From: Pomacea canaliculata
Taxonomy: Eukaryota > Mollusca > Gastropoda > Architaenioglossa > Ampullariidae
Direction: 5' to 3'
NCBI RefSeq assembly: GCF_003073045.1
Contig: NC_037603.1
Coordinates: 18,978,192 to 19,042,191 of the forward strand
Length of the DNA: 64,000 nt
Part shown: positions 1 to 64,000 of the stretch, piece by piece
Layout: the number at the start of each line of letters is the position of its first letter
Numbering within the stretch: the stretch's first letter is position 1
Program-made: the position numbers and the translations under genes
Notes under the pieces: generated by a model
What the model saw: the letters and a program-made list of their open reading frames with translations, nothing else
The model's database searches: none
Told to the model about the DNA's origin: nothing

Positions 1-272
1 GTAGGGAGTAAGGGACATGGTGCCAATGCCAGGTAGCTGATATGATACTGTATGATCACAAATTATTTTCTGTGAATTGGTGGTTGACAGTAAACTATAA
101 TCGAGAACCTCAGAGACAAGGCTGGACAGACATAGCATGTCGGTATGGCTGCCATCTAAACTGTGAGCTTTCTCACAGAAATCCTAGACAAATGAATTTA
201 AAAAGTTGTTGTTTTCGCATGATACATACAATAAACATGCTCATTCACATACATGGTTCTCTGTTGGTGTAA

Positions 273-375
273 TAGCCTCCCTTACCATGGTCACCACCGA
301 ACCATCTACGGCCACTGAACAACAGCACAGGAGAGTCAAGCGTGTCGTCAGGGTCCACTGTGTCTAGTGGTTGCA
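273..375 (+). CDS. Ser/Thr-rich cytoplasmic exon, copy 1
   Basis: Acceptor TAATAG then an open phase-0 exon beginning PPLPWSPPNHLRPLNNSTGE and ending at AAT|GTAAGT. It aligns with the exon at 739-826 (LPWSHHYHLKPLNGSTGE), so this is a tandem exon duplication. The NSTGE/NGSTGE core is shared. No domain is recognised. If the topology is type II, it lies in the N-terminal cytoplasmic region. Confidence 0.45.
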
Positions 376-738
376 CTGAAAATGTAAGTATGTATCTAGT
401 ATGTATGGGCTTATTTCTTTATTTCTTGTCCGGGACTGGAAGACACATACTATCCACTCGTACAGGTCATCTAGAAAACTAGAGGCAGGGGCCTTTCATG
501 GGCGACAGAAACAACCCTGGATGGTGCAGTCAGTCAATTCCTTTCTTTCTGGCAAATATTTCTTCGTCTGCTCACCACGGCTTATCTTCAAAGTTTTAAG
601 AAGAATCAGACGAATAGAGAGCTGTGACGAATCTGTCTTTACATCTATTCTGTAAGTGTGGAGTATCTTTCTATATATATATACGTAACCTAATTTAATA
701 TTTGTGAACATTTATATACATTCATCTGTATTTCAGGA

Positions 739-826
739 TCCCTTACCATGGTCACATCATTATCATCTGAAGCCACTCAACGGAAGCACAGGGGAGATAA
801 GTCTGTCTTCTGGTTCTTCTAACGGC
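739..826 (+). CDS. Ser/Thr-rich cytoplasmic exon, copy 2
   Basis: The exon follows a TTTCAG acceptor, opens DPLPWSHHYHLKPLNGSTGE in phase 0 and ends before GTAAGTG. It is a diverged copy of the exon at 273-375. The matching phase (0 in) supports real splicing of copy 1 into copy 2. Confidence 0.45.
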
Positions 827-1684
827 TGTAAGTGATGTGTTATTGTGAATAGTGATAAATACGAGCAATTATGACATAGTTTCTTGCCCTATTTTGCTCT
901 GGTTGGTGCTTTTATGTCAGATGGCATTATGAGACAGATGATGATGAGTATGATCAGGTAATGTCCTACACATTCTTAAACTAGGAGTGATAATAGACTA
1001 ACGATATTTAGTTTAATCACACGTGACAGACCCAGAAAGATGTACTTTTGTTTATGTTTACAGCAGGACTCTACAGTAACCCCAGTTTTAGCATAAACTT
1101 CCATGGGTCAAGTCCGCCGAGTTCCGATCCTTGTCGGAAAATCCCGAATACCTCCGACAGGACAGACTGCGATGTATGTATTAGAGAGACTGGTGCTGCG
1201 CAAACAGAGAATGAAGGACCGTCAAAACCACACAGGTATTGAATAATAAAAATAGCTACTCACTTATACATTGAATATATTTTTTATCATTAAATTATTC
1301 TTGAAAGTGATTCAAGATATAAACTTATCATTTCCCAATCTTAGGGGCACTGTGCCCAACGGTGTGGTGGTGACAAACGTGTTCTTTATCACGTTCGTCA
1401 TCTCCAACGTTTGGATCCTGTTTCGTGCCACACCTACTTTTCTTTGAACGGGCGCGTGGGAAGACAGCAAAAGAACCAGCCCTGCAAACAAATACAAAGA
1501 AAGAACAGCGTGCCCCTAAAGAGATCTGATCCTAGGACAGCCAATCCTTGCTTGACCTTAGACATCAAACAGTCCTCTTTGAACGTGACCCCTGTCCACT
1601 TTGAACTTTACTTTTTTCTCCTTCTTAGAAATCACCTGGAGGTTATAAAAACAATTTCCTTTGAACTAAGTCTCCTAAATCTTA

Positions 1685-2307
1685 ATCTCTTTATTATCAA
1701 GTTTTAAGTTCATGATCTTCATGGTGAGACACAAAATTTATATTATAAAACTTCTCATTCAAAAATATTTATGTTAGACTTACACAGAGGAATGTTGTCA
1801 GCCCATTACAAATGATAATTGCTTCAAGACATATAATGAGTCTTCTGATACACAATGAAAATTCGGAGCCTTTTTTCTACTATTCAAAGCTCCCTCTCCA
1901 ATGAATATTAATCTGTTCAAACCTGAAAAAAATGTAAAAATTGTATTGTTGCAGACAAGATTTTCTCCAACCGACGAAGGTTCAACATCAAAGTGACGGT
2001 CCACTGCTTTAGAACTCCAAGCTAGGAAACGAAAGGCGTGGGGAAGATATGCAGATTGGTTGTGATGTAGAGACATTGAAAAAACTACTTTTCCGAAGCC
2101 ACATTGGGTTTATTGGCATAATAATAGTATTCTGATGGTGGCTGCAATTGTAGGTGTATCGTGTACATCGAACTTCAGAAAGCTTCAGTGAGAGCAATCT
2201 TTATTTGTCTTAACTATCGAGAATGGGGCTATCTCGTTTTGTTACACACTGTGACCAGTATTTACTACAACCATTTAACTTCTTTAGCCCCATTTGCATG
2301 TTTCTTT
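1685..2307 (+). repeat. Segmental duplication, copy A (decayed TM exon)
   Basis: This ~620-bp stretch aligns in direct orientation with 16735-17317, covering intron, transmembrane exon and following intron. Copy A carries small indels in the exon around 2100-2190 that break the reading frame, and the splice donor has lost a base (CAGTGAGA versus CAGGTGAGA in copy B). Homology stops at a shared TTTCTTTC near 2307. Confidence 0.85.
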
Positions 2308-3143
2308 CTTGCATTCATATCTGTTGGTATGATCTCTGTAAAATTTAATATATCTCTCTGTATACGCTGATATATCATGTCTGATTGTAAATATTTGAGT
2401 TCGTTATTGTTTTGCGTATTTAGCCTACTTAAAGAGGGATTAAGGACTTTAAATATAATATTTATTATGGTTAGAGTATTATTTCATGGAAAAAAAAGGA
2501 AAAATGTTTGTGGTTCATTGCAGATCTCGGAAAGATATACCAGACCACAGTATGTTAATTTTTAATTTCAGAAAACTGAAAAAACCTTAGGTATCTTTAA
2601 GAGAATAAAATATCAATGCGGACGACTTCGGAACTGAAGACTCAGTCACTGGGTACATGTATCTCGTAGTCGATCGGTGTCAACAACTTTTTTCTCCTCA
2701 GCTATCAGTAGAATTAAGAGATGGAGGAGAGGCCTTCTACACACCCTCTTTCGTTACTAAGCCAGTTCTAATTTTACTGGCTCTACTGCCGCCCTTTAGG
2801 CTATTTTATCGTCAGTTTTTACCTGCATCTTTCGCTCATCTCTTGACAGACAGGTCATTGACTTCTTATAGACAAGCAAGGACGGAGACAGACATTCAAT
2901 TAAAAATTAATGTAGTCACGTGACCCAGTTAGTCCTCTTATGCTACTTTGTACTCCTTTGTTTAATTAATGATAAAGCGTCTGGCAACATTCTGATCACT
3001 GCATTTCAATTGTATTTTATTGTCTTTTAAATATCCTCCACTTGCAGTCTCGTTTCAGTGTCTGTGGATGACACATTTAAAGCATCCATGGCTGATAATT
3101 CTTCTGAAGAGTTCAGTGCTTTCAGTAAAAAGTTCTGCGATAG

Positions 3144-3245
3144 CGTGAGTTACGATACTTGTGATGATGAGGAGGATGATGAGGATGAGGATGAGGATGA
3201 TGAGGATGATTAGGATGAGGATGATGATGATGAGGATGATGATTT
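3144..3245 (+). repeat. GAT/GAG trinucleotide repeat
   Basis: Imperfect (GATGAG/GATGAT)n tract about 85 bp long, starting just after the GTGAGT donor at 3145. In frame it would encode Asp/Glu, but it sits in the intron by the splice prediction. Confidence 0.8.
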
Positions 3246-3599
3246 ATTTTATGTAACGACATATCTCAGCCCTATGAACAATCTCAAGGCGCGTTTCAAA
3301 TCAGAGTAACCACAGAAGACAATGACAAATGAAGGTCCAGGACGAAGACAGTAGCAGTTTTTTTAATGGCACTTATACAAAAGGAAACGTTCATTTTACA
3401 GACGCAACAGTCTTCCAGTTCTTCGAAATATCTTTAGTCTCAAAATACAAAACTGCATATAATCCTTCCATTTCAGGCTGGTACCATCCTAGGGGAGAGT
3501 GACAGTGTGGATGTTGTAGCCTGTACAGTACATTCTCTAAGGTGAGCAATAAAAACCGAATTCTCTGATGGTGAAGCAATGGTCTTTTGTACATATCTC

Positions 3600-3635
3600 T
3601 CTCTCGCTCGCTCTCTCGCTCTCTCTCTCTCTGTT
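3600..3635. repeat. TC-rich microsatellite
   Basis: TCTCTCTCGCTCGCTCTCTCGCTCTCTCTC-type tract of about 35 bp in an intron or intergenic stretch. Beyond it, 3640-4360 shows nothing else I can name. Confidence 0.75.
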
Positions 3636-4424
3636 GCTTGTCCTACGATTTAAATTTCATTCCTTCTCTTCCTTTCTTTACCTTCCTGGTAACTGAAGGC
3701 CACAGGTCTGGTCATAGGCTACGGTTGAGTTACACGTGTACTTACCAAGCAAAAACATGATTTGTGACGATGTAGGAGAGGTCTTTGACCAAATGACTGA
3801 CTCATACACCTAACATAATAAAGTTATGTGTATTTGTGCAGCAAAGGTAGCATCGTGACAACATTATTTGAACTGCGAACCACTTTATAATATGAGCATG
3901 ACTGGCTCAAGGAAATTTTTGCAAAATTCTGGAGCCCAGGACGATGGATTCACTTTCTGGTTCAATCTTCGAATAATAAGTCTTCAATTAGCATTGCCTC
4001 CATAAAGTCCAAATTATCAGGTAAAATTCTAAAAAAGAACATAAATGTTAAATTTATCCCGGCAGCCAACTAACCAACAAACCAATCTAATCCATCCCAG
4101 CCTAATAATAAACTTAACTTATTTTTCTTCCCACAAAACAGTCTAAGCCTTTATTTTGCCCTTCTCTGTTCAATTTTTTTTATCATTTCTTTATCTCTGA
4201 AACTTTACCTGCTCTATCATACAGTATGTCTAACAATTTAATTCACAGTGTATACATCGCTGACAATCTTATAGAAAGGGTTTATGATATTGAACATTTT
4301 GATCGGTTTATTTACTATGGTAAGAAATAAATTAAACGACTTAGTTAAAGAAAACAAAATCTTATAAAATGTTGTTGTGTACCTTAACAGTTGTTTACTT
4401 CAATTTATGTCAATCAATGATACA

Positions 4425-4979
4425 ACAGATTCTACAGTTCTTGGTCCTACACTTCAAAAGTGGATTGCACCCAATCATTCTTCCTTTGCCTTACACCTAC
4501 CCAAATTATTGTGGAGAATATCAGGCTTGCACTTCCACGGGAATAAAGTACCTTCGATGTCCTGAGGACTCTGAGTTTTCTTACCATCCTTCAAGGAAAA
4601 CAGACAACACAGTGTGCGAGAGACGGTCAGAAAACACGTACTGTGGTCAGCGCAGAAGAGAGGATCTAGCGACAACGATGACGACAGCGACAAGGGCGAC
4701 AGATACGACGACGATAACCGAACGGACAGATACGGTGAAAGCCAACGCAATGACAGATGCAACAACTTCGGTATCGAATCTTTGGAGCAACACGACCACT
4801 ATGATGTTATCATACATCGTATCAGTCAATACAACGGTTGCCCAGTCCACATCTCTGCCATGTTCAACGATCTTAGCAAACAAAATGAATAACTGTGTTA
4901 AGAAAGCCTTCGTTACTTCACTATTAGGATGTAATATAATAACGGCAAGAAAATGTCTCTTTGTCTGCCCCTGTACATG
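4425..4979 (+). CDS. Cys-rich plus Thr-rich segment, possibly the 3' part of the SEA gene
   Basis: An open frame reaches TGA at 4977-4979. Around 4500-4640 it reads a Cys-spaced segment (YCGEYQACTSTG...LRCPEDSEF...DNTVCE) whose spacing is loosely like a chitin-binding peritrophin-A domain. A Thr/Ala-rich mucin-like stretch follows (4670-4860), then a second Cys cluster. It lies downstream of the SEA-like exons in the same orientation, and secreted or membrane-tethered SEA proteins often carry mucin-like regions, so it may be the ectodomain. I could not fix its 5' splice site, and the peritrophin assignment is tentative. Confidence 0.35.
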
Positions 4980-4989
4980 AGGACACAAG

Positions 4990-5870
4990 TTATGTGTGCC
5001 TGTCTTTAGTCAGGCAGTTGCGTCGTTTTAATTTCTTTTCCAAAGTTAAATAATTCATTAATTTTGAGAACAAGAAGTTACCACTAAAACGTCGGACTCC
5101 CCACCAAAAAAAAAAAAAAATTTCAGCACAACCAGGAATGAAATAACAAATGCAAAAAAGACGAATAAGGAATAAATAAATAAAATAACAAAAAAGCTTA
5201 TAGGATCAAAATCATTCAAACTAATAAAAGCTAAATACTAGGAAGTAATAAATTTCTACTTCCATTTCTCACAGATCTTCGATTTATTTCATTGTCACCA
5301 TCAGGTAAGGCGTGTCATCCCACGACCTGACACTTACCCTGACCACTGCAACAGGTTACGTGTGGTGCGTTGACGCGTGGCATACAACAGCAGCCACATC
5401 GGGTGCGGCGCCGGTGCACATTACACCACAATGGAGGACGGCCTTGCTACCGCGGGGCACCCAAACACATTCTGTCAGGTGATGTACAGATGCGAGATCT
5501 TCTGACACAGATTGAAGGTTATACGACATCTTCTCGAACATTTACAGGTAGAGACATTGAGATGGGTATAATACTAGGAACTAGTCTCATGGCTTAATAC
5601 TAGGAAAGAGTTCACGGAAGCTACATTGCTTTTAAATTTTTGTTTTTTAATTTGTGTGAAAGAAAATTAATTGTGAAACTGTCATGTTTCAGGTTTATAA
5701 AGGTCTTTTCACATAGATGGAGTGAGTGCATCAGACTTCTGAGGGCGTGTTAATATCATTTAGACATACACTGGAAATAGTTGATATCATGTGTACACTC
5801 ACAGCTTGATGAGAAGTAAACCAGAATTAAGTGTGAAAGTACTCGAACAAATTGTCAATGGGTTTAATCG
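4990..5870. other. Intergenic or intronic, no gene recognised
   Basis: Contains an A14 run at 5107-5120 and a short GC-richer patch (5290-5500) with small open frames on both strands but no convincing splice sites or domain. Confidence 0.4.
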
Positions 5871-5876
5871 AACATC

Positions 5877-6335
5877 TCTAGGACACCACAAAGTCTGCCA
5901 TGAAGAGGGAGGCACAGGTCCCATGCGCTGTCAACATTTAAGAGTGAATCAAGAACTGTAGATGATACACAAGAAGACCTAAGTACTGATGTAATGCTAA
6001 AAACAGAAATGTCAATTAGCTTTGACACAAGAAAAAACATTCCTTACAAGTTAGTTTTTGTGCAGCCTGAGACCATCTCTGATCAGGGACTGCATCACAA
6101 ATAATTGATCATGCTGAATGCAGCTGGAATCATGAGAATGTTGTGAAATTTAAGTTAAACTTTCAAGATGCTTCTTGTTTAAATAAAACTGAGCTCAAAC
6201 ATTGAAAAAATGATCAGGCTACACAGTCTCAGCATTACAACTTGAGAATGTTGTTATGAATGTTGTTGAGTACAACTCTCAAGAGTCTGCTTCTTCAGTT
6301 AAAAGTGAGCAACATTGTCTTCACAAAGTAAAGAA
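5877..6335 (+). pseudogene. Relic of a zinc-finger gene N-terminal region
   Basis: From ATGAAGAGGGAGGCACAGGT onward the DNA aligns with the start of the zinc-finger gene at 12636: the same MK-E-QVPC opening, then the same ACACAAGAAGACCTAAGT segment and Lys-Thr-Glu motifs. It has in-frame stops (TAA near 5940) and frameshifts, and no zinc-finger array follows. This is a decayed paralogue, or a duplicate that lost its array. Confidence 0.7.
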
Positions 6336-6579
6336 AGAATGGCCATGAGGGAACATTGCTTTGCCACATAATAAAGACTGACACAGAAGCATACAGTGAA
6401 CACAAAAAAGCTTGGAACTTACAGGCAGACAGAAAAATGAAATTCCTAGAATGCAAAAATGAATATATTTCATCATCACCCAAATATCAAGATATCAGAC
6501 CATCATTAGTGATATTAAATCCAACTAATAATGTAGTCTGTGTAGGGTTTGCATTATTTTCAGTTTCTAGTGACTCGGT

Positions 6580-7100
6580 TAGTAATGCGGCCAACCGTTC
6601 TTTGGGAAACGTCTGCACACACACACACAGACCACACACACACAGAAGACAGACACACACACAGACCACCCACACACAGACCACACACACATTCTGAAAG
6701 GCACCCGTTGCATAAAAACGAAGATCAAGACACACTTGCAATGTATAGTTGTAACACTCCGCCCCCGATTTGTAATTACTAAGTCTACTTGTATGCCATC
6801 GACGATCGTCAGGATGTCATTACATCGAAATCTTAATCGTTGATAGAGGTCTAAATCATCCCATGAATCGATGGGATTGGTTTGATCACGAAATATTCTG
6901 TTTCTGAGAAGATTTCTCTCCACTTCATACAACATCATTTTGGCAAAAACAAGGTCCTCCACAATATCTTCATTTCTGGTGCACGGAAAATCGTCGTGGT
7001 CAATGGGAAAAAAAGTGCTTTGGCAGTTTATTTTTGCTTCGCATACGACAATGATTGTTGTGGTACAGACGAAGTTATTTTCTTGCCAATACTGTCGAGT
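6580..7100 (-). pseudogene. PIF/Harbinger-type transposase relic
   Basis: On the minus strand ~6690-6960 reads RIFRDQTNPIDSWDDLDLYQ, then RLRFRCNDILTIVD, the N-terminal block typical of HARBI1/PIF-Harbinger DDE transposases. A frame change then gives QVCLDLRFYATGAFQ, matching the family's LRFYATGSFQ block. The coding part then runs into a CA-rich microsatellite (6613-6695) and the catalytic region is not seen. It is head-to-head with the SWIM gene starting at 7275, an arrangement compatible with a shared promoter in 7105-7270. Confidence 0.75.
6613..6697. repeat. CA-rich microsatellite
   Basis: ACACACAC tract interrupted by AGACC and GAAGAC units. It sits inside the Harbinger-type relic and probably expanded after its inactivation. 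Confidence 0.85.
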
Positions 7101-7274
7101 TATTAGCTCGAATGCCGAGAGCACTCAATACTTCGGACAATGGCAAGGAGACTTTTTTGTCCTCCACTTGACTCACGGCCATTGAAATGTATGGACCTTT
7201 TCGTAATGAGATGCGCGGAAAGAGATGCGCAGAAACAAGAAACCACCGCTACTTCCTGTTTACACTTCGCTACC

Positions 7275-8551
7275 ATGGCCGAGTCGTTTACCCCATCTGT
7301 GTCCTGTCGAAATATGCAATGCGTACCCGATATTTCGTTCAGAGATATTGAAGAATTTAGTTGCAGAAGCTCGTCAAAACGCAATCATGAGCGTGGATAC
7401 AATTATTTCGCCGAGAAATATTATTCAACGTATGGGGTAAGCAGACACTTTGCAGAGTGAATGTGCAATTGTGATTCCAGCTTTTTGTCTGAATGTGCCA
7501 CTGACTATGTCAGTCTCGTAAATATAATTGCAAAAATTAAATATATTCTTTACATCAGAAATATATTAAAACATATACTGAAGTAGTTTTGATGAGAGAA
7601 AGTTAATTTTAAGTAGTGGAAGTCGAAACGTGCATGTTTTACATTTGCGGTAAACTGACGTCTATCCAGGCTTTTTTTCTTTTTTTTAAAAAAACTTGTT
7701 TACTGTTATTTTATATAAGGTATTTTATCATTTGTGTCTGGTCCCTGTGATGCTTTTTTTCTGGTTTTTTTTTCTGCACAAGGACTTATCCGATTTAAGA
7801 AAAAAAAAGTACAGTTGCACCGAATCCCCAAAACGATGGTTGTCAAGCAGCATCTCGATGCTACAGATCATACACGAAAACTGGAATTCCACTCACACTT
7901 GAAGTTAGTGACGGTGAAAATTTTCTTCTCCCTAAAATAATTGTTAAAAGGCATAGTGAAACATAATTTCACAGGAGGAGAGAGAGAGAGTGAAAAATAA
8001 ACTTTCTTTTCCTAATGCAAATTTTCTGAAATTTTCTATGATAATGTTTTCATCAAAGAAAGCACTGTTAAATTGAAATTTTTTTATTGTGGTTGTCAGG
8101 TCTCAGTCAGTGTCACTAAAAGCAGTCTCTGATGGATGCTACACATGTGCTAATGGCCAGAGTGGGCACTGTGGACATATTGTGGGCTTGCTGTACAGCT
8201 TGCTCATTTTAAGATAACAGGAACAAACTACATTCCTGAGGTCATCTTGACAATGAAGAGGGATGATCTGAGACTATTTTTAGGTGAAATATTTTTTGTC
8301 AAGTGTTTCTTATATTAAAAATAATAGAAAATTTAGAAAAAAATTTGCCAGCAGGTATTACTTGTTTGCTGTGTAATATTCCATCATCTACATCAGTTTC
8401 TCATTTGCAGGATGCTGCAAAAACATCACTGCCCCAGACATGGCACATCTCCAGAGGAGAAAAGATAAGAGGGAGGCAGTGGATGAAATCAAAATCCACA
8501 GCTTTAAGTCTGACAAGAAGTCAGACCCTAGTATTTGCAATACATACAGGT
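7275..8551 (+). pseudogene. SWIM zinc-finger protein of a transposon (YqaJ-linked type)
   Basis: Exon 1, 7275-7436, starts MAESFTPSVSCRN, contains HERGYNYFAEKY and ends at GTAAGC. Exon ~7780-7905 contains ASRCYRSYTKTG. Exon 8099-~8215 reads CYTCANGQSGHCGHIVGLL, a SWIM finger (C-x-C...C-x-H), then a stop. Exon ~8410-8550 reads SLPQTWHISRGEKI and is frameshifted near 8470. These blocks in this order match the SWIM-finger region of transposon proteins that carry a YqaJ-type exonuclease in ISL2EU/PHIS-related elements; that family link is from memory. No YqaJ domain is visible downstream, so the gene is truncated as well as frameshifted. Confidence 0.65.
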
Positions 8552-8587
8552 ACAATCCATTGTGTTCAGAGTTTCCATCTGCCCTTT

Positions 8588-8650
8588 GTCTTGTTGAGAG
8601 TTTAAAAGCTGCCACAGAGTCTTGTTGAGAGTTTAAAAGCTGCCACAGAT
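8588..8650. repeat. 31-bp tandem duplication
   Basis: The unit TCTTGTTGAGAGTTTAAAAG plus CTGCCACAGAG occurs twice in direct tandem, nearly identical, so it is a recent slippage event. Confidence 0.85.
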
Positions 8651-8865
8651 AGTAAGTTCCTGTTGTTTGATTAAGAATTTTATTTCTTGTGTTGTACAAG
8701 ATCTGCATAACGAGAACTTTATGCTTTAACAAAAGAGACGGTCAACATTTATACTTGACAAGAGCATACAAAAGATAAATTTCATTATTTGTTTATTCTG
8801 TAAGAAATGATTCCAAATTTTTGCATTCGGAGTATAATGAGCAATAATTTAGCATGCATTATATA

Positions 8866-8925
8866 TATACACACACATCTATGTTGTCATAAATGATACA
8901 CACACATCTATGTAGTCATACATGA
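8866..8925. repeat. 29-bp tandem duplication
   Basis: ACACACACATCTATGTTGTC and following bases repeated twice with two mismatches. From here to 9690 I see no gene; there is a T run at 9180-9193. Confidence 0.75.
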
Positions 8926-9690
8926 TAATTACTCTTGCTCATCATAATAATTAATAGCCTCTGTTGCAGGCTCTGCGTCTGCTGTTGCAGTCTCTGTGTC
9001 CACGTTTTCACTGATGAAAAGGAAAAATTTTACCACATGAAATGACTAATTTTGCACAATTCACTTAGCAATATTTGACAGGGGTGAACCTGCAGTAATT
9101 TCTGCAATCAGATGAACAGAAGTGAACCTACTGAATTCAGTAAGTGACAGATCACTTGCAAGATATTTTGATATACTGATTTTTTTTTTTTTTCGTATCA
9201 TGAATACACTAGGAATGGGAGTGTTTTGTGTTTTAGCGATTTGAGTTGTGAGTTGTAAACTGAAAATATTTCCTGAGACTTGCTAATAGTCAAAGTGTCT
9301 GAAGAAGGATGACACAATTTCTATTGTTATAATGTGTTAATATTATTACATATTTTTTTCACAGTGATGATATTAAATGTGATTTATAAAAGCACTTTGC
9401 ATTTATCTTTGTATTTCTATGTGTGATTTGGACAGCAGTCTCCATGCACATCTGAACTGATCAATACTTTTTTCTTTAAAATACACATTCTCATCTTGTG
9501 TAAAGCATTCAGGTAGTTCACAATAAATGAGATTAAAAGACAAAACAATTCAGACAGTTGTAGCACGGTTGCATACCAATTTCAAAAAACATAGAATGCA
9601 ATATCCTTATACAGAAAAATGATTAAGTAATCACACTCTGTCTGTTTTCATTACAAGATCATCCATTAATACAATGCAACAAAAGTTTAC

Positions 9691-10548
9691 CTCTGATTTG
9701 TGTTGGCATTTGCTTGTGACATGGGATGGCGAACTGCAGGCTGATTTCTTTCTTTTCCACATTGGAAGTTTTTCCATGTAAACAGACTTGGTACAGCATC
9801 TGATTTAAGTCTTCTTTGTTTTCCTTTAAGGTCAAAGGGCGAAAATCTTCTGGCACAAAAGCTGCTACAAACCCTTGTCCAATTTCTGATCTGAGGAAAA
9901 AAAATATAGTCATGTTATCATAAACATTTACCAAAACACATGTATGATTTTGTCTTTAAGCCGTTTTTAAGTGATATTCACATCATTACTTTTAATCACT
10001 GTTGACTATGTTGTGAAACTAATATCCTTATATTAAAATTGTAAAGTGTAAAGGAATGGCGATTGATTCAAAATTAATTAGTCATGCAGCAGCAACAAAG
10101 ATATAGGTTTCACTACAAAATAAGTTGTAATACTGGTAGTATATGTCAGCCTTTTTGAACATTTCTGCAGCATTTTAATGTAACAGCACTTTAATAATAC
10201 AATGTAATGCGTTTTCAGTAATACGAAATGGCTATGCACATGATGTAAGTTTAAACTACGAGCACAATAGGTATTCTGAAATCATAGTTTTAAATCAATT
10301 AGAAAGATTAACGATGATTCAGATGGCATGGAAAAAAGTGATGTTGCGAAAGAAGAAAAGACTAATATAGTGATAGGGAATTTTGAAACCTCGATCATGC
10401 TTACCGAAAGAGTGGCCCTTCGTCTCTCTGAATTCTTACAAGCCAAATCTTCTTCATTTGTTCATCTTTCGGAATTCCATGAAAGGATAATGTTGGACAT
10501 TTGTAGGCTTTAACTGTACATTGAGGTACACAGCAAAATCGACCATCA
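9691..10548 (-). pseudogene. THAP-domain gene fragment, frameshifted
   Basis: Minus-strand exon 10405-~10548 reads RFCCVPQCTVKAYKCPTLSF then HGIPKDEQMKKIW, the first half of a THAP zinc finger (C-x2-4-C, then FH-x-PKDE). It ends at CG|GTAAGC. Exon 9691-9890 (CCTCAG acceptor, GAG|GTAAAC donor) should complete it. There RNWTRVCSS is legible in one frame and FVPEDFRPL in another, so small deletions have destroyed the last Cys/His ligands. THAP domains bind DNA and are common in transposases of the P and PIF/ISL2EU groups, which fits its neighbours at 6.6-8.5 kb. Confidence 0.65.
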
Positions 10549-10559
10549 TTGTTATTTTT

Positions 10560-11270
10560 AAGAGCCGGTATGGTCGAAGAACGCTACGTGCATCAACAGT
10601 AAACATCAACACCGGAAGTGGTCTGGAGTTTTTGTGGGGTGAAGGTCATCTGCATGCATAATTTTCCGAAATCGTCCATACCACGTGATACGCATCGTCG
10701 GGGACAGCTATGCAAATTTACACACATGGGCGGTAACTCTTGTGAAAAGAAAATACGGAGTTGTTAGAGATCTAAACATTTGAAACTTCTATCGACATGG
10801 TTTCATGGTGTGACTACACTTTTACGTCCACAAGTTTCACCTACACGGTATGCTTAATTCCTCTAATTCTGAGCACGGACAGACATGATTTATTTATTTT
10901 ACTTTCTTGTTTCTGTTCTGAGAGGCAGGGTTTAACATGCCTTGATTTTCAGTAGTGTGTCCGACCCACTGTAGCGGGCACGATTTTTGAGAGTTGGTGT
11001 TGTGTGGGAGGTTCACTTCCTTTCTTTTGCACGTTGTACGACCCAAACACAAATTCGTCAGCTGAATTCTTTATTGGGATGACGGCTGGCGAAGTTATGA
11101 AGACATGAAGAAACAGGCGAAGAAGATTTGGGAAGAAAACTGAGGAAGTGGAAGTGAAGGTGAAAAAAGGGAAAGAAAAAGAAAAGGAGTAGAAGGAAAA
11201 GAAGGAGAAGAAAGAAGAGAGAAGAGAAGAAAAGAGAAGAAGTAGAAGGACTTGTTGCCCTGAAATCAAA
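10560..11270. other. Intergenic region with a polypurine tract
   Basis: No gene recognised. From ~11100 to 11252 the plus strand is almost entirely A and G (GAAGAAAGAAGAGAGAAGAG-like), a ~150-bp polypurine/polypyrimidine tract. Confidence 0.6.
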
Positions 11271-11332
11271 ACAAGAAAGTTCCATTACACAAACCTCCCT
11301 AGAGCAACTTCCATCACGTACACTATACTCCA

Positions 11333-11600
11333 CATGGCATTTCCTAAACATATGCAAAAACCTTTCTATAGCAAATCCCCCACATACATTATATTCCTCA
11401 TGGCATTGCCTAAACAAATGCAAAAATCTTACTACAGCAAATTCCATCACATGCATTATATTCCTTACGGCATTGCCCAAACATATGCAAGAATCGTTCT
11501 ACAGCAAATTCCCTCGCATACATTATATTCCTCATGGCATTTCCTAACATATACACAAATCTTACTACAGCAAATTCCATTGCATACACCTCCTTTCTCC
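11333..11600. repeat. 67-bp minisatellite, about four copies
   Basis: The unit begins CATGGCATTKCCTAAACATA and ends CATTATATTCCT. Copies start near 11333, 11399, 11466 and 11533, with a partial unit upstream from ~11290. Because 67 is not a multiple of three, the copies fall in different frames; the open frames across it are incidental. Confidence 0.85.
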
Positions 11601-11639
11601 CTCGAACAAGTTTAACATCAGAAATCTCCATGATATTAT

Positions 11640-12480
11640 TCATTACACGGGATTTTGCTACACGTGGAGGACACGTGGTACCCTCTCTGTACCTAAACCC
11701 ATCACCTACGTATTTTCAAACTCAAGGCACACAAAACTACATCCATCCTATCTCAATATGGGTCCTAGATATTCAACCACCATATTCCCTAGCTAGTATC
11801 CCCTTATTCAATCAGCGTCGGCCATTGCCTCAAACGCTAAGGTGGGAGCAGTCCTCCCCCTCAAACAAAATCGTAAGACATCCTACTAAATACTAAATCC
11901 GACCTCCACAAAAACTGTAACATTCTTTAGGCCAAAGCCTTGGCAAACGAAATACATGTACAAGGTTATTTCAATGAAATACAAGGTTATTTTAACCAAC
12001 CTGATTTAGGACAACCTTCCACTTCGACCCCCTCGTCCTCGACACTCAACAGAAAGGAAGTCTCAGCTCGACCGGAAGTTATTTATACCGGTCAAACTCT
12101 CGTCAAACTCCCGTTACCGCGAGAGTCGACATAAAAAATATAGCTCTATTTTACTTTTATAAATGTGTAAATACACATGACATTTTCTCTAAATGTCATG
12201 GGTGTTACACCCACTAAAGATGGCGACGGATTTATTCAATATAGCCAGTACCACATAATCTTAGATTAACAAAATGCGTAAAATTCAGTAATTTGACAGA
12301 ATTTCCTACTGAGTATGAACCAACGTGTTTAAAAAAAGCCGCAGCAGTAAAAGCTTTTTTGTTTTATTCTAACAGAGAGAGCGGCTAAGTGAAATCTCCC
12401 TTGCTTTTAGATGTTTGCTTACAATTTCCATGACAACTGAATCATTACAATTGTCACGTTTCAGGTCTGATAAGATTACA
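11640..12480. other. Intergenic, no gene recognised
   Basis: Contains a short open frame to 11896 without recognisable domains. A perfect 10-bp-stem hairpin lies at ~12177-12201 (CATGACATTT, loop TCTCT, AAATGTCATG). The duplicated phrase TTATTTCAATGAAATACAAG lies near 11965-11990. Confidence 0.45.
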
Positions 12481-12635
12481 ACAGACTCAGGAGGTCTTCT
12501 GTTGTCACTAGAAAGAACAGAGTTGATGACGCTGAGATCTTGAGCTTCATGGAAAGTTAGTCTACAGTAAGTCTAAAAGTACTTTTACCCAAAAGACAAT
12601 AAATGTAATCAGTAATTTTTGGAGAGCACAAAGAT

Positions 12636-14573
12636 ATGCTTGCCATGAAAAGCGAGATGCAGGTCCCATGTACACTCATAAAGACTGAAACGAAATATAG
12701 TGCTGAGGCACAAGAAGACCTAAGTGATAATGTAATACCTAAAGCAAAAAGTTCATTTTGCTCTGATTATAATGAGACAAAATGTTTACAGAATGATTTC
12801 ATGCAGCATGACAGTATCTTTGGCCAAGAACTCCAAAATATAAAAATTGATCCAGCTGCACACACAAACTGGAGATGTGACAATGTTCCAAAAGTGGAGA
12901 TGAATTCTCAAGATTCCACTTCTTTCATTAAAATTGAACAGCAGGACAGTCACATTGTGAAGATAGAATGGCCACATATGACTGAGCATAATCATATAGT
13001 AAAGACTGAGAGATCATGGCCTAGCCAGGATGCAATTTCTCAACTTGATAGTGATAATGAATTTTATTGGATGTGCCAAGGCGATACTTATAAAGTGAAG
13101 ACACAGTATGCAAAAGGACCAGTCACTTCTGAGGTCAAGCATGAAGCTCACTCTGTTCAAGGCATTGGTTGTGCAGTAAAGTCAGAGCAGACAAAATCAC
13201 ACCCTCAGTCCACAGTAATGGAGCACTTGAAGGCACAGAGTGTACCACAGGAGGAGTGGAATTGCAGGAAAAATGAAGATATTTCAGCATGTATATCATC
13301 ACCTGAACTTCAAGATGTGGATGCTGCTGAATGTAAAACTACACAGGTGACGGATATTGTGACTGAAAGTCCTCAGCATGAGAGAAATGTAAATGTGACA
13401 GAAGCAAACTTCAGTACTGAGTCAGAAAAACAGCACGGTAATAGTGATATTGAATCTGATAAGTGCAAAGTGTGTATGTCTTCATTCCATTTTCCATCCT
13501 TGCACAAAAAAGACATGGCGGACCACACTGGTAAACCTCACCAGTGCAGTATATGTAAAGCTGCCTTCAAAACACTATCTAATTTGAAAAGTCATATGCT
13601 GGTTCACAGTGATCAGAAGCCTCAAAAGTGCAGTGTGTGTAAAGCTGCATTTAAAAGATTATCATGTTTGAAACAACATATGCAGGTTCACAGTGATCAG
13701 AAGCCTGAAAAGTGCAGTGTGTGTAAAGCTGCATTTAAAAGATTATCATGTTTGAAACAACATATGCAGGTTCACAGTGATGAGAAGCCTTACCAGTGCA
13801 GTGTGTGTAAAGCTGCATTTAAAAGATTATCAGAATTGAAAGAACATATGCAGGTTCACAGGGGTGGAAAGCCTCACCAGTGCAGTGTGTGTAAAGCTGC
13901 ATTTAAAAGATTATCAGAATTGAAAAGTCATATGCTGGTTCACAGTGATGAGAAGCCTGAAAAGTGCAGTGTGTGTAAAGCTGCATTTAAAAGATTATCA
14001 GAATTGAAAAGTCATATGCTGGTTCACAGTGATGAGAAGCCTGAAAAGTGCAGTGTGTGTAAAGCTGCATTTAAAAGATTATCAGAATTGAAACGACATA
14101 TGCATGTTCACAGGGGTGGAAAGCCTCACCAGTGCAGTGTGTGTAAAGCTGCATTTATAAGATTATCAGATTTGAAAAGTCATATGCTGGTTCACAGTGA
14201 TGAGAAGCCTGAAAAGTGCAGTGTGTGTAAAGCTGCATTTAAAAGATTAGCAGATTTGAAAAGTCATATGCTGGTTCACAGTGATGAGAAGCCTGAAAAG
14301 TGCAGTGTGTGTAAAGCTGCATTTAAAAGATTAGCAGATTTGAAAAGTCATATGCTGGTTCACAGTGATGAGAAGCCTGAAAAGTGCAGTGTGTGTAAAG
14401 CTGCATTTAAAAGATTAGCAGATTTGAAAAGTCATATGCTGGTTCACAGTGATGAGAAGCCTGAAAAGTGCAGTGTGTGTAAAGCTGCATTTAAAAGATT
14501 ATCAGAATTGAAACGACATATGCATGTTCACAGGGATGAGAAGCTCACCAGTGCAGGGTTTGTAAAGCTGTAA
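12636..14573 (+). CDS. C2H2 zinc-finger protein with homogenised finger array
   Basis: 645-aa single-exon frame starting at ATG 12636. Residues 1-~280 lack a named domain but are studded with psi-Lys-x-Glu motifs (IKTE, IKIE, VKIE, VKTE, VKSE), which are consensus SUMO acceptor sites. A degenerate finger follows. Then come twelve 84-bp C2H2 fingers (13539-14546, residues 302-637), each CSVCKAAFKRLSxLKxHMxVH joined by HSDEKP or HRGGKP linkers. Likely a nuclear DNA-binding regulator. Contact positions are nearly constant: Arg at -1, Ser/Ala at 2, Glu/Asp/Cys/Asn at 3, and Ser/Gln/Glu/Arg at 6. The frame ends early because GAAGCCTCACC of other fingers is GAAGCTCACC at ~14552, a one-base loss; out-of-frame fingers continue to ~14803. 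Whether it is expressed is unknown. Confidence 0.85.
   Translation: MLAMKSEMQVPCTLIKTETKYSAEAQEDLSDNVIPKAKSSFCSDYNETKCLQNDFMQHDSIFGQELQNIKIDPAAHTNWRCDNVPKVEMNSQDSTSFIKIEQQDSHIVKIEWPHMTEHNHIVKTERSWPSQDAISQLDSDNEFYWMCQGDTYKVKTQYAKGPVTSEVKHEAHSVQGIGCAVKSEQTKSHPQSTVMEHLKAQSVPQEEWNCRKNEDISACISSPELQDVDAAECKTTQVTDIVTESPQHERNVNVTEANFSTESEKQHGNSDIESDKCKVCMSSFHFPSLHKKDMADHTGKPHQCSICKAAFKTLSNLKSHMLVHSDQKPQKCSVCKAAFKRLSCLKQHMQVHSDQKPEKCSVCKAAFKRLSCLKQHMQVHSDEKPYQCSVCKAAFKRLSELKEHMQVHRGGKPHQCSVCKAAFKRLSELKSHMLVHSDEKPEKCSVCKAAFKRLSELKSHMLVHSDEKPEKCSVCKAAFKRLSELKRHMHVHRGGKPHQCSVCKAAFIRLSDLKSHMLVHSDEKPEKCSVCKAAFKRLADLKSHMLVHSDEKPEKCSVCKAAFKRLADLKSHMLVHSDEKPEKCSVCKAAFKRLADLKSHMLVHSDEKPEKCSVCKAAFKRLSELKRHMHVHRDEKLTSAGFVKL
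14211..14462 (+). repeat. Three identical tandem 84-bp finger units
   Basis: Fingers at 14211-14294, 14295-14378 and 14379-14462 are identical at the nucleotide level (helix LADLKSHM), the signature of very recent tandem duplication or gene conversion inside the array. Confidence 0.9.
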
Positions 14574-15560
14574 TTGAAACTTTATCCTATTTGAAACAAC
14601 ATAGGCAAATCCACAGCAACAAGAAACTTTACGAGTGCAGCATATGTAAAGCTGCCTTAAAAAAATCAGATGCTTTGAAACAGCACATGCAGGTTCACAG
14701 TGATAAGCCTCAGAAGTGCAGTGTGTATAACATTGCCTTCAAAAGTTTATTTCATTTGAAACAGCTTATGCAGGTTCATGGAAATAACAAATCTTACCAT
14801 TGAAGTGTGTGTTAATCTGCTTTTAACTTCTTTAATTGGTTTGAAAAGACACAATCTAATTCATAATTATGTTGAATCTGGCCCGTACAGTGTATGTACA
14901 GCATTTTTTTTAGACTTTTTTCTACTTTCAAAAGACACAAGGTGAGTCACAATGATTCTAAACCTCACCAGTTTGTGATGTGTCTAAAGTTGCCTTAAGG
15001 TCCTCACCTGCTTAGAAAATGCACATGCTAATCTACAATGATGTGTCAAGTGCATTGTGTGTAAAGTTGCTTTTAGGTGTGCATCTACTTTAAAAACACA
15101 GATGATGACCTATGATGCTCTTTGCTGTTACCCGTGTATGCTAGGTAAAGCTGCTTTGAAGTTCTTATCAAGTCATCATCCTTGCAAAATTTGGAAAGCT
15201 GATTTTAGATGATGTATTTTGAAAACAAGAGGGCTGATCCATAGAGGTGTTAAACCTTCCTAGTGCCATATTTGTAATGCTGGGATTAGGTCATTCAATT
15301 TGAAACAACACATGCTCATTTGTTGCTGTGTTACACCTCACCAGTGCAGTTTGTGTAAAGCTGTTTCATGTCATTTCTTTGGTTTAAAATATGACATTTG
15401 GATTCACTGTGATCCTAAGCCTCCTCAGTTCACTTCAAGAGACCATTTGAGAGCAGAGTATTTGAAAATGCATATAATAAGCTACAGAGATGAGAGATGT
15501 TAAACCTTACCTCTGCAGTGTGTGTAAAACTGCTTTAAGGGACTTGTCCTTCATCAGATA
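14547..15560 (+). pseudogene. Decayed 3' fingers of the zinc-finger gene
   Basis: After the frameshift, fingers remain readable in another frame: QCRVCKAVIETLSYLKQH, then ECSICKAALKKSDALKQH, then a finger that has lost its second Cys (CSVYNIAF), ending at TGA near 14803. Further finger fragments (LYLCSVCKTAL-like, HQCSLCKAV) occur at 14820-15560 with stops and indels. Decay increases with distance from the intact array. Confidence 0.75.
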
Positions 15561-16734
15561 CAGGTATCACTTGGCTGTAAGAAATTTATCAATGATTAAA
15601 ATTTGTATTTGTTTAAAGTATATCATATTGACACATACAGGTATATTCAACATTTTTGTATTATTTAATCACAGCTAATGTGCTAAAATTAAGGGATGGG
15701 AGCTGGGGTTGTGTGTGTGTGTGGGGGGGGGGGGGAGAAGAAAATAGTAATTGATGGAAAGGAAGTCAGACAGTTGAAGGGAGCAAATAATAATTTATGT
15801 TGTAGACATTGAGGCACTCATCTTGGTTTTCCTATTGTTGACTTTTCTTTGTATTTATTTTCTTGTGGATTGTTTTGTCTTTATTTCTTTTTCAAATTAT
15901 TTGTTTTGCTGCAAAATGAAGTTCTTCCTATAGCATTTGTTGAAACAGAAAGAATTACTTTTTATTTAAAGTATCTAATACAGTGGGTTTTAGATATAGT
16001 GATTTACGTTTATTGCATGGACACTGTTTTACTGATTTTGTTAAAATTTTAATGTGTGCAGAGCACTGCGATTGACATAGACCTAATAAAGGCAAAATGT
16101 TTGGATAGAAGGTTTTTTAGCTTCCTGATTCTTTTAGCTCATTGTAATTGATAACATAATCATTGCAATCTGTTTTTTTTAATGAGTTTCATTACATTGT
16201 GGGTCCCTTGATATACATATGAAAATCTTGTTCCTACTGGAGAATAAATTACTCCAAATGACTGAATAATTTACATCTAAATGTAAGAATTTCTTATTCT
16301 GAATTAATTGAGAAAATTTATGTTTGCTGTGTTCAAAGAATGAAACAATTTTCAGCAGATACATTGTTTTGTTTTGTTTGTTTGACTTTTATGATAAAAA
16401 TGTGACATTCTCACTTCTAGTTTATTAGAACATGAATTCGCAGGTTTTCTTTTTGAGATATTTTGCAATGAATATATTGGGCTGGTGTTCATTAAAGAAA
16501 ATATCACATGCAATGTGAATGATTTTTTTTTTTATTTGGGAAGTGGTAATTAATAAAAACAGTTCATGAAAATTACTTATTGAACTTCAAGGAGTTGTCA
16601 TTAAGCAATAGCAGAGAAGAAGAGAGAATGAATGAAAGAAGGAAATAAAAAGTACAAATGTCACATCTTCCTGCTGTGTGTCTTTTTTTAGACATAACTG
16701 TAAGCACTGTTAAAAAAAATAACCATTATTATTG
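15561..16734. other. Downstream of the zinc-finger gene, AT-rich
   Basis: Contains a GT tract followed by a G run (15709-15735) and a possible polyadenylation signal AATAAA at 16085-16090. No further gene seen. Confidence 0.45.
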
Positions 16735-17317
16735 TCTCTCTATTATCAAGTATTAAGTTAATGATCTTCAAGCTCAGTTACAAATTTTATATTATAAATC
16801 TTCTCATTCAAAAATATTTATGTTAGACTTACACAGAGAAATGTTGTCAGCCCATTACAAATGATAATTGCTTCAAGACATATACTGAGTCTTCTGATAC
16901 ACAATGAAAATTCTGAGCCTTTGGTCTACTATCCAGAGCTTCCTCTCCAATGAATATTAATCTGTTCAAACCTGAGAAAAAGTAAAAATTGCATTGTTGC
17001 AGACTAGATTCTTCAAAAACTCCAAGGCTAGGAAATGAAAGGCGTGGGGAAGATGTGCAGATTGGTTGTGATGTAGAGACATTGAAAAAAACTATTTTTC
17101 AGAAGCCACATTGGGTTATTGGCATAGCAATAGTACTTCTGATGGTGGCTGCAATTGTAGGTGTAATCGTGTACATCGAACTGCAGAAAGCTTCAGGTGA
17201 GAGCAATCTCTTATTTGTCTTAACTATCGAGAAATGGGGCCATCTCGTTTTGTTACACACAGTGACCAGTATTTACTACAACCATTTAACTTCTTAAGCC
17301 CCATTTGCATGTTTCTT
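16735..17317 (+). repeat. Segmental duplication, copy B
   Basis: Direct-orientation copy of 1685-2307 with intact exon and splice sites. It ends about 100 bp before the left inverted repeat of the 29-kb element at 17417. Confidence 0.85.
17003..17196 (+). CDS. Orphan transmembrane exon
   Basis: Exon with a TTGCAG acceptor and CAG|GTGAGA donor, ending in phase 1. It encodes a charged juxtamembrane segment (LGNERRGEDVQIGCDVETLK) followed by a TM helix (WVIGIAIVLLMVAAIVGVIV) and YIELQKAS. It is the intact version of the broken exon at 1955-2190. No SEA-like or other partner exon follows before the inverted repeat at 17417, and none was seen beyond 46659, so it is orphaned unless distal exons exist outside the window. 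Confidence 0.65.
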
Positions 17318-17480
17318 TCCACCCGGTTCGCATCATACTGAGTATACAGAGTTAGTTGTTGAAAGGGCATACTCAGCATGTTGCAGAACATGTCCTGATG
17401 TTCCAGTAGTCTGTTCCCCGCATACTCAATATGCCAAGATCTACAATAACAAGGGATTTAACTCTCGACTCGTTTTCCTC

Positions 17481-18290
17481 TCTCTCTCTCTCGCTCGCGC
17501 GCTTGCACCACACACTCACTCTCGCTCGTACGCACGCAAGCGCACACATGCACACTCTCGCTACGCACTGTCGCTCGTACGCAAGCGCACACCACACACA
17601 TACTCGAACGCAAGCACACACACTCTCCCTCTCGCTCGTACGCACGCAAGCACACACGTACACTTCTCTAGCTCGCACACGGAAGCGCGTGCACACACAC
17701 ACACACTCGCACTCACGCACGCAAGCGCGCACACACACACTCTCGCTAGCACGCAAGTACACACACTCGCTCGCACGCAAGCGGACACACACACACTCGC
17801 TCGCACGCGCAAGCATCCAAGCGCAAACACACACACGCTCGCTCGCACGCGTACGCACGCAAGCGCGCGCACACACTCTCTCACTCGCACATGCAAGCAT
17901 GCAATCCCACACACACTCTCTCTCGCTCGCTCGATCGCACGCGCACGCACGCAAGCGCGCAGCTCTCGCTCGCACGCAAGCACACACACGCAAGCACTAT
18001 CGCTCCCACGTGCACGCACGCAAGCACACACACTCGCTCGCGTGGAAGCGCACGCAAGCCCAACACACACGATCTCTCGAACGCGCAAGCATACAAGCGC
18101 ACACACACACACTCGATGGCTCGCGCGCTTTTGATCTCCACGTATCGATCGTTCTCCTCTCTCTCTCGCTCTCTCGCGTGCACGCCCACTCTCTTTCTTG
18201 AACGGGCACATTATACCTTCTCTCTCTCTCGCATGTGCATGTACACCATATACTAACCCCCTTTCTCTTGAATGTGCACGCACACACACA
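17481..18290. repeat. CT/CA-rich minisatellite core of the left inverted repeat
   Basis: Irregular tandem units built from CTCGCTCGCACGCAAGC and (CA)n, period varying by roughly 20-50 bp. Long six-frame open frames here are made only of Cys/Val/Arg or His/Thr/Ser and are not genes. Confidence 0.85.
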
Positions 18291-18763
18291 TAATAAATAA
18301 AAAAGAAATAAATAAGATTAAAATGAAGAGATGAAGAAACACGTGCAGTATTAAGAAAATAACAGAAATTACCTCCATAATTTTTTGTGGTTTCTGTGGT
18401 CCAATTTACTGAGCTACGTGCATTTAAGTATATTTATTGAAAATGTATTAACAAAAAAAATCTACAAAAAAAAAGTTAAGGTATTCTCTCGCTCTTTTTT
18501 TTTCTTAACTCGTTCTCTATTCTCCTTCTCGCGCACGTACAGATCTGTACACACGCACACACTCTGTCATTTGCAATTAACAGTAGTTAAAAATGAAGTT
18601 AATAACGTCCAAATTTGGTGTAGTCAAATTAAACTCCGAGGTTGAATTGATCCCAACTGGACCCTTCAACTTCAGCTGAAAACAAACAATTAACCCTCCC
18701 TCATCCCGCCCTTTTCAGGGGAACTAACTACTTCACAGTCCAGTTGCAGTTCCGTGGCGCGGA

Positions 18764-18814
18764 AATATAATCAAGAGACTGTACGACATACTAGCTTTGG
18801 ATCTGTTGAGTTTG
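18764..18814 (+). promoter_or_regulatory. Putative TATA-like promoter and leader exon, left copy
   Basis: A GGAAATATAATCA TATA-like element lies about 45 bp upstream of a strong splice donor (TTTG|GTAAGTAG, exon end 18814). Both are conserved at the mirrored position in the right repeat. The first coding exon of the plus-strand gene begins at 19614 after a TTCAG acceptor, so this segment is best read as its untranslated first exon. Start site and promoter activity are not proven. Confidence 0.45.
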
Positions 18815-19613
18815 GTAAGTAGATGCCACATTAATGTAAGAAAGTGTTGCTTACAATATTACCGCATAAATTGGACATATACATGGTAATGAAAAATGGT
18901 TTGATGCTTAGGACGGCGCATGTGTTGATGCTTGAGTCATGTCCGCAAATGTGAGAAAAAAAAAAAAAATAGAGATTTCAGGGAAATTTAAAGGATAATG
19001 GATAAAGGATAATGAACGTGTATTTACTAGAAGACATATGGTAGAAAGAGAACTAGTGTGCATACTTTCATGACACCCAAGTCTGGATTGGTAATGCATA
19101 AAGATATATTTAGGCCATTTAATTCTATAGTTGATGTTTTTATTTTAATGATATTTGAAATCAGAGTCAAATCTTCAATGTAAAATAACACAAATTGGTG
19201 TCTTGAAGAAATTCCCAAAAAAATTATATGCAAGTTTCAGGAAATAAGGAAATGCACTACATCTTTTTAGAAACACAATGCAATATGTGATCATGAAGTG
19301 TTACAGTCATGAGCTGATTTCTCTGAAATTTTTTATGTTACAAACATGTCTCATCTTACTATTATTTGAGAATGAGAATCAGAGCAAATGTAGAAAATCA
19401 ATTTAGGATGTACTTTAAACAAATCATCATGCTCAAAAATTGCACAGTTCCACTTGACCCAAACTTCTGAATTATAAATGGTGTAAATATAGTTGAGCTG
19501 CATGAGTACTCTGTTTTGATAATACATTATATGCAATATTGCCATATTTCATGAGAAGAGTATGTTTGATCTTTTCCTCACTTCTTGCATTCTGTCACTT
19601 TTTCTCTGTTCAG

Positions 19614-22600
19614 ATCATGGAGCTGACGAAAAAAAGAATTACTGCATTTAATGCCTTTTGCAGCCAAAAGCAAAAGGGTATGTTAATTTTTTCTCTGTGC
19701 TTTGAATCCTCTTATAATATGGTGATTTTCTTCTTATAATTCTATATCATTATGTACAAAAGTAGAGATTATTATAGATCTCTTGACTATGTAACCTTTT
19801 CTGGTGAGAGGTTTTAATTTTCTATACCTGTTGTGCCTATTATTAGGCACTGCTATTGCATCTATTGTATCATAACTGTTTAATTGTTTTTCTTTTTGCT
19901 AGATGATCCCCAGATAGGTCTCGGCTGCAAACTGTGGTCGAGAGAATGGCGTAGCATGGGACCTGTAGAGAGGGAAGATTACCAAAAAATAGCCAAGGGT
20001 TTGTCCTTAAAAGGACTAAGCCCGGATAAATGTTACCGAAACATAGTAAAACTGGTAGCTCTCTTATTACTCTTATGCTTTATGTCAATGTTGTAATTTT
20101 TCATAAAATTGTTGATGTTAGTAATAGATGCTGATAAACTTTAAAAAGACAAAACTAATAATTTATGGTAGGTGATTGTCTATAAGTTTAAAGCATTACC
20201 ATATAGTCTGAATTAGTGTACAGTATGAATTTTGATCAGTACAATAAAAGAATGCTAATAAACTTGTACAAATACTAATATTCTTGCACTTATATAGATC
20301 ATTCAGCACTTAAAGGAGACAGTAGATACTTTTTAGTCTCTTCTTTATTGATTACAGGTCAGACGTGTCATTTTATTTCTTGTATTTGAAGCTGTTTCTA
20401 CCTGTTGGAATTGTGAAGGCATGCTGAATTTTCTCTGTGTTACAGATAAAAGAACTACAGGAAATGCCAGACTCACAGTATGAGTCTGTGTGCGTCCTCA
20501 GTTTGCAAAATAATCAATTCGCTTGCAAGGGATTTGGTCCACTAACACATATGCTAGATGACTTCGAAATGAATAGCACGATCTTTGGTTTTGTTTCTAG
20601 AATAAGTGAAAAAGGCAAGTATTTTATGTAGCTGTTTCTATTTGAACAGTTGTGTAATATATTCCTGTTAACAGTAAAACCTAAATGAGCTAAAGCCATT
20701 AACAAAGAGATTATACACCTTCACAGTGTGATCCTGTTAGTGCTGCTGTCTGAATTGAAAGTTGATGTCTAGGTCACTTTGTTTTGGCATACAGCCAAAA
20801 TAGCAGTCTGATCGATCACTAATTACCAATGAACCATATACCTTCTTGGAGCCATACAAGTGGCCATCATAGGTCAACTTTTCTTATTGCTTAAATTGTC
20901 TCAGCCATCCTTGCAATCCATCAAAACTGATGAATGTGGCTTACATGTACTTTGCAGTCTTTCTACTGCTTAATTCACCTGTATCCAAGTGAATCATTTT
21001 TTAGCATTTCATACATTTCTTGGTCCATTTTGGCAGTTTCTTGTTATCATAGAAGACAACTTTTATTTCCAATCAAATTTATGTTGTTATAGCATGGAGT
21101 AAAGGGTTACATACATAAAAAAAAAATACAGCTGAACCGCAAAAAGTAAGGTGGTCATTCAATTGTTTTGCAAGTTTTAAGTAGTATTTTTATAATGTTT
21201 TATTTTATGGAAGTGTGCTATTTGATCTTTCTTTTTTAGCTAAGAAAGAGACTGTAATTTCTCTGAGGGGAAAAGTAAGGGAGAAGCTGTCAAAAATTGC
21301 TAGTAAGTGTCTTCCGTCATTTCACATGTACCTTCTCACATTTTCGTTAATGCATATTAACAATTTATGTATAGTTTCATAATTTTTTTGATGAAAACAA
21401 CTACTTTTATAATAGGCAAACATTCCAATAAGAATGATAACCAACTGTATGTGGTCCATTTGCTAAAATTCTTTAATGATTATAGAAAAAAGTATAAATT
21501 CTTTTAGCTGTTTGTATATCATGCTGCTTTATTCAGTGAATGCTTTCATTTCTTTCATCTAAAGCTCATGTTTCTGTCATGTCAAGCTTATAAAGCATTC
21601 AAGTGTCATTGATCTGACAGATGTAGTGTTTTTGAGTTTACATCAGTTTGCTAAACACATTTTAAATCTATAATTGTTTCATTTAAAGGAAACACTTAAC
21701 AGTTGTAACTGATTAAGAAAATTGTTAAAATGATAGTGTGTTAATGTTATTAGAATTGTTTAACTAACAAGTCAAGGAATACAGGGATTTATAGAATGTT
21801 GAGATATATACGGATGTTTGACGTGTTTTCAGAACGGGATCTTGGCCTAAATCAGTTTCCATACAAAAGATTACAGCGGGGAGAATTTGAGGTAGAAGGA
21901 GTACCATCATCTCTTTTGCCTCTGAAGCCCCTTTTAAAGATGAATAGCTTGGAATTAAAACAGCTCATGGACAGCGCTGTATCAATCAAGAGGTATGATT
22001 ACTTCAATTACTGTGTTTTAAAAGTAATCTCTTAGATATGATGGTCTTCCCCCAGCATCCCCATGCACAGTTTTAGATGAGAATACTTGTGCATACCATA
22101 TATCATACTGGGTAGATAAATATTTTTATATTTCTTATCACCTTTATATTGCTTGAGAGCAAATAAGCTGTGAGTTAAATTGAGTAAATATTAATTTCAC
22201 TTTACAGTGACCTTTCACTACGTAGTGGTTTGACATTGGAAAAAAATAACTCACCAACATGCTATTGCACATCAGGTCTTTACAGATAATAAACATTATT
22301 AAGAAAACAGTTAAAATTGATTGTTCTTGATTGGCATACACATAACTCTTGCAGGATATCTGCAACACATCTGGCAAGTCACCGTCATTCCCCTGAAGAT
22401 GCAACAGAAGAGACACACCATACACCAAACACAGTTATGTTACACTGCAGTGACACAATACATCAGATAGACCACAATAAACACACATATGACACAGTGC
22501 AGCAGAAAGACCCCATTGATATATCACATCCCATACCACACACTGTCCACCACACAGGCATAATGCAGGCACAAGACAAAGAGAACAGAGATACATCACA

Positions 22601-24722
22601 GGTTCAGATGCAGACAGGTGACTTGAGGTAATATCAAGTACAATTTTTTTAAATGTTTGTATTAGCTGTAAATAAATGTAGTTTAAATGTTGTTGATGAC
22701 AGATGTTGTATGTTGTTAGATGACAGAATTATCTTAAAACTGTCTTAATCATATAGTCTCACATGTGTGATGTGTCCGTCACACATAAACAGTGTTAGAA
22801 AGTGGTGCACCCAATTTATATTGTTAACTGGTATTAGGAGCAGAGCAAAATTAAGGACGAGGATAGCGCAGTCAATTTTTTTGGGGGTAATGTTTTTTAA
22901 ATAGAGATCCCATATGTTTTTCTGAGTTTATTTGACCCTTCTCAGCCATTTTGCTTCCTTTCCCTTTTTTTGTTCATTTGTGTGTTATTGTAGATATTCA
23001 CTGAATTTTGATATTTCACGGTCAACATACAATTGTGCATGTACTATGGATTTATTTAAAGTTCAGTATACCTTCCCATGAATTCCTTTAGAGAATATAA
23101 AATAGATTTTGTTTTATGTTTTCAGCAGGAATTTCACATTGGAGTCTTCTGGTATATTTTCTTTTATCTTTAAGTTTAAAGTCAATACCTTTTTTCAAGC
23201 TTTAATGTTTGTTTTTATCAGAAATCATACATCTGTTATGCTTATATTTATAAATACTTTTGAATTCATAACATTGTTGGTAAATGTTACATCTGATAGT
23301 ATTTCCTTCCTTCTCACTGATTTTCATCATTAGCATATCTTAGGCAATTATACATTTGTTTAATTATTGTCCACATGGAATAGTTAAGTATTTGAACAGA
23401 TTTAGCATGAAGCAAATAGCTAGTCATTTGATCCAATGGCCCTATTTAATGCCATCTTTAATGAATACATTAAGACTGCAGCAGTAATTTAATTTCAAAT
23501 GCACTTCATTTCAGGTGGTACTCAGCAGCAGACTGCTGTTTTGGGTGACTCTGGCGAGCTTGTTTCAGGCTATACAAACAAAGAAAATGAAAGTAAGTCT
23601 AAAAGACAAATTTTGTCACAGAAGTTTTGTCTTTTATGTTTGCTTTCAGTATTATTAAGCTTTAGAAGACTGTCAAATATTCCATGCTTGCCGTCTGCTC
23701 CTCAGCAGAAAAGAAACTAAACATGTTTAGTACACACATGAATTTTTACAGTTATATTTCATGGCTTTTATAGGCATTGAGGTGAATGTTACTTTTCTTC
23801 ACATAAATATATTTTCTTCGGGTTATTGCTTCTACCTATTTGTATTGCTTCTTTTCTTCTTCCACTGTTGCAAACTATTTTCCGCCAGAGTATTTTGTGA
23901 TAATGATTTGTTTCCTTTCTTGTCCTCCTCTGACATTTTATTATGTGGATATCCCTTTTGTTTAATGCTTCATTTCTGTCACTTATGTGTCTTTACTGCT
24001 TAGTTGTACTTCATTATCATCATTGGCCACCTGTTTATGTTGTACAGATTAACCTTGTAGACGCCCAGGTTGCATGCTTCTATGTGAGCAAGATTATGTC
24101 TGTATAAACTGTACACTATTATTATTATTTCAGGTGGAAATCCCCAGCAGATAACAGCTTCCATTGTACATCTTGGTTCAACCACAACCCAAGTTCAACC
24201 CAAGCCTAAAAGTAAGGGTAATCGAGCACTGTATATCATATATAGCTTAGGTTATGGCTTTCAATGTACTGTAGGTTTTGCTATTTGCATTGCTTATTGT
24301 CTTCTGTGACAGAGTTCCATACAAAGTACCTTGCTTTTTGCTTTCACTTTAGCTTCTAGCATATATTGCACCAAACAATTGGACCTGACACTAGTTACAC
24401 CATTAGTGTAATCCTTTCCTATGTAGGTTATTTTGTTTCTTTGTCAATACATTACTATGAAGGTGCTGATTGTCACATTTTCGAATGTTTTGCAGGGCAA
24501 AGACTTAGATGGAACTCAGAGGCACTGAAAGCATTAGAAGATAGCCTTGGCCCTCTATTTGCTCTGGATGGTCCCTTACCTGGATCTGACCGCCTAGAGC
24601 ACATTAGAAATAGTAAGCAAGTTTTACAGAAATATAGTGTACAGCAAATATATCAAAAGCTCTTTAAGATGATTAACAAAAAGAAAAAACAAGAAGAGAG
24701 TAAGACATTTGGACAGAACTAA
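19614..24722 (+). CDS. Companion protein of the KDZ-like element (HMG-like, SANT-like)
   Basis: Nine coding exons with coherent phases give 416 aa: 19614-19677 (ATG 19617), 19903-20054, 20446-20614, 21240-21302, 21833-21992, 22355-22617, 23515-23592, 24134-24211, 24496-24722 (TAA). Residues 1-~75 (RITAFNAFCSQ...LWSREWRSMGPVEREDYQKI) resemble an HMG box. Residues ~345-402 (LRWNSEALKALEDSLGPLFA...YSVQQIYQKLFKMI) resemble a SANT-like DNA-binding helix bundle often seen in transposon proteins. The middle (203-340) is His/Thr/Gln-rich and probably disordered. The third intron uses a GC donor (AAAG|GCAAGT). Likely a DNA-binding accessory factor for transposition or regulation; that role is inferred from position. 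Candidate poly(A) signals lie at 25215 and 25845. Confidence 0.7.
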
Positions 24723-26530
24723 AGCTAAGGAGATAGACTTTCCCATCCACAGCAACAGAAAATATTGGCTTGTGACATTATTGCATATGTAAACATTTTT
24801 ATATCACTTTTATGGATGCTTTAATTTTGTGAATCGATGTTTTAAATACATTGTGAAATATTTTAGGAAAATTTTGAGTATACTGATAGCCACTCAGTAG
24901 TTGAACTGTTAGATAATGAGACTATGCTAACAACCTAAGAATCTCAAATATATACATAATGATTTCAGTTTTAAATGAACGGTAATCCTGATTAAATGTG
25001 GTTGTAGGTGCTTTAGTCATCTATTTCACTTTTGTTCAATGATATATGTATTATTCTAAACTGTTATTATTTAAAAACGAAACAGGATATGGAAACAAAG
25101 ATGTTTTAAGGCTGTATTAATACATACAAAATTAACAGAGTAATAAGTGCTATAGCTTCATTAAAATGCAGTTAACTTGGTGTTAAATAAGACCGAGGGG
25201 GTGCCTCGAGATTAAATAAATTTGTGAATTTCTATTATGCAAACATTCCTACATAGTGAGGGTGTAGTTACTGTCGTGCAATGACTAGACCGAACAATTG
25301 TTTTCAGCTTTTTTTTCTAAAGCGTTTTCCTACTTTTGATATATACATTTGCTGAACTTGTGTGAAAGATAGTTTTTTTTTGTTTTTTGTTTTTTTTTGT
25401 ACAAAGGAGAAATAAGTTTTTTGTGAGAACAATATGGCTGCAGTTTTTGTGTCATTCAAACTTTGATTTATGCTGGAACAAACTGCACATTTCTGGAAAT
25501 TGTTTTGCAGTCTGTGGTATGCAACCAATGAAGATGGAGGTTCTTTGTTAAAAAATTTTTGCAATTACAACAGCATGATTGAGTCTGCACTTTGAGTTCT
25601 CCAAGCTTTTATTGTAATCTAAATACTTGTTTTGCTAGCCCTTCAGCCAGTAAATCAATCATTCAATGATTCATTCATCATCATCCTCGTAATCATCATC
25701 ACTATGTGTAACTTGTACTAATGGACTGCCTGCAGGCAATTTCTTTTCAATTTCTGAACGAACGAATGACTGTTACCTTATGTGTTTATGTTTGTATTAT
25801 ATTGCAAGATACTGTATTTACTATTTCATGTATTTGTGAGACAAAATAAATGTTTTAAAAAAAAAAGACTGAGGGGGAAAAAATTTTGTCTGACTGATGC
25901 TCATTTGCTGCCTGAAAAGTGGTATTTTATGCTTTTCATTACATGCATGGATGGTGTCCTAAGTGTTCAAGGTACACATAAATGTGTTACAATATCACAT
26001 TGTTTGAGCGGTATGGACTGCAAGAAATTTGAGTTGTTGGTACACTTTTCACTGGACTTTTGCACTATTATTCATCCAACCACATGAACACTTTGATGTG
26101 TCAATAAGAAATCCTCATTGTGTTGACAGTGTGTCGATACAGTTGGACACAATATTATTTGTCATTTTCTCTATCAAGGCCTCAAAAATGATGAGCAAAT
26201 ATGGTAATCGCACATAGGAGCAAAGGGACATTTACAGTTCATAGAAACATTTGTTCCCAAAGATACCACTGCTTCTTAGTGATAACAGAGTAACCATAAG
26301 AAAATAAATTTCCCATCCTGTAACACATTGAAAAAGAAGTGAAACTGTTAACAATTTGATGAACTTTATAATAATAATCACATTGTCACCAAACAGAAAC
26401 AGACCTAGAATGTTCACCGAAACAATGGCAATATATCTCTCTATGTGTGCTTCTTCTCTTACAAGTAGAATCTCATATTAGACATTACTAGTCTCCTCCG
26501 ACTGTTTCCTAGTAGGTAGGGCACCCACTT
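24723..26530. other. 3' region of the companion gene, no further gene
   Basis: AT-rich. AATAAA at 25215-25220 and 25845-25850, the latter followed by an A-rich run (25857-25866), suggests the possible transcript end. Short open frames show no recognisable domain. Confidence 0.45.
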
Positions 26531-26838
26531 ATGCCAGGTGCAAAAGATATAAAATTGTTTCATTTTATGTTTCCGTCATGTGCACTTTTTCTCACACTGT
26601 CTTCTTGCTTTTGTAATCGAAGCGCATCTCCAAAGTTGTTCAGTTTTCAGTTATTTAGCCGTGATACTAAACGCCATACGACGGTCCTGCAGTGCACCAC
26701 TCCTACCCCACTGAATGAGGTTTTTCCCACCATGGCTGTCCCCTATCATGCATGATGCCCTTCAGGACCACAACATCTTTGTGTAACCTGGAGGGAGGTC
26801 GACATAAGGAAACTATGCTTTACCGATGACACGATCTG

Positions 26839-28130
26839 ATGTCTGGTAACAAAAAGGAAGATTGTAATAGACAATCAGTCAAACTTAATGGCGTGAGTGA
26901 TCAGGACTTGTCAAATGTTTTGAAAAACTGTTATGCACGTTTTGAGAATCATGATTTTTCTGATAAAGTTAGGGCACTCAGTCACTTGTCCCTAATGATA
27001 ACAGTAATTTCTCAAGCCGATGTGACAAAACTGCTTAAGCGGGTTAGGGTTAACAAGGCACAGGGGCCACATGGAATATGTGGGCGAGTCTTGCATTGGT
27101 GTGCTGTTCAACTAGGTGGAGTGTTTCAACACCTCTTTCAATTCTCTATCGACTCGGGGCACATTCCTACACTCTGGAAACTCTCTAACATCATCCCACT
27201 CGCCCAAAAAGCTAATCCTAGTCAACCTAATGATTTTCGGCCAATAGCACTAACCTCCCTCATAATGAAAACCCTTCAGAAGATTGTCAAAAATCTCATC
27301 CTAACATCAGTAGAGAGTAAATTGGACCCACTGCAATTTGCTTATAGGAAGGGTAGGAGTGTTGATGATGCCAAGTTGTTTATTTTGAACATGCTGTATA
27401 AACATCTGGAAAAGCCCAAGACACATGCCAGACTACTTTTCGCAGATTTTATTTCTGCATTCAACACAGTGCAACCATACCTTCTAGCTCTGAGACTATC
27501 TGGTTTTGACCTACCACACCAACTGGTCTTACGGATAGTGGATTTTTTTACATGCAGACAGCAGAGGGTGTATGTAAATAGTAATTATTCTGACATTGTT
27601 GTTACAAGCACCGGGTCCCCACAAGATTGTTGTCTATCACCCTTGTTGTTTATCTTGTATATTGACAGCTGCAGAAGTATTCTGGTTTCGCAATCTCTCT
27701 GTCCATGATAGGAATAGTTTGAATGGCATTGTCCACATCTGTTCTAAGATAATTGCTATCAAATAGAGGGACTTAACTTCCTTCTGTGACCAACAACTAG
27801 TAAAGAAAGCTTCCAGCATTCTGTCCATACCTGATGTTGTGCTAGTGGGGGAATTTGTTTTATTAAGTTCAGGTAAGCGCTATGCCATGCCTGTATATTA
27901 AAGCAATAGGCATCTGAAATCTTTGGTGCCATCAGCAGTCCAGCTACTCAATCACAGATGAACTATCAGCGATGTGTGTGTGTGTGATGTGTTGGTGTGC
28001 ATGGGAATGATTTTTAAAAAAAATATATATTTATTGGAAACAGAGCACACCTCCCATTGAAATTGCCCATTGGGACTAATAAAGTTTATTGTTATTGTTT
28101 TTGTTATTGCTATTGTTATTGTTATTGTTA
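26839..28130 (+). mobile_element. CR1/Rex1-like LINE fragment, internally deleted
   Basis: An 870-bp open frame (26839-27708) encodes part of a reverse transcriptase: NKAQGPHGICGRVL, then NDFRPIALTSLIMKTLQKIV, FADFISAFNTVQPYL, and STGSPQ...LSPLLFILYI. These follow the order of CR1/Rex1-group reverse transcriptases. Right after ILYIDSC the sequence jumps to the family's C-terminal part (27685-27950, homologous to the copy at 36205-36905), so the catalytic Asp-Asp box and thumb are deleted. The 3' end is AATAAAGTTTATTGTTATTG followed by a (TTATTG)n-like tail to ~28130. The 5' part is missing or unrecognised in 26530-26838. Confidence 0.8.
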
Positions 28131-28135
28131 ACACC

Positions 28136-29036
28136 GAAATACATGATCTGACACACAAGCTCGCCACCAGCGCGAACGCTTACGGCAAACAAATCATCAC
28201 GGACGAGAGTGCTCCTACAAGATTATGTAGATGAAAATCAAATAGTCACTTGGCGAACGAGAAGGAGTAAAGTCAATGTCCACCAAAGCTCCCTCTAACA
28301 ACATCACAGGATCGGAAGCGTTGGGGAGCCCAAGCCGGTGCTACGTCTCATAGTGTCCTCGACGAGTGGTATTGGTGAGTCTCGTATGAGTGGGCCGGCT
28401 TGCTGCCAATTCGGCTAGTGCCAGTTAATCGAAGGATGGTGGTGTTGATTAGGAGAACCAGTCCCAATACTCGCAGAAGTCCTGTTATCCATGGAACATA
28501 AGACTGTTCAAAGCGCGGTTGCCACCATCGGGAAACACTAGGTCTTGATTGCATGTGAAGTCTTGAAGAGAAGTAAAACATCGATCGTTCTAGAAGTGCA
28601 GATAGCTTGGTCCGAATAGTCAACATGCCACATGAGACTGATACGCAGGACTCATTTTCAACATGGTAACGCATTAATCATCCCGCGAAGATGCCTCGTC
28701 CAGCCCGCTCAGTTTAACCACATAGAACATAATTTTATTGCTTACGTCATGATTCTGTTGAAAGCGCCATGTTCTTGTCCGTGAGAATTTCGATCATGTC
28801 CAGTGATCATGTCTGACTAGAATCAGGTTGCGCATCACCAATAGTCAATTCTCATAACAACAAAGCGACGCAAACCGGCTGCCTCGGCGGTGTCGCCGGT
28901 ACGACACTTCAGATGTCCGTCAGCTAGGGTACACTTAATGGTGGTCAACACTGAGACAGAGAGAAATACCGGCTGGGTAAACAGACTGTCCACACCATGC
29001 AAGAACTGGCGTACAGCCTCTCAAGAGACCACATCA
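28136..29036. other. Unassigned GC-richer segment
   Basis: Differs in composition from its AT-rich surroundings and has no recognisable open frame on either strand. It lies between the LINE tail and the 5.8-kb nested element, and may be residue of another insertion. Confidence 0.3.
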
Positions 29037-29793
29037 GAATAGCATGAAAACATTTTAAAAACGTTTTAAAAAACGTTTACATGGTTGTATCTAATAAGGT
29101 TTTACGTTTTGTTGTTGATAATTATGATGGCGTTTTAAAAACATTTTTGTGAAAAACATTTACCAAAAAAACATTTTTAGTAAACATTTTAAAAACTTTT
29201 TAAAATGTTTGAAAATAAAACATTTAATAACAAAAATGTTAATAAATGTTTTATAAACGGTTGGTACAATGTTAACGTGGTGCTTTATGGCTGCTGCGTC
29301 ATGACGTAATTTTTTAAAAGACGTCACTATTTGATTCGCGGGCATTCGCTTCTCCTGTGGAATTTTAGAGCCAGTCCACGTGTAGATACTGAAAATCCTC
29401 ACCAAGAAGCTTTTTTAAAGACTTTGTTATATTTGTCTTATGACTAGGTTGATAGTTTAAAATCATGCAGTTTTTTTAAAACATCAATGCTACGTAACGG
29501 TAAACATTTTGCTATTCGTTCTTGTGGATGCACGTACGTCCCATGATTATGTTCCACGCGGCGCGACATTTTCTCTGCTGACAACTGTATGTTTGAAAAC
29601 CAAGGTTGTAATCTTTTCGTCTTTGTTTACCATACACGTACTTCAGGTTCTTCGTAATTATACGGAAACGCTATATATACCGTGTTCTAGTACAACACAC
29701 ATTTAATGTCTGCTTATTGGGGTGTTGATGTGTCAATTTGTACTTTCTGATTGAGCGCTCGTACATAAGTCTAATACTTAGGTTACAAGGCAG

Positions 29794-32700
29794 GTGATAG
29801 TTCACATCATTCGTGTTCGTCTCGTAGCTGGTGCGCGGACGAAGCGGGAGAAAATTCAAAAAACTTGTGAAAGCAGAGTTGGCAGAACTGAAGAAGAAAG
29901 ATGTATTCAAACAACACTGATACAAACGATTCACGATTCCAGTGTCGTAGAGAAGGTGCTCACTTTTAGATCTAAGGAGTGTCAAATTAATAACAGTTTC
30001 GAACCAGCAGACAACCAGAGGACTCTCATCGTAACATCACGCCAGCAATATTTACCGACTAAATACAATTTGGATGAAAAAATGATGATGATGTTTGGAA
30101 ATCTAATTTTAGTGAATTTGAAGATAATTATAATTGATGATCTCAGTTTGATTCAGCGATATCTTCAGACCAGCGACAGTGAACCAGATACAGATTTGGC
30201 CACACAGTTGGCATATTGGGCGCAACATTTAACATTTCAACAGTTCACTTTCAGTACTTCTTGCTTGTTGGGATCAAAGAGCATCCTGGTGAATAGTGGC
30301 TTGCTGTGGAATTCATTGGCTAAAACGTTATCTCGTGCTGAAATGGTACCTGGTATTGTGTAATCATTTCTATTATTCTGGTGTAAATTTGTGTTACATT
30401 GTCTTAAATTTAACTTAAGGATGATAGAGTTTTTAATACATTAAATAACGTGACATTAGTAACGGACATGTGGCATTGCCAACAGAAGCGGGACTGCAGT
30501 CAATCACATCGATAGTCTCTCGCAGCTGAACGAAGATCATGCTATCTCTCCCGTATTTACATAGGCTTCCTTGAGTATACAGGTGTATGTGAAAATTTGA
30601 GTGCAGTCATAATCTCCTCTGACGGAATATGACAGATGAAGTCAGTAACGTCCAACACTCCATGAAGACACACAGTTTGTAGCCTCCTGGTAAGAGTTCA
30701 TAGAGGATTGTTTATTTTTAGCACGCGAAACGTGTGGAGGCGCTTGAACCAAGTGAGCTGACAAAATGACACCTTAAGGAGGGAGCGGGTCTGCATATAG
30801 TGACATACGTGGATCTGCTTCAAGCTGTTTGGCATGTTTGTGGGGTTCAAAAGGGTACTTTGTATGACTTTTTTACTCATTGTCAGAGATATATGTATAT
30901 TATAGAGATTAGATGTTTGATGACTTCGTCAGCCTGGTTAATATGTTTGTGTCAGTCTCTTGATAAAGTTACAAGTATTGTTCATATTTATTTTGTAAAA
31001 GGTTTAAGGTAGTGTTAGTGTATTTAGTCACGCAGACTTGCTTAGGGTTTATTGTGGTTACAGACTGGAACATACAGCGCATGACCATTAACATCTCAGC
31101 GAACAGAACAGTTAACTGATTTTTGTCAGTGAAATTCATATTGTGTGGTAAGCATTGCATGCCATTATTCTCGATTGTTTATTATAATTCACAAATTAAT
31201 AACCCTTTCAGATGAGTATTTGGTGCCAAGACGAAAAGTGGATAACAGCCAGGTATACATCAACTTGGATACAACAGATGCTGAACAGCACTAAAGGTTG
31301 AAAAAGATGCGGAAGAGGAAGAAAGAACAAGTAGTCACATTGTGTCTTGTTTGAGTGTATAGAATGACAAGGGGATAGGAATCCTAGGTTGGAGAACAAC
31401 TTACAAGATCAGTACAGATTTCAGTATTGCGTTCTCTCATTTCAATTTTTCATGGAGGGTAATATTGATATATGATAGGTATAGCCTAGGAATTATTTAT
31501 TATTTTGATTTCTTAATCTTTTACTCCAGAAATTCTTAAATTTTGTCATAATTGTCATTTCACTGCACACTTATTAATAGGTATGCTTGGGTTAAGTTTA
31601 GGTTAGGGCAGAGAGCCCAGACGAGGAGAAGAAGACGACTTTAGATGGAAATCAGTGCATCCAGCAGTGCCAGCAGGACCATTGCCAGAACTCATTGGCA
31701 ACCACAAGTGGAAAACAAGCGTTTATGCCCACTAGATAAATGCACTAACCACCAGAATATTGGCACCTGGGGTGTTGTGGACGACGTAGCACCCAGTGAC
31801 CAACCCACGTAGTGGACTCTCAGCAAGGAGTACAAGAGAGGGTGACGAGACTCACAACTGCAGCAGTAAAGAGGCGGTACCGTCAGAGAGTGTCTAATGA
31901 AGGTAATTCAGGACAATTTTATATTATGGCGGAGTTTCTTGGCTTTTTGGTTTTGCTATTAATTTTGGTTGTGAATTCCTTCGCACAATCTCAAGTTGAA
32001 CATAGTGTTTGGTTATATGTTTCTTACTGCCATCCCAATCACCGTTGATGGCTTTATCACCTATAAAAGTAATTGTCCACTTTTGCTCACAGTGCTATGT
32101 TCATACTGTTGCAGCATTTGCCTGGGCTCATTCTGAAACAGACAGGAGAATTGAAATTGATGCTACAGGAAGTAAAAGATATGGTTGATTCATTCACTGA
32201 TAAGCAAAGACCAGCTGCTCCAGCAAAGGATGCCTGAATGTTGCGAGACGATTTGATCTTCTGAATAGAACACAGCAAGAGTCTGTTGGAACTGGATGGA
32301 CGCCTTGATGATGAGCCTTTCATGAATTACTCGTACGTAAAGCAGATGTCATTGTTAAGCCATGATTGTAATGATAATCTGTAATAATTTAGGGGAATTT
32401 TAAAGCATAGCTTGACATTTTTGAAAAAAAACTTATGTTTTTATAGGGAATTTGCATTGGTGGGAGAATGATCAGTTCTTGGTCATCTGATCATACATAT
32501 ATAGTGTGGAACACACATAAGTCAAGTTTTAAAATCAGTTCAAAGGGTTTCAGCCTCATAAACTTTATGGTTTATGGGGAAGGAAACATTAAATGTGCGC
32601 TTTGTTGTGAAAGTTTGCAGTTTAAATTTTTGTATTGCCCTTGAATTGTAAATAATTAAGCCATGTATGATTTTCACTACACCTTTCTTGTTTTGATGAT

Positions 32701-33480
32701 GTGCCTACTTGACAGATATGTTTCTTGTCTTCTAATGATTTGCAAGTCCAAAAGCCTCTCCTGTGTGGGTAGAACGAATGCAAAGGATTGTGCGAAAAGG
32801 AATCATGCGGCGACTCCTGACCGACAAGGTTGCTCGGAACTATAACTGGAAAGGACAAAAGGAAAGATGTGTGCTTTCAAGGGACTGAAATGATCTACAT
32901 GATCTACAGTAAGTGTGATGATGTATAATGTTAGTGTAATATTATTATTAAAGGTATAAGATATTATTGATATATTGTCTACACATACTTGACAAAAAAG
33001 AGAGTGCAGATCTAAAGTGCTATTTTGTGTATAACATGAATTGACATTTTCATTGCTAGCTCTACAGTTGAAAATTATCTGTAGCTCTTGTCAGTAGTAA
33101 TTTTGTGCTTCTGTGGTGAAACTAGCGTAAAAACGGAAAGACATGGGGAACAGCATAAGCACCATAAAACTGAAACAATATTATAGTGTGAGACTTCCTT
33201 TAGTCCATCTTTAATCTAAACCTGTAGCGCTTGCTTTAATCTACAAATCCCATTTTTGCTATTGCAGAAGCTGTACGTCCAAAGAAGACGTGGGTGTATG
33301 GAGGCTTCCGATAAGTTAGTGCAGGAGCCATCAGGAAGAAAGACAGAGTGGAGACCAATGCTTGTCAGCAGAACAGTGTGCTGTTCTACCTGTCCGTCGT
33401 CTTCGCCCGAGCTGCCATCCGTCGCATCAGAGAGCGACGACTCCTCTCCAGCGACAGAGAAGTCTAGAGATATGTACACG
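29794..33480 (+). pseudogene. Decayed transposon gene with DUF4806-like C-terminus
   Basis: The 5' part (29794-30363, open) ends in a segment reading TQLAYWAQHLTFQ and, after a frame change, KEHPGE, then AEMVPGIV. It resembles the ...W...NI...LL...LP...RTLL...PG block of transposon-encoded proteins. Later exons: ~32114-32335 (ILKQTGELKLMLQEVKDMVD, with an in-frame stop, then LLELDGRLDDEPFMNYS), ~32755-32905 (VERMQRIVRKGIMRRLLTDK, then VARNYNWKGQK) and ~33269-33480. The LE-x-x-L-x-D and NYNWKGQ blocks match DUF4806. Stops and shifts make it non-functional. Confidence 0.5.
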
Positions 33481-34439
33481 TAATGTCTACGATGAATGCA
33501 ATGCCACTACAGCCGCGCCGATGCCAGTACTGTCACATAGCCATTCGCTTCCAACGGCAACAGCAGGCAGTCCTGACAGTCCTTTGTCCCCTGCTCTCTC
33601 GTCACGCTCAAGAGCTGTCTCCACATATAACACTTCTGTGCTTTTGCCTCCTTTTACTTCCTCTACACCTGGCATGTATGCCTAACTTTTGCTGCATAAG
33701 GAACATCAGGGCTTATCACCAAAGCATCTTGACCCTAATTGGGGACGCTTGCTGATATTTAGCAACAATGTCTCATATTGAGCGTTATATCTAAGTATGT
33801 ACAATTTAAGGTTTTAGTATGTTAAAATGAAGGGCATTGGATCTGAATAGTGTTAAGTGCCCCCCATTTTTTCGGTAAAGCACTTTACCAGACATACATG
33901 AACTTTACCAGACATAATTGTTCAGCCTTATTTTACGGTATGGAAATTCTCATATTATTAATTAATTGGAATGATATGTCCCTTGTAGAAGGGTAGAGAT
34001 GATAATGTGCATGTTGTTATCTACAACAGGGTAACTTGATTTTTTGGTGTATTTTGTGACATCATCAATTTGTATTTACACATTCACTGTTTTTTGTAAA
34101 TCTAAAGGTCTATAAGTTTTAGTTTACTTTAATTATTCCTTGGCACTCTGCACAGAGCACAGTGCCGCACCATCTCACCTTTAAGTATTTGAAATTGAAA
34201 TTTTTAAAAGTATTGAATTTAAGAAAAAATCCTATGCATTGATTTGTCGTGTTTAATTAATTATATTCTTTTTTCTCTTTTTTGAGTATCATTGTATTCA
34301 TTTTTTTTATCACAAATGTCACCATTTTGTACTTGCTATTGTATAATGTAAATGTCTCGCTGGGTTTATTCCCAACGACACGAAATATTTTTAATTACAA
34401 CAAATGAAAATCTTCTCTGTTACGGTTCATTTATGGGAT

Positions 34440-34815
34440 GTTTGAAACGTGAAACTGTGAAAAGTATGTGTGAACTGTGAAACATTTACATTAGGTTTCA
34501 AAACATTTTTAACAAAACGTTTTAAAAAACGTGTCCTTAGAAACATTTAAATTAGGTGTTATAAAAACATTTTAAAAACGTTTTTAAACATTTACATACG
34601 AATATTTATTAAATGTTTTTAAAATGTTTTACAGAAAAATGTTTATAAAAGTTTTAAAAATATGTTTTAAAATGTTTTACAATGTTTGCAGAAAACGTTT
34701 TTAAAACATTACTTTGATGGGCATGATAAACATTTTTAAAACGTTTTCTGCAAACCTTTTTAAAATGTTTTATGTAAACATTTAAAACGTTTTTAAAACG
34801 TTTTAAACGTTTGCA
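34440..34815. repeat. Palindromic ACGTTTTAAAACGT-type subterminal repeats
   Basis: More than ten copies of AAACRTTTTAAAAACGTTTT-like motifs, self-complementary, mirroring 29041-29265. They may be binding sites of the element's transposase and can fold into hairpins. Confidence 0.75.
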
Positions 34816-34825
34816 TGCTATCTGG

Positions 34826-36190
34826 GCACACTCCACCTCCCTGTGTGTGCATCTTCCATCCACCTCTTCGATGTCCCACAACCACCCACACTAACCATAT
34901 TATGATAATACATACTGGAACAAAGTGTGACCCTGGATTTCCCACGCCCAGACGTGAATGTGCATCTATTTTTTTTCTGAGAAAGTTCAAACTTATTCAT
35001 TGACCATACTGACCCTCCCCATGCATAACATGAAGCCGCGACATTAGTTCATTGAAAGAACACCGGCAGCTTTTGTCTCCAAACCGGGGCATGCGTAACA
35101 GTTTACACCAGGTAATAGAAAATGGCAGACTTTGAGGGATATCATTTACCTGTGAAAAAACATCTACAGCTGATGGTGAATGGGCAACGTGTGACAAGCG
35201 TGAACTAATGTACTCGGTAGTACGACTCCCCGTGCTGTCTTACCGTGCTGCATTCGTAATTGTCAACCTTGACCTGCTTGACCTATTGTTTAATCACAAG
35301 TGGGTATTGGGTGTACACGACAATCACGCACGTACACGCACACACTACTTGAGCGCAGTTGCACACACGGCCAGTACACACATGACAGTACACACTGCAA
35401 CAAAACTGTGTGATGCTAAAGAAAAGTACTTTGTCGCGCTCACAACAAGTAATCGAGGGCTATGCCAGGGAAAAGAATGTCCATTTTCGCGAATGTCCGT
35501 GCGCACACACCCACACCCCAAAGAAACACAAACACGAAAGCACACTAATTTTTTCATGGATTGTTTTGTTTTATTAAAGCCTGAATAGTGAATTCCACAC
35601 GTAATTTTTTACATGAATATCATATTCCTCCAAGGGTGAAACCAAAGAAACAAAACCCATGAAATATCAGCCACATATTGGAATCACAATAACAAAACTA
35701 ACTACGCATATAAACAGGTCACTAGAGGTAGTAAAACCCTAGCAAACTAGCGAATCTCCAACATGCATATTATAATCACCATAACAAATGTTCTCAATAG
35801 TGCATTTATTTGAACCTTAATAGACTGAACAACTCAGCCAGCTAATAGCAAGAGACAACCGAACTGCAGCATTCAACTCATCACAGGAGTTTGATTCATT
35901 AGATAAATTTTGGGGCTGGACGATAATATTTTTGGCCCATATCAATGTAATGTGCTGAATGCCGTTAACGTCATCGCAAATAAAAACATAATTCTTACAA
36001 CTCCAATATAAACTACAAAGGTTTCTCTTCATAATTATGTGTATAACCAAACTTAAGGAAAAGAAATAGCTTAAATTTATTTCAAAATACAACAGAGGAC
36101 AAAACATCAAATTTCCCTTTCACTCAAAAAGGAACCTGAAGAAAACAGTTCTTGGTGTGTGTTGTCTATATGTAAATAACTTTTCACTAC
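34826..36190. other. No gene recognised
   Basis: Contains a CA-rich patch (35325-35400) and a 126-codon frame (35208-35588) of low-complexity Thr/His character that I do not consider a gene. Confidence 0.4.
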
Positions 36191-36204
36191 CATCAATATT
36201 ATTC

Positions 36205-36905
36205 ACAAGCCCATAATAACAATAACAATAACAATCGACTTTATTAATCCCAACGGGCAATTTAAATGGGAGCTGTGCCCTGTTTCCAACAAATATTTTT
36301 AGATGGAAAAAAAAAACAAAAAAACAAATGCACACCCACCCATCACACAAACACACACAGCTGACAGTTCATCTGTGATTGAGTAGCTGGACTGCTGATG
36401 GCACAAAAGATTTCAGATGCCTATTGCTTTAGCATACTGGCATGGCATAGCTGTTACCTGAGATTAATAAAACAAATTCTCCCGCTAGCACATGTTCAGG
36501 TATGGACAGAATGCGGGAAGCTTTCCTAACTAGTTGTTGATCACAGAAGGAAGTCGAGTACCTCTGTTTAATACCAATTATCTTGGAACAGACGTGGACA
36601 ATGCTACTCATACTGTTCCTATCATGGACAGATAGATTACGAAACCATGATACAAGTGAGAAGGATAAAAGACTCACAATAAAAGACTGGTAGAAACAAC
36701 CTAAAATTGCACTGCTAACGGAGAAACTATTTAACTTCCGCAAAAGGTACATTCTTTGCTGGCCAAGTTTGACAATGTGTTCAGCGTTTAGAGTCCATTT
36801 AAGCTGGCAATCTTAAACAGTTCCCAGGTACCTGAAAGAGGTAACAGTTTCAACAGGTTTGCTATGTATCACAAGCCATTCAGAGTAATGAAGGTTGAAC
36901 TTCAT
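36205..36905 (-). mobile_element. CR1/Rex1-like LINE, 5'-truncated copy in opposite orientation
   Basis: On the minus strand it reads VETVTSFRYLGTV, a stop, then QLKWTLNAEHIVKLGQQRMY, LLRKLNSFSV and SWFRNLSVHDRNS, the reverse-transcriptase C-terminal region. It ends in the same 3' untranslated sequence and TTATTG-type tail (36205-36245 on the plus strand) as the copy at 26839-28130. Length fits ordinary 5' truncation. Confidence 0.8.
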
Positions 36906-37560
36906 TGAAAGATTTCTTAGTCTTTACATATGCGGATGTTACACCTCTTGTTCATTTTGGAAGGGAAGGTGCTTCCACCTTAAGGTGATTTCACAATGTA
37001 GCACCTCAGTTGTTACTGAGGCTTGTAGATGGGGGAAACACAGAGCTGGGGCGAAATGGCAGTTGTTCAGTGTCATGTGTAGTAATTAGTAATGGTTTTT
37101 ATGAACATCCAACCCGTTTAAAGTTGTTTTAGATCTTTTATCCACTTCAGTCTAATTTTCAGCTTGAAGGAAAAATAATCTTTCAATCTTCTTTGGGGGT
37201 ATCTGTACTGGAGCGAGTTTTGTCGCAAAACTATTTCGAAAACATCTAAAACTAGCCTGCACGACATGTCATTTTTTCCTTGAGGGTAAGGTTGCAACCA
37301 TTCAAAGTCTTAATTTATCAGGATGCATTTGACTTAACAGTTTGTTAGTATAAAATAAGATGGTTACCATTATATTTAGTAGTCAATAATGCATCTAAAA
37401 CTGTTTACGCTTTTAAGGAAGATGATTAAATGATTTTTATAATTTTTTTCTGCAGACTGACACAAAAAAGTCTAGAGGGACAATAAACAGAAGGGAATAA
37501 TAGCTATCAGTTTTCATATCAATAAAACATATGCCAGTGTTCCACCCTGAGTACAGGAGA
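36906..37560. other. No gene recognised
   Basis: AT-rich spacer between the LINE copy and the 3' end of the transposase gene; nothing else seen. Confidence 0.4.
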
Positions 37561-37587
37561 CATGTGGGTAACACGGATGTTTACTTA

Positions 37588-37983
37588 ATTACCATCCCCA
37601 TCAGAATCTTCATCGTCTGTGTCAATGTCACTAAACATATCTATTACATCATCAGAACAATTTAGAACAAGTGTCGGTTGATCCTTAGCTGCCGACAGTA
37701 AACTGCCAATGGAGCAGTCAAAGTTAACTTTTTGAAATCCAGGGTGATGACAAAAAGTGCCCTGAAGCAAATGTAACATGTCTTCCACTATCATCTTGCT
37801 GAATGACTTAACATGATTCAGTCCAAGATGATATCGAGTGTGATCAGTCAAGTACTGCCACTGGTGAGATGTTATAAATGCACCAGCCACTGCTGCAGAA
37901 GGTCTATATCTTCGAGGATACGTTTGTCTCTTCTTCTTCTGCACGGCAGCATTCGGTAACAGAATTGGCAGCTTGGACTTTGC
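37588..37983 (-). CDS. Possible C-terminal exon of the KDZ-like transposase
   Basis: A minus-strand frame starting after a TTGTGTAG acceptor-like site (exon start ~37983) reads AKSKLPILLPNAAVQKKKRQ, then TYPRRYRPSAAVAGAF, and ends in an acidic tail (DIDTDDEDSDGDG) with a stop at ~37588. It is in a different frame from the upstream transposase exon, which stops at 38026. Either it joins by an intron I cannot place or a frameshift separates it. An intermediate segment (38085-37990) reads SYEKGLNILFAQLADPKSAV in the third frame. Confidence 0.3.
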
Positions 37984-38025
37984 TCTCTACACAAGTTGTG
38001 ATTGTTGTTTTCATATACGGCAGAC

Positions 38026-41000
38026 TTAGGGTCTGCAAGCTGTGCAAATAAAATATTGAGGCCCTTCTCGTAGCTGGTTGCCAACAGCCTGTAGATTAGT
38101 GGTGTTGAGATGAAGTCTTTTTGTGAGTCGCATGGCAATTTTCTGACCATCTGCACAAAACATGTAAGGTGTGAGTGACCCAAAACATTCTATAGAGAAA
38201 ATGGTCAAACAGTACTTATACCATATTATGCATGCTGCCTATATGCAACCATCCCAAGAAAAATGTCATAACTGAAACATGAATCAAATAATTATTCAAC
38301 AACAAGCAGAGTATATAATCTTACTGTATATGCCTTGAAGGTAAAAAAAATTACAGTTAGAATGCAAACTACAGAGTTTCCTCATGGGAATAATGCCTCA
38401 GATGACTGCAAATATACAATAACCCCTTAAGTCATGCAGTGTATGATAGTGCAATCTTGTATATTCTTAATGGAACTGTATGATTAATTAATTAACTAGA
38501 AGATTTTAAATATTTCATACAATCCTTGCTGCCCTGAAATGTGAAGGAATGACATTTTACTCGAACATCAACCTGTACAAGAATTACATTTTCAATGATA
38601 ATGAATTTTAAAAAAAAAAATACAAACCAGCATAGCGCTTCTTCAGTCCCAGCAAGTGCTGACGCTCTGTAGAAAGCTTCCTGGCCTTCTCAATCAGTGG
38701 ATCAGTCCCTACAGCAAATCAAATGGTCAGATCACAACAAGCATCAATATATGTTATAATAAAATGCATGACAAGATCACTCATGGTAATGATAATCAAT
38801 AAAATTACTGCTGGCATGCAGTCTTCTTACTAGCACATGGACAATAATGAATTATCATTTTTAAATGCTTTAATTAACTTAATTTTTTGGTAGCTTCTGC
38901 TTCAGAAAAATTGCTTTGCTTGATTATTCCTACTTTTACATATCTTTTGTTCAGCAAAGGTGAGTCTCCATATGACATATATCTTATTCCTAGAGCCTGT
39001 ACTTGATATCACAAAATGCTGCAGCTATCATCATATCACATGCTCATTTCTGTGTTTGAAGCATTAAGACAACTGACAATAGTTATTGTGCGGTATAATC
39101 TCTTTTACATTGTTAGTATGTCTTACATTTTGATGTTTGACATACCTCTTTGATCATCATTTGTCACTAGAATCTGTGTCAGTTGATGAAGCCAATCCAC
39201 AGCATTTCCATCATCTGAAGTTAAAGGCAGTTTCCAACAAAGAAAAGCACAGCAATGAGGGGCACAAAAATCAAGGTGCTTAAAGGGACTATTATCTCTG
39301 GATTTATGAATTCTTTTTGTTTAGGTGTCATACACAGGCTTCGGTTTCTCTTACATTTGTTGTGATGGTAGAAATATATTACAGAGAGATACTAATATTA
39401 AGCATTCTATTCTATCCTGTATTATTCAATAAGTGTTACTTACACTTTCTTTCCACAATCACTGATGAATACCTTGGAATTCACTTGAATTTGCCTTGCT
39501 TTCTTAAGCCTTACAGAAAATGTCTGAACTGAAAGGAAAAGTAGTAATGCAAAGTCATTTGCAAAATTTGTTAAAAAAGCACCTTGAAAAAAAAAAAAAA
39601 TAAAATAAATAACTATGCATCATACTTGTCAACAAAGACATTGCCCACAAAACGATCAAATACACAGTGGATCAAAAGTACCAAAGAAATAAACAAATAT
39701 GCTGCCAATTATTTTACAGTAGTTTTCAGTTGTTATAACTACGTAAGTGTTTTGCAGCCTCTTTTCACAACACACATGTATAATGGGCTGCTCCATAAAT
39801 TACCAATAGAAAAGAAAATTCTCCGTCCATAATTAAGTAGAGCACTGCTTAGAAGATCCTGTCTATTCGGCAGTGTCATCTCCTTGCTCCATAAAAATTT
39901 TCGTAGGTAGGACCACAATCTTTCCGTGGCTTCTCCATCTATTAGACCGGTTCCTTTGCAGTATCGCTGTCCAAATGTCATCTACAATAGTACCATAGAA
40001 TCAATCGTTGAAAATGAAATGTCTCTAATAAACAAATTGCATCTTTGTATATTTCTTATTCTTGGTTGTGCATACTGCATTTATTTGTATCTATATTTAT
40101 GTGTATACAATAACACTATAGCAAATAATTGTATTATTATTAATCACTGCAGATAACTAACCTGACACCTTGTGTTATGAGCAAAGCTATGGAAAACAGG
40201 AACAACCAATTTGAATCTCTCTGCAAGTTGTCCAGTCAGTTCTGGACACCTCTGTTGAAATAAAACAATAAGGCTAAATATACAAAGCTACAGCTCCAAC
40301 TCAACACATTTTTATCACACCTTAAGATATATGATGTAATCATTCAGTAGTACATATTTATAAACTCTGTCTTCTCCAAAATAAGAAACCAACTAAAATA
40401 GTACATAATAATCATCACTTAACTTTGGTGTCATTATACACCTGGTGTAAACCACCATGCAGGTGTTTTTTTTATAAAACCAATACCATGCTACAGACAA
40501 TACCAATAACATACAAAACAATGTCAGTTTATTTTATCTGAAACACCTAAGATTCAACTGGTGTTTTACATACCCAAGATGAGCTTGCAGTCTACAGGCA
40601 ATATCATACATGACAATCTGCTTTTCATTTGTAGCACCAACCTGCCTTGAAGCAATCTGCTTCATAATATAGACTGGATATGCAAATCTGAAACAAATTC
40701 TAAAATTAGTAACATGTTATATACTAGATCTATGTGTACTGTTACATTCATGACTAATATTCATAAATTACCTTTCTCCATGCTCCATGTTCACAAAATA
40801 GAGGGGAAATCCATGGTGACACACAGAGCCAAACACTCCTTTTATATCCAGATTTGCACTTTTATTTTTAGCCCTAACCATGTCACCAGCCTGAAAGTCT
40901 GAGCACTCCTGAAAGTAAGAACATCGTACATAAATTAATAATGTTGATATTCATAAGAGAACAACAACATTCATATTATTAAAAATAAACATTTCAGTTG

Positions 41001-44000
41001 ATAAATTATCACAGAAGACAATTATCTGGTTTATTCGAACTTATCATTGATAGAAACTGATAGAAACCTCTTACATATCAATATGTAATACTGGTAAAAA
41101 TGTTACTTCTTTCATTTTATGTTAGATTGGTTGCTACGCAGTACTGTTAACTATACTGTTTTAGCAACCAAAATTAAATGGAACTAAAATACTGCACTCA
41201 CTGATGATTCAGGGACAGATTTTGAAACTGCTTGGCAGTGATTATTAACGAAGTCCCTGACACTGTCATCTGGACAAAAGACTGTAAATCTTGCATACTG
41301 GAGTCCTGGTCCAGACCCAGAGTGCAGTTTGTGGACAAGTCCAAAATTAGCGTCCATAGAGACGACAGACCTTTCAGGTTTCTACCAAAAATATATCATT
41401 AAATGGTAATCTTGATATAATCATAAATGTATCTGTAAAGCACCAGTTCTTGCTACAGGCATTCATGATGCATAATTTTGCGAAACTGTTAAACACATGA
41501 GCAACATCCACCCACACATGGAAGCAAAAAAAAAAATGTATGTTTTACTAATGCTTTGAAGGCAGTCAGCATAAAATTCTAGCAAATATAGTGGCAAGAA
41601 GTCTGGTTAGAGGAATGTACAACCAGAGAGAGAGGAGAAGATAAAACCAGACAGTGTGTAGATGTGAACTGAGATAAATGCTTTGATGGGGCTAGCACTA
41701 CTGAGTCACTTAAAAGTTAATTGAACATAATGATCAGTATCTACTTTTTTTTTTTTCACATTTCCCTAAATCCTGCTTTAATGATTTATTTTAAACAGAT
41801 GTCTGCCTTACTAAAAATCTAAACCCATAATGATTAAAAAAAATCTTGTAGCTAGCAAAGCAGTTGAAACCTAAATGCAAAGAAATGTGTAATAAATCCT
41901 GTTTAAGCAATGACTAATTGGCACTAATACAGACATCTAGCAGACAGTTCAGACACATACCAATGTACATACTGGGCAGTTCTTGCCCACAATGTCTGGA
42001 GAATGTGCCATCTCAAGGCACGACACTTGATGATGATGGAATTCAGTTAGTGCGTTTCCTGAAAACAATATATTTGCAAACTAAAATACTTTTTCTTGGC
42101 ACTTAAACTAACTGCAAATATCCAATGACAAGCTTCAAAAAATCAGTCAGTGGTATAAACACATTTGGCATCCATTAATTTTTCAGTACAAATGACACTA
42201 TTTATAAATGATAATGCAGTTTCACATAATGCACTACATAAATTATTACCCAGTGCCAGGTAGAGGTTTCTGCAGTCAGTTGTGTGAGGAGGCAGGAAAG
42301 TAGTTCTTCTTTTTAAGGCAAAGCAAAACTTTTGCAGAGATAATTGACCTTCAAGCTGTAGCATTCGCCCTAGCTCCATCAGTGTTATCGTGAAGGCTGT
42401 TTCTGGCTGTTTGGGTGTTGCTGGCCATAATCCCCTTCTAACTAAGGTAACAGCTTCTGGCTCACACTGGCAGAAATGGGATTTTATTTTATGCTGTCTC
42501 CCTGCAACAACATATCATTTATCCAATAGTCTGAATAGGATCATTTAACTGGGCCAACATACCTTTATGAAAGCATTTTACCAATCTAGCTCCTTGTTAA
42601 GTATGATCAATCCTTTCCTACAAATGCAGTCTTCAATAAGGTGAATGCCATTGAAAAATCATTTCCTGAGGCATTGAAGATACCATTAGAAATTATTGGT
42701 TTAAACACTAGAATGTCATATATTGTATATTGTAATGTTTGCAAGGAGTCCTTGAGGGATCTGATGGCATAAAGGAACTTTTTTGAGAAACAAATAGTTC
42801 CTGGGTTTGCTTTTTTACCCCCTACATAATGTACTTCTTATACTGCTGCTGCTAAATACACATACCCAATGCATCAAAAACTCTTATTTGACGAGAGTAT
42901 ATGCTGTCACATGAGTGTTCATGGATGAGGGTTGTTTCTTTAATAAGGGGCACAAACATATAAACATCCTGAAAAAAAATTAACATAAGCAAATTATCAG
43001 ATAGACAAAAAATAAGTTATGTTCTGTAACTGCAGGAAAAAATAAGTATACAGCTATGCAAGCTAATTTAATATTTTCAATGTAGCAGTTATCTGTGTAG
43101 TGTTTATTAATATTTGAATTAAATTTTAAGCATACACAGTGCTAACAGTGTAATGCATTCCAATAGGCTAAGATTTTGAATAAATATACTTTCACGAACG
43201 TTATACATTTAGTACTTACATTTTTCCAAACATACGCCTGATGGTACATTACCATGCGGTGGATATTCTCATTACACATCATGCAATACAGAGTGTTGGG
43301 TCCACAGTCAGGACACCATATGATTTCAGGAACCTCAGAAGAGCCACATGAGGAACATTGGTTTGAAGCAGGACAAAATCCTTCCATCCGGGCAACAACC
43401 AGATCAGATCGTATTTTTCTCCATCCTTCTGCCTCGTTTACTGCTCTTTTTTTGTGGCTGCTAGGTTCTGCCACCTCAGATTCATCTGTTAATAGTGCAT
43501 AGTTAATAGCACAGGTAAAATATAATTTAAAAGAGCACCCATTAGAACAGATTGTCAATCTCTTCAGTGCTCTACATCCAACTATAGAAAATTATTCCAC
43601 TTGGAAATAGTTCTTAAATAAATTTGCATGTTCAAAGCACTGTTGATCAAAATGCTTATGATATATCCTACTTACGCCCAACAACTGACAGTTGTTATGT
43701 GACAGCATTGCATTTTATTCTGCCAACTTTTATGAATTATTATGCAGAGCATCATCTAATATTACTAACAACTGTTATACCCCTCAGTGTAAGTAAAAAT
43801 TCTATACAAATCTAATTTATATAAGTATTAATAATGTTCTATGAATATTTGTGACTAATGAAGTTTACCATACTTTTATTATTCTAATTTAGAATGATAG
43901 CTAAGGTTGACTGTCTCTGTCTCATTTAAATAAACTATGACTTCCAATACATCACTGAGAAAATACAATAAACTGGCTCTTTGTGCACCAGATTACCATG

Positions 44001-44490
44001 TGTCATCCATTGATTTATGCTTTAATTACTCATGCAGATGTAGCTATGGAATGATAAACATGAGAAAATACAGCTATGGATGTAAAATACTCTGGTGTGA
44101 GGAATATGCAGGAGGTATTTTACTTATTAAGTATACTATTCACCGAATACATATATTCAACTAACATATATATATATAGTGCAATTATTGACATTCCTAG
44201 TTACAATGGTAATTTAGTTTTTCACATACTGGTTTCAAGTGGAAAGGTTACACTGGGTTCTTGCTCCTCCTGTTGAATGATTCTGGCTTCATGCTCCTCC
44301 TGTTGAATGATGCTGGGTCTATTGCCTTGTAGTGAGTCTATAGACCTCATGAGGTCTCGGTACTCCTTTACAGTACATCGCACCTTACGGGACTTACCCT
44401 TCCTTCCATTGTCTTTGATAGTACAAACACTACCTAACAGAACACATTTTCCTCTTCCACTTCTACGCATTGTTGATTACAGATACAAAT
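38026..44490 (-). CDS. KDZ-superfamily transposase
   Basis: Thirteen exons in coherent phase (minus strand, 5' to 3'): 44490-44230 (ATG 44470), 43485-43220, 42968-42866, 42501-42250, 42058-41961, 41381-41202, 40908-40772, 40687-40574, 40249-40162, 39981-39804, 39214-39146, 38708-38628, 38150-38026; 643 aa. Residues ~118-160 form a Cys/His cluster (CSSCGSSEVPEIIWCPDCG, LYCMMCNENIHRM). Then HFCQCEPEAVTLVRRGLWPA and NALTEFHHHQ, typical KDZ-associated blocks. Probable catalytic acids: Asp330 in VSMDANFGL, Asp454 in VMYDIACRL, Glu510 or Glu513 in GLIDGEATERLW. It would cut and join element ends as an RNase H-fold DDE enzyme; the roles assigned to these acids are inferred. The right inverted repeat supplies its probable leader exon. 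The true C-terminus is uncertain. Confidence 0.85.
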
Positions 44491-45519
44491 CTGCAAAATG
44501 ACAAAAATACAGCACAATAGATAACTGTTGAGTCTAGAATTCCAATTTTTCATTTGGTCTGAACTTAAATATCATTTCTCAAATGATAAATACATATTTA
44601 TCCTGTCTACAGACTCTTAGAAAATAGATCTCAGTGATAGAAAGCAGCTGGAGCCATTCACAAAATTGAGCAGATGCAAAAAATTACAGTCCTCCACTCC
44701 CGTTTTGTTGCTGGTACCATCAACATGCAATAAGACTACCCACCAAACACAAACCTCACAAACCCTTTTAAGGTTTGTCAACCATACTGAGAAAGACAAT
44801 CCAGTGGAATCTCAGCACTTGAACTGCTCGGTACTAAAATATTTTGGTCTTTGACAATTTTAAAAAATTTATTTTTGGTGCTTAACCACTTGCTTGGCAC
44901 TCAACCATCATGCTAAAACAAGAATGAATATCATGTTTAAGTGGTGCTTAAAAAGCATCACTTTGTGTGAATTATTTAAAGAAATAAGCATATTCCTTTG
45001 TGCTGTTCATGATTTTGTACTTTTAAAGTATACATATATGCAAACAATTATACATTCAGTCATTGTGGTACCACAAACTTTATTTAGTGCTAAATGTGAA
45101 GAAACAGGAAAACAGTAACAATAATTTTAAATAAAAAAGGTCAGTGAAAAGTATGAGAATGGTATAGGTATGCTTTAAAGTAGCCATTCACTATGGATAT
45201 CGACAATATTAAAACATGAGACCATTAATTAAGTTAGATGAAATAACGAAAGTAGCAAAAGTGGTAAAAAAAACAACATATTTAGTTCTATATTTATAAT
45301 GCTATAATAACTGAATTTTTTTTAAATAAAACATTCAAAATATGCCTTACTTATCATGTGTGTAAATGCCATGCTTTATAATGCTATGACTAATATACTG
45401 GCGATAAAACATATTCAATGCATTTACACTAGTTCTTAGTGGGGGTTGGAGGGGGGTAGGTGCTAGGCAACACTTCTTACAATATGGATTAATTTGATAA
45501 CACAGCTGCATCTACTTAC

Positions 45520-45570
45520 CAAACTGAACAGATACCAGCTAGTATGTCGTACAGTCTCTATGATTATATT
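45520..45570 (-). promoter_or_regulatory. Putative TATA-like promoter and leader exon, right copy
   Basis: Mirror copy of 18764-18814: GGAAATATAATCAT on the minus strand, then a leader ending TTTG|GTAAGTAG at 45520. The first coding exon of the transposase begins at 44490 after a TTTGCAG acceptor, so this is its likely untranslated first exon. Confidence 0.45.
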
Positions 45571-46039
45571 TCCGCGCCACAAAACTGCAACTGGACTGTG
45601 AAGTAGTTAGTTCCCCTAAAAAGGGCGGGATGAGGGAGCGTTAATTGTTTGTTTTCAGCTGAAGTTGAAGGGTCCAGTTGGGATCAATTCAACCTCGGAG
45701 TTTAATTTGACTACACCAAAATTGGACGTTATTAACTTCATTTTTAACTACTGTTAATTGCAAATGACAGAGTGTGTGCGTGTGTGCAGATCTATGCGTG
45801 CGCGAGAAGGAGAATACAGAACGAGTTAAGAGAAAGAGAGAGAGAGAATAACTTAACGTTTTTTGTTTTTTTTGGTTACATGTACATGTAGTATAAAATT
45901 AAAGTGATATATTTTAAATAAATATACTTAAATGCACGTAGCTCAGTAAATTGGACCGCAGAAACAACAAAAAATTATGGAGGTAATTTCTGTTATTTTC
46001 TTAATACTGCACGTCATTCTTGGTTTTAATCTTATTTAT

Positions 46040-46595
46040 TTCTATGTGTGTGTGCGTGCACATTCAAGAGAAAGAGGGTTAATATATGTGTGTACATGCG
46101 AGACAGAGAGAACGTATAATGTGCCCATTCGAGAGCGAGAGAGAGGAGAACGAGTGGAGATCAAAAGCGCGCGAGCCATCGAGAGAGTACGTATGTGTGT
46201 GCGCTTGCATGCGTGCGAGCGAGAGATCGTGTGTGTTGCGCTTGCGTGCGAGCGAATGTGTTTGTGTGCGCGTGCGAGCGAGAGAGAGTGTGTGTGTGCT
46301 TGCGTGCGAGTGTGTGTGCGTGTGCGCTTGCGTCCGGACGAGCGAGAGTGCGCGTGCGAGCGAGAGAGTGTGTGTGTGTGCTTGCGTGCGAGTATGTGTG
46401 TGCGTGTGCGCTTGCGTACGAGCGAGAGGTTGCGCTTGCATGCATACGAGCGAAAGAGTGTGTGTGTGCTTGCGTGCGAGTATGTGTGTGCGTGTGCGCT
46501 TGCGTACGAGCGAGAGTGCGCGTGCGAGAGTGTGCATGTGTGCGCTTTGCGCTTGCATGCGTACGAGCGAGAGGGAGTGTGTGGTGCAAGCGAGG
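46040..46595. repeat. GT/GA-rich minisatellite core of the right inverted repeat
   Basis: Inverted counterpart of 17481-18290: units GCTTGCGTGCGAGCGAGAG plus (GT)n. Open frames on both strands are low-complexity and rejected as genes. Confidence 0.85.
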
Positions 46596-47028
46596 GAGGA
46601 AAACGAGTCGAGAGTTAAATCCCTTGTTATTGTAGATCTTGGCATATTGAGTATGCGGGTGATTGATCACATAGTCCAACGCTCTAAAGGTAGTTTAGTT
46701 TTCAGAACAACAAATCTTACTCTAGTTGAAATGGCACACTGAACTGGTTTTCTAACCAAATGAGCATTGAAACATCCACGGACGTGCATCGGCATTTTAA
46801 GTTCGTGGAAACACCCAAGTATATGTCGTGTTACATTTTCCTCTACAGAAATATTGACTAGCTAAAACAAATTTAACGGGAAAGGGTAAGCACCTATATC
46901 ACAAGAAATTCTAAACAAAAGTGATCGCTCACAATCAATAAGACGATAAGAAGTTTACGCCCCTGATATTGGATCCTACTTTCGAATCTCAATCATCTCG
47001 TGTGGTTCATCGAGAGGTCTCATTGAAA

Positions 47029-50000
47029 ATGGCGGCTAGTCTAGCAGACGCTCTCAGCTGGCAGATTATGTTATGGACTGGATTAACGATTGTTATTGTT
47101 GGAGCAGTATTGAAGGGAATCATGAAGCACTTTTTCAAATCACAAGGAAACAGCAGGATACCTCCTTTGTATTCCGGGTGGATACCATGGCTTGGATGTG
47201 CAGTTGATTTTGGGCGAGCGCCTTTGTACTTTATTGATGAGAAACGGAGAAAGGTGTATAGACATACAGCAGCATTACATTAATCAGCTTAGTGCTACAC
47301 TAAAGAGTAACATTTATAAATTATACCTAGAACTAGCCAAGCCCGCAACTGTGTGCGCATACGAGAGAGGAAGAATTCACAAAATATACACATAGAAAGG
47401 GTGCGCCGTACCAGTATCTAATTGTAGGTGCTTAAAACGTACTGAAAATGTTTTATATGCACTGTACGTACTAGTTAAATACCGAAGATACCAAATTAAA
47501 CTGAGTAATATTTTTCAGCTGGGACCAGTTTTCACACTTAAAGTGGCCGGAGAAAGGCTTACATTTTTGATGGATCCCACAGATTTTCACCTTTTATTTC
47601 AGTCCCCAAATGTTGATTTCCAAAAGGCTGTACAAACTCCTGTTCAAAATGTCGGTATGTGTTTAACTGGAGAGCAAAAGTAATATTGTTTGAACGATAA
47701 TTCGATAATTATAACCTGCTATAAATTCAATTTTGATGCAGACGTTTTGGCCGCCACCAGCTTTACCATTTTGCATTAATTGCTTGCTTGATTAATTAAG
47801 GCAATAGATATGACATGCTAGGTGAAAACTAATGTTACACAATGAATGTTAAAGCACTCATGTTGGATACTTATTTATTATTGTGACTTTTTTGCATAAA
47901 TGGTATATAAATATCACTATAGAAGCCATCAAGAAACAGCGCTTGGACACAAACTGTGACATTTGTTATATATTATTGCATATTGTATCACATTGCAAGA
48001 AAAAAGTAGGCTCTAAGTTTTGCTAGTGTTTGCATCCAGAAGCTGTGGAGAAGATAAGAGTTATTTCATGTGAAAGTTTAACTATAAAGTGTTATGGAAT
48101 AATCATATAATTAATACCTATTCACCACTTTAACTGTTTGTTATAATAAAATCACTTCTACTGTATGATTGCAGCATCAATTACAGAAGCTTCATTCTTT
48201 ACATATCACACAAAAATTCATGACACAGTTAAAGGGAAACTTGCTGCCAACAAGCTAAGTTCTATATTTCCAAAGCTTCAACAAAGCTTTGCAGAGGGGT
48301 TGGACAGTATCAAGTCTAAAGGTAACTATAAATTTCGCCAATTTAATACATTTTATTTGTATGCAAATTATTTTTACAGGGATGGTTTTATACCATTAAG
48401 ATTAAGAAATCTGGATTATATGGAGAAATTGAAAGCACTAAGAGCACACACAGGAGAGACAAAAAGAGTGTTAAATCTTTGATTTTATTTTAAATTTTGT
48501 AAAAATATTTGTTTTCTGTTTTGGTTGGTTTACACAAATTGTTTACTTTTTCTTAGAAAAATGTGAGCTTCATCAGCTTGTAAGGAATGTAATGTATCGT
48601 GGAATCATAGACAACCTGTTTGGTAAAAACACCCTGCCAACCATTGACAAGGTACCTTGAAAGTGAGAGAGTGTGCATGTATGTGAGGATGTGAGTGTGA
48701 TTTTGTATTGTATATTTTTATTATTTGTTAATAAGTAATGACAATCACAAGTTGATGATAATGATTGGCTAAAACATATTAAAACATCTGGGAAATGTTT
48801 AAAGTTATAAAACCAAAAGAACAAGAGTTTAGTTCTTCCCTCTTGTTAATGTTGCTTTATCGATATTTTATTCTTGACTTCATTGCTATCTCCTTCAAGG
48901 AAGCATTTGAAGAACTGGTACAACATTTTACAAAATTTGATGAGCAGTTTGAGTATGGTTCCAAGATTCCACAAATGTTTTTAAGGTAGGGCCATCATAA
49001 ACAAAATTCAGTTGGTAGTTTGCAGGTTTTAGGTAACGGTAGTTTATTTATTATGATGCATAGCATATGTTAATGAATATGTGTGCAGTAGATCTGTATT
49101 TACACATGTCTTTTCTAAAGGGTGTTTTATGAAGAAAAATTGGTTTCTAAATTGAGTCTAAGTGATTCTTTGACTATATCTTGTGAGTCTCATATTGTTG
49201 TGGTCTCTATTTGTACATTTATGAGCAGGGAGTGGACTCAGTCTAAAGTTTGGCTGCTGAAGCTATTCACCAAAGTTGTCAACCAGCTGGCATCTGGCAC
49301 TGCAGAAGAGGAGAATACTGTTCTGCAGTCTCTTCTGGCAGTTGTTGATGCAGAACACTCACCAAACTACAGCCTGCTGCTCTTGTGGGCATCTCTTGCA
49401 AATGCAGTCCCTGTATGTACTTTGCATTCCTAACTTTCGCCATTTAACACTTTGGTACTATGCAGGCTATCAAGCAAATAACAAAAATCAGCATCTCTAC
49501 ATAGGGCATATTTGAGCACTTCACCACTTGCATTTCTTTTTGCTTTGTTTGTAGTGATTATCAACATAGACAGATAGCTCAAAATAGTATAGTTTCAGTT
49601 ATAACTATATAGTGAATTTTGTTTCTAGTTTTTATCTGATGTAAAAATCTTCAAATTTCTCCATTGATCATAATTTCTGCTCTTATTGATGCAGATCACA
49701 TTCTGGACACTAGCTTTTATGCTTGCCCATGAGCATGCCTGGAAAAAAGCCAAAGATGATGTGGCGGCAGTTTTGGGATCTGGAAAAGAAGGTAACAGAA
49801 GAATTTATTTTAATAGCAATGGGATTTTTATAGCACTTTTTCCTCACACAGAGATGAGCTCAATGCACTTCACAAAATGTAAGAGGCAGACGGTAGCTTT
49901 TTTTTAGTAGCTATTTGCTTTGCTATAGCTGTGATTAAGTTGAAATTTTGACGATGAATTTTGATCAGTCTTATTGGATTCATATCATTTACTCCTCTGT

Positions 50001-52088
50001 TTCTGCAAGTGCGCACCTGTACATATACACACATATCTTTCCTCACCGACCCACACACATACGTTTCTGGGCAACTTGCTTACACAGTTTTTATGTCTAG
50101 TGGGAAATAATAATAATAATCACTATCATCATCATCAGCAGCAGCAACAACAGCATGTGTAAGGTGTCTATTCAACAGATATGTATTTATACACAATCTT
50201 GCAACCCTGGATAGGTATCAGTTCATTTTGTACTTCATAGAACTCATTGCACATGAACATAGAACTACATCATCTGCATTCATGCATCTGCACTTGTACA
50301 CAAACATACACCCTCATATCTTTTCTTCATAATTTTGGGAAAATACTGAAATGAATGGCTTGAATGTTCATCTTACAGTTAAGCTTGATGCATAAAATAT
50401 TTGTTAAAACTTTAGTTACTGAAGATCAACTGTTGAAAACACCTTATCTGAGGTGGTGCATTATGGAGGCCATACGTTTGCGTTCACCTGGAGTTGTAGC
50501 ACGAAGGGTGATTAAACCATTTACAGTCAAGGTAAAATATATAAAACATCTATAAAATACATCTATACTGTCATGTACATTTTTGATGTGTTGTCTGTCC
50601 TACTTATTCTGGCAGCACTCTATAAAGTCATTTGATGCACTTTATAAAGTCACTCTTTGCATACTAGAAATGTCTTCTGTGTGACATGGTCTTGAGTCCC
50701 CACCTTGATAAATCCTAAACTATTGATTCACTCTCCTAAAACTTTTTTTCCTTTGAGGTTACAACATATTTGTCATTTATCTGCTTTCCTTATCTGCTTG
50801 TCACTTTAGTCAAGAAATTTTTAAAATTTGTTTCATGGTCTTACATGGTGTAGTTTATATTACTCATAAACTCAGATGAAAATCCAGTTTCTCAAAATTG
50901 GCTGAGTAAAGCACTAAAAATGTAAATATTTGTGCATCGACAGAACTACACCATACCAGCTGGGGACATGGTGATGGTCTCCCCTTATTGGGCTCATCGA
51001 AATCCTAAATACTTCCCAGATCCAGATAAATTCTTACCTGTATGTATCTTTACTTTATCTCACATTTTAAGGACATTTAAGTATAAAATATAAAAATAAA
51101 ATAATACAAATATTTTAGATTTGTTATTTGACATTTAAAAAAGATTATTCACAAAATTCATGTTTAGACAGATATTTTTTTAGCAATCATTGTTAAACGA
51201 TTAAGTTCACCCTTTTTTCATATACGTAATAAACTAAAACATTTCCTTAGTGACTATTAGTTTGTGTGTGAATGTCTTTTTGTGTATGGTTTGGGCAGTG
51301 TCTTTCAAATGCTTTTGGGGTTAAAAATGTTAAGAATGTTAATAATAACTGTTTGTCTTAAAGTTTGTGTTTTTGGCAACCTTTTATAACTCTAGGAGCG
51401 TTGGCAGTCAGCTGATTTGGAAAAGAACATCTTCCTTGATGGCTTCATTGCTTTTGGAGGTGGAAGATATCAGTGCCCAGGAAGGTACAAATGACATGTT
51501 CAGCAAACATGTTTATTTGCACTGCAGTAAGCACAAGCATTCCTTAAAAGCACAACCCTGAAAGCACTTTTATGTTTAGGAAGATTATTACGGTTAGTAA
51601 AATATAGAAATAACATGTCCATGATGTTTCGGTTTTATTTTTTAACAGGTGGTTTGCACTCATGGAGTTGCACCTATTTGTCGCACAATTTCTTCAGCGG
51701 TTTGATTGCCAACTTCTCAGTACAGTGCCTGAGCTGGTAAATTAGTTATCTTAATTTAGATGAAAGAACAGGAAAAGGTTTCAGATAAAACTGTGATTGT
51801 TAAAATAATATGTTTTTACTTTTCTTTCTTTTTAACTTGTACAAATAGTTTTCTATTTCCCAAATTAGATCAAAAGTAAATTATAACCAAACTCAAACAT
51901 CGGAGGTCAGCAAATGTTTCTGGTTTATATCCTGCATAATAAGGCTAAGGAAAGTTCGGAATTAATGATCAGTGGCTATTTAGCATACCCTGAAAACGGT
52001 TTTTCTTTATACTTTTCAGAGTCCACTGCATGTGGTGGGCACTCAGCAGCCAACAGGACCTTGTCATGTGAAGCTGACTCGCCTATAA
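47029..52088 (+). CDS. CYP39A1-like: Cytochrome P450, CYP39-like (oxysterol 7-alpha-hydroxylase family)
   Basis: Twelve exons, all phases consistent, 475 aa: 47029-47253, 47519-47654, 48175-48321, 48557-48651, 48900-48985, 49229-49412, 49695-49791, 50416-50531, 50944-51039, 51396-51484, 51649-51736, 52020-52088 (TAA). The start ATGGCGGCTAG precedes a hydrophobic membrane anchor (~12-30), then IPPLYSGWIPWLGCAVDFGR. Glu341-x-x-Arg344 (MEAIRLR) is the K-helix pair. FGGGRYQCPG with Cys421 ligates the heme. The I-helix reads SPNYSLLLLWASLANAVP, without the usual acid-Thr pair, as in vertebrate CYP39A1, which 7-alpha-hydroxylates 24-hydroxycholesterol in the endoplasmic reticulum. Length (469 aa in human) and block order fit; the substrate here is inferred. 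An alternative acceptor at 50389/50390 would introduce a stop, so 50415/50416 was chosen. Confidence 0.93.
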
Positions 52089-52662
52089 CTAAGACTGATG
52101 GCCAGTAAAGACTTAGGATTTTCTATGTCCGTTCATCAAAATGGATGCAGTTTTCTAGTACCTGTGTAGCTGGCATGGTTGATTATCATTCAAACTGATG
52201 AGCAACATTTTCTCATCTAAATTTATGTTTGAAGTCTCAAAAGAATCAATCATTGTCTTATGGAATTCTTGGCACTTTTTCCTTATAAATCAATCCTCGT
52301 CTTTCTCTTTCCTAACCCAGATCCACCCCTTGGTTGTGTGTCCAGGCATTCAAACCTGACTAATAAGATAAAGTAACCTGCAGGAACAAAAAGACAGAAG
52401 TGAATTTGTCATTTTCTTTCCCTTTTACATTCCGCGCAGTTTTGTTATTTTCCATTTGGTATGTTTTTTAATTATGTGTTAGGCTGAAAGAAAAGATTTG
52501 TTTTCCAATGTTACAACTGCAACTTTGAAATGCAAATCCATGCCTAACTTGCACATTTACAAATGTTACCATTATGACTGTAAACATAAGTAGCAGAAGC
52601 TGAAATGAAATGCTTCGGGAGTATTTTGAAAGCAGGCTATTTACCAGTATATTTTTTTAGAA

Positions 52663-52783
52663 AATAAATACCTCATTTTTATAGCATTATAAATCACATA
52701 GTTGGACTATGAAGTATATTTTTATACATTTATTTTGATTGTTGACTTATTCATATATACAATCTGGTGTTTTGATTAATAAA
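52663..52783 (+). terminator. Candidate poly(A) signals of the P450 gene
   Basis: AATAAA at 52663-52668 and 52778-52783, about 575 and 690 bp after the stop codon. The stretch 52784-53140 holds nothing else identified. Confidence 0.45.
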
Positions 52784-53146
52784 CTCTGGAATTTAAAGGA
52801 AATGTGTTTCTTTTTGATCATGTTTATTGTTATTCCCAATCGAATTCATGTTTATCTTCATTTTTCTTTTCATTGTGTTCTTGTGCTCCTTTTCTCTCAC
52901 TCTATAATTCTATATCACTCTGTAGTTCTATTATAATTGTCCCTTGTCTCCAGTACGTTTTAGCGGCGGTCTTGCTGGGAATGATAAATCACTCAGACAA
53001 CTGTTCTTTTAAACAGAATTCCGCAAAGAGATATTTTTCCAATCTTTATCTGGTTTGAGCATTTGCGCTTAGTACAACGGAAGGTAAGCAGGATATAGAG
53101 GTCCACCTGTCTGTTCCCACAGGTTAATGGTGTGCGTCCCTGCAAC

Positions 53147-54992
53147 ATGACCCACTACGGTTTGCTGATGCTGATGTGGAGCAGCCTGACCACCCTGAGT
53201 GTCTTTGGTAACACAATCGACCTTTTCTATTGATGTAGAGGATAGTGGAGATTATCGAGATTTCAGATGACGAGTACCTGCCGTGAGGGTATGTGCGTAC
53301 TTACGTACCTGAGTCGATCTCTTTGTCTGCTCGCTGCTTTAGGGGCAAAGTTTTCAAAAGCAAGCGGTGAGCCGTTAACATGCCAAAGTTCCATGCCGAG
53401 TGTTTACACAATAAATCTAGTGATAATTAATGGGGTAACAAATTATGGGTTGTGGTGTTCACTCAACAAGTTTGATTTCAAGTAGTCCATGAAGCCAACA
53501 GGAAAGGCAAGATTTGTACACTACTGGAGATCACAAAATTAGGAGAAAGCGGTGAAAACTGCGGGGCTTTTCCAGCTAATTAAGCACTTAACTTTATTCC
53601 AAACAGTGAAAAAAGAAATTTCTGTGTTGTCCACTCGTTTTTGAACCTCTATTTTTGTCCAGGTGTATTCGTGGCTGGTCACTTCTGTCCCCAAGGTTGG
53701 GAGTCATGGCAAGACAGATGTTACCTGTATGTAAATCGCCTCTTGACTTGGTCAGCAGCAAAGGTGAGAACAGAATTTCTTTCATCATTTTCTTATGTAT
53801 TTCATTCTATGAGGGGGAGGGAAGGACAACCGTAGTACCTGTAGAAAAACCCGACGATCAGACCTACAAACAGGTGTAACAGAGTGGCCCGAGACGAGAT
53901 CTGAACCGAGCGGTGCAGGTGTTTTAAAATAATCTCTCTAGACATTTATCTGGAAACAGATGTGACACTCCAGAAGGTCTTTGAGAACACCTTTGTGGTT
54001 GTAGCTCAGATTGATGTTGCTGTATCTTGAGAAGGTCCACATTCTCAACACGGTTACAAAACCACGTAGCCTTTCATTTGATACACCACTGAAACTAATA
54101 CAATGAAGTATGTCGATCATTACTAAATGAGATTTTTCACTCTCTTGTTGCAACTGTCTCGTATTTCTCCAAATTACAGGAAATCTGCAATAGCAGTTCT
54201 TCTTCCCTCGTTGAAACCGAATCAGAGGAGGAGAACAGTTTTGTTCACAACATGATGAGGGCCCATGGAGGTTTGTGTACAGTATACAATGCGGTAGCCC
54301 ATAATTATTTTTTAAGATCATCAACGAAAAGAAAGAAAGATGCAGAAGGAAAGAAAGACAAATAAATAGACAAAAAGAAAATAACTAAAAAGAAAAGAGG
54401 GGGAAAACAACAAAAGAAAGGTACCCAAACTGTAGTTTGCTGCACAGCACAGGTTGGTGTGTGGCTGAACATCGATGACAGGACCCAGGAGGGTCACTGG
54501 GTGTCGTCACCACACACCAGCCCTGACCTACAGCAAAGTGGAACGACGGCGAACCCAACAACATGGACGATGAAGACTGCGGCATGATGCGTCTCCCTGG
54601 CAACTGGAATGACCTGAACTGTCAGAAGGGGGATGTCAACAACGCCGTCTGCGAGAAAGTGTACGTGGCACATTATTCCTCTGTGATCAGATTAATACCT
54701 GTCACTGACCTGCTGCTCTCTGTCCGACGGGGTCACACATAAGGAATTATCATCTGTTAGATAACCGATGTAAACCATCTACATATTCACTTCGACTACC
54801 AAATAGCCTGATATTGCTTTAAATCACTAGACCTAATTCTCCTCTAGCAGAGCACATCTAGAAATTCACAAAAAAGCATTTGCAACTGTCATAATTTGTC
54901 AGCAGTTGTGGATTCCTAAAGTAAATATATTTGTATTTTTTTTCTGCAGCTGTTCTGAAGCTTTTGAATGTTCATCGTGGACCAAAAATTAA
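53147..54992 (+). pseudogene. Secreted C-type lectin gene with disrupted fourth exon
   Basis: Exons 53147-53207 (signal peptide MTHYGLLMLMWSSLTTLSVF), 53663-53763 (FCPQGWESWQDRCYLYVNRL), 54180-54270 (EICNSSSSSLVETESEEENS), 54448-54660 and 54950-54992 (CSEAFECSSWTKN, stop). Together they form one C-type lectin domain. Exon 4 carries VGVWLNIDDRTQEGHW, then KWNDGEPNNMDDEDC and NWNDLNCQ...NAVCEK, with the EPN and WND calcium-binding motifs that favour mannose-type sugars. Between HW...HTSP and KWND the frame changes; two single-base insertions (near 54522 and 54536) would explain it. Otherwise splice phases are perfect, so it is a very recent pseudogene, a sequencing error or a polymorphic null. 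AATAAA at 55215. Confidence 0.8.
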
Positions 54993-55337
54993 ACTACGAT
55001 ACAAGGTGATAATTTGAAGTAGACATCGACGATGTGCGCGGATGTCCTCTCGTGAATGTAGGATTTTCCTGTAATTTTCAGGACTTCCTGTTGTGTCCTT
55101 TTCCCAAACTTCCATTGTTTAACGACACAAGGTAAATGTGTCCCAAGAAAAGTTACAGTGACAAAAGATATGAAAACACTTTTAGAATATACAGATGAGT
55201 GAGGGGAGAGAAAGAATAAATCTGAAAAATTAACTTATCTTTGTCTAGAATTTTTTCTATTCAAACAAAATCTCTTTTAAAGAATGAAATTAATGTTAGT
55301 AGTGTGCTGTGCTACAGTTGTGGAAATTTCACAAATA

Positions 55338-55440
55338 CTTCTCTCTCTCTCTCTCTCTTTAAAGACCAACCTGAATGTTCTGCATTTTTTGTCAACACCA
55401 ATCTGAAAAAAAAAAAAAAAAAAAACAAACAAACAAACCC
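55338..55440. repeat. TC microsatellite and A-rich tract
   Basis: (TC)n at ~55339-55359 and an A run of about 21 followed by (CAAA)n at ~55406-55436. The 200-codon frame spanning this stretch is low-complexity and not supported. Confidence 0.75.
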
Positions 55441-55849
55441 GCAAACCGTTCAGGTTGGTCTTGAAGCATTCTTCACGTTTCTACCTCTGAGTTGTCTCTC
55501 TTACACTGATGTGAGTGTGGTGTGCGCATGCCCATCATCCAGGATGAATGGAGGAAGTGATAAAGCAGCAATGCATGATGATAAAATTGCCTCAGCAATC
55601 GACCGCTCCATTGTTACACATATTTTCGATAATACAACTTTATTTAACTATATTTTAACTATCACCCAGTATCCTCTCAACTCAAGAGACTCAACTGAGA
55701 ACCTTTCGCTTTATCAAGAACGAGCCATTCCACGCCAGTTAATAGCTGCTGATGTCAGAAACAAAATCAGTAGAAATACACATAAATCAACAAAAGTCGA
55801 TTATGTAAGATCCGGTGCTTTACATGCACAAACTGAACGTTAGCAGAAG

Positions 55850-55920
55850 AAAGAAAGAAAACAAACAAACAAACAAACAAAGAAGCAAACAAACAAAGAA
55901 ACAAAGAAAAGAAAACACTA
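55850..55920. repeat. (AAAC/AAAG)n microsatellite
   Basis: AAACAAACAAACAAAGAAGC-like tetranucleotide tract of ~65 bp. Confidence 0.75.
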
Positions 55921-58770
55921 CATGTGACACTCTCTCTCTCCACTCGATCCTCTGAGATGGACCTAACAATACCTGTATTCACCGTTGTCCACAATCAAAT
56001 AATCAGCAATCAACCAATTAGAGATTCCGTTGATGTAAATCGAATTATCAGTCATCCGTTCAACCAGTCCATCATGTTTTTAAATTGGCGGTGGAGTCTA
56101 ACATAATGACGAAGACGTGTTTTCAAATAATAATTAATCAACAGAACATGATTTCTTTGGAAGTTAAATCGAAATTTGAAATTTCCGCATTTGCTGAGAG
56201 TGGTGGGGGCGAGTTGGTTCACACAGAGATATTTGTACACAGAAAGTAGACGCAGCTTGATTGTGTGAAAAGGCACTAATTTAAATAAATAAATCGCACA
56301 AATGCTGAAAAGATAACAAAGAACAGAGTCCATGGTGGCTAGCAAGTACTCAACAACAACCCTGATTTCCACATCGATCACAAGTCTGTAAGACGTTGTC
56401 AGCGGGTAGCTTCCCTCTGAGAGATCCTCCGGTCCGGGGGAGGCGAGGAAGTAATTACAGAGCAAAACTGAACACGAGAAGTGTGTAATAGCTCTCTAGG
56501 GTGAGGTGGAGCGCCATGGAGGGGTTGTCCTTAGAAATGGACGCCTCTCCCGCGCTATTTGTCCTGCAAGAAGCTTTGAATTACACCAGTGATTGATGGA
56601 TCGGACGAAGAATTTCTGCTATCATGTCATGCCTAGTGTAAATAATAATAGCTAGTTAGCAGGACAGCGAGCTATTCAGGGTGATGACTGCAATCGATGA
56701 CTGAGTGGGCAAGAAGTCGTCTTGTTTGTCAGACCTTGGCCACCGGGATGCAGAGGTCCATCACAGCCGCCATGGAGGACCACTTTCAGACAGCAGCAAT
56801 GGTGCTTAGGTTCATCGGAATTAGTGGCTGACATTTTCTGGGCCATGAACATTCCTCCTCAAGTTTTATTCAACTATTAAGAAACACGTGTGACATTCCA
56901 AAAATGTTTCTTGTCTATGGCGCTGATGGAAAACAGTCAATCTCTTCGTGATTTGGTTAGTCAATATTGTTATTCATTTAGTCCAATTTAGTCTAATTAT
57001 TAGACATTATTCAATCAAGCCGTTATTCAATCATTTATAATTAATTACAGTTCAAAATGTATCGGTCAGTGGTATTGGTCAGGGCTATGTGATTTTGCAG
57101 TATTGAAGTATAACTATTAATTGCCACCAAAGCCTAATTTTTGCAAAATGAGTGCAATAACGGCACAGCTTTTTGTTGTCCCTCCCTATTTCCACCCATC
57201 CCTCAATTCATGCAAAGAATGATGGAGGCGCGTTTCAGGTTGGCAGAAAGTCTCTGTGCTGGACATGGAGGGTTTCAGCAAAAAAGCCCCAGTCACCGAT
57301 TCTGGATGCAAGGAATCGATCAGGTCGTCTGCAAATCCTCAGTTTCATAAATGAACAGTCTAAGGTTCTGGCCTTCTAACATACCCGTATAATGTTAGGT
57401 AGGTGTCCGATCCACTTTGGCCAATTAGACACGCCACGTCCCTGGTTGTCTTTCAATGACCGTCACCCAGCTATGAACATCTTCCAATGAGTTTTTAGAT
57501 AAATACTCTTATAGCCACCCTCAGTCAAAGCACCGAAGCGTGTCCGATCGGTGACCGTTATTTGTAAAGATGCTGATTCGTCTGAGGGACGGAGTGGGTG
57601 CTCAGGTGGCCAGAGGTCGACAGGTGCAACAAACCTTGCGCAAGCTTGTCCCACTTCCTTGTAAAGCAAAAGATTTAGGCCGATTTCTTGTCTTTCTCAA
57701 AAAAAGTTGGTCGTCAGGGGTCTCTATGGTTGAAGTGAGCGACTGGCTTGCACGACAGGGAGCAAGGACGTGGCTTGGATCTCAAATTACTGCCAGAGAT
57801 AATTCCATCCGGCTTGCAGTGTTAATTGGACCACTTTTTCTGTCAATCGTACTCCTTTGACCGCCACCCCTAATCCCTTATTGAAGTAACCATGGAAATC
57901 AAAGTAGGCACATTTTCTCTTGTCACGCATGGGTCGTGACCTCGTCCAGTGCATGTCAGCCGTCGAAGACATGTGCAAAGTTTTTGATCAGGCGAGAACT
58001 CTGTTTTCGAATCCGCCTTCAATGCCTCGCTGATTAGGGTCCAGAAGGAAAACGATGCTGGTTCCTTCAGCTTGGATTTCAGGTTCGTTAGAAGGAGTTA
58101 ACTTAGGATTTCACCAAGGGTCAGGTGCTCGACATGTCGCTAAGGCCAACACCAGACTGGGTTTTGCTCTTAAACTGAGGTTAGGTGAACGTTCGGTGTC
58201 CACTTTCTGGTCATAGCGGCAAGGGATGGGGTGTGCACCCGGGCACTAGAATTATAAGAGCTAATGGGAAGTCGTGCTTGTTGATGAGGTGTGCTTAAAT
58301 GTTCATAATACTGTCCCCGGCGCAGTATAAAACTTGGTGTTAATCACTCAGCTCAAATGGATGGACGCTATCAGGTTGAGGGAAAGTGTTTGCGCGTTCA
58401 GGAAATCCTCCGCTGAGAAGCGAAGCTCGTTACCATAATCTTGATACAGACAGGAGTCATTGCAAAAACTGCTGGCAGCAGTTGTCATTGGATCCACTTT
58501 AATCAGGGACAGGCACCAGAGAAGTGAAAAATATTGGAAAGTCTTGGTAGCGAAAATTGAAAAGTCTTTTATCTGCTTCACCTAAGTGAAACCCGATATG
58601 TAAATGAGGGTGAGTATATGATGAAGATAGTCGCATGCTGAGTTATCTAGCTTTATAAACATATTTTCGCTTCATTTTTATTTTCGTATTTCATTAACTT
58701 TCACATCTCACGAAAACGATCTAGAACGACAAACATAATCGTGTTTCTTGACAGCATCTACCCAATATGC
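55921..58770. other. No gene recognised
   Basis: Only short open frames on both strands (for example 57570-57860), without splice-supported structure or a domain. The composition at 57500-58350 is more balanced than the surroundings and could hide a decayed gene, but I cannot name one. Confidence 0.35.
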
Positions 58771-58816
58771 GAGAGGTCAGCATATCTAGAGGTCAGGGTA
58801 TCTAGAGGTCAGGGTA
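58770..58816. repeat. Short tandem repeat, about three copies
   Basis: AGAGGTCAGSRTATCT unit of about 16 bp repeated three times. Confidence 0.7.
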
Positions 58817-59389
58817 TTACACAGCAAGCGCTATGACGACGTCACGTGATCAGGCTAAGTATAGTAGCTGCTGCTGCTACTGCCGGACATAGGAGGTCTA
58901 GAGGGAAATTTACCCAACACGACCACTCCCCTCAGTCTAGAAATCAATCAAATAACTGAAAACATTAATGGAGAAATGATGACGTTTATGATGATGACTA
59001 CGACGATGATAATGATAAGTAAGCATGCTGTGCCGCCATGATGGGTTCAACGTTGGTCATGAAGACGATCAGAATTTAATGTCAGAAACGTTCAGAAAAT
59101 ATTCCTTTCCAACTGATATAATTTCTGTTATCTCGCCGCCCATCCACAAGAAACCTGCGCAGACGTGGCCAAGGGAAGGAGGGAGAGAAAAAGAGAGAGA
59201 GAGAGGATGGAGGGAGGGATGAGGAGAGAAGGTGGTTTTGAAAACGCAGAATGTCTGAAGCAGAGAGGCTTGTATTTCTGCGATATCTCTGGCAGAGGAC
59301 CCGCAATATTATGACACGAAATTTGAAGAGGCCGTAGGAAATGTCAAAGGTGGGCGATCTGTCATGGCGGCGACGTTTCATCGTCTCCG

Positions 59390-59457
59390 TGCCACTGATT
59401 ATCACACAAACATCGCGACGTGCCACTGATTACCACACAAACATCGCCACGTGCAAA
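59390..59457. repeat. 34-bp tandem duplication
   Basis: The unit CGTGCCACTGATTATCACAC plus AAACATCGCGA occurs twice, with two mismatches. Confidence 0.8.
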
Positions 59458-59459
59458 TG

Positions 59460-62180
59460 TCATCGCTGTTTGCGCGAGTGGGCAACGACAGGTTGGCTCC
59501 CTGTGGGACAGAGGACAATAAAGTCAATTGCTTGTCCTCCGAGTACAGATCAACAACTGCTATCGAACAAAACATCGTCGCCTGGAGGTTTACATCGTTA
59601 ACGAAAGAAAACTAATTTGAAAAATGTGTGTGTGTGTGGATGAGTGTATTTTTTCACATCAATGTAACTTTGGTTTTCTTCGATTCGTAAGCTCTCTGGG
59701 ATTTTTCTCTTTCATGATCACGAATTATTGTAGCATCTAAAGTGCACGTGAGGACTATAAGGTCGTGGTGGCGGGTTATGAAGTTGTCATCAATGTAATG
59801 CAGACTGCAAGGTTGTAGGTTCCCTTTTCGTGTTGGGGCGAATGTAGATGCGTAAGTGATCCTTGCTGACAATTCTATTAAGTTCCTTGTCCTTTTAGAC
59901 AAATAAACAATACATAACACACAAATAAAAATATTTCCAAAAATGGTGAAATATTCGTCCATCTTTCAAAGAAGGAACGTCAATCAAACGTTTGAACTGA
60001 CCGCGAAGTAGGAAAAGTTTTATATAAGAAGTGATTACTTTGTTGGGACCATCTGCCCTCTGCTGAGGTAGAAATCAGATGTCCTCCGGCGTTAGTGAAA
60101 TCCATTGATTGTGGATGGGATGGGATGGTGTGGAGTGGTTGGCGGGCAAAGAGGGAGAAAAACTGCCAAACTTCCACATGACCTTCCTGTCTGGACCTTG
60201 CGATGGATAATTCCTCACCTGCCAGACACTGATAGTTAAAGGTAGATCAATGTGTCTTGTGTTTGGACATCTGGTCCCACTATAGACTAGCAGTCCGGCA
60301 ACTCCTTATTCCCACCTGCCAACCTTTCTCAGCTCTCCAGCTCTTCTGGCTCATTTTGACTTCTTTTGTCCTACTGCTCACGCTCGTAGACCCCGAGAAA
60401 AATTTCTAATTATTCTTTCTTATTATTTATTTATTTTTTGTGGACTGGGGAGGGAGAAAACCAACAAATCTTTCCTTCAGCTTTCTGGGATAATTATACA
60501 TGTGTGTGCTTTGAGCTAAAGAACCATCCTTCTCCCTCTTCCATCCCCACCACTGACCTTTTTATTGCACATGTGACCACTTGAGTGTTGAATATTGAAT
60601 GAATACCTGTGCTGGTGTTCTTTTCTTACTTCTTTGTGATTTACGTGTACAGCTCTGATAGTAACAAAAGAAGGAGTTTTTCTCATGAGATAATGATCTG
60701 TATTGTTCTTTAGGTCTTCCTTCCATCGAGATGAAGAGGCAAAATTGCTTTTTGTTTACAGAAGCATGACCAGCTTCTTGTGTCAAGATTCATTTTACAA
60801 ACCATCAGCCAGACTACAACAGGTGCGATTGTAGGGAGTCTGGGTCTTGTGGCTGTAGTGTAGAGGGACCAGCACAGGAAGCAGGAATCTTCTGTGGCAA
60901 AGATGTAGGAGATGGATAACGGGGACGAATAAAGATCTGCCACAGCCAAATAGCGGCCACGTGCTTGTACCGGTCGTGGTGCATGTCTTAGATTCTTCCG
61001 ATCCGTAACAAACTGGTGCAGGTGAGAACATGTATAGATGTAAGATAACCTCGGGGTTAGCCATAGACCTTAAGAGTAGGTGGTTACTAACTGGCAACAC
61101 GTGCAGACTTACAAAGTAAAATTATTATCTAGGGGGCCTCCATCTTGGCTACACAGGTCTTTCTGTAGACGGAGGGACTCAGCGGAGTACTTAGGGGTTC
61201 AGATGTACATTTGTTTTACAATTCCTGCCCTGATGGTAGGACGAGGCCTTACAACTGTATAATGTTTATGTGACTGCTGAAGACAGTATTTGTTCTCACT
61301 CTGTGCACGTACACCCGGTCAGCGCCCTCGACATTATTTATTTGAATCCCGACACGTGACCGCCTCTGATGCCTCCCCCTCGCCTCCTGGAGATGCTGAC
61401 CCAGGTGTTCGCACTGTGATGGGGCTCATCCTCCCTAATGGGAGTCAGATGTGTCCGGGGGATCAATCATCAGATTATCGTGGTTGTGTGGACACTGCAA
61501 GGAATGGCATGCCAAACCCAGGCTGTGATTTGATGAACAGCTGCCTGAGTGACCATGAATATTTAATGAACGACTGTCGCAGCATCATGAATAGTTAATG
61601 AGCAGTTGTCTAGTTTCAATGACCATCAATATTTAGTTCACGGAAAACTGGATGTTTAAATGCAAAAAAAATTTTATTTTGTGTTGAAATTATTAGAAAG
61701 AAAATTTAAGCAACTTTTGATATAACTGTTTTATTAGGATACTAACTAATGCAAGCATTTTTATTTTGGTCCAGAAGCAGAGCATTTTTAATTTAAAATT
61801 AATTTCTTGTCCAAAATTAGTCATATTAGTCAAGAGAAACACTTTTCCGAAGAGTGTGTGTATTTATAGACTCGTTTTATTGCTTTGTCTCGTAATAAAT
61901 GCTGGACTGGTAATCGATCTCAGAGCCCTGGGACTGTGCGTGCCTGGACAATTATAGCTCGTCTACCTACTTTGGAAAGGGCATAATGAGAACAAAAATA
62001 TCTGCTTTTTTAAGGAAATGTTTTTCATCACACCACTTCTGCTCGAAGAACTAAAAATAACAAATGAATAATGTTCTGTGTGCTCCTTAGTGCCCTAATA
62101 TGTTTCTTATCTATGTATATCTATCCTATTATTGTGCATGAAAAGTTGTTTCACAGTTTCAGAACCTGTGGATCGGGTCG
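59460..62180. other. No gene recognised
   Basis: Short frames only (for example 61290-61598) with no domain or supporting splice sites. A tracrRNA-like or structural RNA was not seen either. Confidence 0.35.
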
Positions 62181-62202
62181 TGTTATGCTTGAGAAGGACA
62201 GT

Positions 62203-62203
62203 C

Positions 62204-62240
<37 letters not shown>

Positions 62241-62255
62241 GGCAGGCAGGCAGGC

Positions 62256-62328
<73 letters not shown>
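62203..62328. repeat. (GACA)n microsatellite with GGCA interruption
   Basis: About 126 bp of (CAGA)n interrupted by (GGCA)4 at ~62241-62256. Read in frame it gives Arg-Gln-Thr-Asp repeats in several open frames, which are artefacts. Confidence 0.95.
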
Positions 62329-62331
<3 letters not shown>

Positions 62332-63960
62332 AAAATAAAAAGCATAAAATTAGGTATGATAGTGAGAATTTCATATATTAAAATATTTTTTAAAAAGTGT
62401 TATGGGTGTAATTAACAAAAGTCGACAGCTGAAACATTTAACCCATTGGTAAAATCTTGTGACCACCAAACATTTCAGGAATTTAAGCCGCTAAAAGAAT
62501 ACAAGCGATTAGTAAGAATAAAAACAAAAGGTGTCGGACATCAATACCTATGCACGCAAACGCAGGCTTTTCGTGGTACAAAGCAATCAAACACTAGCGA
62601 AGTTCTTACCACAAAGTCCACAGATTTTTCTGTAGTGTCGATGGTGGAAGCATCCTCCTCCATGATCTTTACCAACGGACGTCAGTAGACGATCGACTGG
62701 TGCCGTCCTACCTGCCAGGTGAGTCAAGAGCCTCACGAGACCAGAGCGTGTGGGGCGGACCCACGTGGGATCGAATCCTTCCTTGCTTTCCTGACCCACT
62801 TCAACTTACAGCATGAACATAATTTTTGGTTTTTGAAAACCTAGAAATGTCACGAAGCTGGAGTTCTCTGAGGAATATCAATTCACTTTTTGTGCTTTCT
62901 TTGCGGTTTGTCTTTACACGATGCTAAAAACAAGTCCCTTGAAGCCATACAGGGTTTCGCCGCGGAGGGGGAGGAGGGGAGGATGTAGCCACAAACACAT
63001 ATTCAACAAGTTTTTTTGACAGGCTTGAAATGTTCGACCCAGGGAATGTAATTGGCGGGTGAGAAAGAGATAAAGTTTTTCCTGGAGTTCAAATTAGGAA
63101 AGAAAAGATCTGGCTTCTTTTGAAAGATGGATGGATAGTGTGATTTATCTTTGCATCTTATTCTTCAGTCCTGTCTTCTTGCTTTGTGTGTGTATGGGCG
63201 TGTGCTTAGTTCTTCTGTGTGGTGTGCATGTGTGTGGGGATGGGTAGATATTTGTGGTGCATGTGTGTGTTGGTGGTGCGTGAGTGTGGTATTTTTTTCT
63301 TGTGGTGGTGGTGTTGTGTGTCTAGTGCGCATGCGTCCGTTTGTGGGAGAGAGAGCGAGAGATAGAGAGAGTGAGAGAGAAAAAGAGAATAAGGTCACGA
63401 TAATAGAAACAGAAATTGTCCTGCAGACCTACACTCGAGTGTATCCACTTGTCTCCACGGGCAGGTCCCTGCATGGTTTAAGTTATACAATCAACAAATA
63501 CCATCAAGTGTGTAACTCTGTGATCTTTGTCCATTGAAAATGTCATCAGCAACTGTACACTGTCTGGGCATCAGAGGTTCCATCGAGTTCCTATCAAATA
63601 TTTACAGCTCTCTTTGCATGAGCAGATAATTCCAGAAACGGATGCTCTCGGTATCACTGAACATCGACATTTTCTCTTTCTCTCTCCCTCCCTTCTCTGT
63701 AGTTTGGTAACACCCCTTCCTCGTCTCTCTCTCCCCGTCTGCTGCAGCCTCCGCTCAACTCTTCCTGTTCTTTTATTTGATTCCTTTTTTGTTCCACTCA
63801 TAAAACTGCAAGCTATTTTTAACTGCACTGCTTTTTTTTTTGATAAACTTGATTTATTTAATATTGTTTCCCTCAACTGATGACTCGTTACCACTCGACA
63901 ATTAACAGGACTGAAAGGTGAGAAAAACGAATCTATTAAGTCTTAGTTCATTGTTAAGGT
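62329..63960. other. No gene recognised; GT-rich patch
   Basis: A degenerate GT-rich tract lies at 63185-63345, followed by a GA-rich patch (63345-63390). Otherwise nothing supported. Confidence 0.4.
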
Positions 63961-63965
63961 TTACA

Positions 63966-64000
63966 ACAACAGCAGCAGCAGCAGCAACAGCAACAACAAC
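63966..64000. repeat. CAG/CAA microsatellite at window edge
   Basis: (CAACAG/CAGCAG)n running off the end of the window. Confidence 0.85.

Follow-up and report, generated by a model that had tools for sequence, protein, structure and literature searches.

A probable two-gene KDZ-superfamily DNA transposon with kilobase terminal inverted repeats in Pomacea canaliculata

Two long inverted repeats in the genome of the gastropod Pomacea canaliculata enclose a KDZ-like gene and a second, convergent gene. Do they bound one mobile element, how large is it, and what is the second gene for? The window, here the whole analysed stretch of 64,000 nucleotides, lies at C14:18978192-19042191 in a 440,159,624-base assembly of 24 contigs, which we searched. 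Our preferred reading, in which we have good but not full confidence, is that the window carries a damaged DNA transposon of the KDZ superfamily with two genes; its core measures about 20-21 kb, and nested elements have brought it to 29.3 kb. The features are collected in Table 1.

Table 1. Features of the element in the window; positions are those of the window, and C3 refers to the second long copy of the element
Feature	Coordinates	Strand	Remarks
Left flank receiving the left end	16735..17319	+	duplicate of 1686-2308 (86.7%)
Window copy of the KDZ element	17320..46659	.	29,340 bp; right terminus lacks the outer 97 bp
Left terminal inverted repeat (TIR)	17320..18853	+	tip CACCCGGTTCGCA; outer 97 bp (17320-17416) unpartnered at the right end in the window
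Companion gene, 9 predicted exons	19617..24722	+	416 aa
Companion exons 1-5	19617-19677, 19903-20054, 20446-20614 (GC donor), 21240-21302, 21833-21992	+	
Companion exons 6-9	22355-22617, 23515-23592, 24134-24211, 24496-24722	+	
LINE reverse-transcriptase-like open frame (by eye)	26830..27705	+	partly common to C3
Stretch absent from the C3 copy	27576..36276	.	8,701 bp
Nested 5.8-kb transposon	29035..34826	.	87.7% relative with a 44-bp inverted repeat nested in TIR copy L026
LINE-like open frame (by eye)	36432..36812	-	
KDZ transposase gene, 13 predicted exons	38026..44470	-	645 aa; Pfam KDZ E=3.3e-39
Transposase exons 1-7	44470-44230, 43485-43220, 42968-42866, 42501-42250, 42058-41961, 41381-41202, 40908-40772	-	
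Transposase exons 8-13	40687-40570, 40251-40162, 39981-39804, 39214-39146, 38708-38628, 38150-38026 (early stop)	-	
Right TIR, truncated	45464..46659	-	from the TIR alignment and comparison with the C3 copy

Ends, size and genes of the window copy

The original prediction held that the outer 64 bp are identical in inverted orientation, and the match at 17417 and 46659 is exact. Homology extends inward to 18853 on the left and 45464 on the right, with 1076/1129 aligned columns alike (95.3%, gaps uncounted) and a local score of 1589.5, whereas 20 mononucleotide shuffles gave no score above 43.5. Repeats of more than 1 kb, predicted to reach 1.15-1.41 kb inward, are therefore present, but their left tip had been misplaced. 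A boundary at 17417 was ruled out, as other copies reach 17320: 11 of the 13 displayed ends of other copies align out to that position, two of them (L022 and L014a) diverging in the first bases, and the ends at L013 and L015 do not align to it.

The right end of the window copy, at 46659, is 97 bp short relative to the copy on C3. Because these outer 97 bp are missing, the target site duplication (TSD) is unreadable in the window copy. The sequence following 2308 was sought to the right of the element in 46501-50500 and was not found, so a deletion or rearrangement has probably changed the right junction. An assembly artefact, or a segmental duplication in inverted orientation, would likewise leave no TSD in the window and a right flank that does not continue the sequence after 2308. 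Such an origin is extremely improbable, since C3 holds a near-identical unit that has a TSD and other flanking sequences, and the ends occur in many dispersed copies in the genome.

The predicted length of about 29 kb overstates the transposon's own size, because the C3 copy has no counterpart of 27576-36276, a stretch in which a 5.8-kb transposon is nested between LINE-like fragments (36328-36653 matches 27677-28002 at 88% in inverted orientation). Since a LINE-like frame spans the edge of this stretch in the window, its absence from C3 is likely to be a deletion there. After stretches of nested or absent DNA are subtracted, the window and C3 copies each amount to about 20.6-21.1 kb. The prediction that the element is unusually large survives the removal of the 8.7 kb.

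The minus-strand gene has the KDZ motifs and the 13 phase-coherent exons ascribed to it. Exon ends are predictions from the sequence, in some cases with weak splice scores; the final models of both genes were drawn up manually after inspection of the reading frames, and extra exons from automatic chaining (transposase tail and companion) were implausible and dropped. The KDZ domain (PF18758) was found with 135 bits (cut-off 26.6), and CxC2 (1.1e-13) and CxC1 (1.6e-11) matched an overlapping stretch, both above the cut-off. A search of solved structures (PDB) with the transposase gave no match. KDZ transposases are probably DDE enzymes. Exon 13 ends at an early stop, where the window is 2 bp shorter than C3, so a full-length KDZ gene in the window copy is not supported; the C3 transposase bears lesions of its own. 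With a truncated right end and a transposase cut short, the window copy probably cannot move unaided and is probably not autonomous.

The plus-strand companion had been described as an intact nine-exon gene. Its nine predicted exons are in phase and open in the window, one intron having a GC donor, and relatives occur elsewhere, including on C21, all of which supports a genuine gene. The C3 companion lacks 16 bp of exon 6. No convincing match to the window companion was found in Pfam or PDB, the best PDB outcome being one match at E=0.42. Pfam gave no HMG_box match and no TET/JBP dioxygenase match at E<=10. FYRC (E=0.0088) and other weak matches were below the cut-off and were set aside, and a Myb/SANT-like C-terminus suspected by eye received no support from Pfam.

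Other copies and target site duplications

A search for paired copies elsewhere in the genome had been suggested, and one with both tips was found at C3:19585723-19613788 (28,066 bp). Its TIRs are alike in 1260/1342 aligned columns (93.9%), and its interior is 97.4-98.8% identical to the window by BLAST, or 1.0-1.4% different when only substitutions are counted. It carries a LINE-like (by eye) 5.8-kb insert in transposase exon 4, with a 15-bp repeat on either side, and an additional LINE-like insert of 1.2 kb.

TSDs were read in eight short fetched stretches, in the C3 copy and in L014. Exact 7-bp duplications were present at five of the eight two-ended copies (TTGTAAA at C3, CATGTGA at L047, TGCAGCC at L048, TGAAGAG at L049 and CATTTAG at L054), and L050, L051 and L014 have no exact one; L052 and L053, with only one of two ends resolved, were left out of the eight. 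Most displayed ends have the terminus CACCCGG.

Four copies of the same transposase subfamily share about 96-98.8% DNA identity. Those at C9:7.43 Mb and C1:30.90 Mb (about 96-98%) have the KDZ gene; their homology ends at window positions 44521 and 45445, respectively, the first before the inner edge of the right TIR and the second right next to it. The right TIR is absent in the stretches read, and no companion is among the matches listed. Between the window and C3 transposases there are 6 synonymous and 6 nonsynonymous changes (p=0.029 against neutrality), and the remaining pairwise comparisons of the four copies (window, C3, C9 and C1) give dN/dS of 0.36-0.76. Copies only 1-4% apart suggest fairly recent activity. 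KDZ-like sequence is common in the genome, with 17 matches to the Pfam model and at least 87 exon matches to the window transposase (68 of 249 candidates scored).

A 1.4-kb repeat spread through the genome without linkage to KDZ genes had been named as evidence against the element, and on this point the outcome is mixed. The TIR tip has at least 51 genome matches; judged by coordinates, a KDZ match among those listed lies within 30 kb of the window and C3 copies only. Of the 13 other loci self-compared, 12 showed no paired long inverted repeat; L026 gave nothing beyond the 44-bp repeat that belongs to its nested element, and L022 gave a pair of 38 bp close to the tip. Many short copies have just the outer ~110 bp in common. 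The short copies, and the lack of a KDZ match nearby, among those listed, for most of the tips, would fit TIRs that belong to an unrelated element and are moved by another transposase, the KDZ gene being cargo. We consider this very unlikely, as two families with unrelated TIR bodies and a common CACCCG start enclose the same two gene types, and Pfam named no other transposase in the scanned exon pieces and the two gene models. The KDZ element is a unit despite the mixed linkage, because of the paired window and C3 copies, the C3 TSD and the family of the same plan on C21.

A second family and the role of the companion

The C21 copy lies at C21:20569-43895 (23,327 bp tip to tip) and contains a companion relative on the plus strand and a convergent KDZ gene on the minus strand, between TIRs of ~1.3 kb (1248/1268 aligned columns alike). 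By BLAST only its transposase exons match the window; the TIRs do not, although both families begin with CACCCG. Four further loci match the C21 transposase at 96.7-99.6%. By these comparisons C21 is a diverged sister KDZ family with the same plan. The query for tips of this family began within an ATC repeat, and an end expected near C7:14507700 was not found in the stretch read.

A protein search with the companion gave 31 genome matches; outside the window and C3 these have 30-53% identity and fall at 15 loci by our own count. The companion and a KDZ gene are convergent within ~20 kb at five places: the window, C3, C21, C7:17.79-17.80 Mb and C6:8.36-8.38 Mb, the last with a tip of the second family at C6:8359849. 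Same-strand pairs occur at C7:18.57-18.60 Mb and C1:43.20-43.21 Mb, the latter match being weak (E=6e-5). Nine of the 15 companion-like loci (C4:24.84, C4:24.85, C4:32.31, C7:13.69, C7:13.78, C12:23.13, C11:7.18, C7:29.49 and C5:1.92 Mb) have no KDZ neighbour among the matches listed. For 15 companion loci and 13 KDZ loci from Pfam-model matches, window and C3 excluded, about 0.02 pairs within 20 kb are expected by chance and 2 were observed.

Exons 1, 2, 4 and 5 of the C21 companion are collinear with those of the window companion, and splice phases match at the displayed ends. In 90 codons from exons 1, 4 and 5, picked because they could be aligned and so subject to selection bias, pS is 0.87 and pN 0.27. 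Within the limits of that bias, the comparison indicates that the companion is under long-term constraint between the two families. Exons 1 and 2 of the C21 companion match HMG_box at E=9e-5, with 23.3 bits under a curated cut-off of 25.4.

From the duplications and the domain we infer cut-and-paste movement: the transposase would recognise the CACCCG tips, perhaps via its CxC cysteine cluster, excise the element and reinsert it with a 7-bp staggered cut. An HMG-box-like companion might bend or bridge the long ends, ~20 kb apart, for pairing, or otherwise assist. This helper role, suggested by the conservation of the companion and the weak HMG-box match, is the least certain step, and we advance it tentatively, at slightly less than even odds. 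We give the same weight to another reading, in which the companion is a passenger or acts in interaction with the host: an ancestor common to the two families would have acquired it, and it would have been retained for its effects on silencing or chromatin and not for any part in the transposition reaction itself. Such a role has been proposed for the TET/JBP genes of fungal KDZ elements in the text available (PMC12730594), the window and C3 companions differ by 13 nonsynonymous changes and 1 synonymous change and so show no constraint (p=0.17 for an excess), and companion-like loci occur with no KDZ match among those listed. Against a passenger stand strong long-term constraint and the agreement of two diverged families in the orientation, position and splice phases of the companion. 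Retention in both families is evidence that the companion serves the element in some way, and does not point to any one function.

These elements may form a distinct animal KDZ lineage that moves as a two-component system, with a transposase and an HMG-box companion on kilobase TIRs, CACCCG tips, 7-bp TSDs and a sister family inserting by preference into ATC/GAT trinucleotide repeats; we regard this as doubtful. Because the tip query for the sister family began in an ATC repeat and nine companion loci have no KDZ neighbour among the matches listed, we rate this lineage lower and keep the two-gene KDZ transposon itself at good confidence.

Comparison with known elements

The KDZ domain (PF18758) and the CxC cysteine cluster place the element in the KDZ superfamily. 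Fungal Kyakuja elements are described, in the text available, as having 7-bp TSDs, CA..TG termini and no TIRs (PMC12730594). The 7-bp TSD and 5'-CA..TG-3' termini found here are Kyakuja-like, but TIRs of more than 1.1 kb contradict the description, so on sequence grounds we file the element only as KDZ. The 8-bp TSDs given there for Zisupton and a Dileera family (PMC12730594) differ from the 7 bp here. TSD length alone is not decisive, since TSDs of 8 bp are reported for Cryptococcus KDZ elements, with a range of 4-8 bp in KDZ2 and KDZ3 (PMC12810828, accessible text). Zisupton has been placed, in the part of the source available, among superfamilies without DDE transposases (PMC3706591).

Mostly open-access literature on Zisupton, Kyakuja, Dileera, KDZ and giant DNA transposons, covered by titles, abstracts and selected passages, yielded no such element, and nothing on Zisupton transposases with an HMG box. 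That literature offered little about KDZ elements of animals. The two families found in this one genome share a second gene, and their TIRs exceed those described for Cryptococcus several-fold in length. Whether a KDZ transposase needs a dedicated partner protein, and what very long ends do, can now be tested. Kyakuja-like 7-bp TSDs and CA..TG tips together with long TIRs also bear on how KDZ groups are told apart.

Like the fungal TET+ Kyakuja (Kojima 2025, PMC12730594), compared here by its available description, the element has a KDZ transposase, 7-bp TSDs, CA..TG termini and a second gene; the fungal elements lack TIRs, and their second gene is a TET/JBP dioxygenase. KDZ1-KDZ3 of Cryptococcus neoformans likewise combine a KDZ transposase and a CxC domain with TIRs and TSDs, but are smaller (9.2-11 kb), with TIRs of 139-241 bp and CxC1, and the accessible text mentions no companion (PMC12810828). 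Zisupton of Pristionchus pacificus is also a many-exon animal gene with a KDZ domain and TIRs; its two families have 18 and 31 exons and proteins up to ~1400 aa, so many introns, predicted to be a novelty, are none. In contrast to our element, no TSDs were detected there and no companion is mentioned in the text available (PMC9297572). KolobokP of molluscs and other animals is, by the portion of its description available, also a large-ended DNA transposon that carries a second gene besides its transposase, but it belongs to another superfamily, has direct terminal repeats of ~450 or 660 bp, and its second gene encodes a His-Me finger nuclease (PMC9587614).

Trinucleotide repeats at the ends of the second KDZ family

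ATC/GAT trinucleotide repeats adjoin all nine of the ends read from the diverged second KDZ family (L055 and L057, the two ends of its C21 copy, and L058-L064, stretches elsewhere in the genome), an association to be taken with caution because the genome query for these ends started with 60 bases of ATC/GAT repeat. Read from the outside inward, the repeat is ATC at six ends and GAT at three. It is impure at L059 (ATC/AAC) and consists of GAT and GGT at L064. A further reason for caution is that the C21 copy reads ATC at both of its ends, a pattern not expected from a simple insertion into one repeat.

Surroundings of the window element

As shown in the table, a host segment is present twice in the window, and the end of its second copy is the exact seat of the left end of the element. 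In the predicted companion gene, the intron behind exon 3 has a GC donor.

Positions of features in the window and in L026, a stretch of C4
Feature	Stretch	Position	Remark
Host segment, first copy	window	1686-2308	86.7% alike to second copy
Host segment, second copy	window	16735-17319
Tandem array of ~84-bp units	window	13443-15536	C2H2 zinc-finger-like by eye; more decayed toward right end
Predicted companion exon 3	window	20446-20614	followed by the GC-donor intron
Nested transposon (5.8 kb)	window	29035-34826	inside KDZ element
Relative of nested transposon	L026	1583-7095	44-bp inverted repeat
Open frame	window	46942-47280	just right of element; cytochrome P450 start-like by eye
Tetranucleotide repeat	window	62192-62331	CAGA/CAGG

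Short derivatives and the nested transposon

Eight other stretches (L047-L054) hold short derivatives of the window family, which have the outer ~110 bp of its tip in common. Those with both ends found measure ~250-450 bp, and derivatives among the eight bear 7-bp duplications. The relative of the nested transposon lies independently inside the terminal inverted repeat of another KDZ copy, and it is 87.7% alike to the one in the window; the two measure 5.5-5.8 kb.
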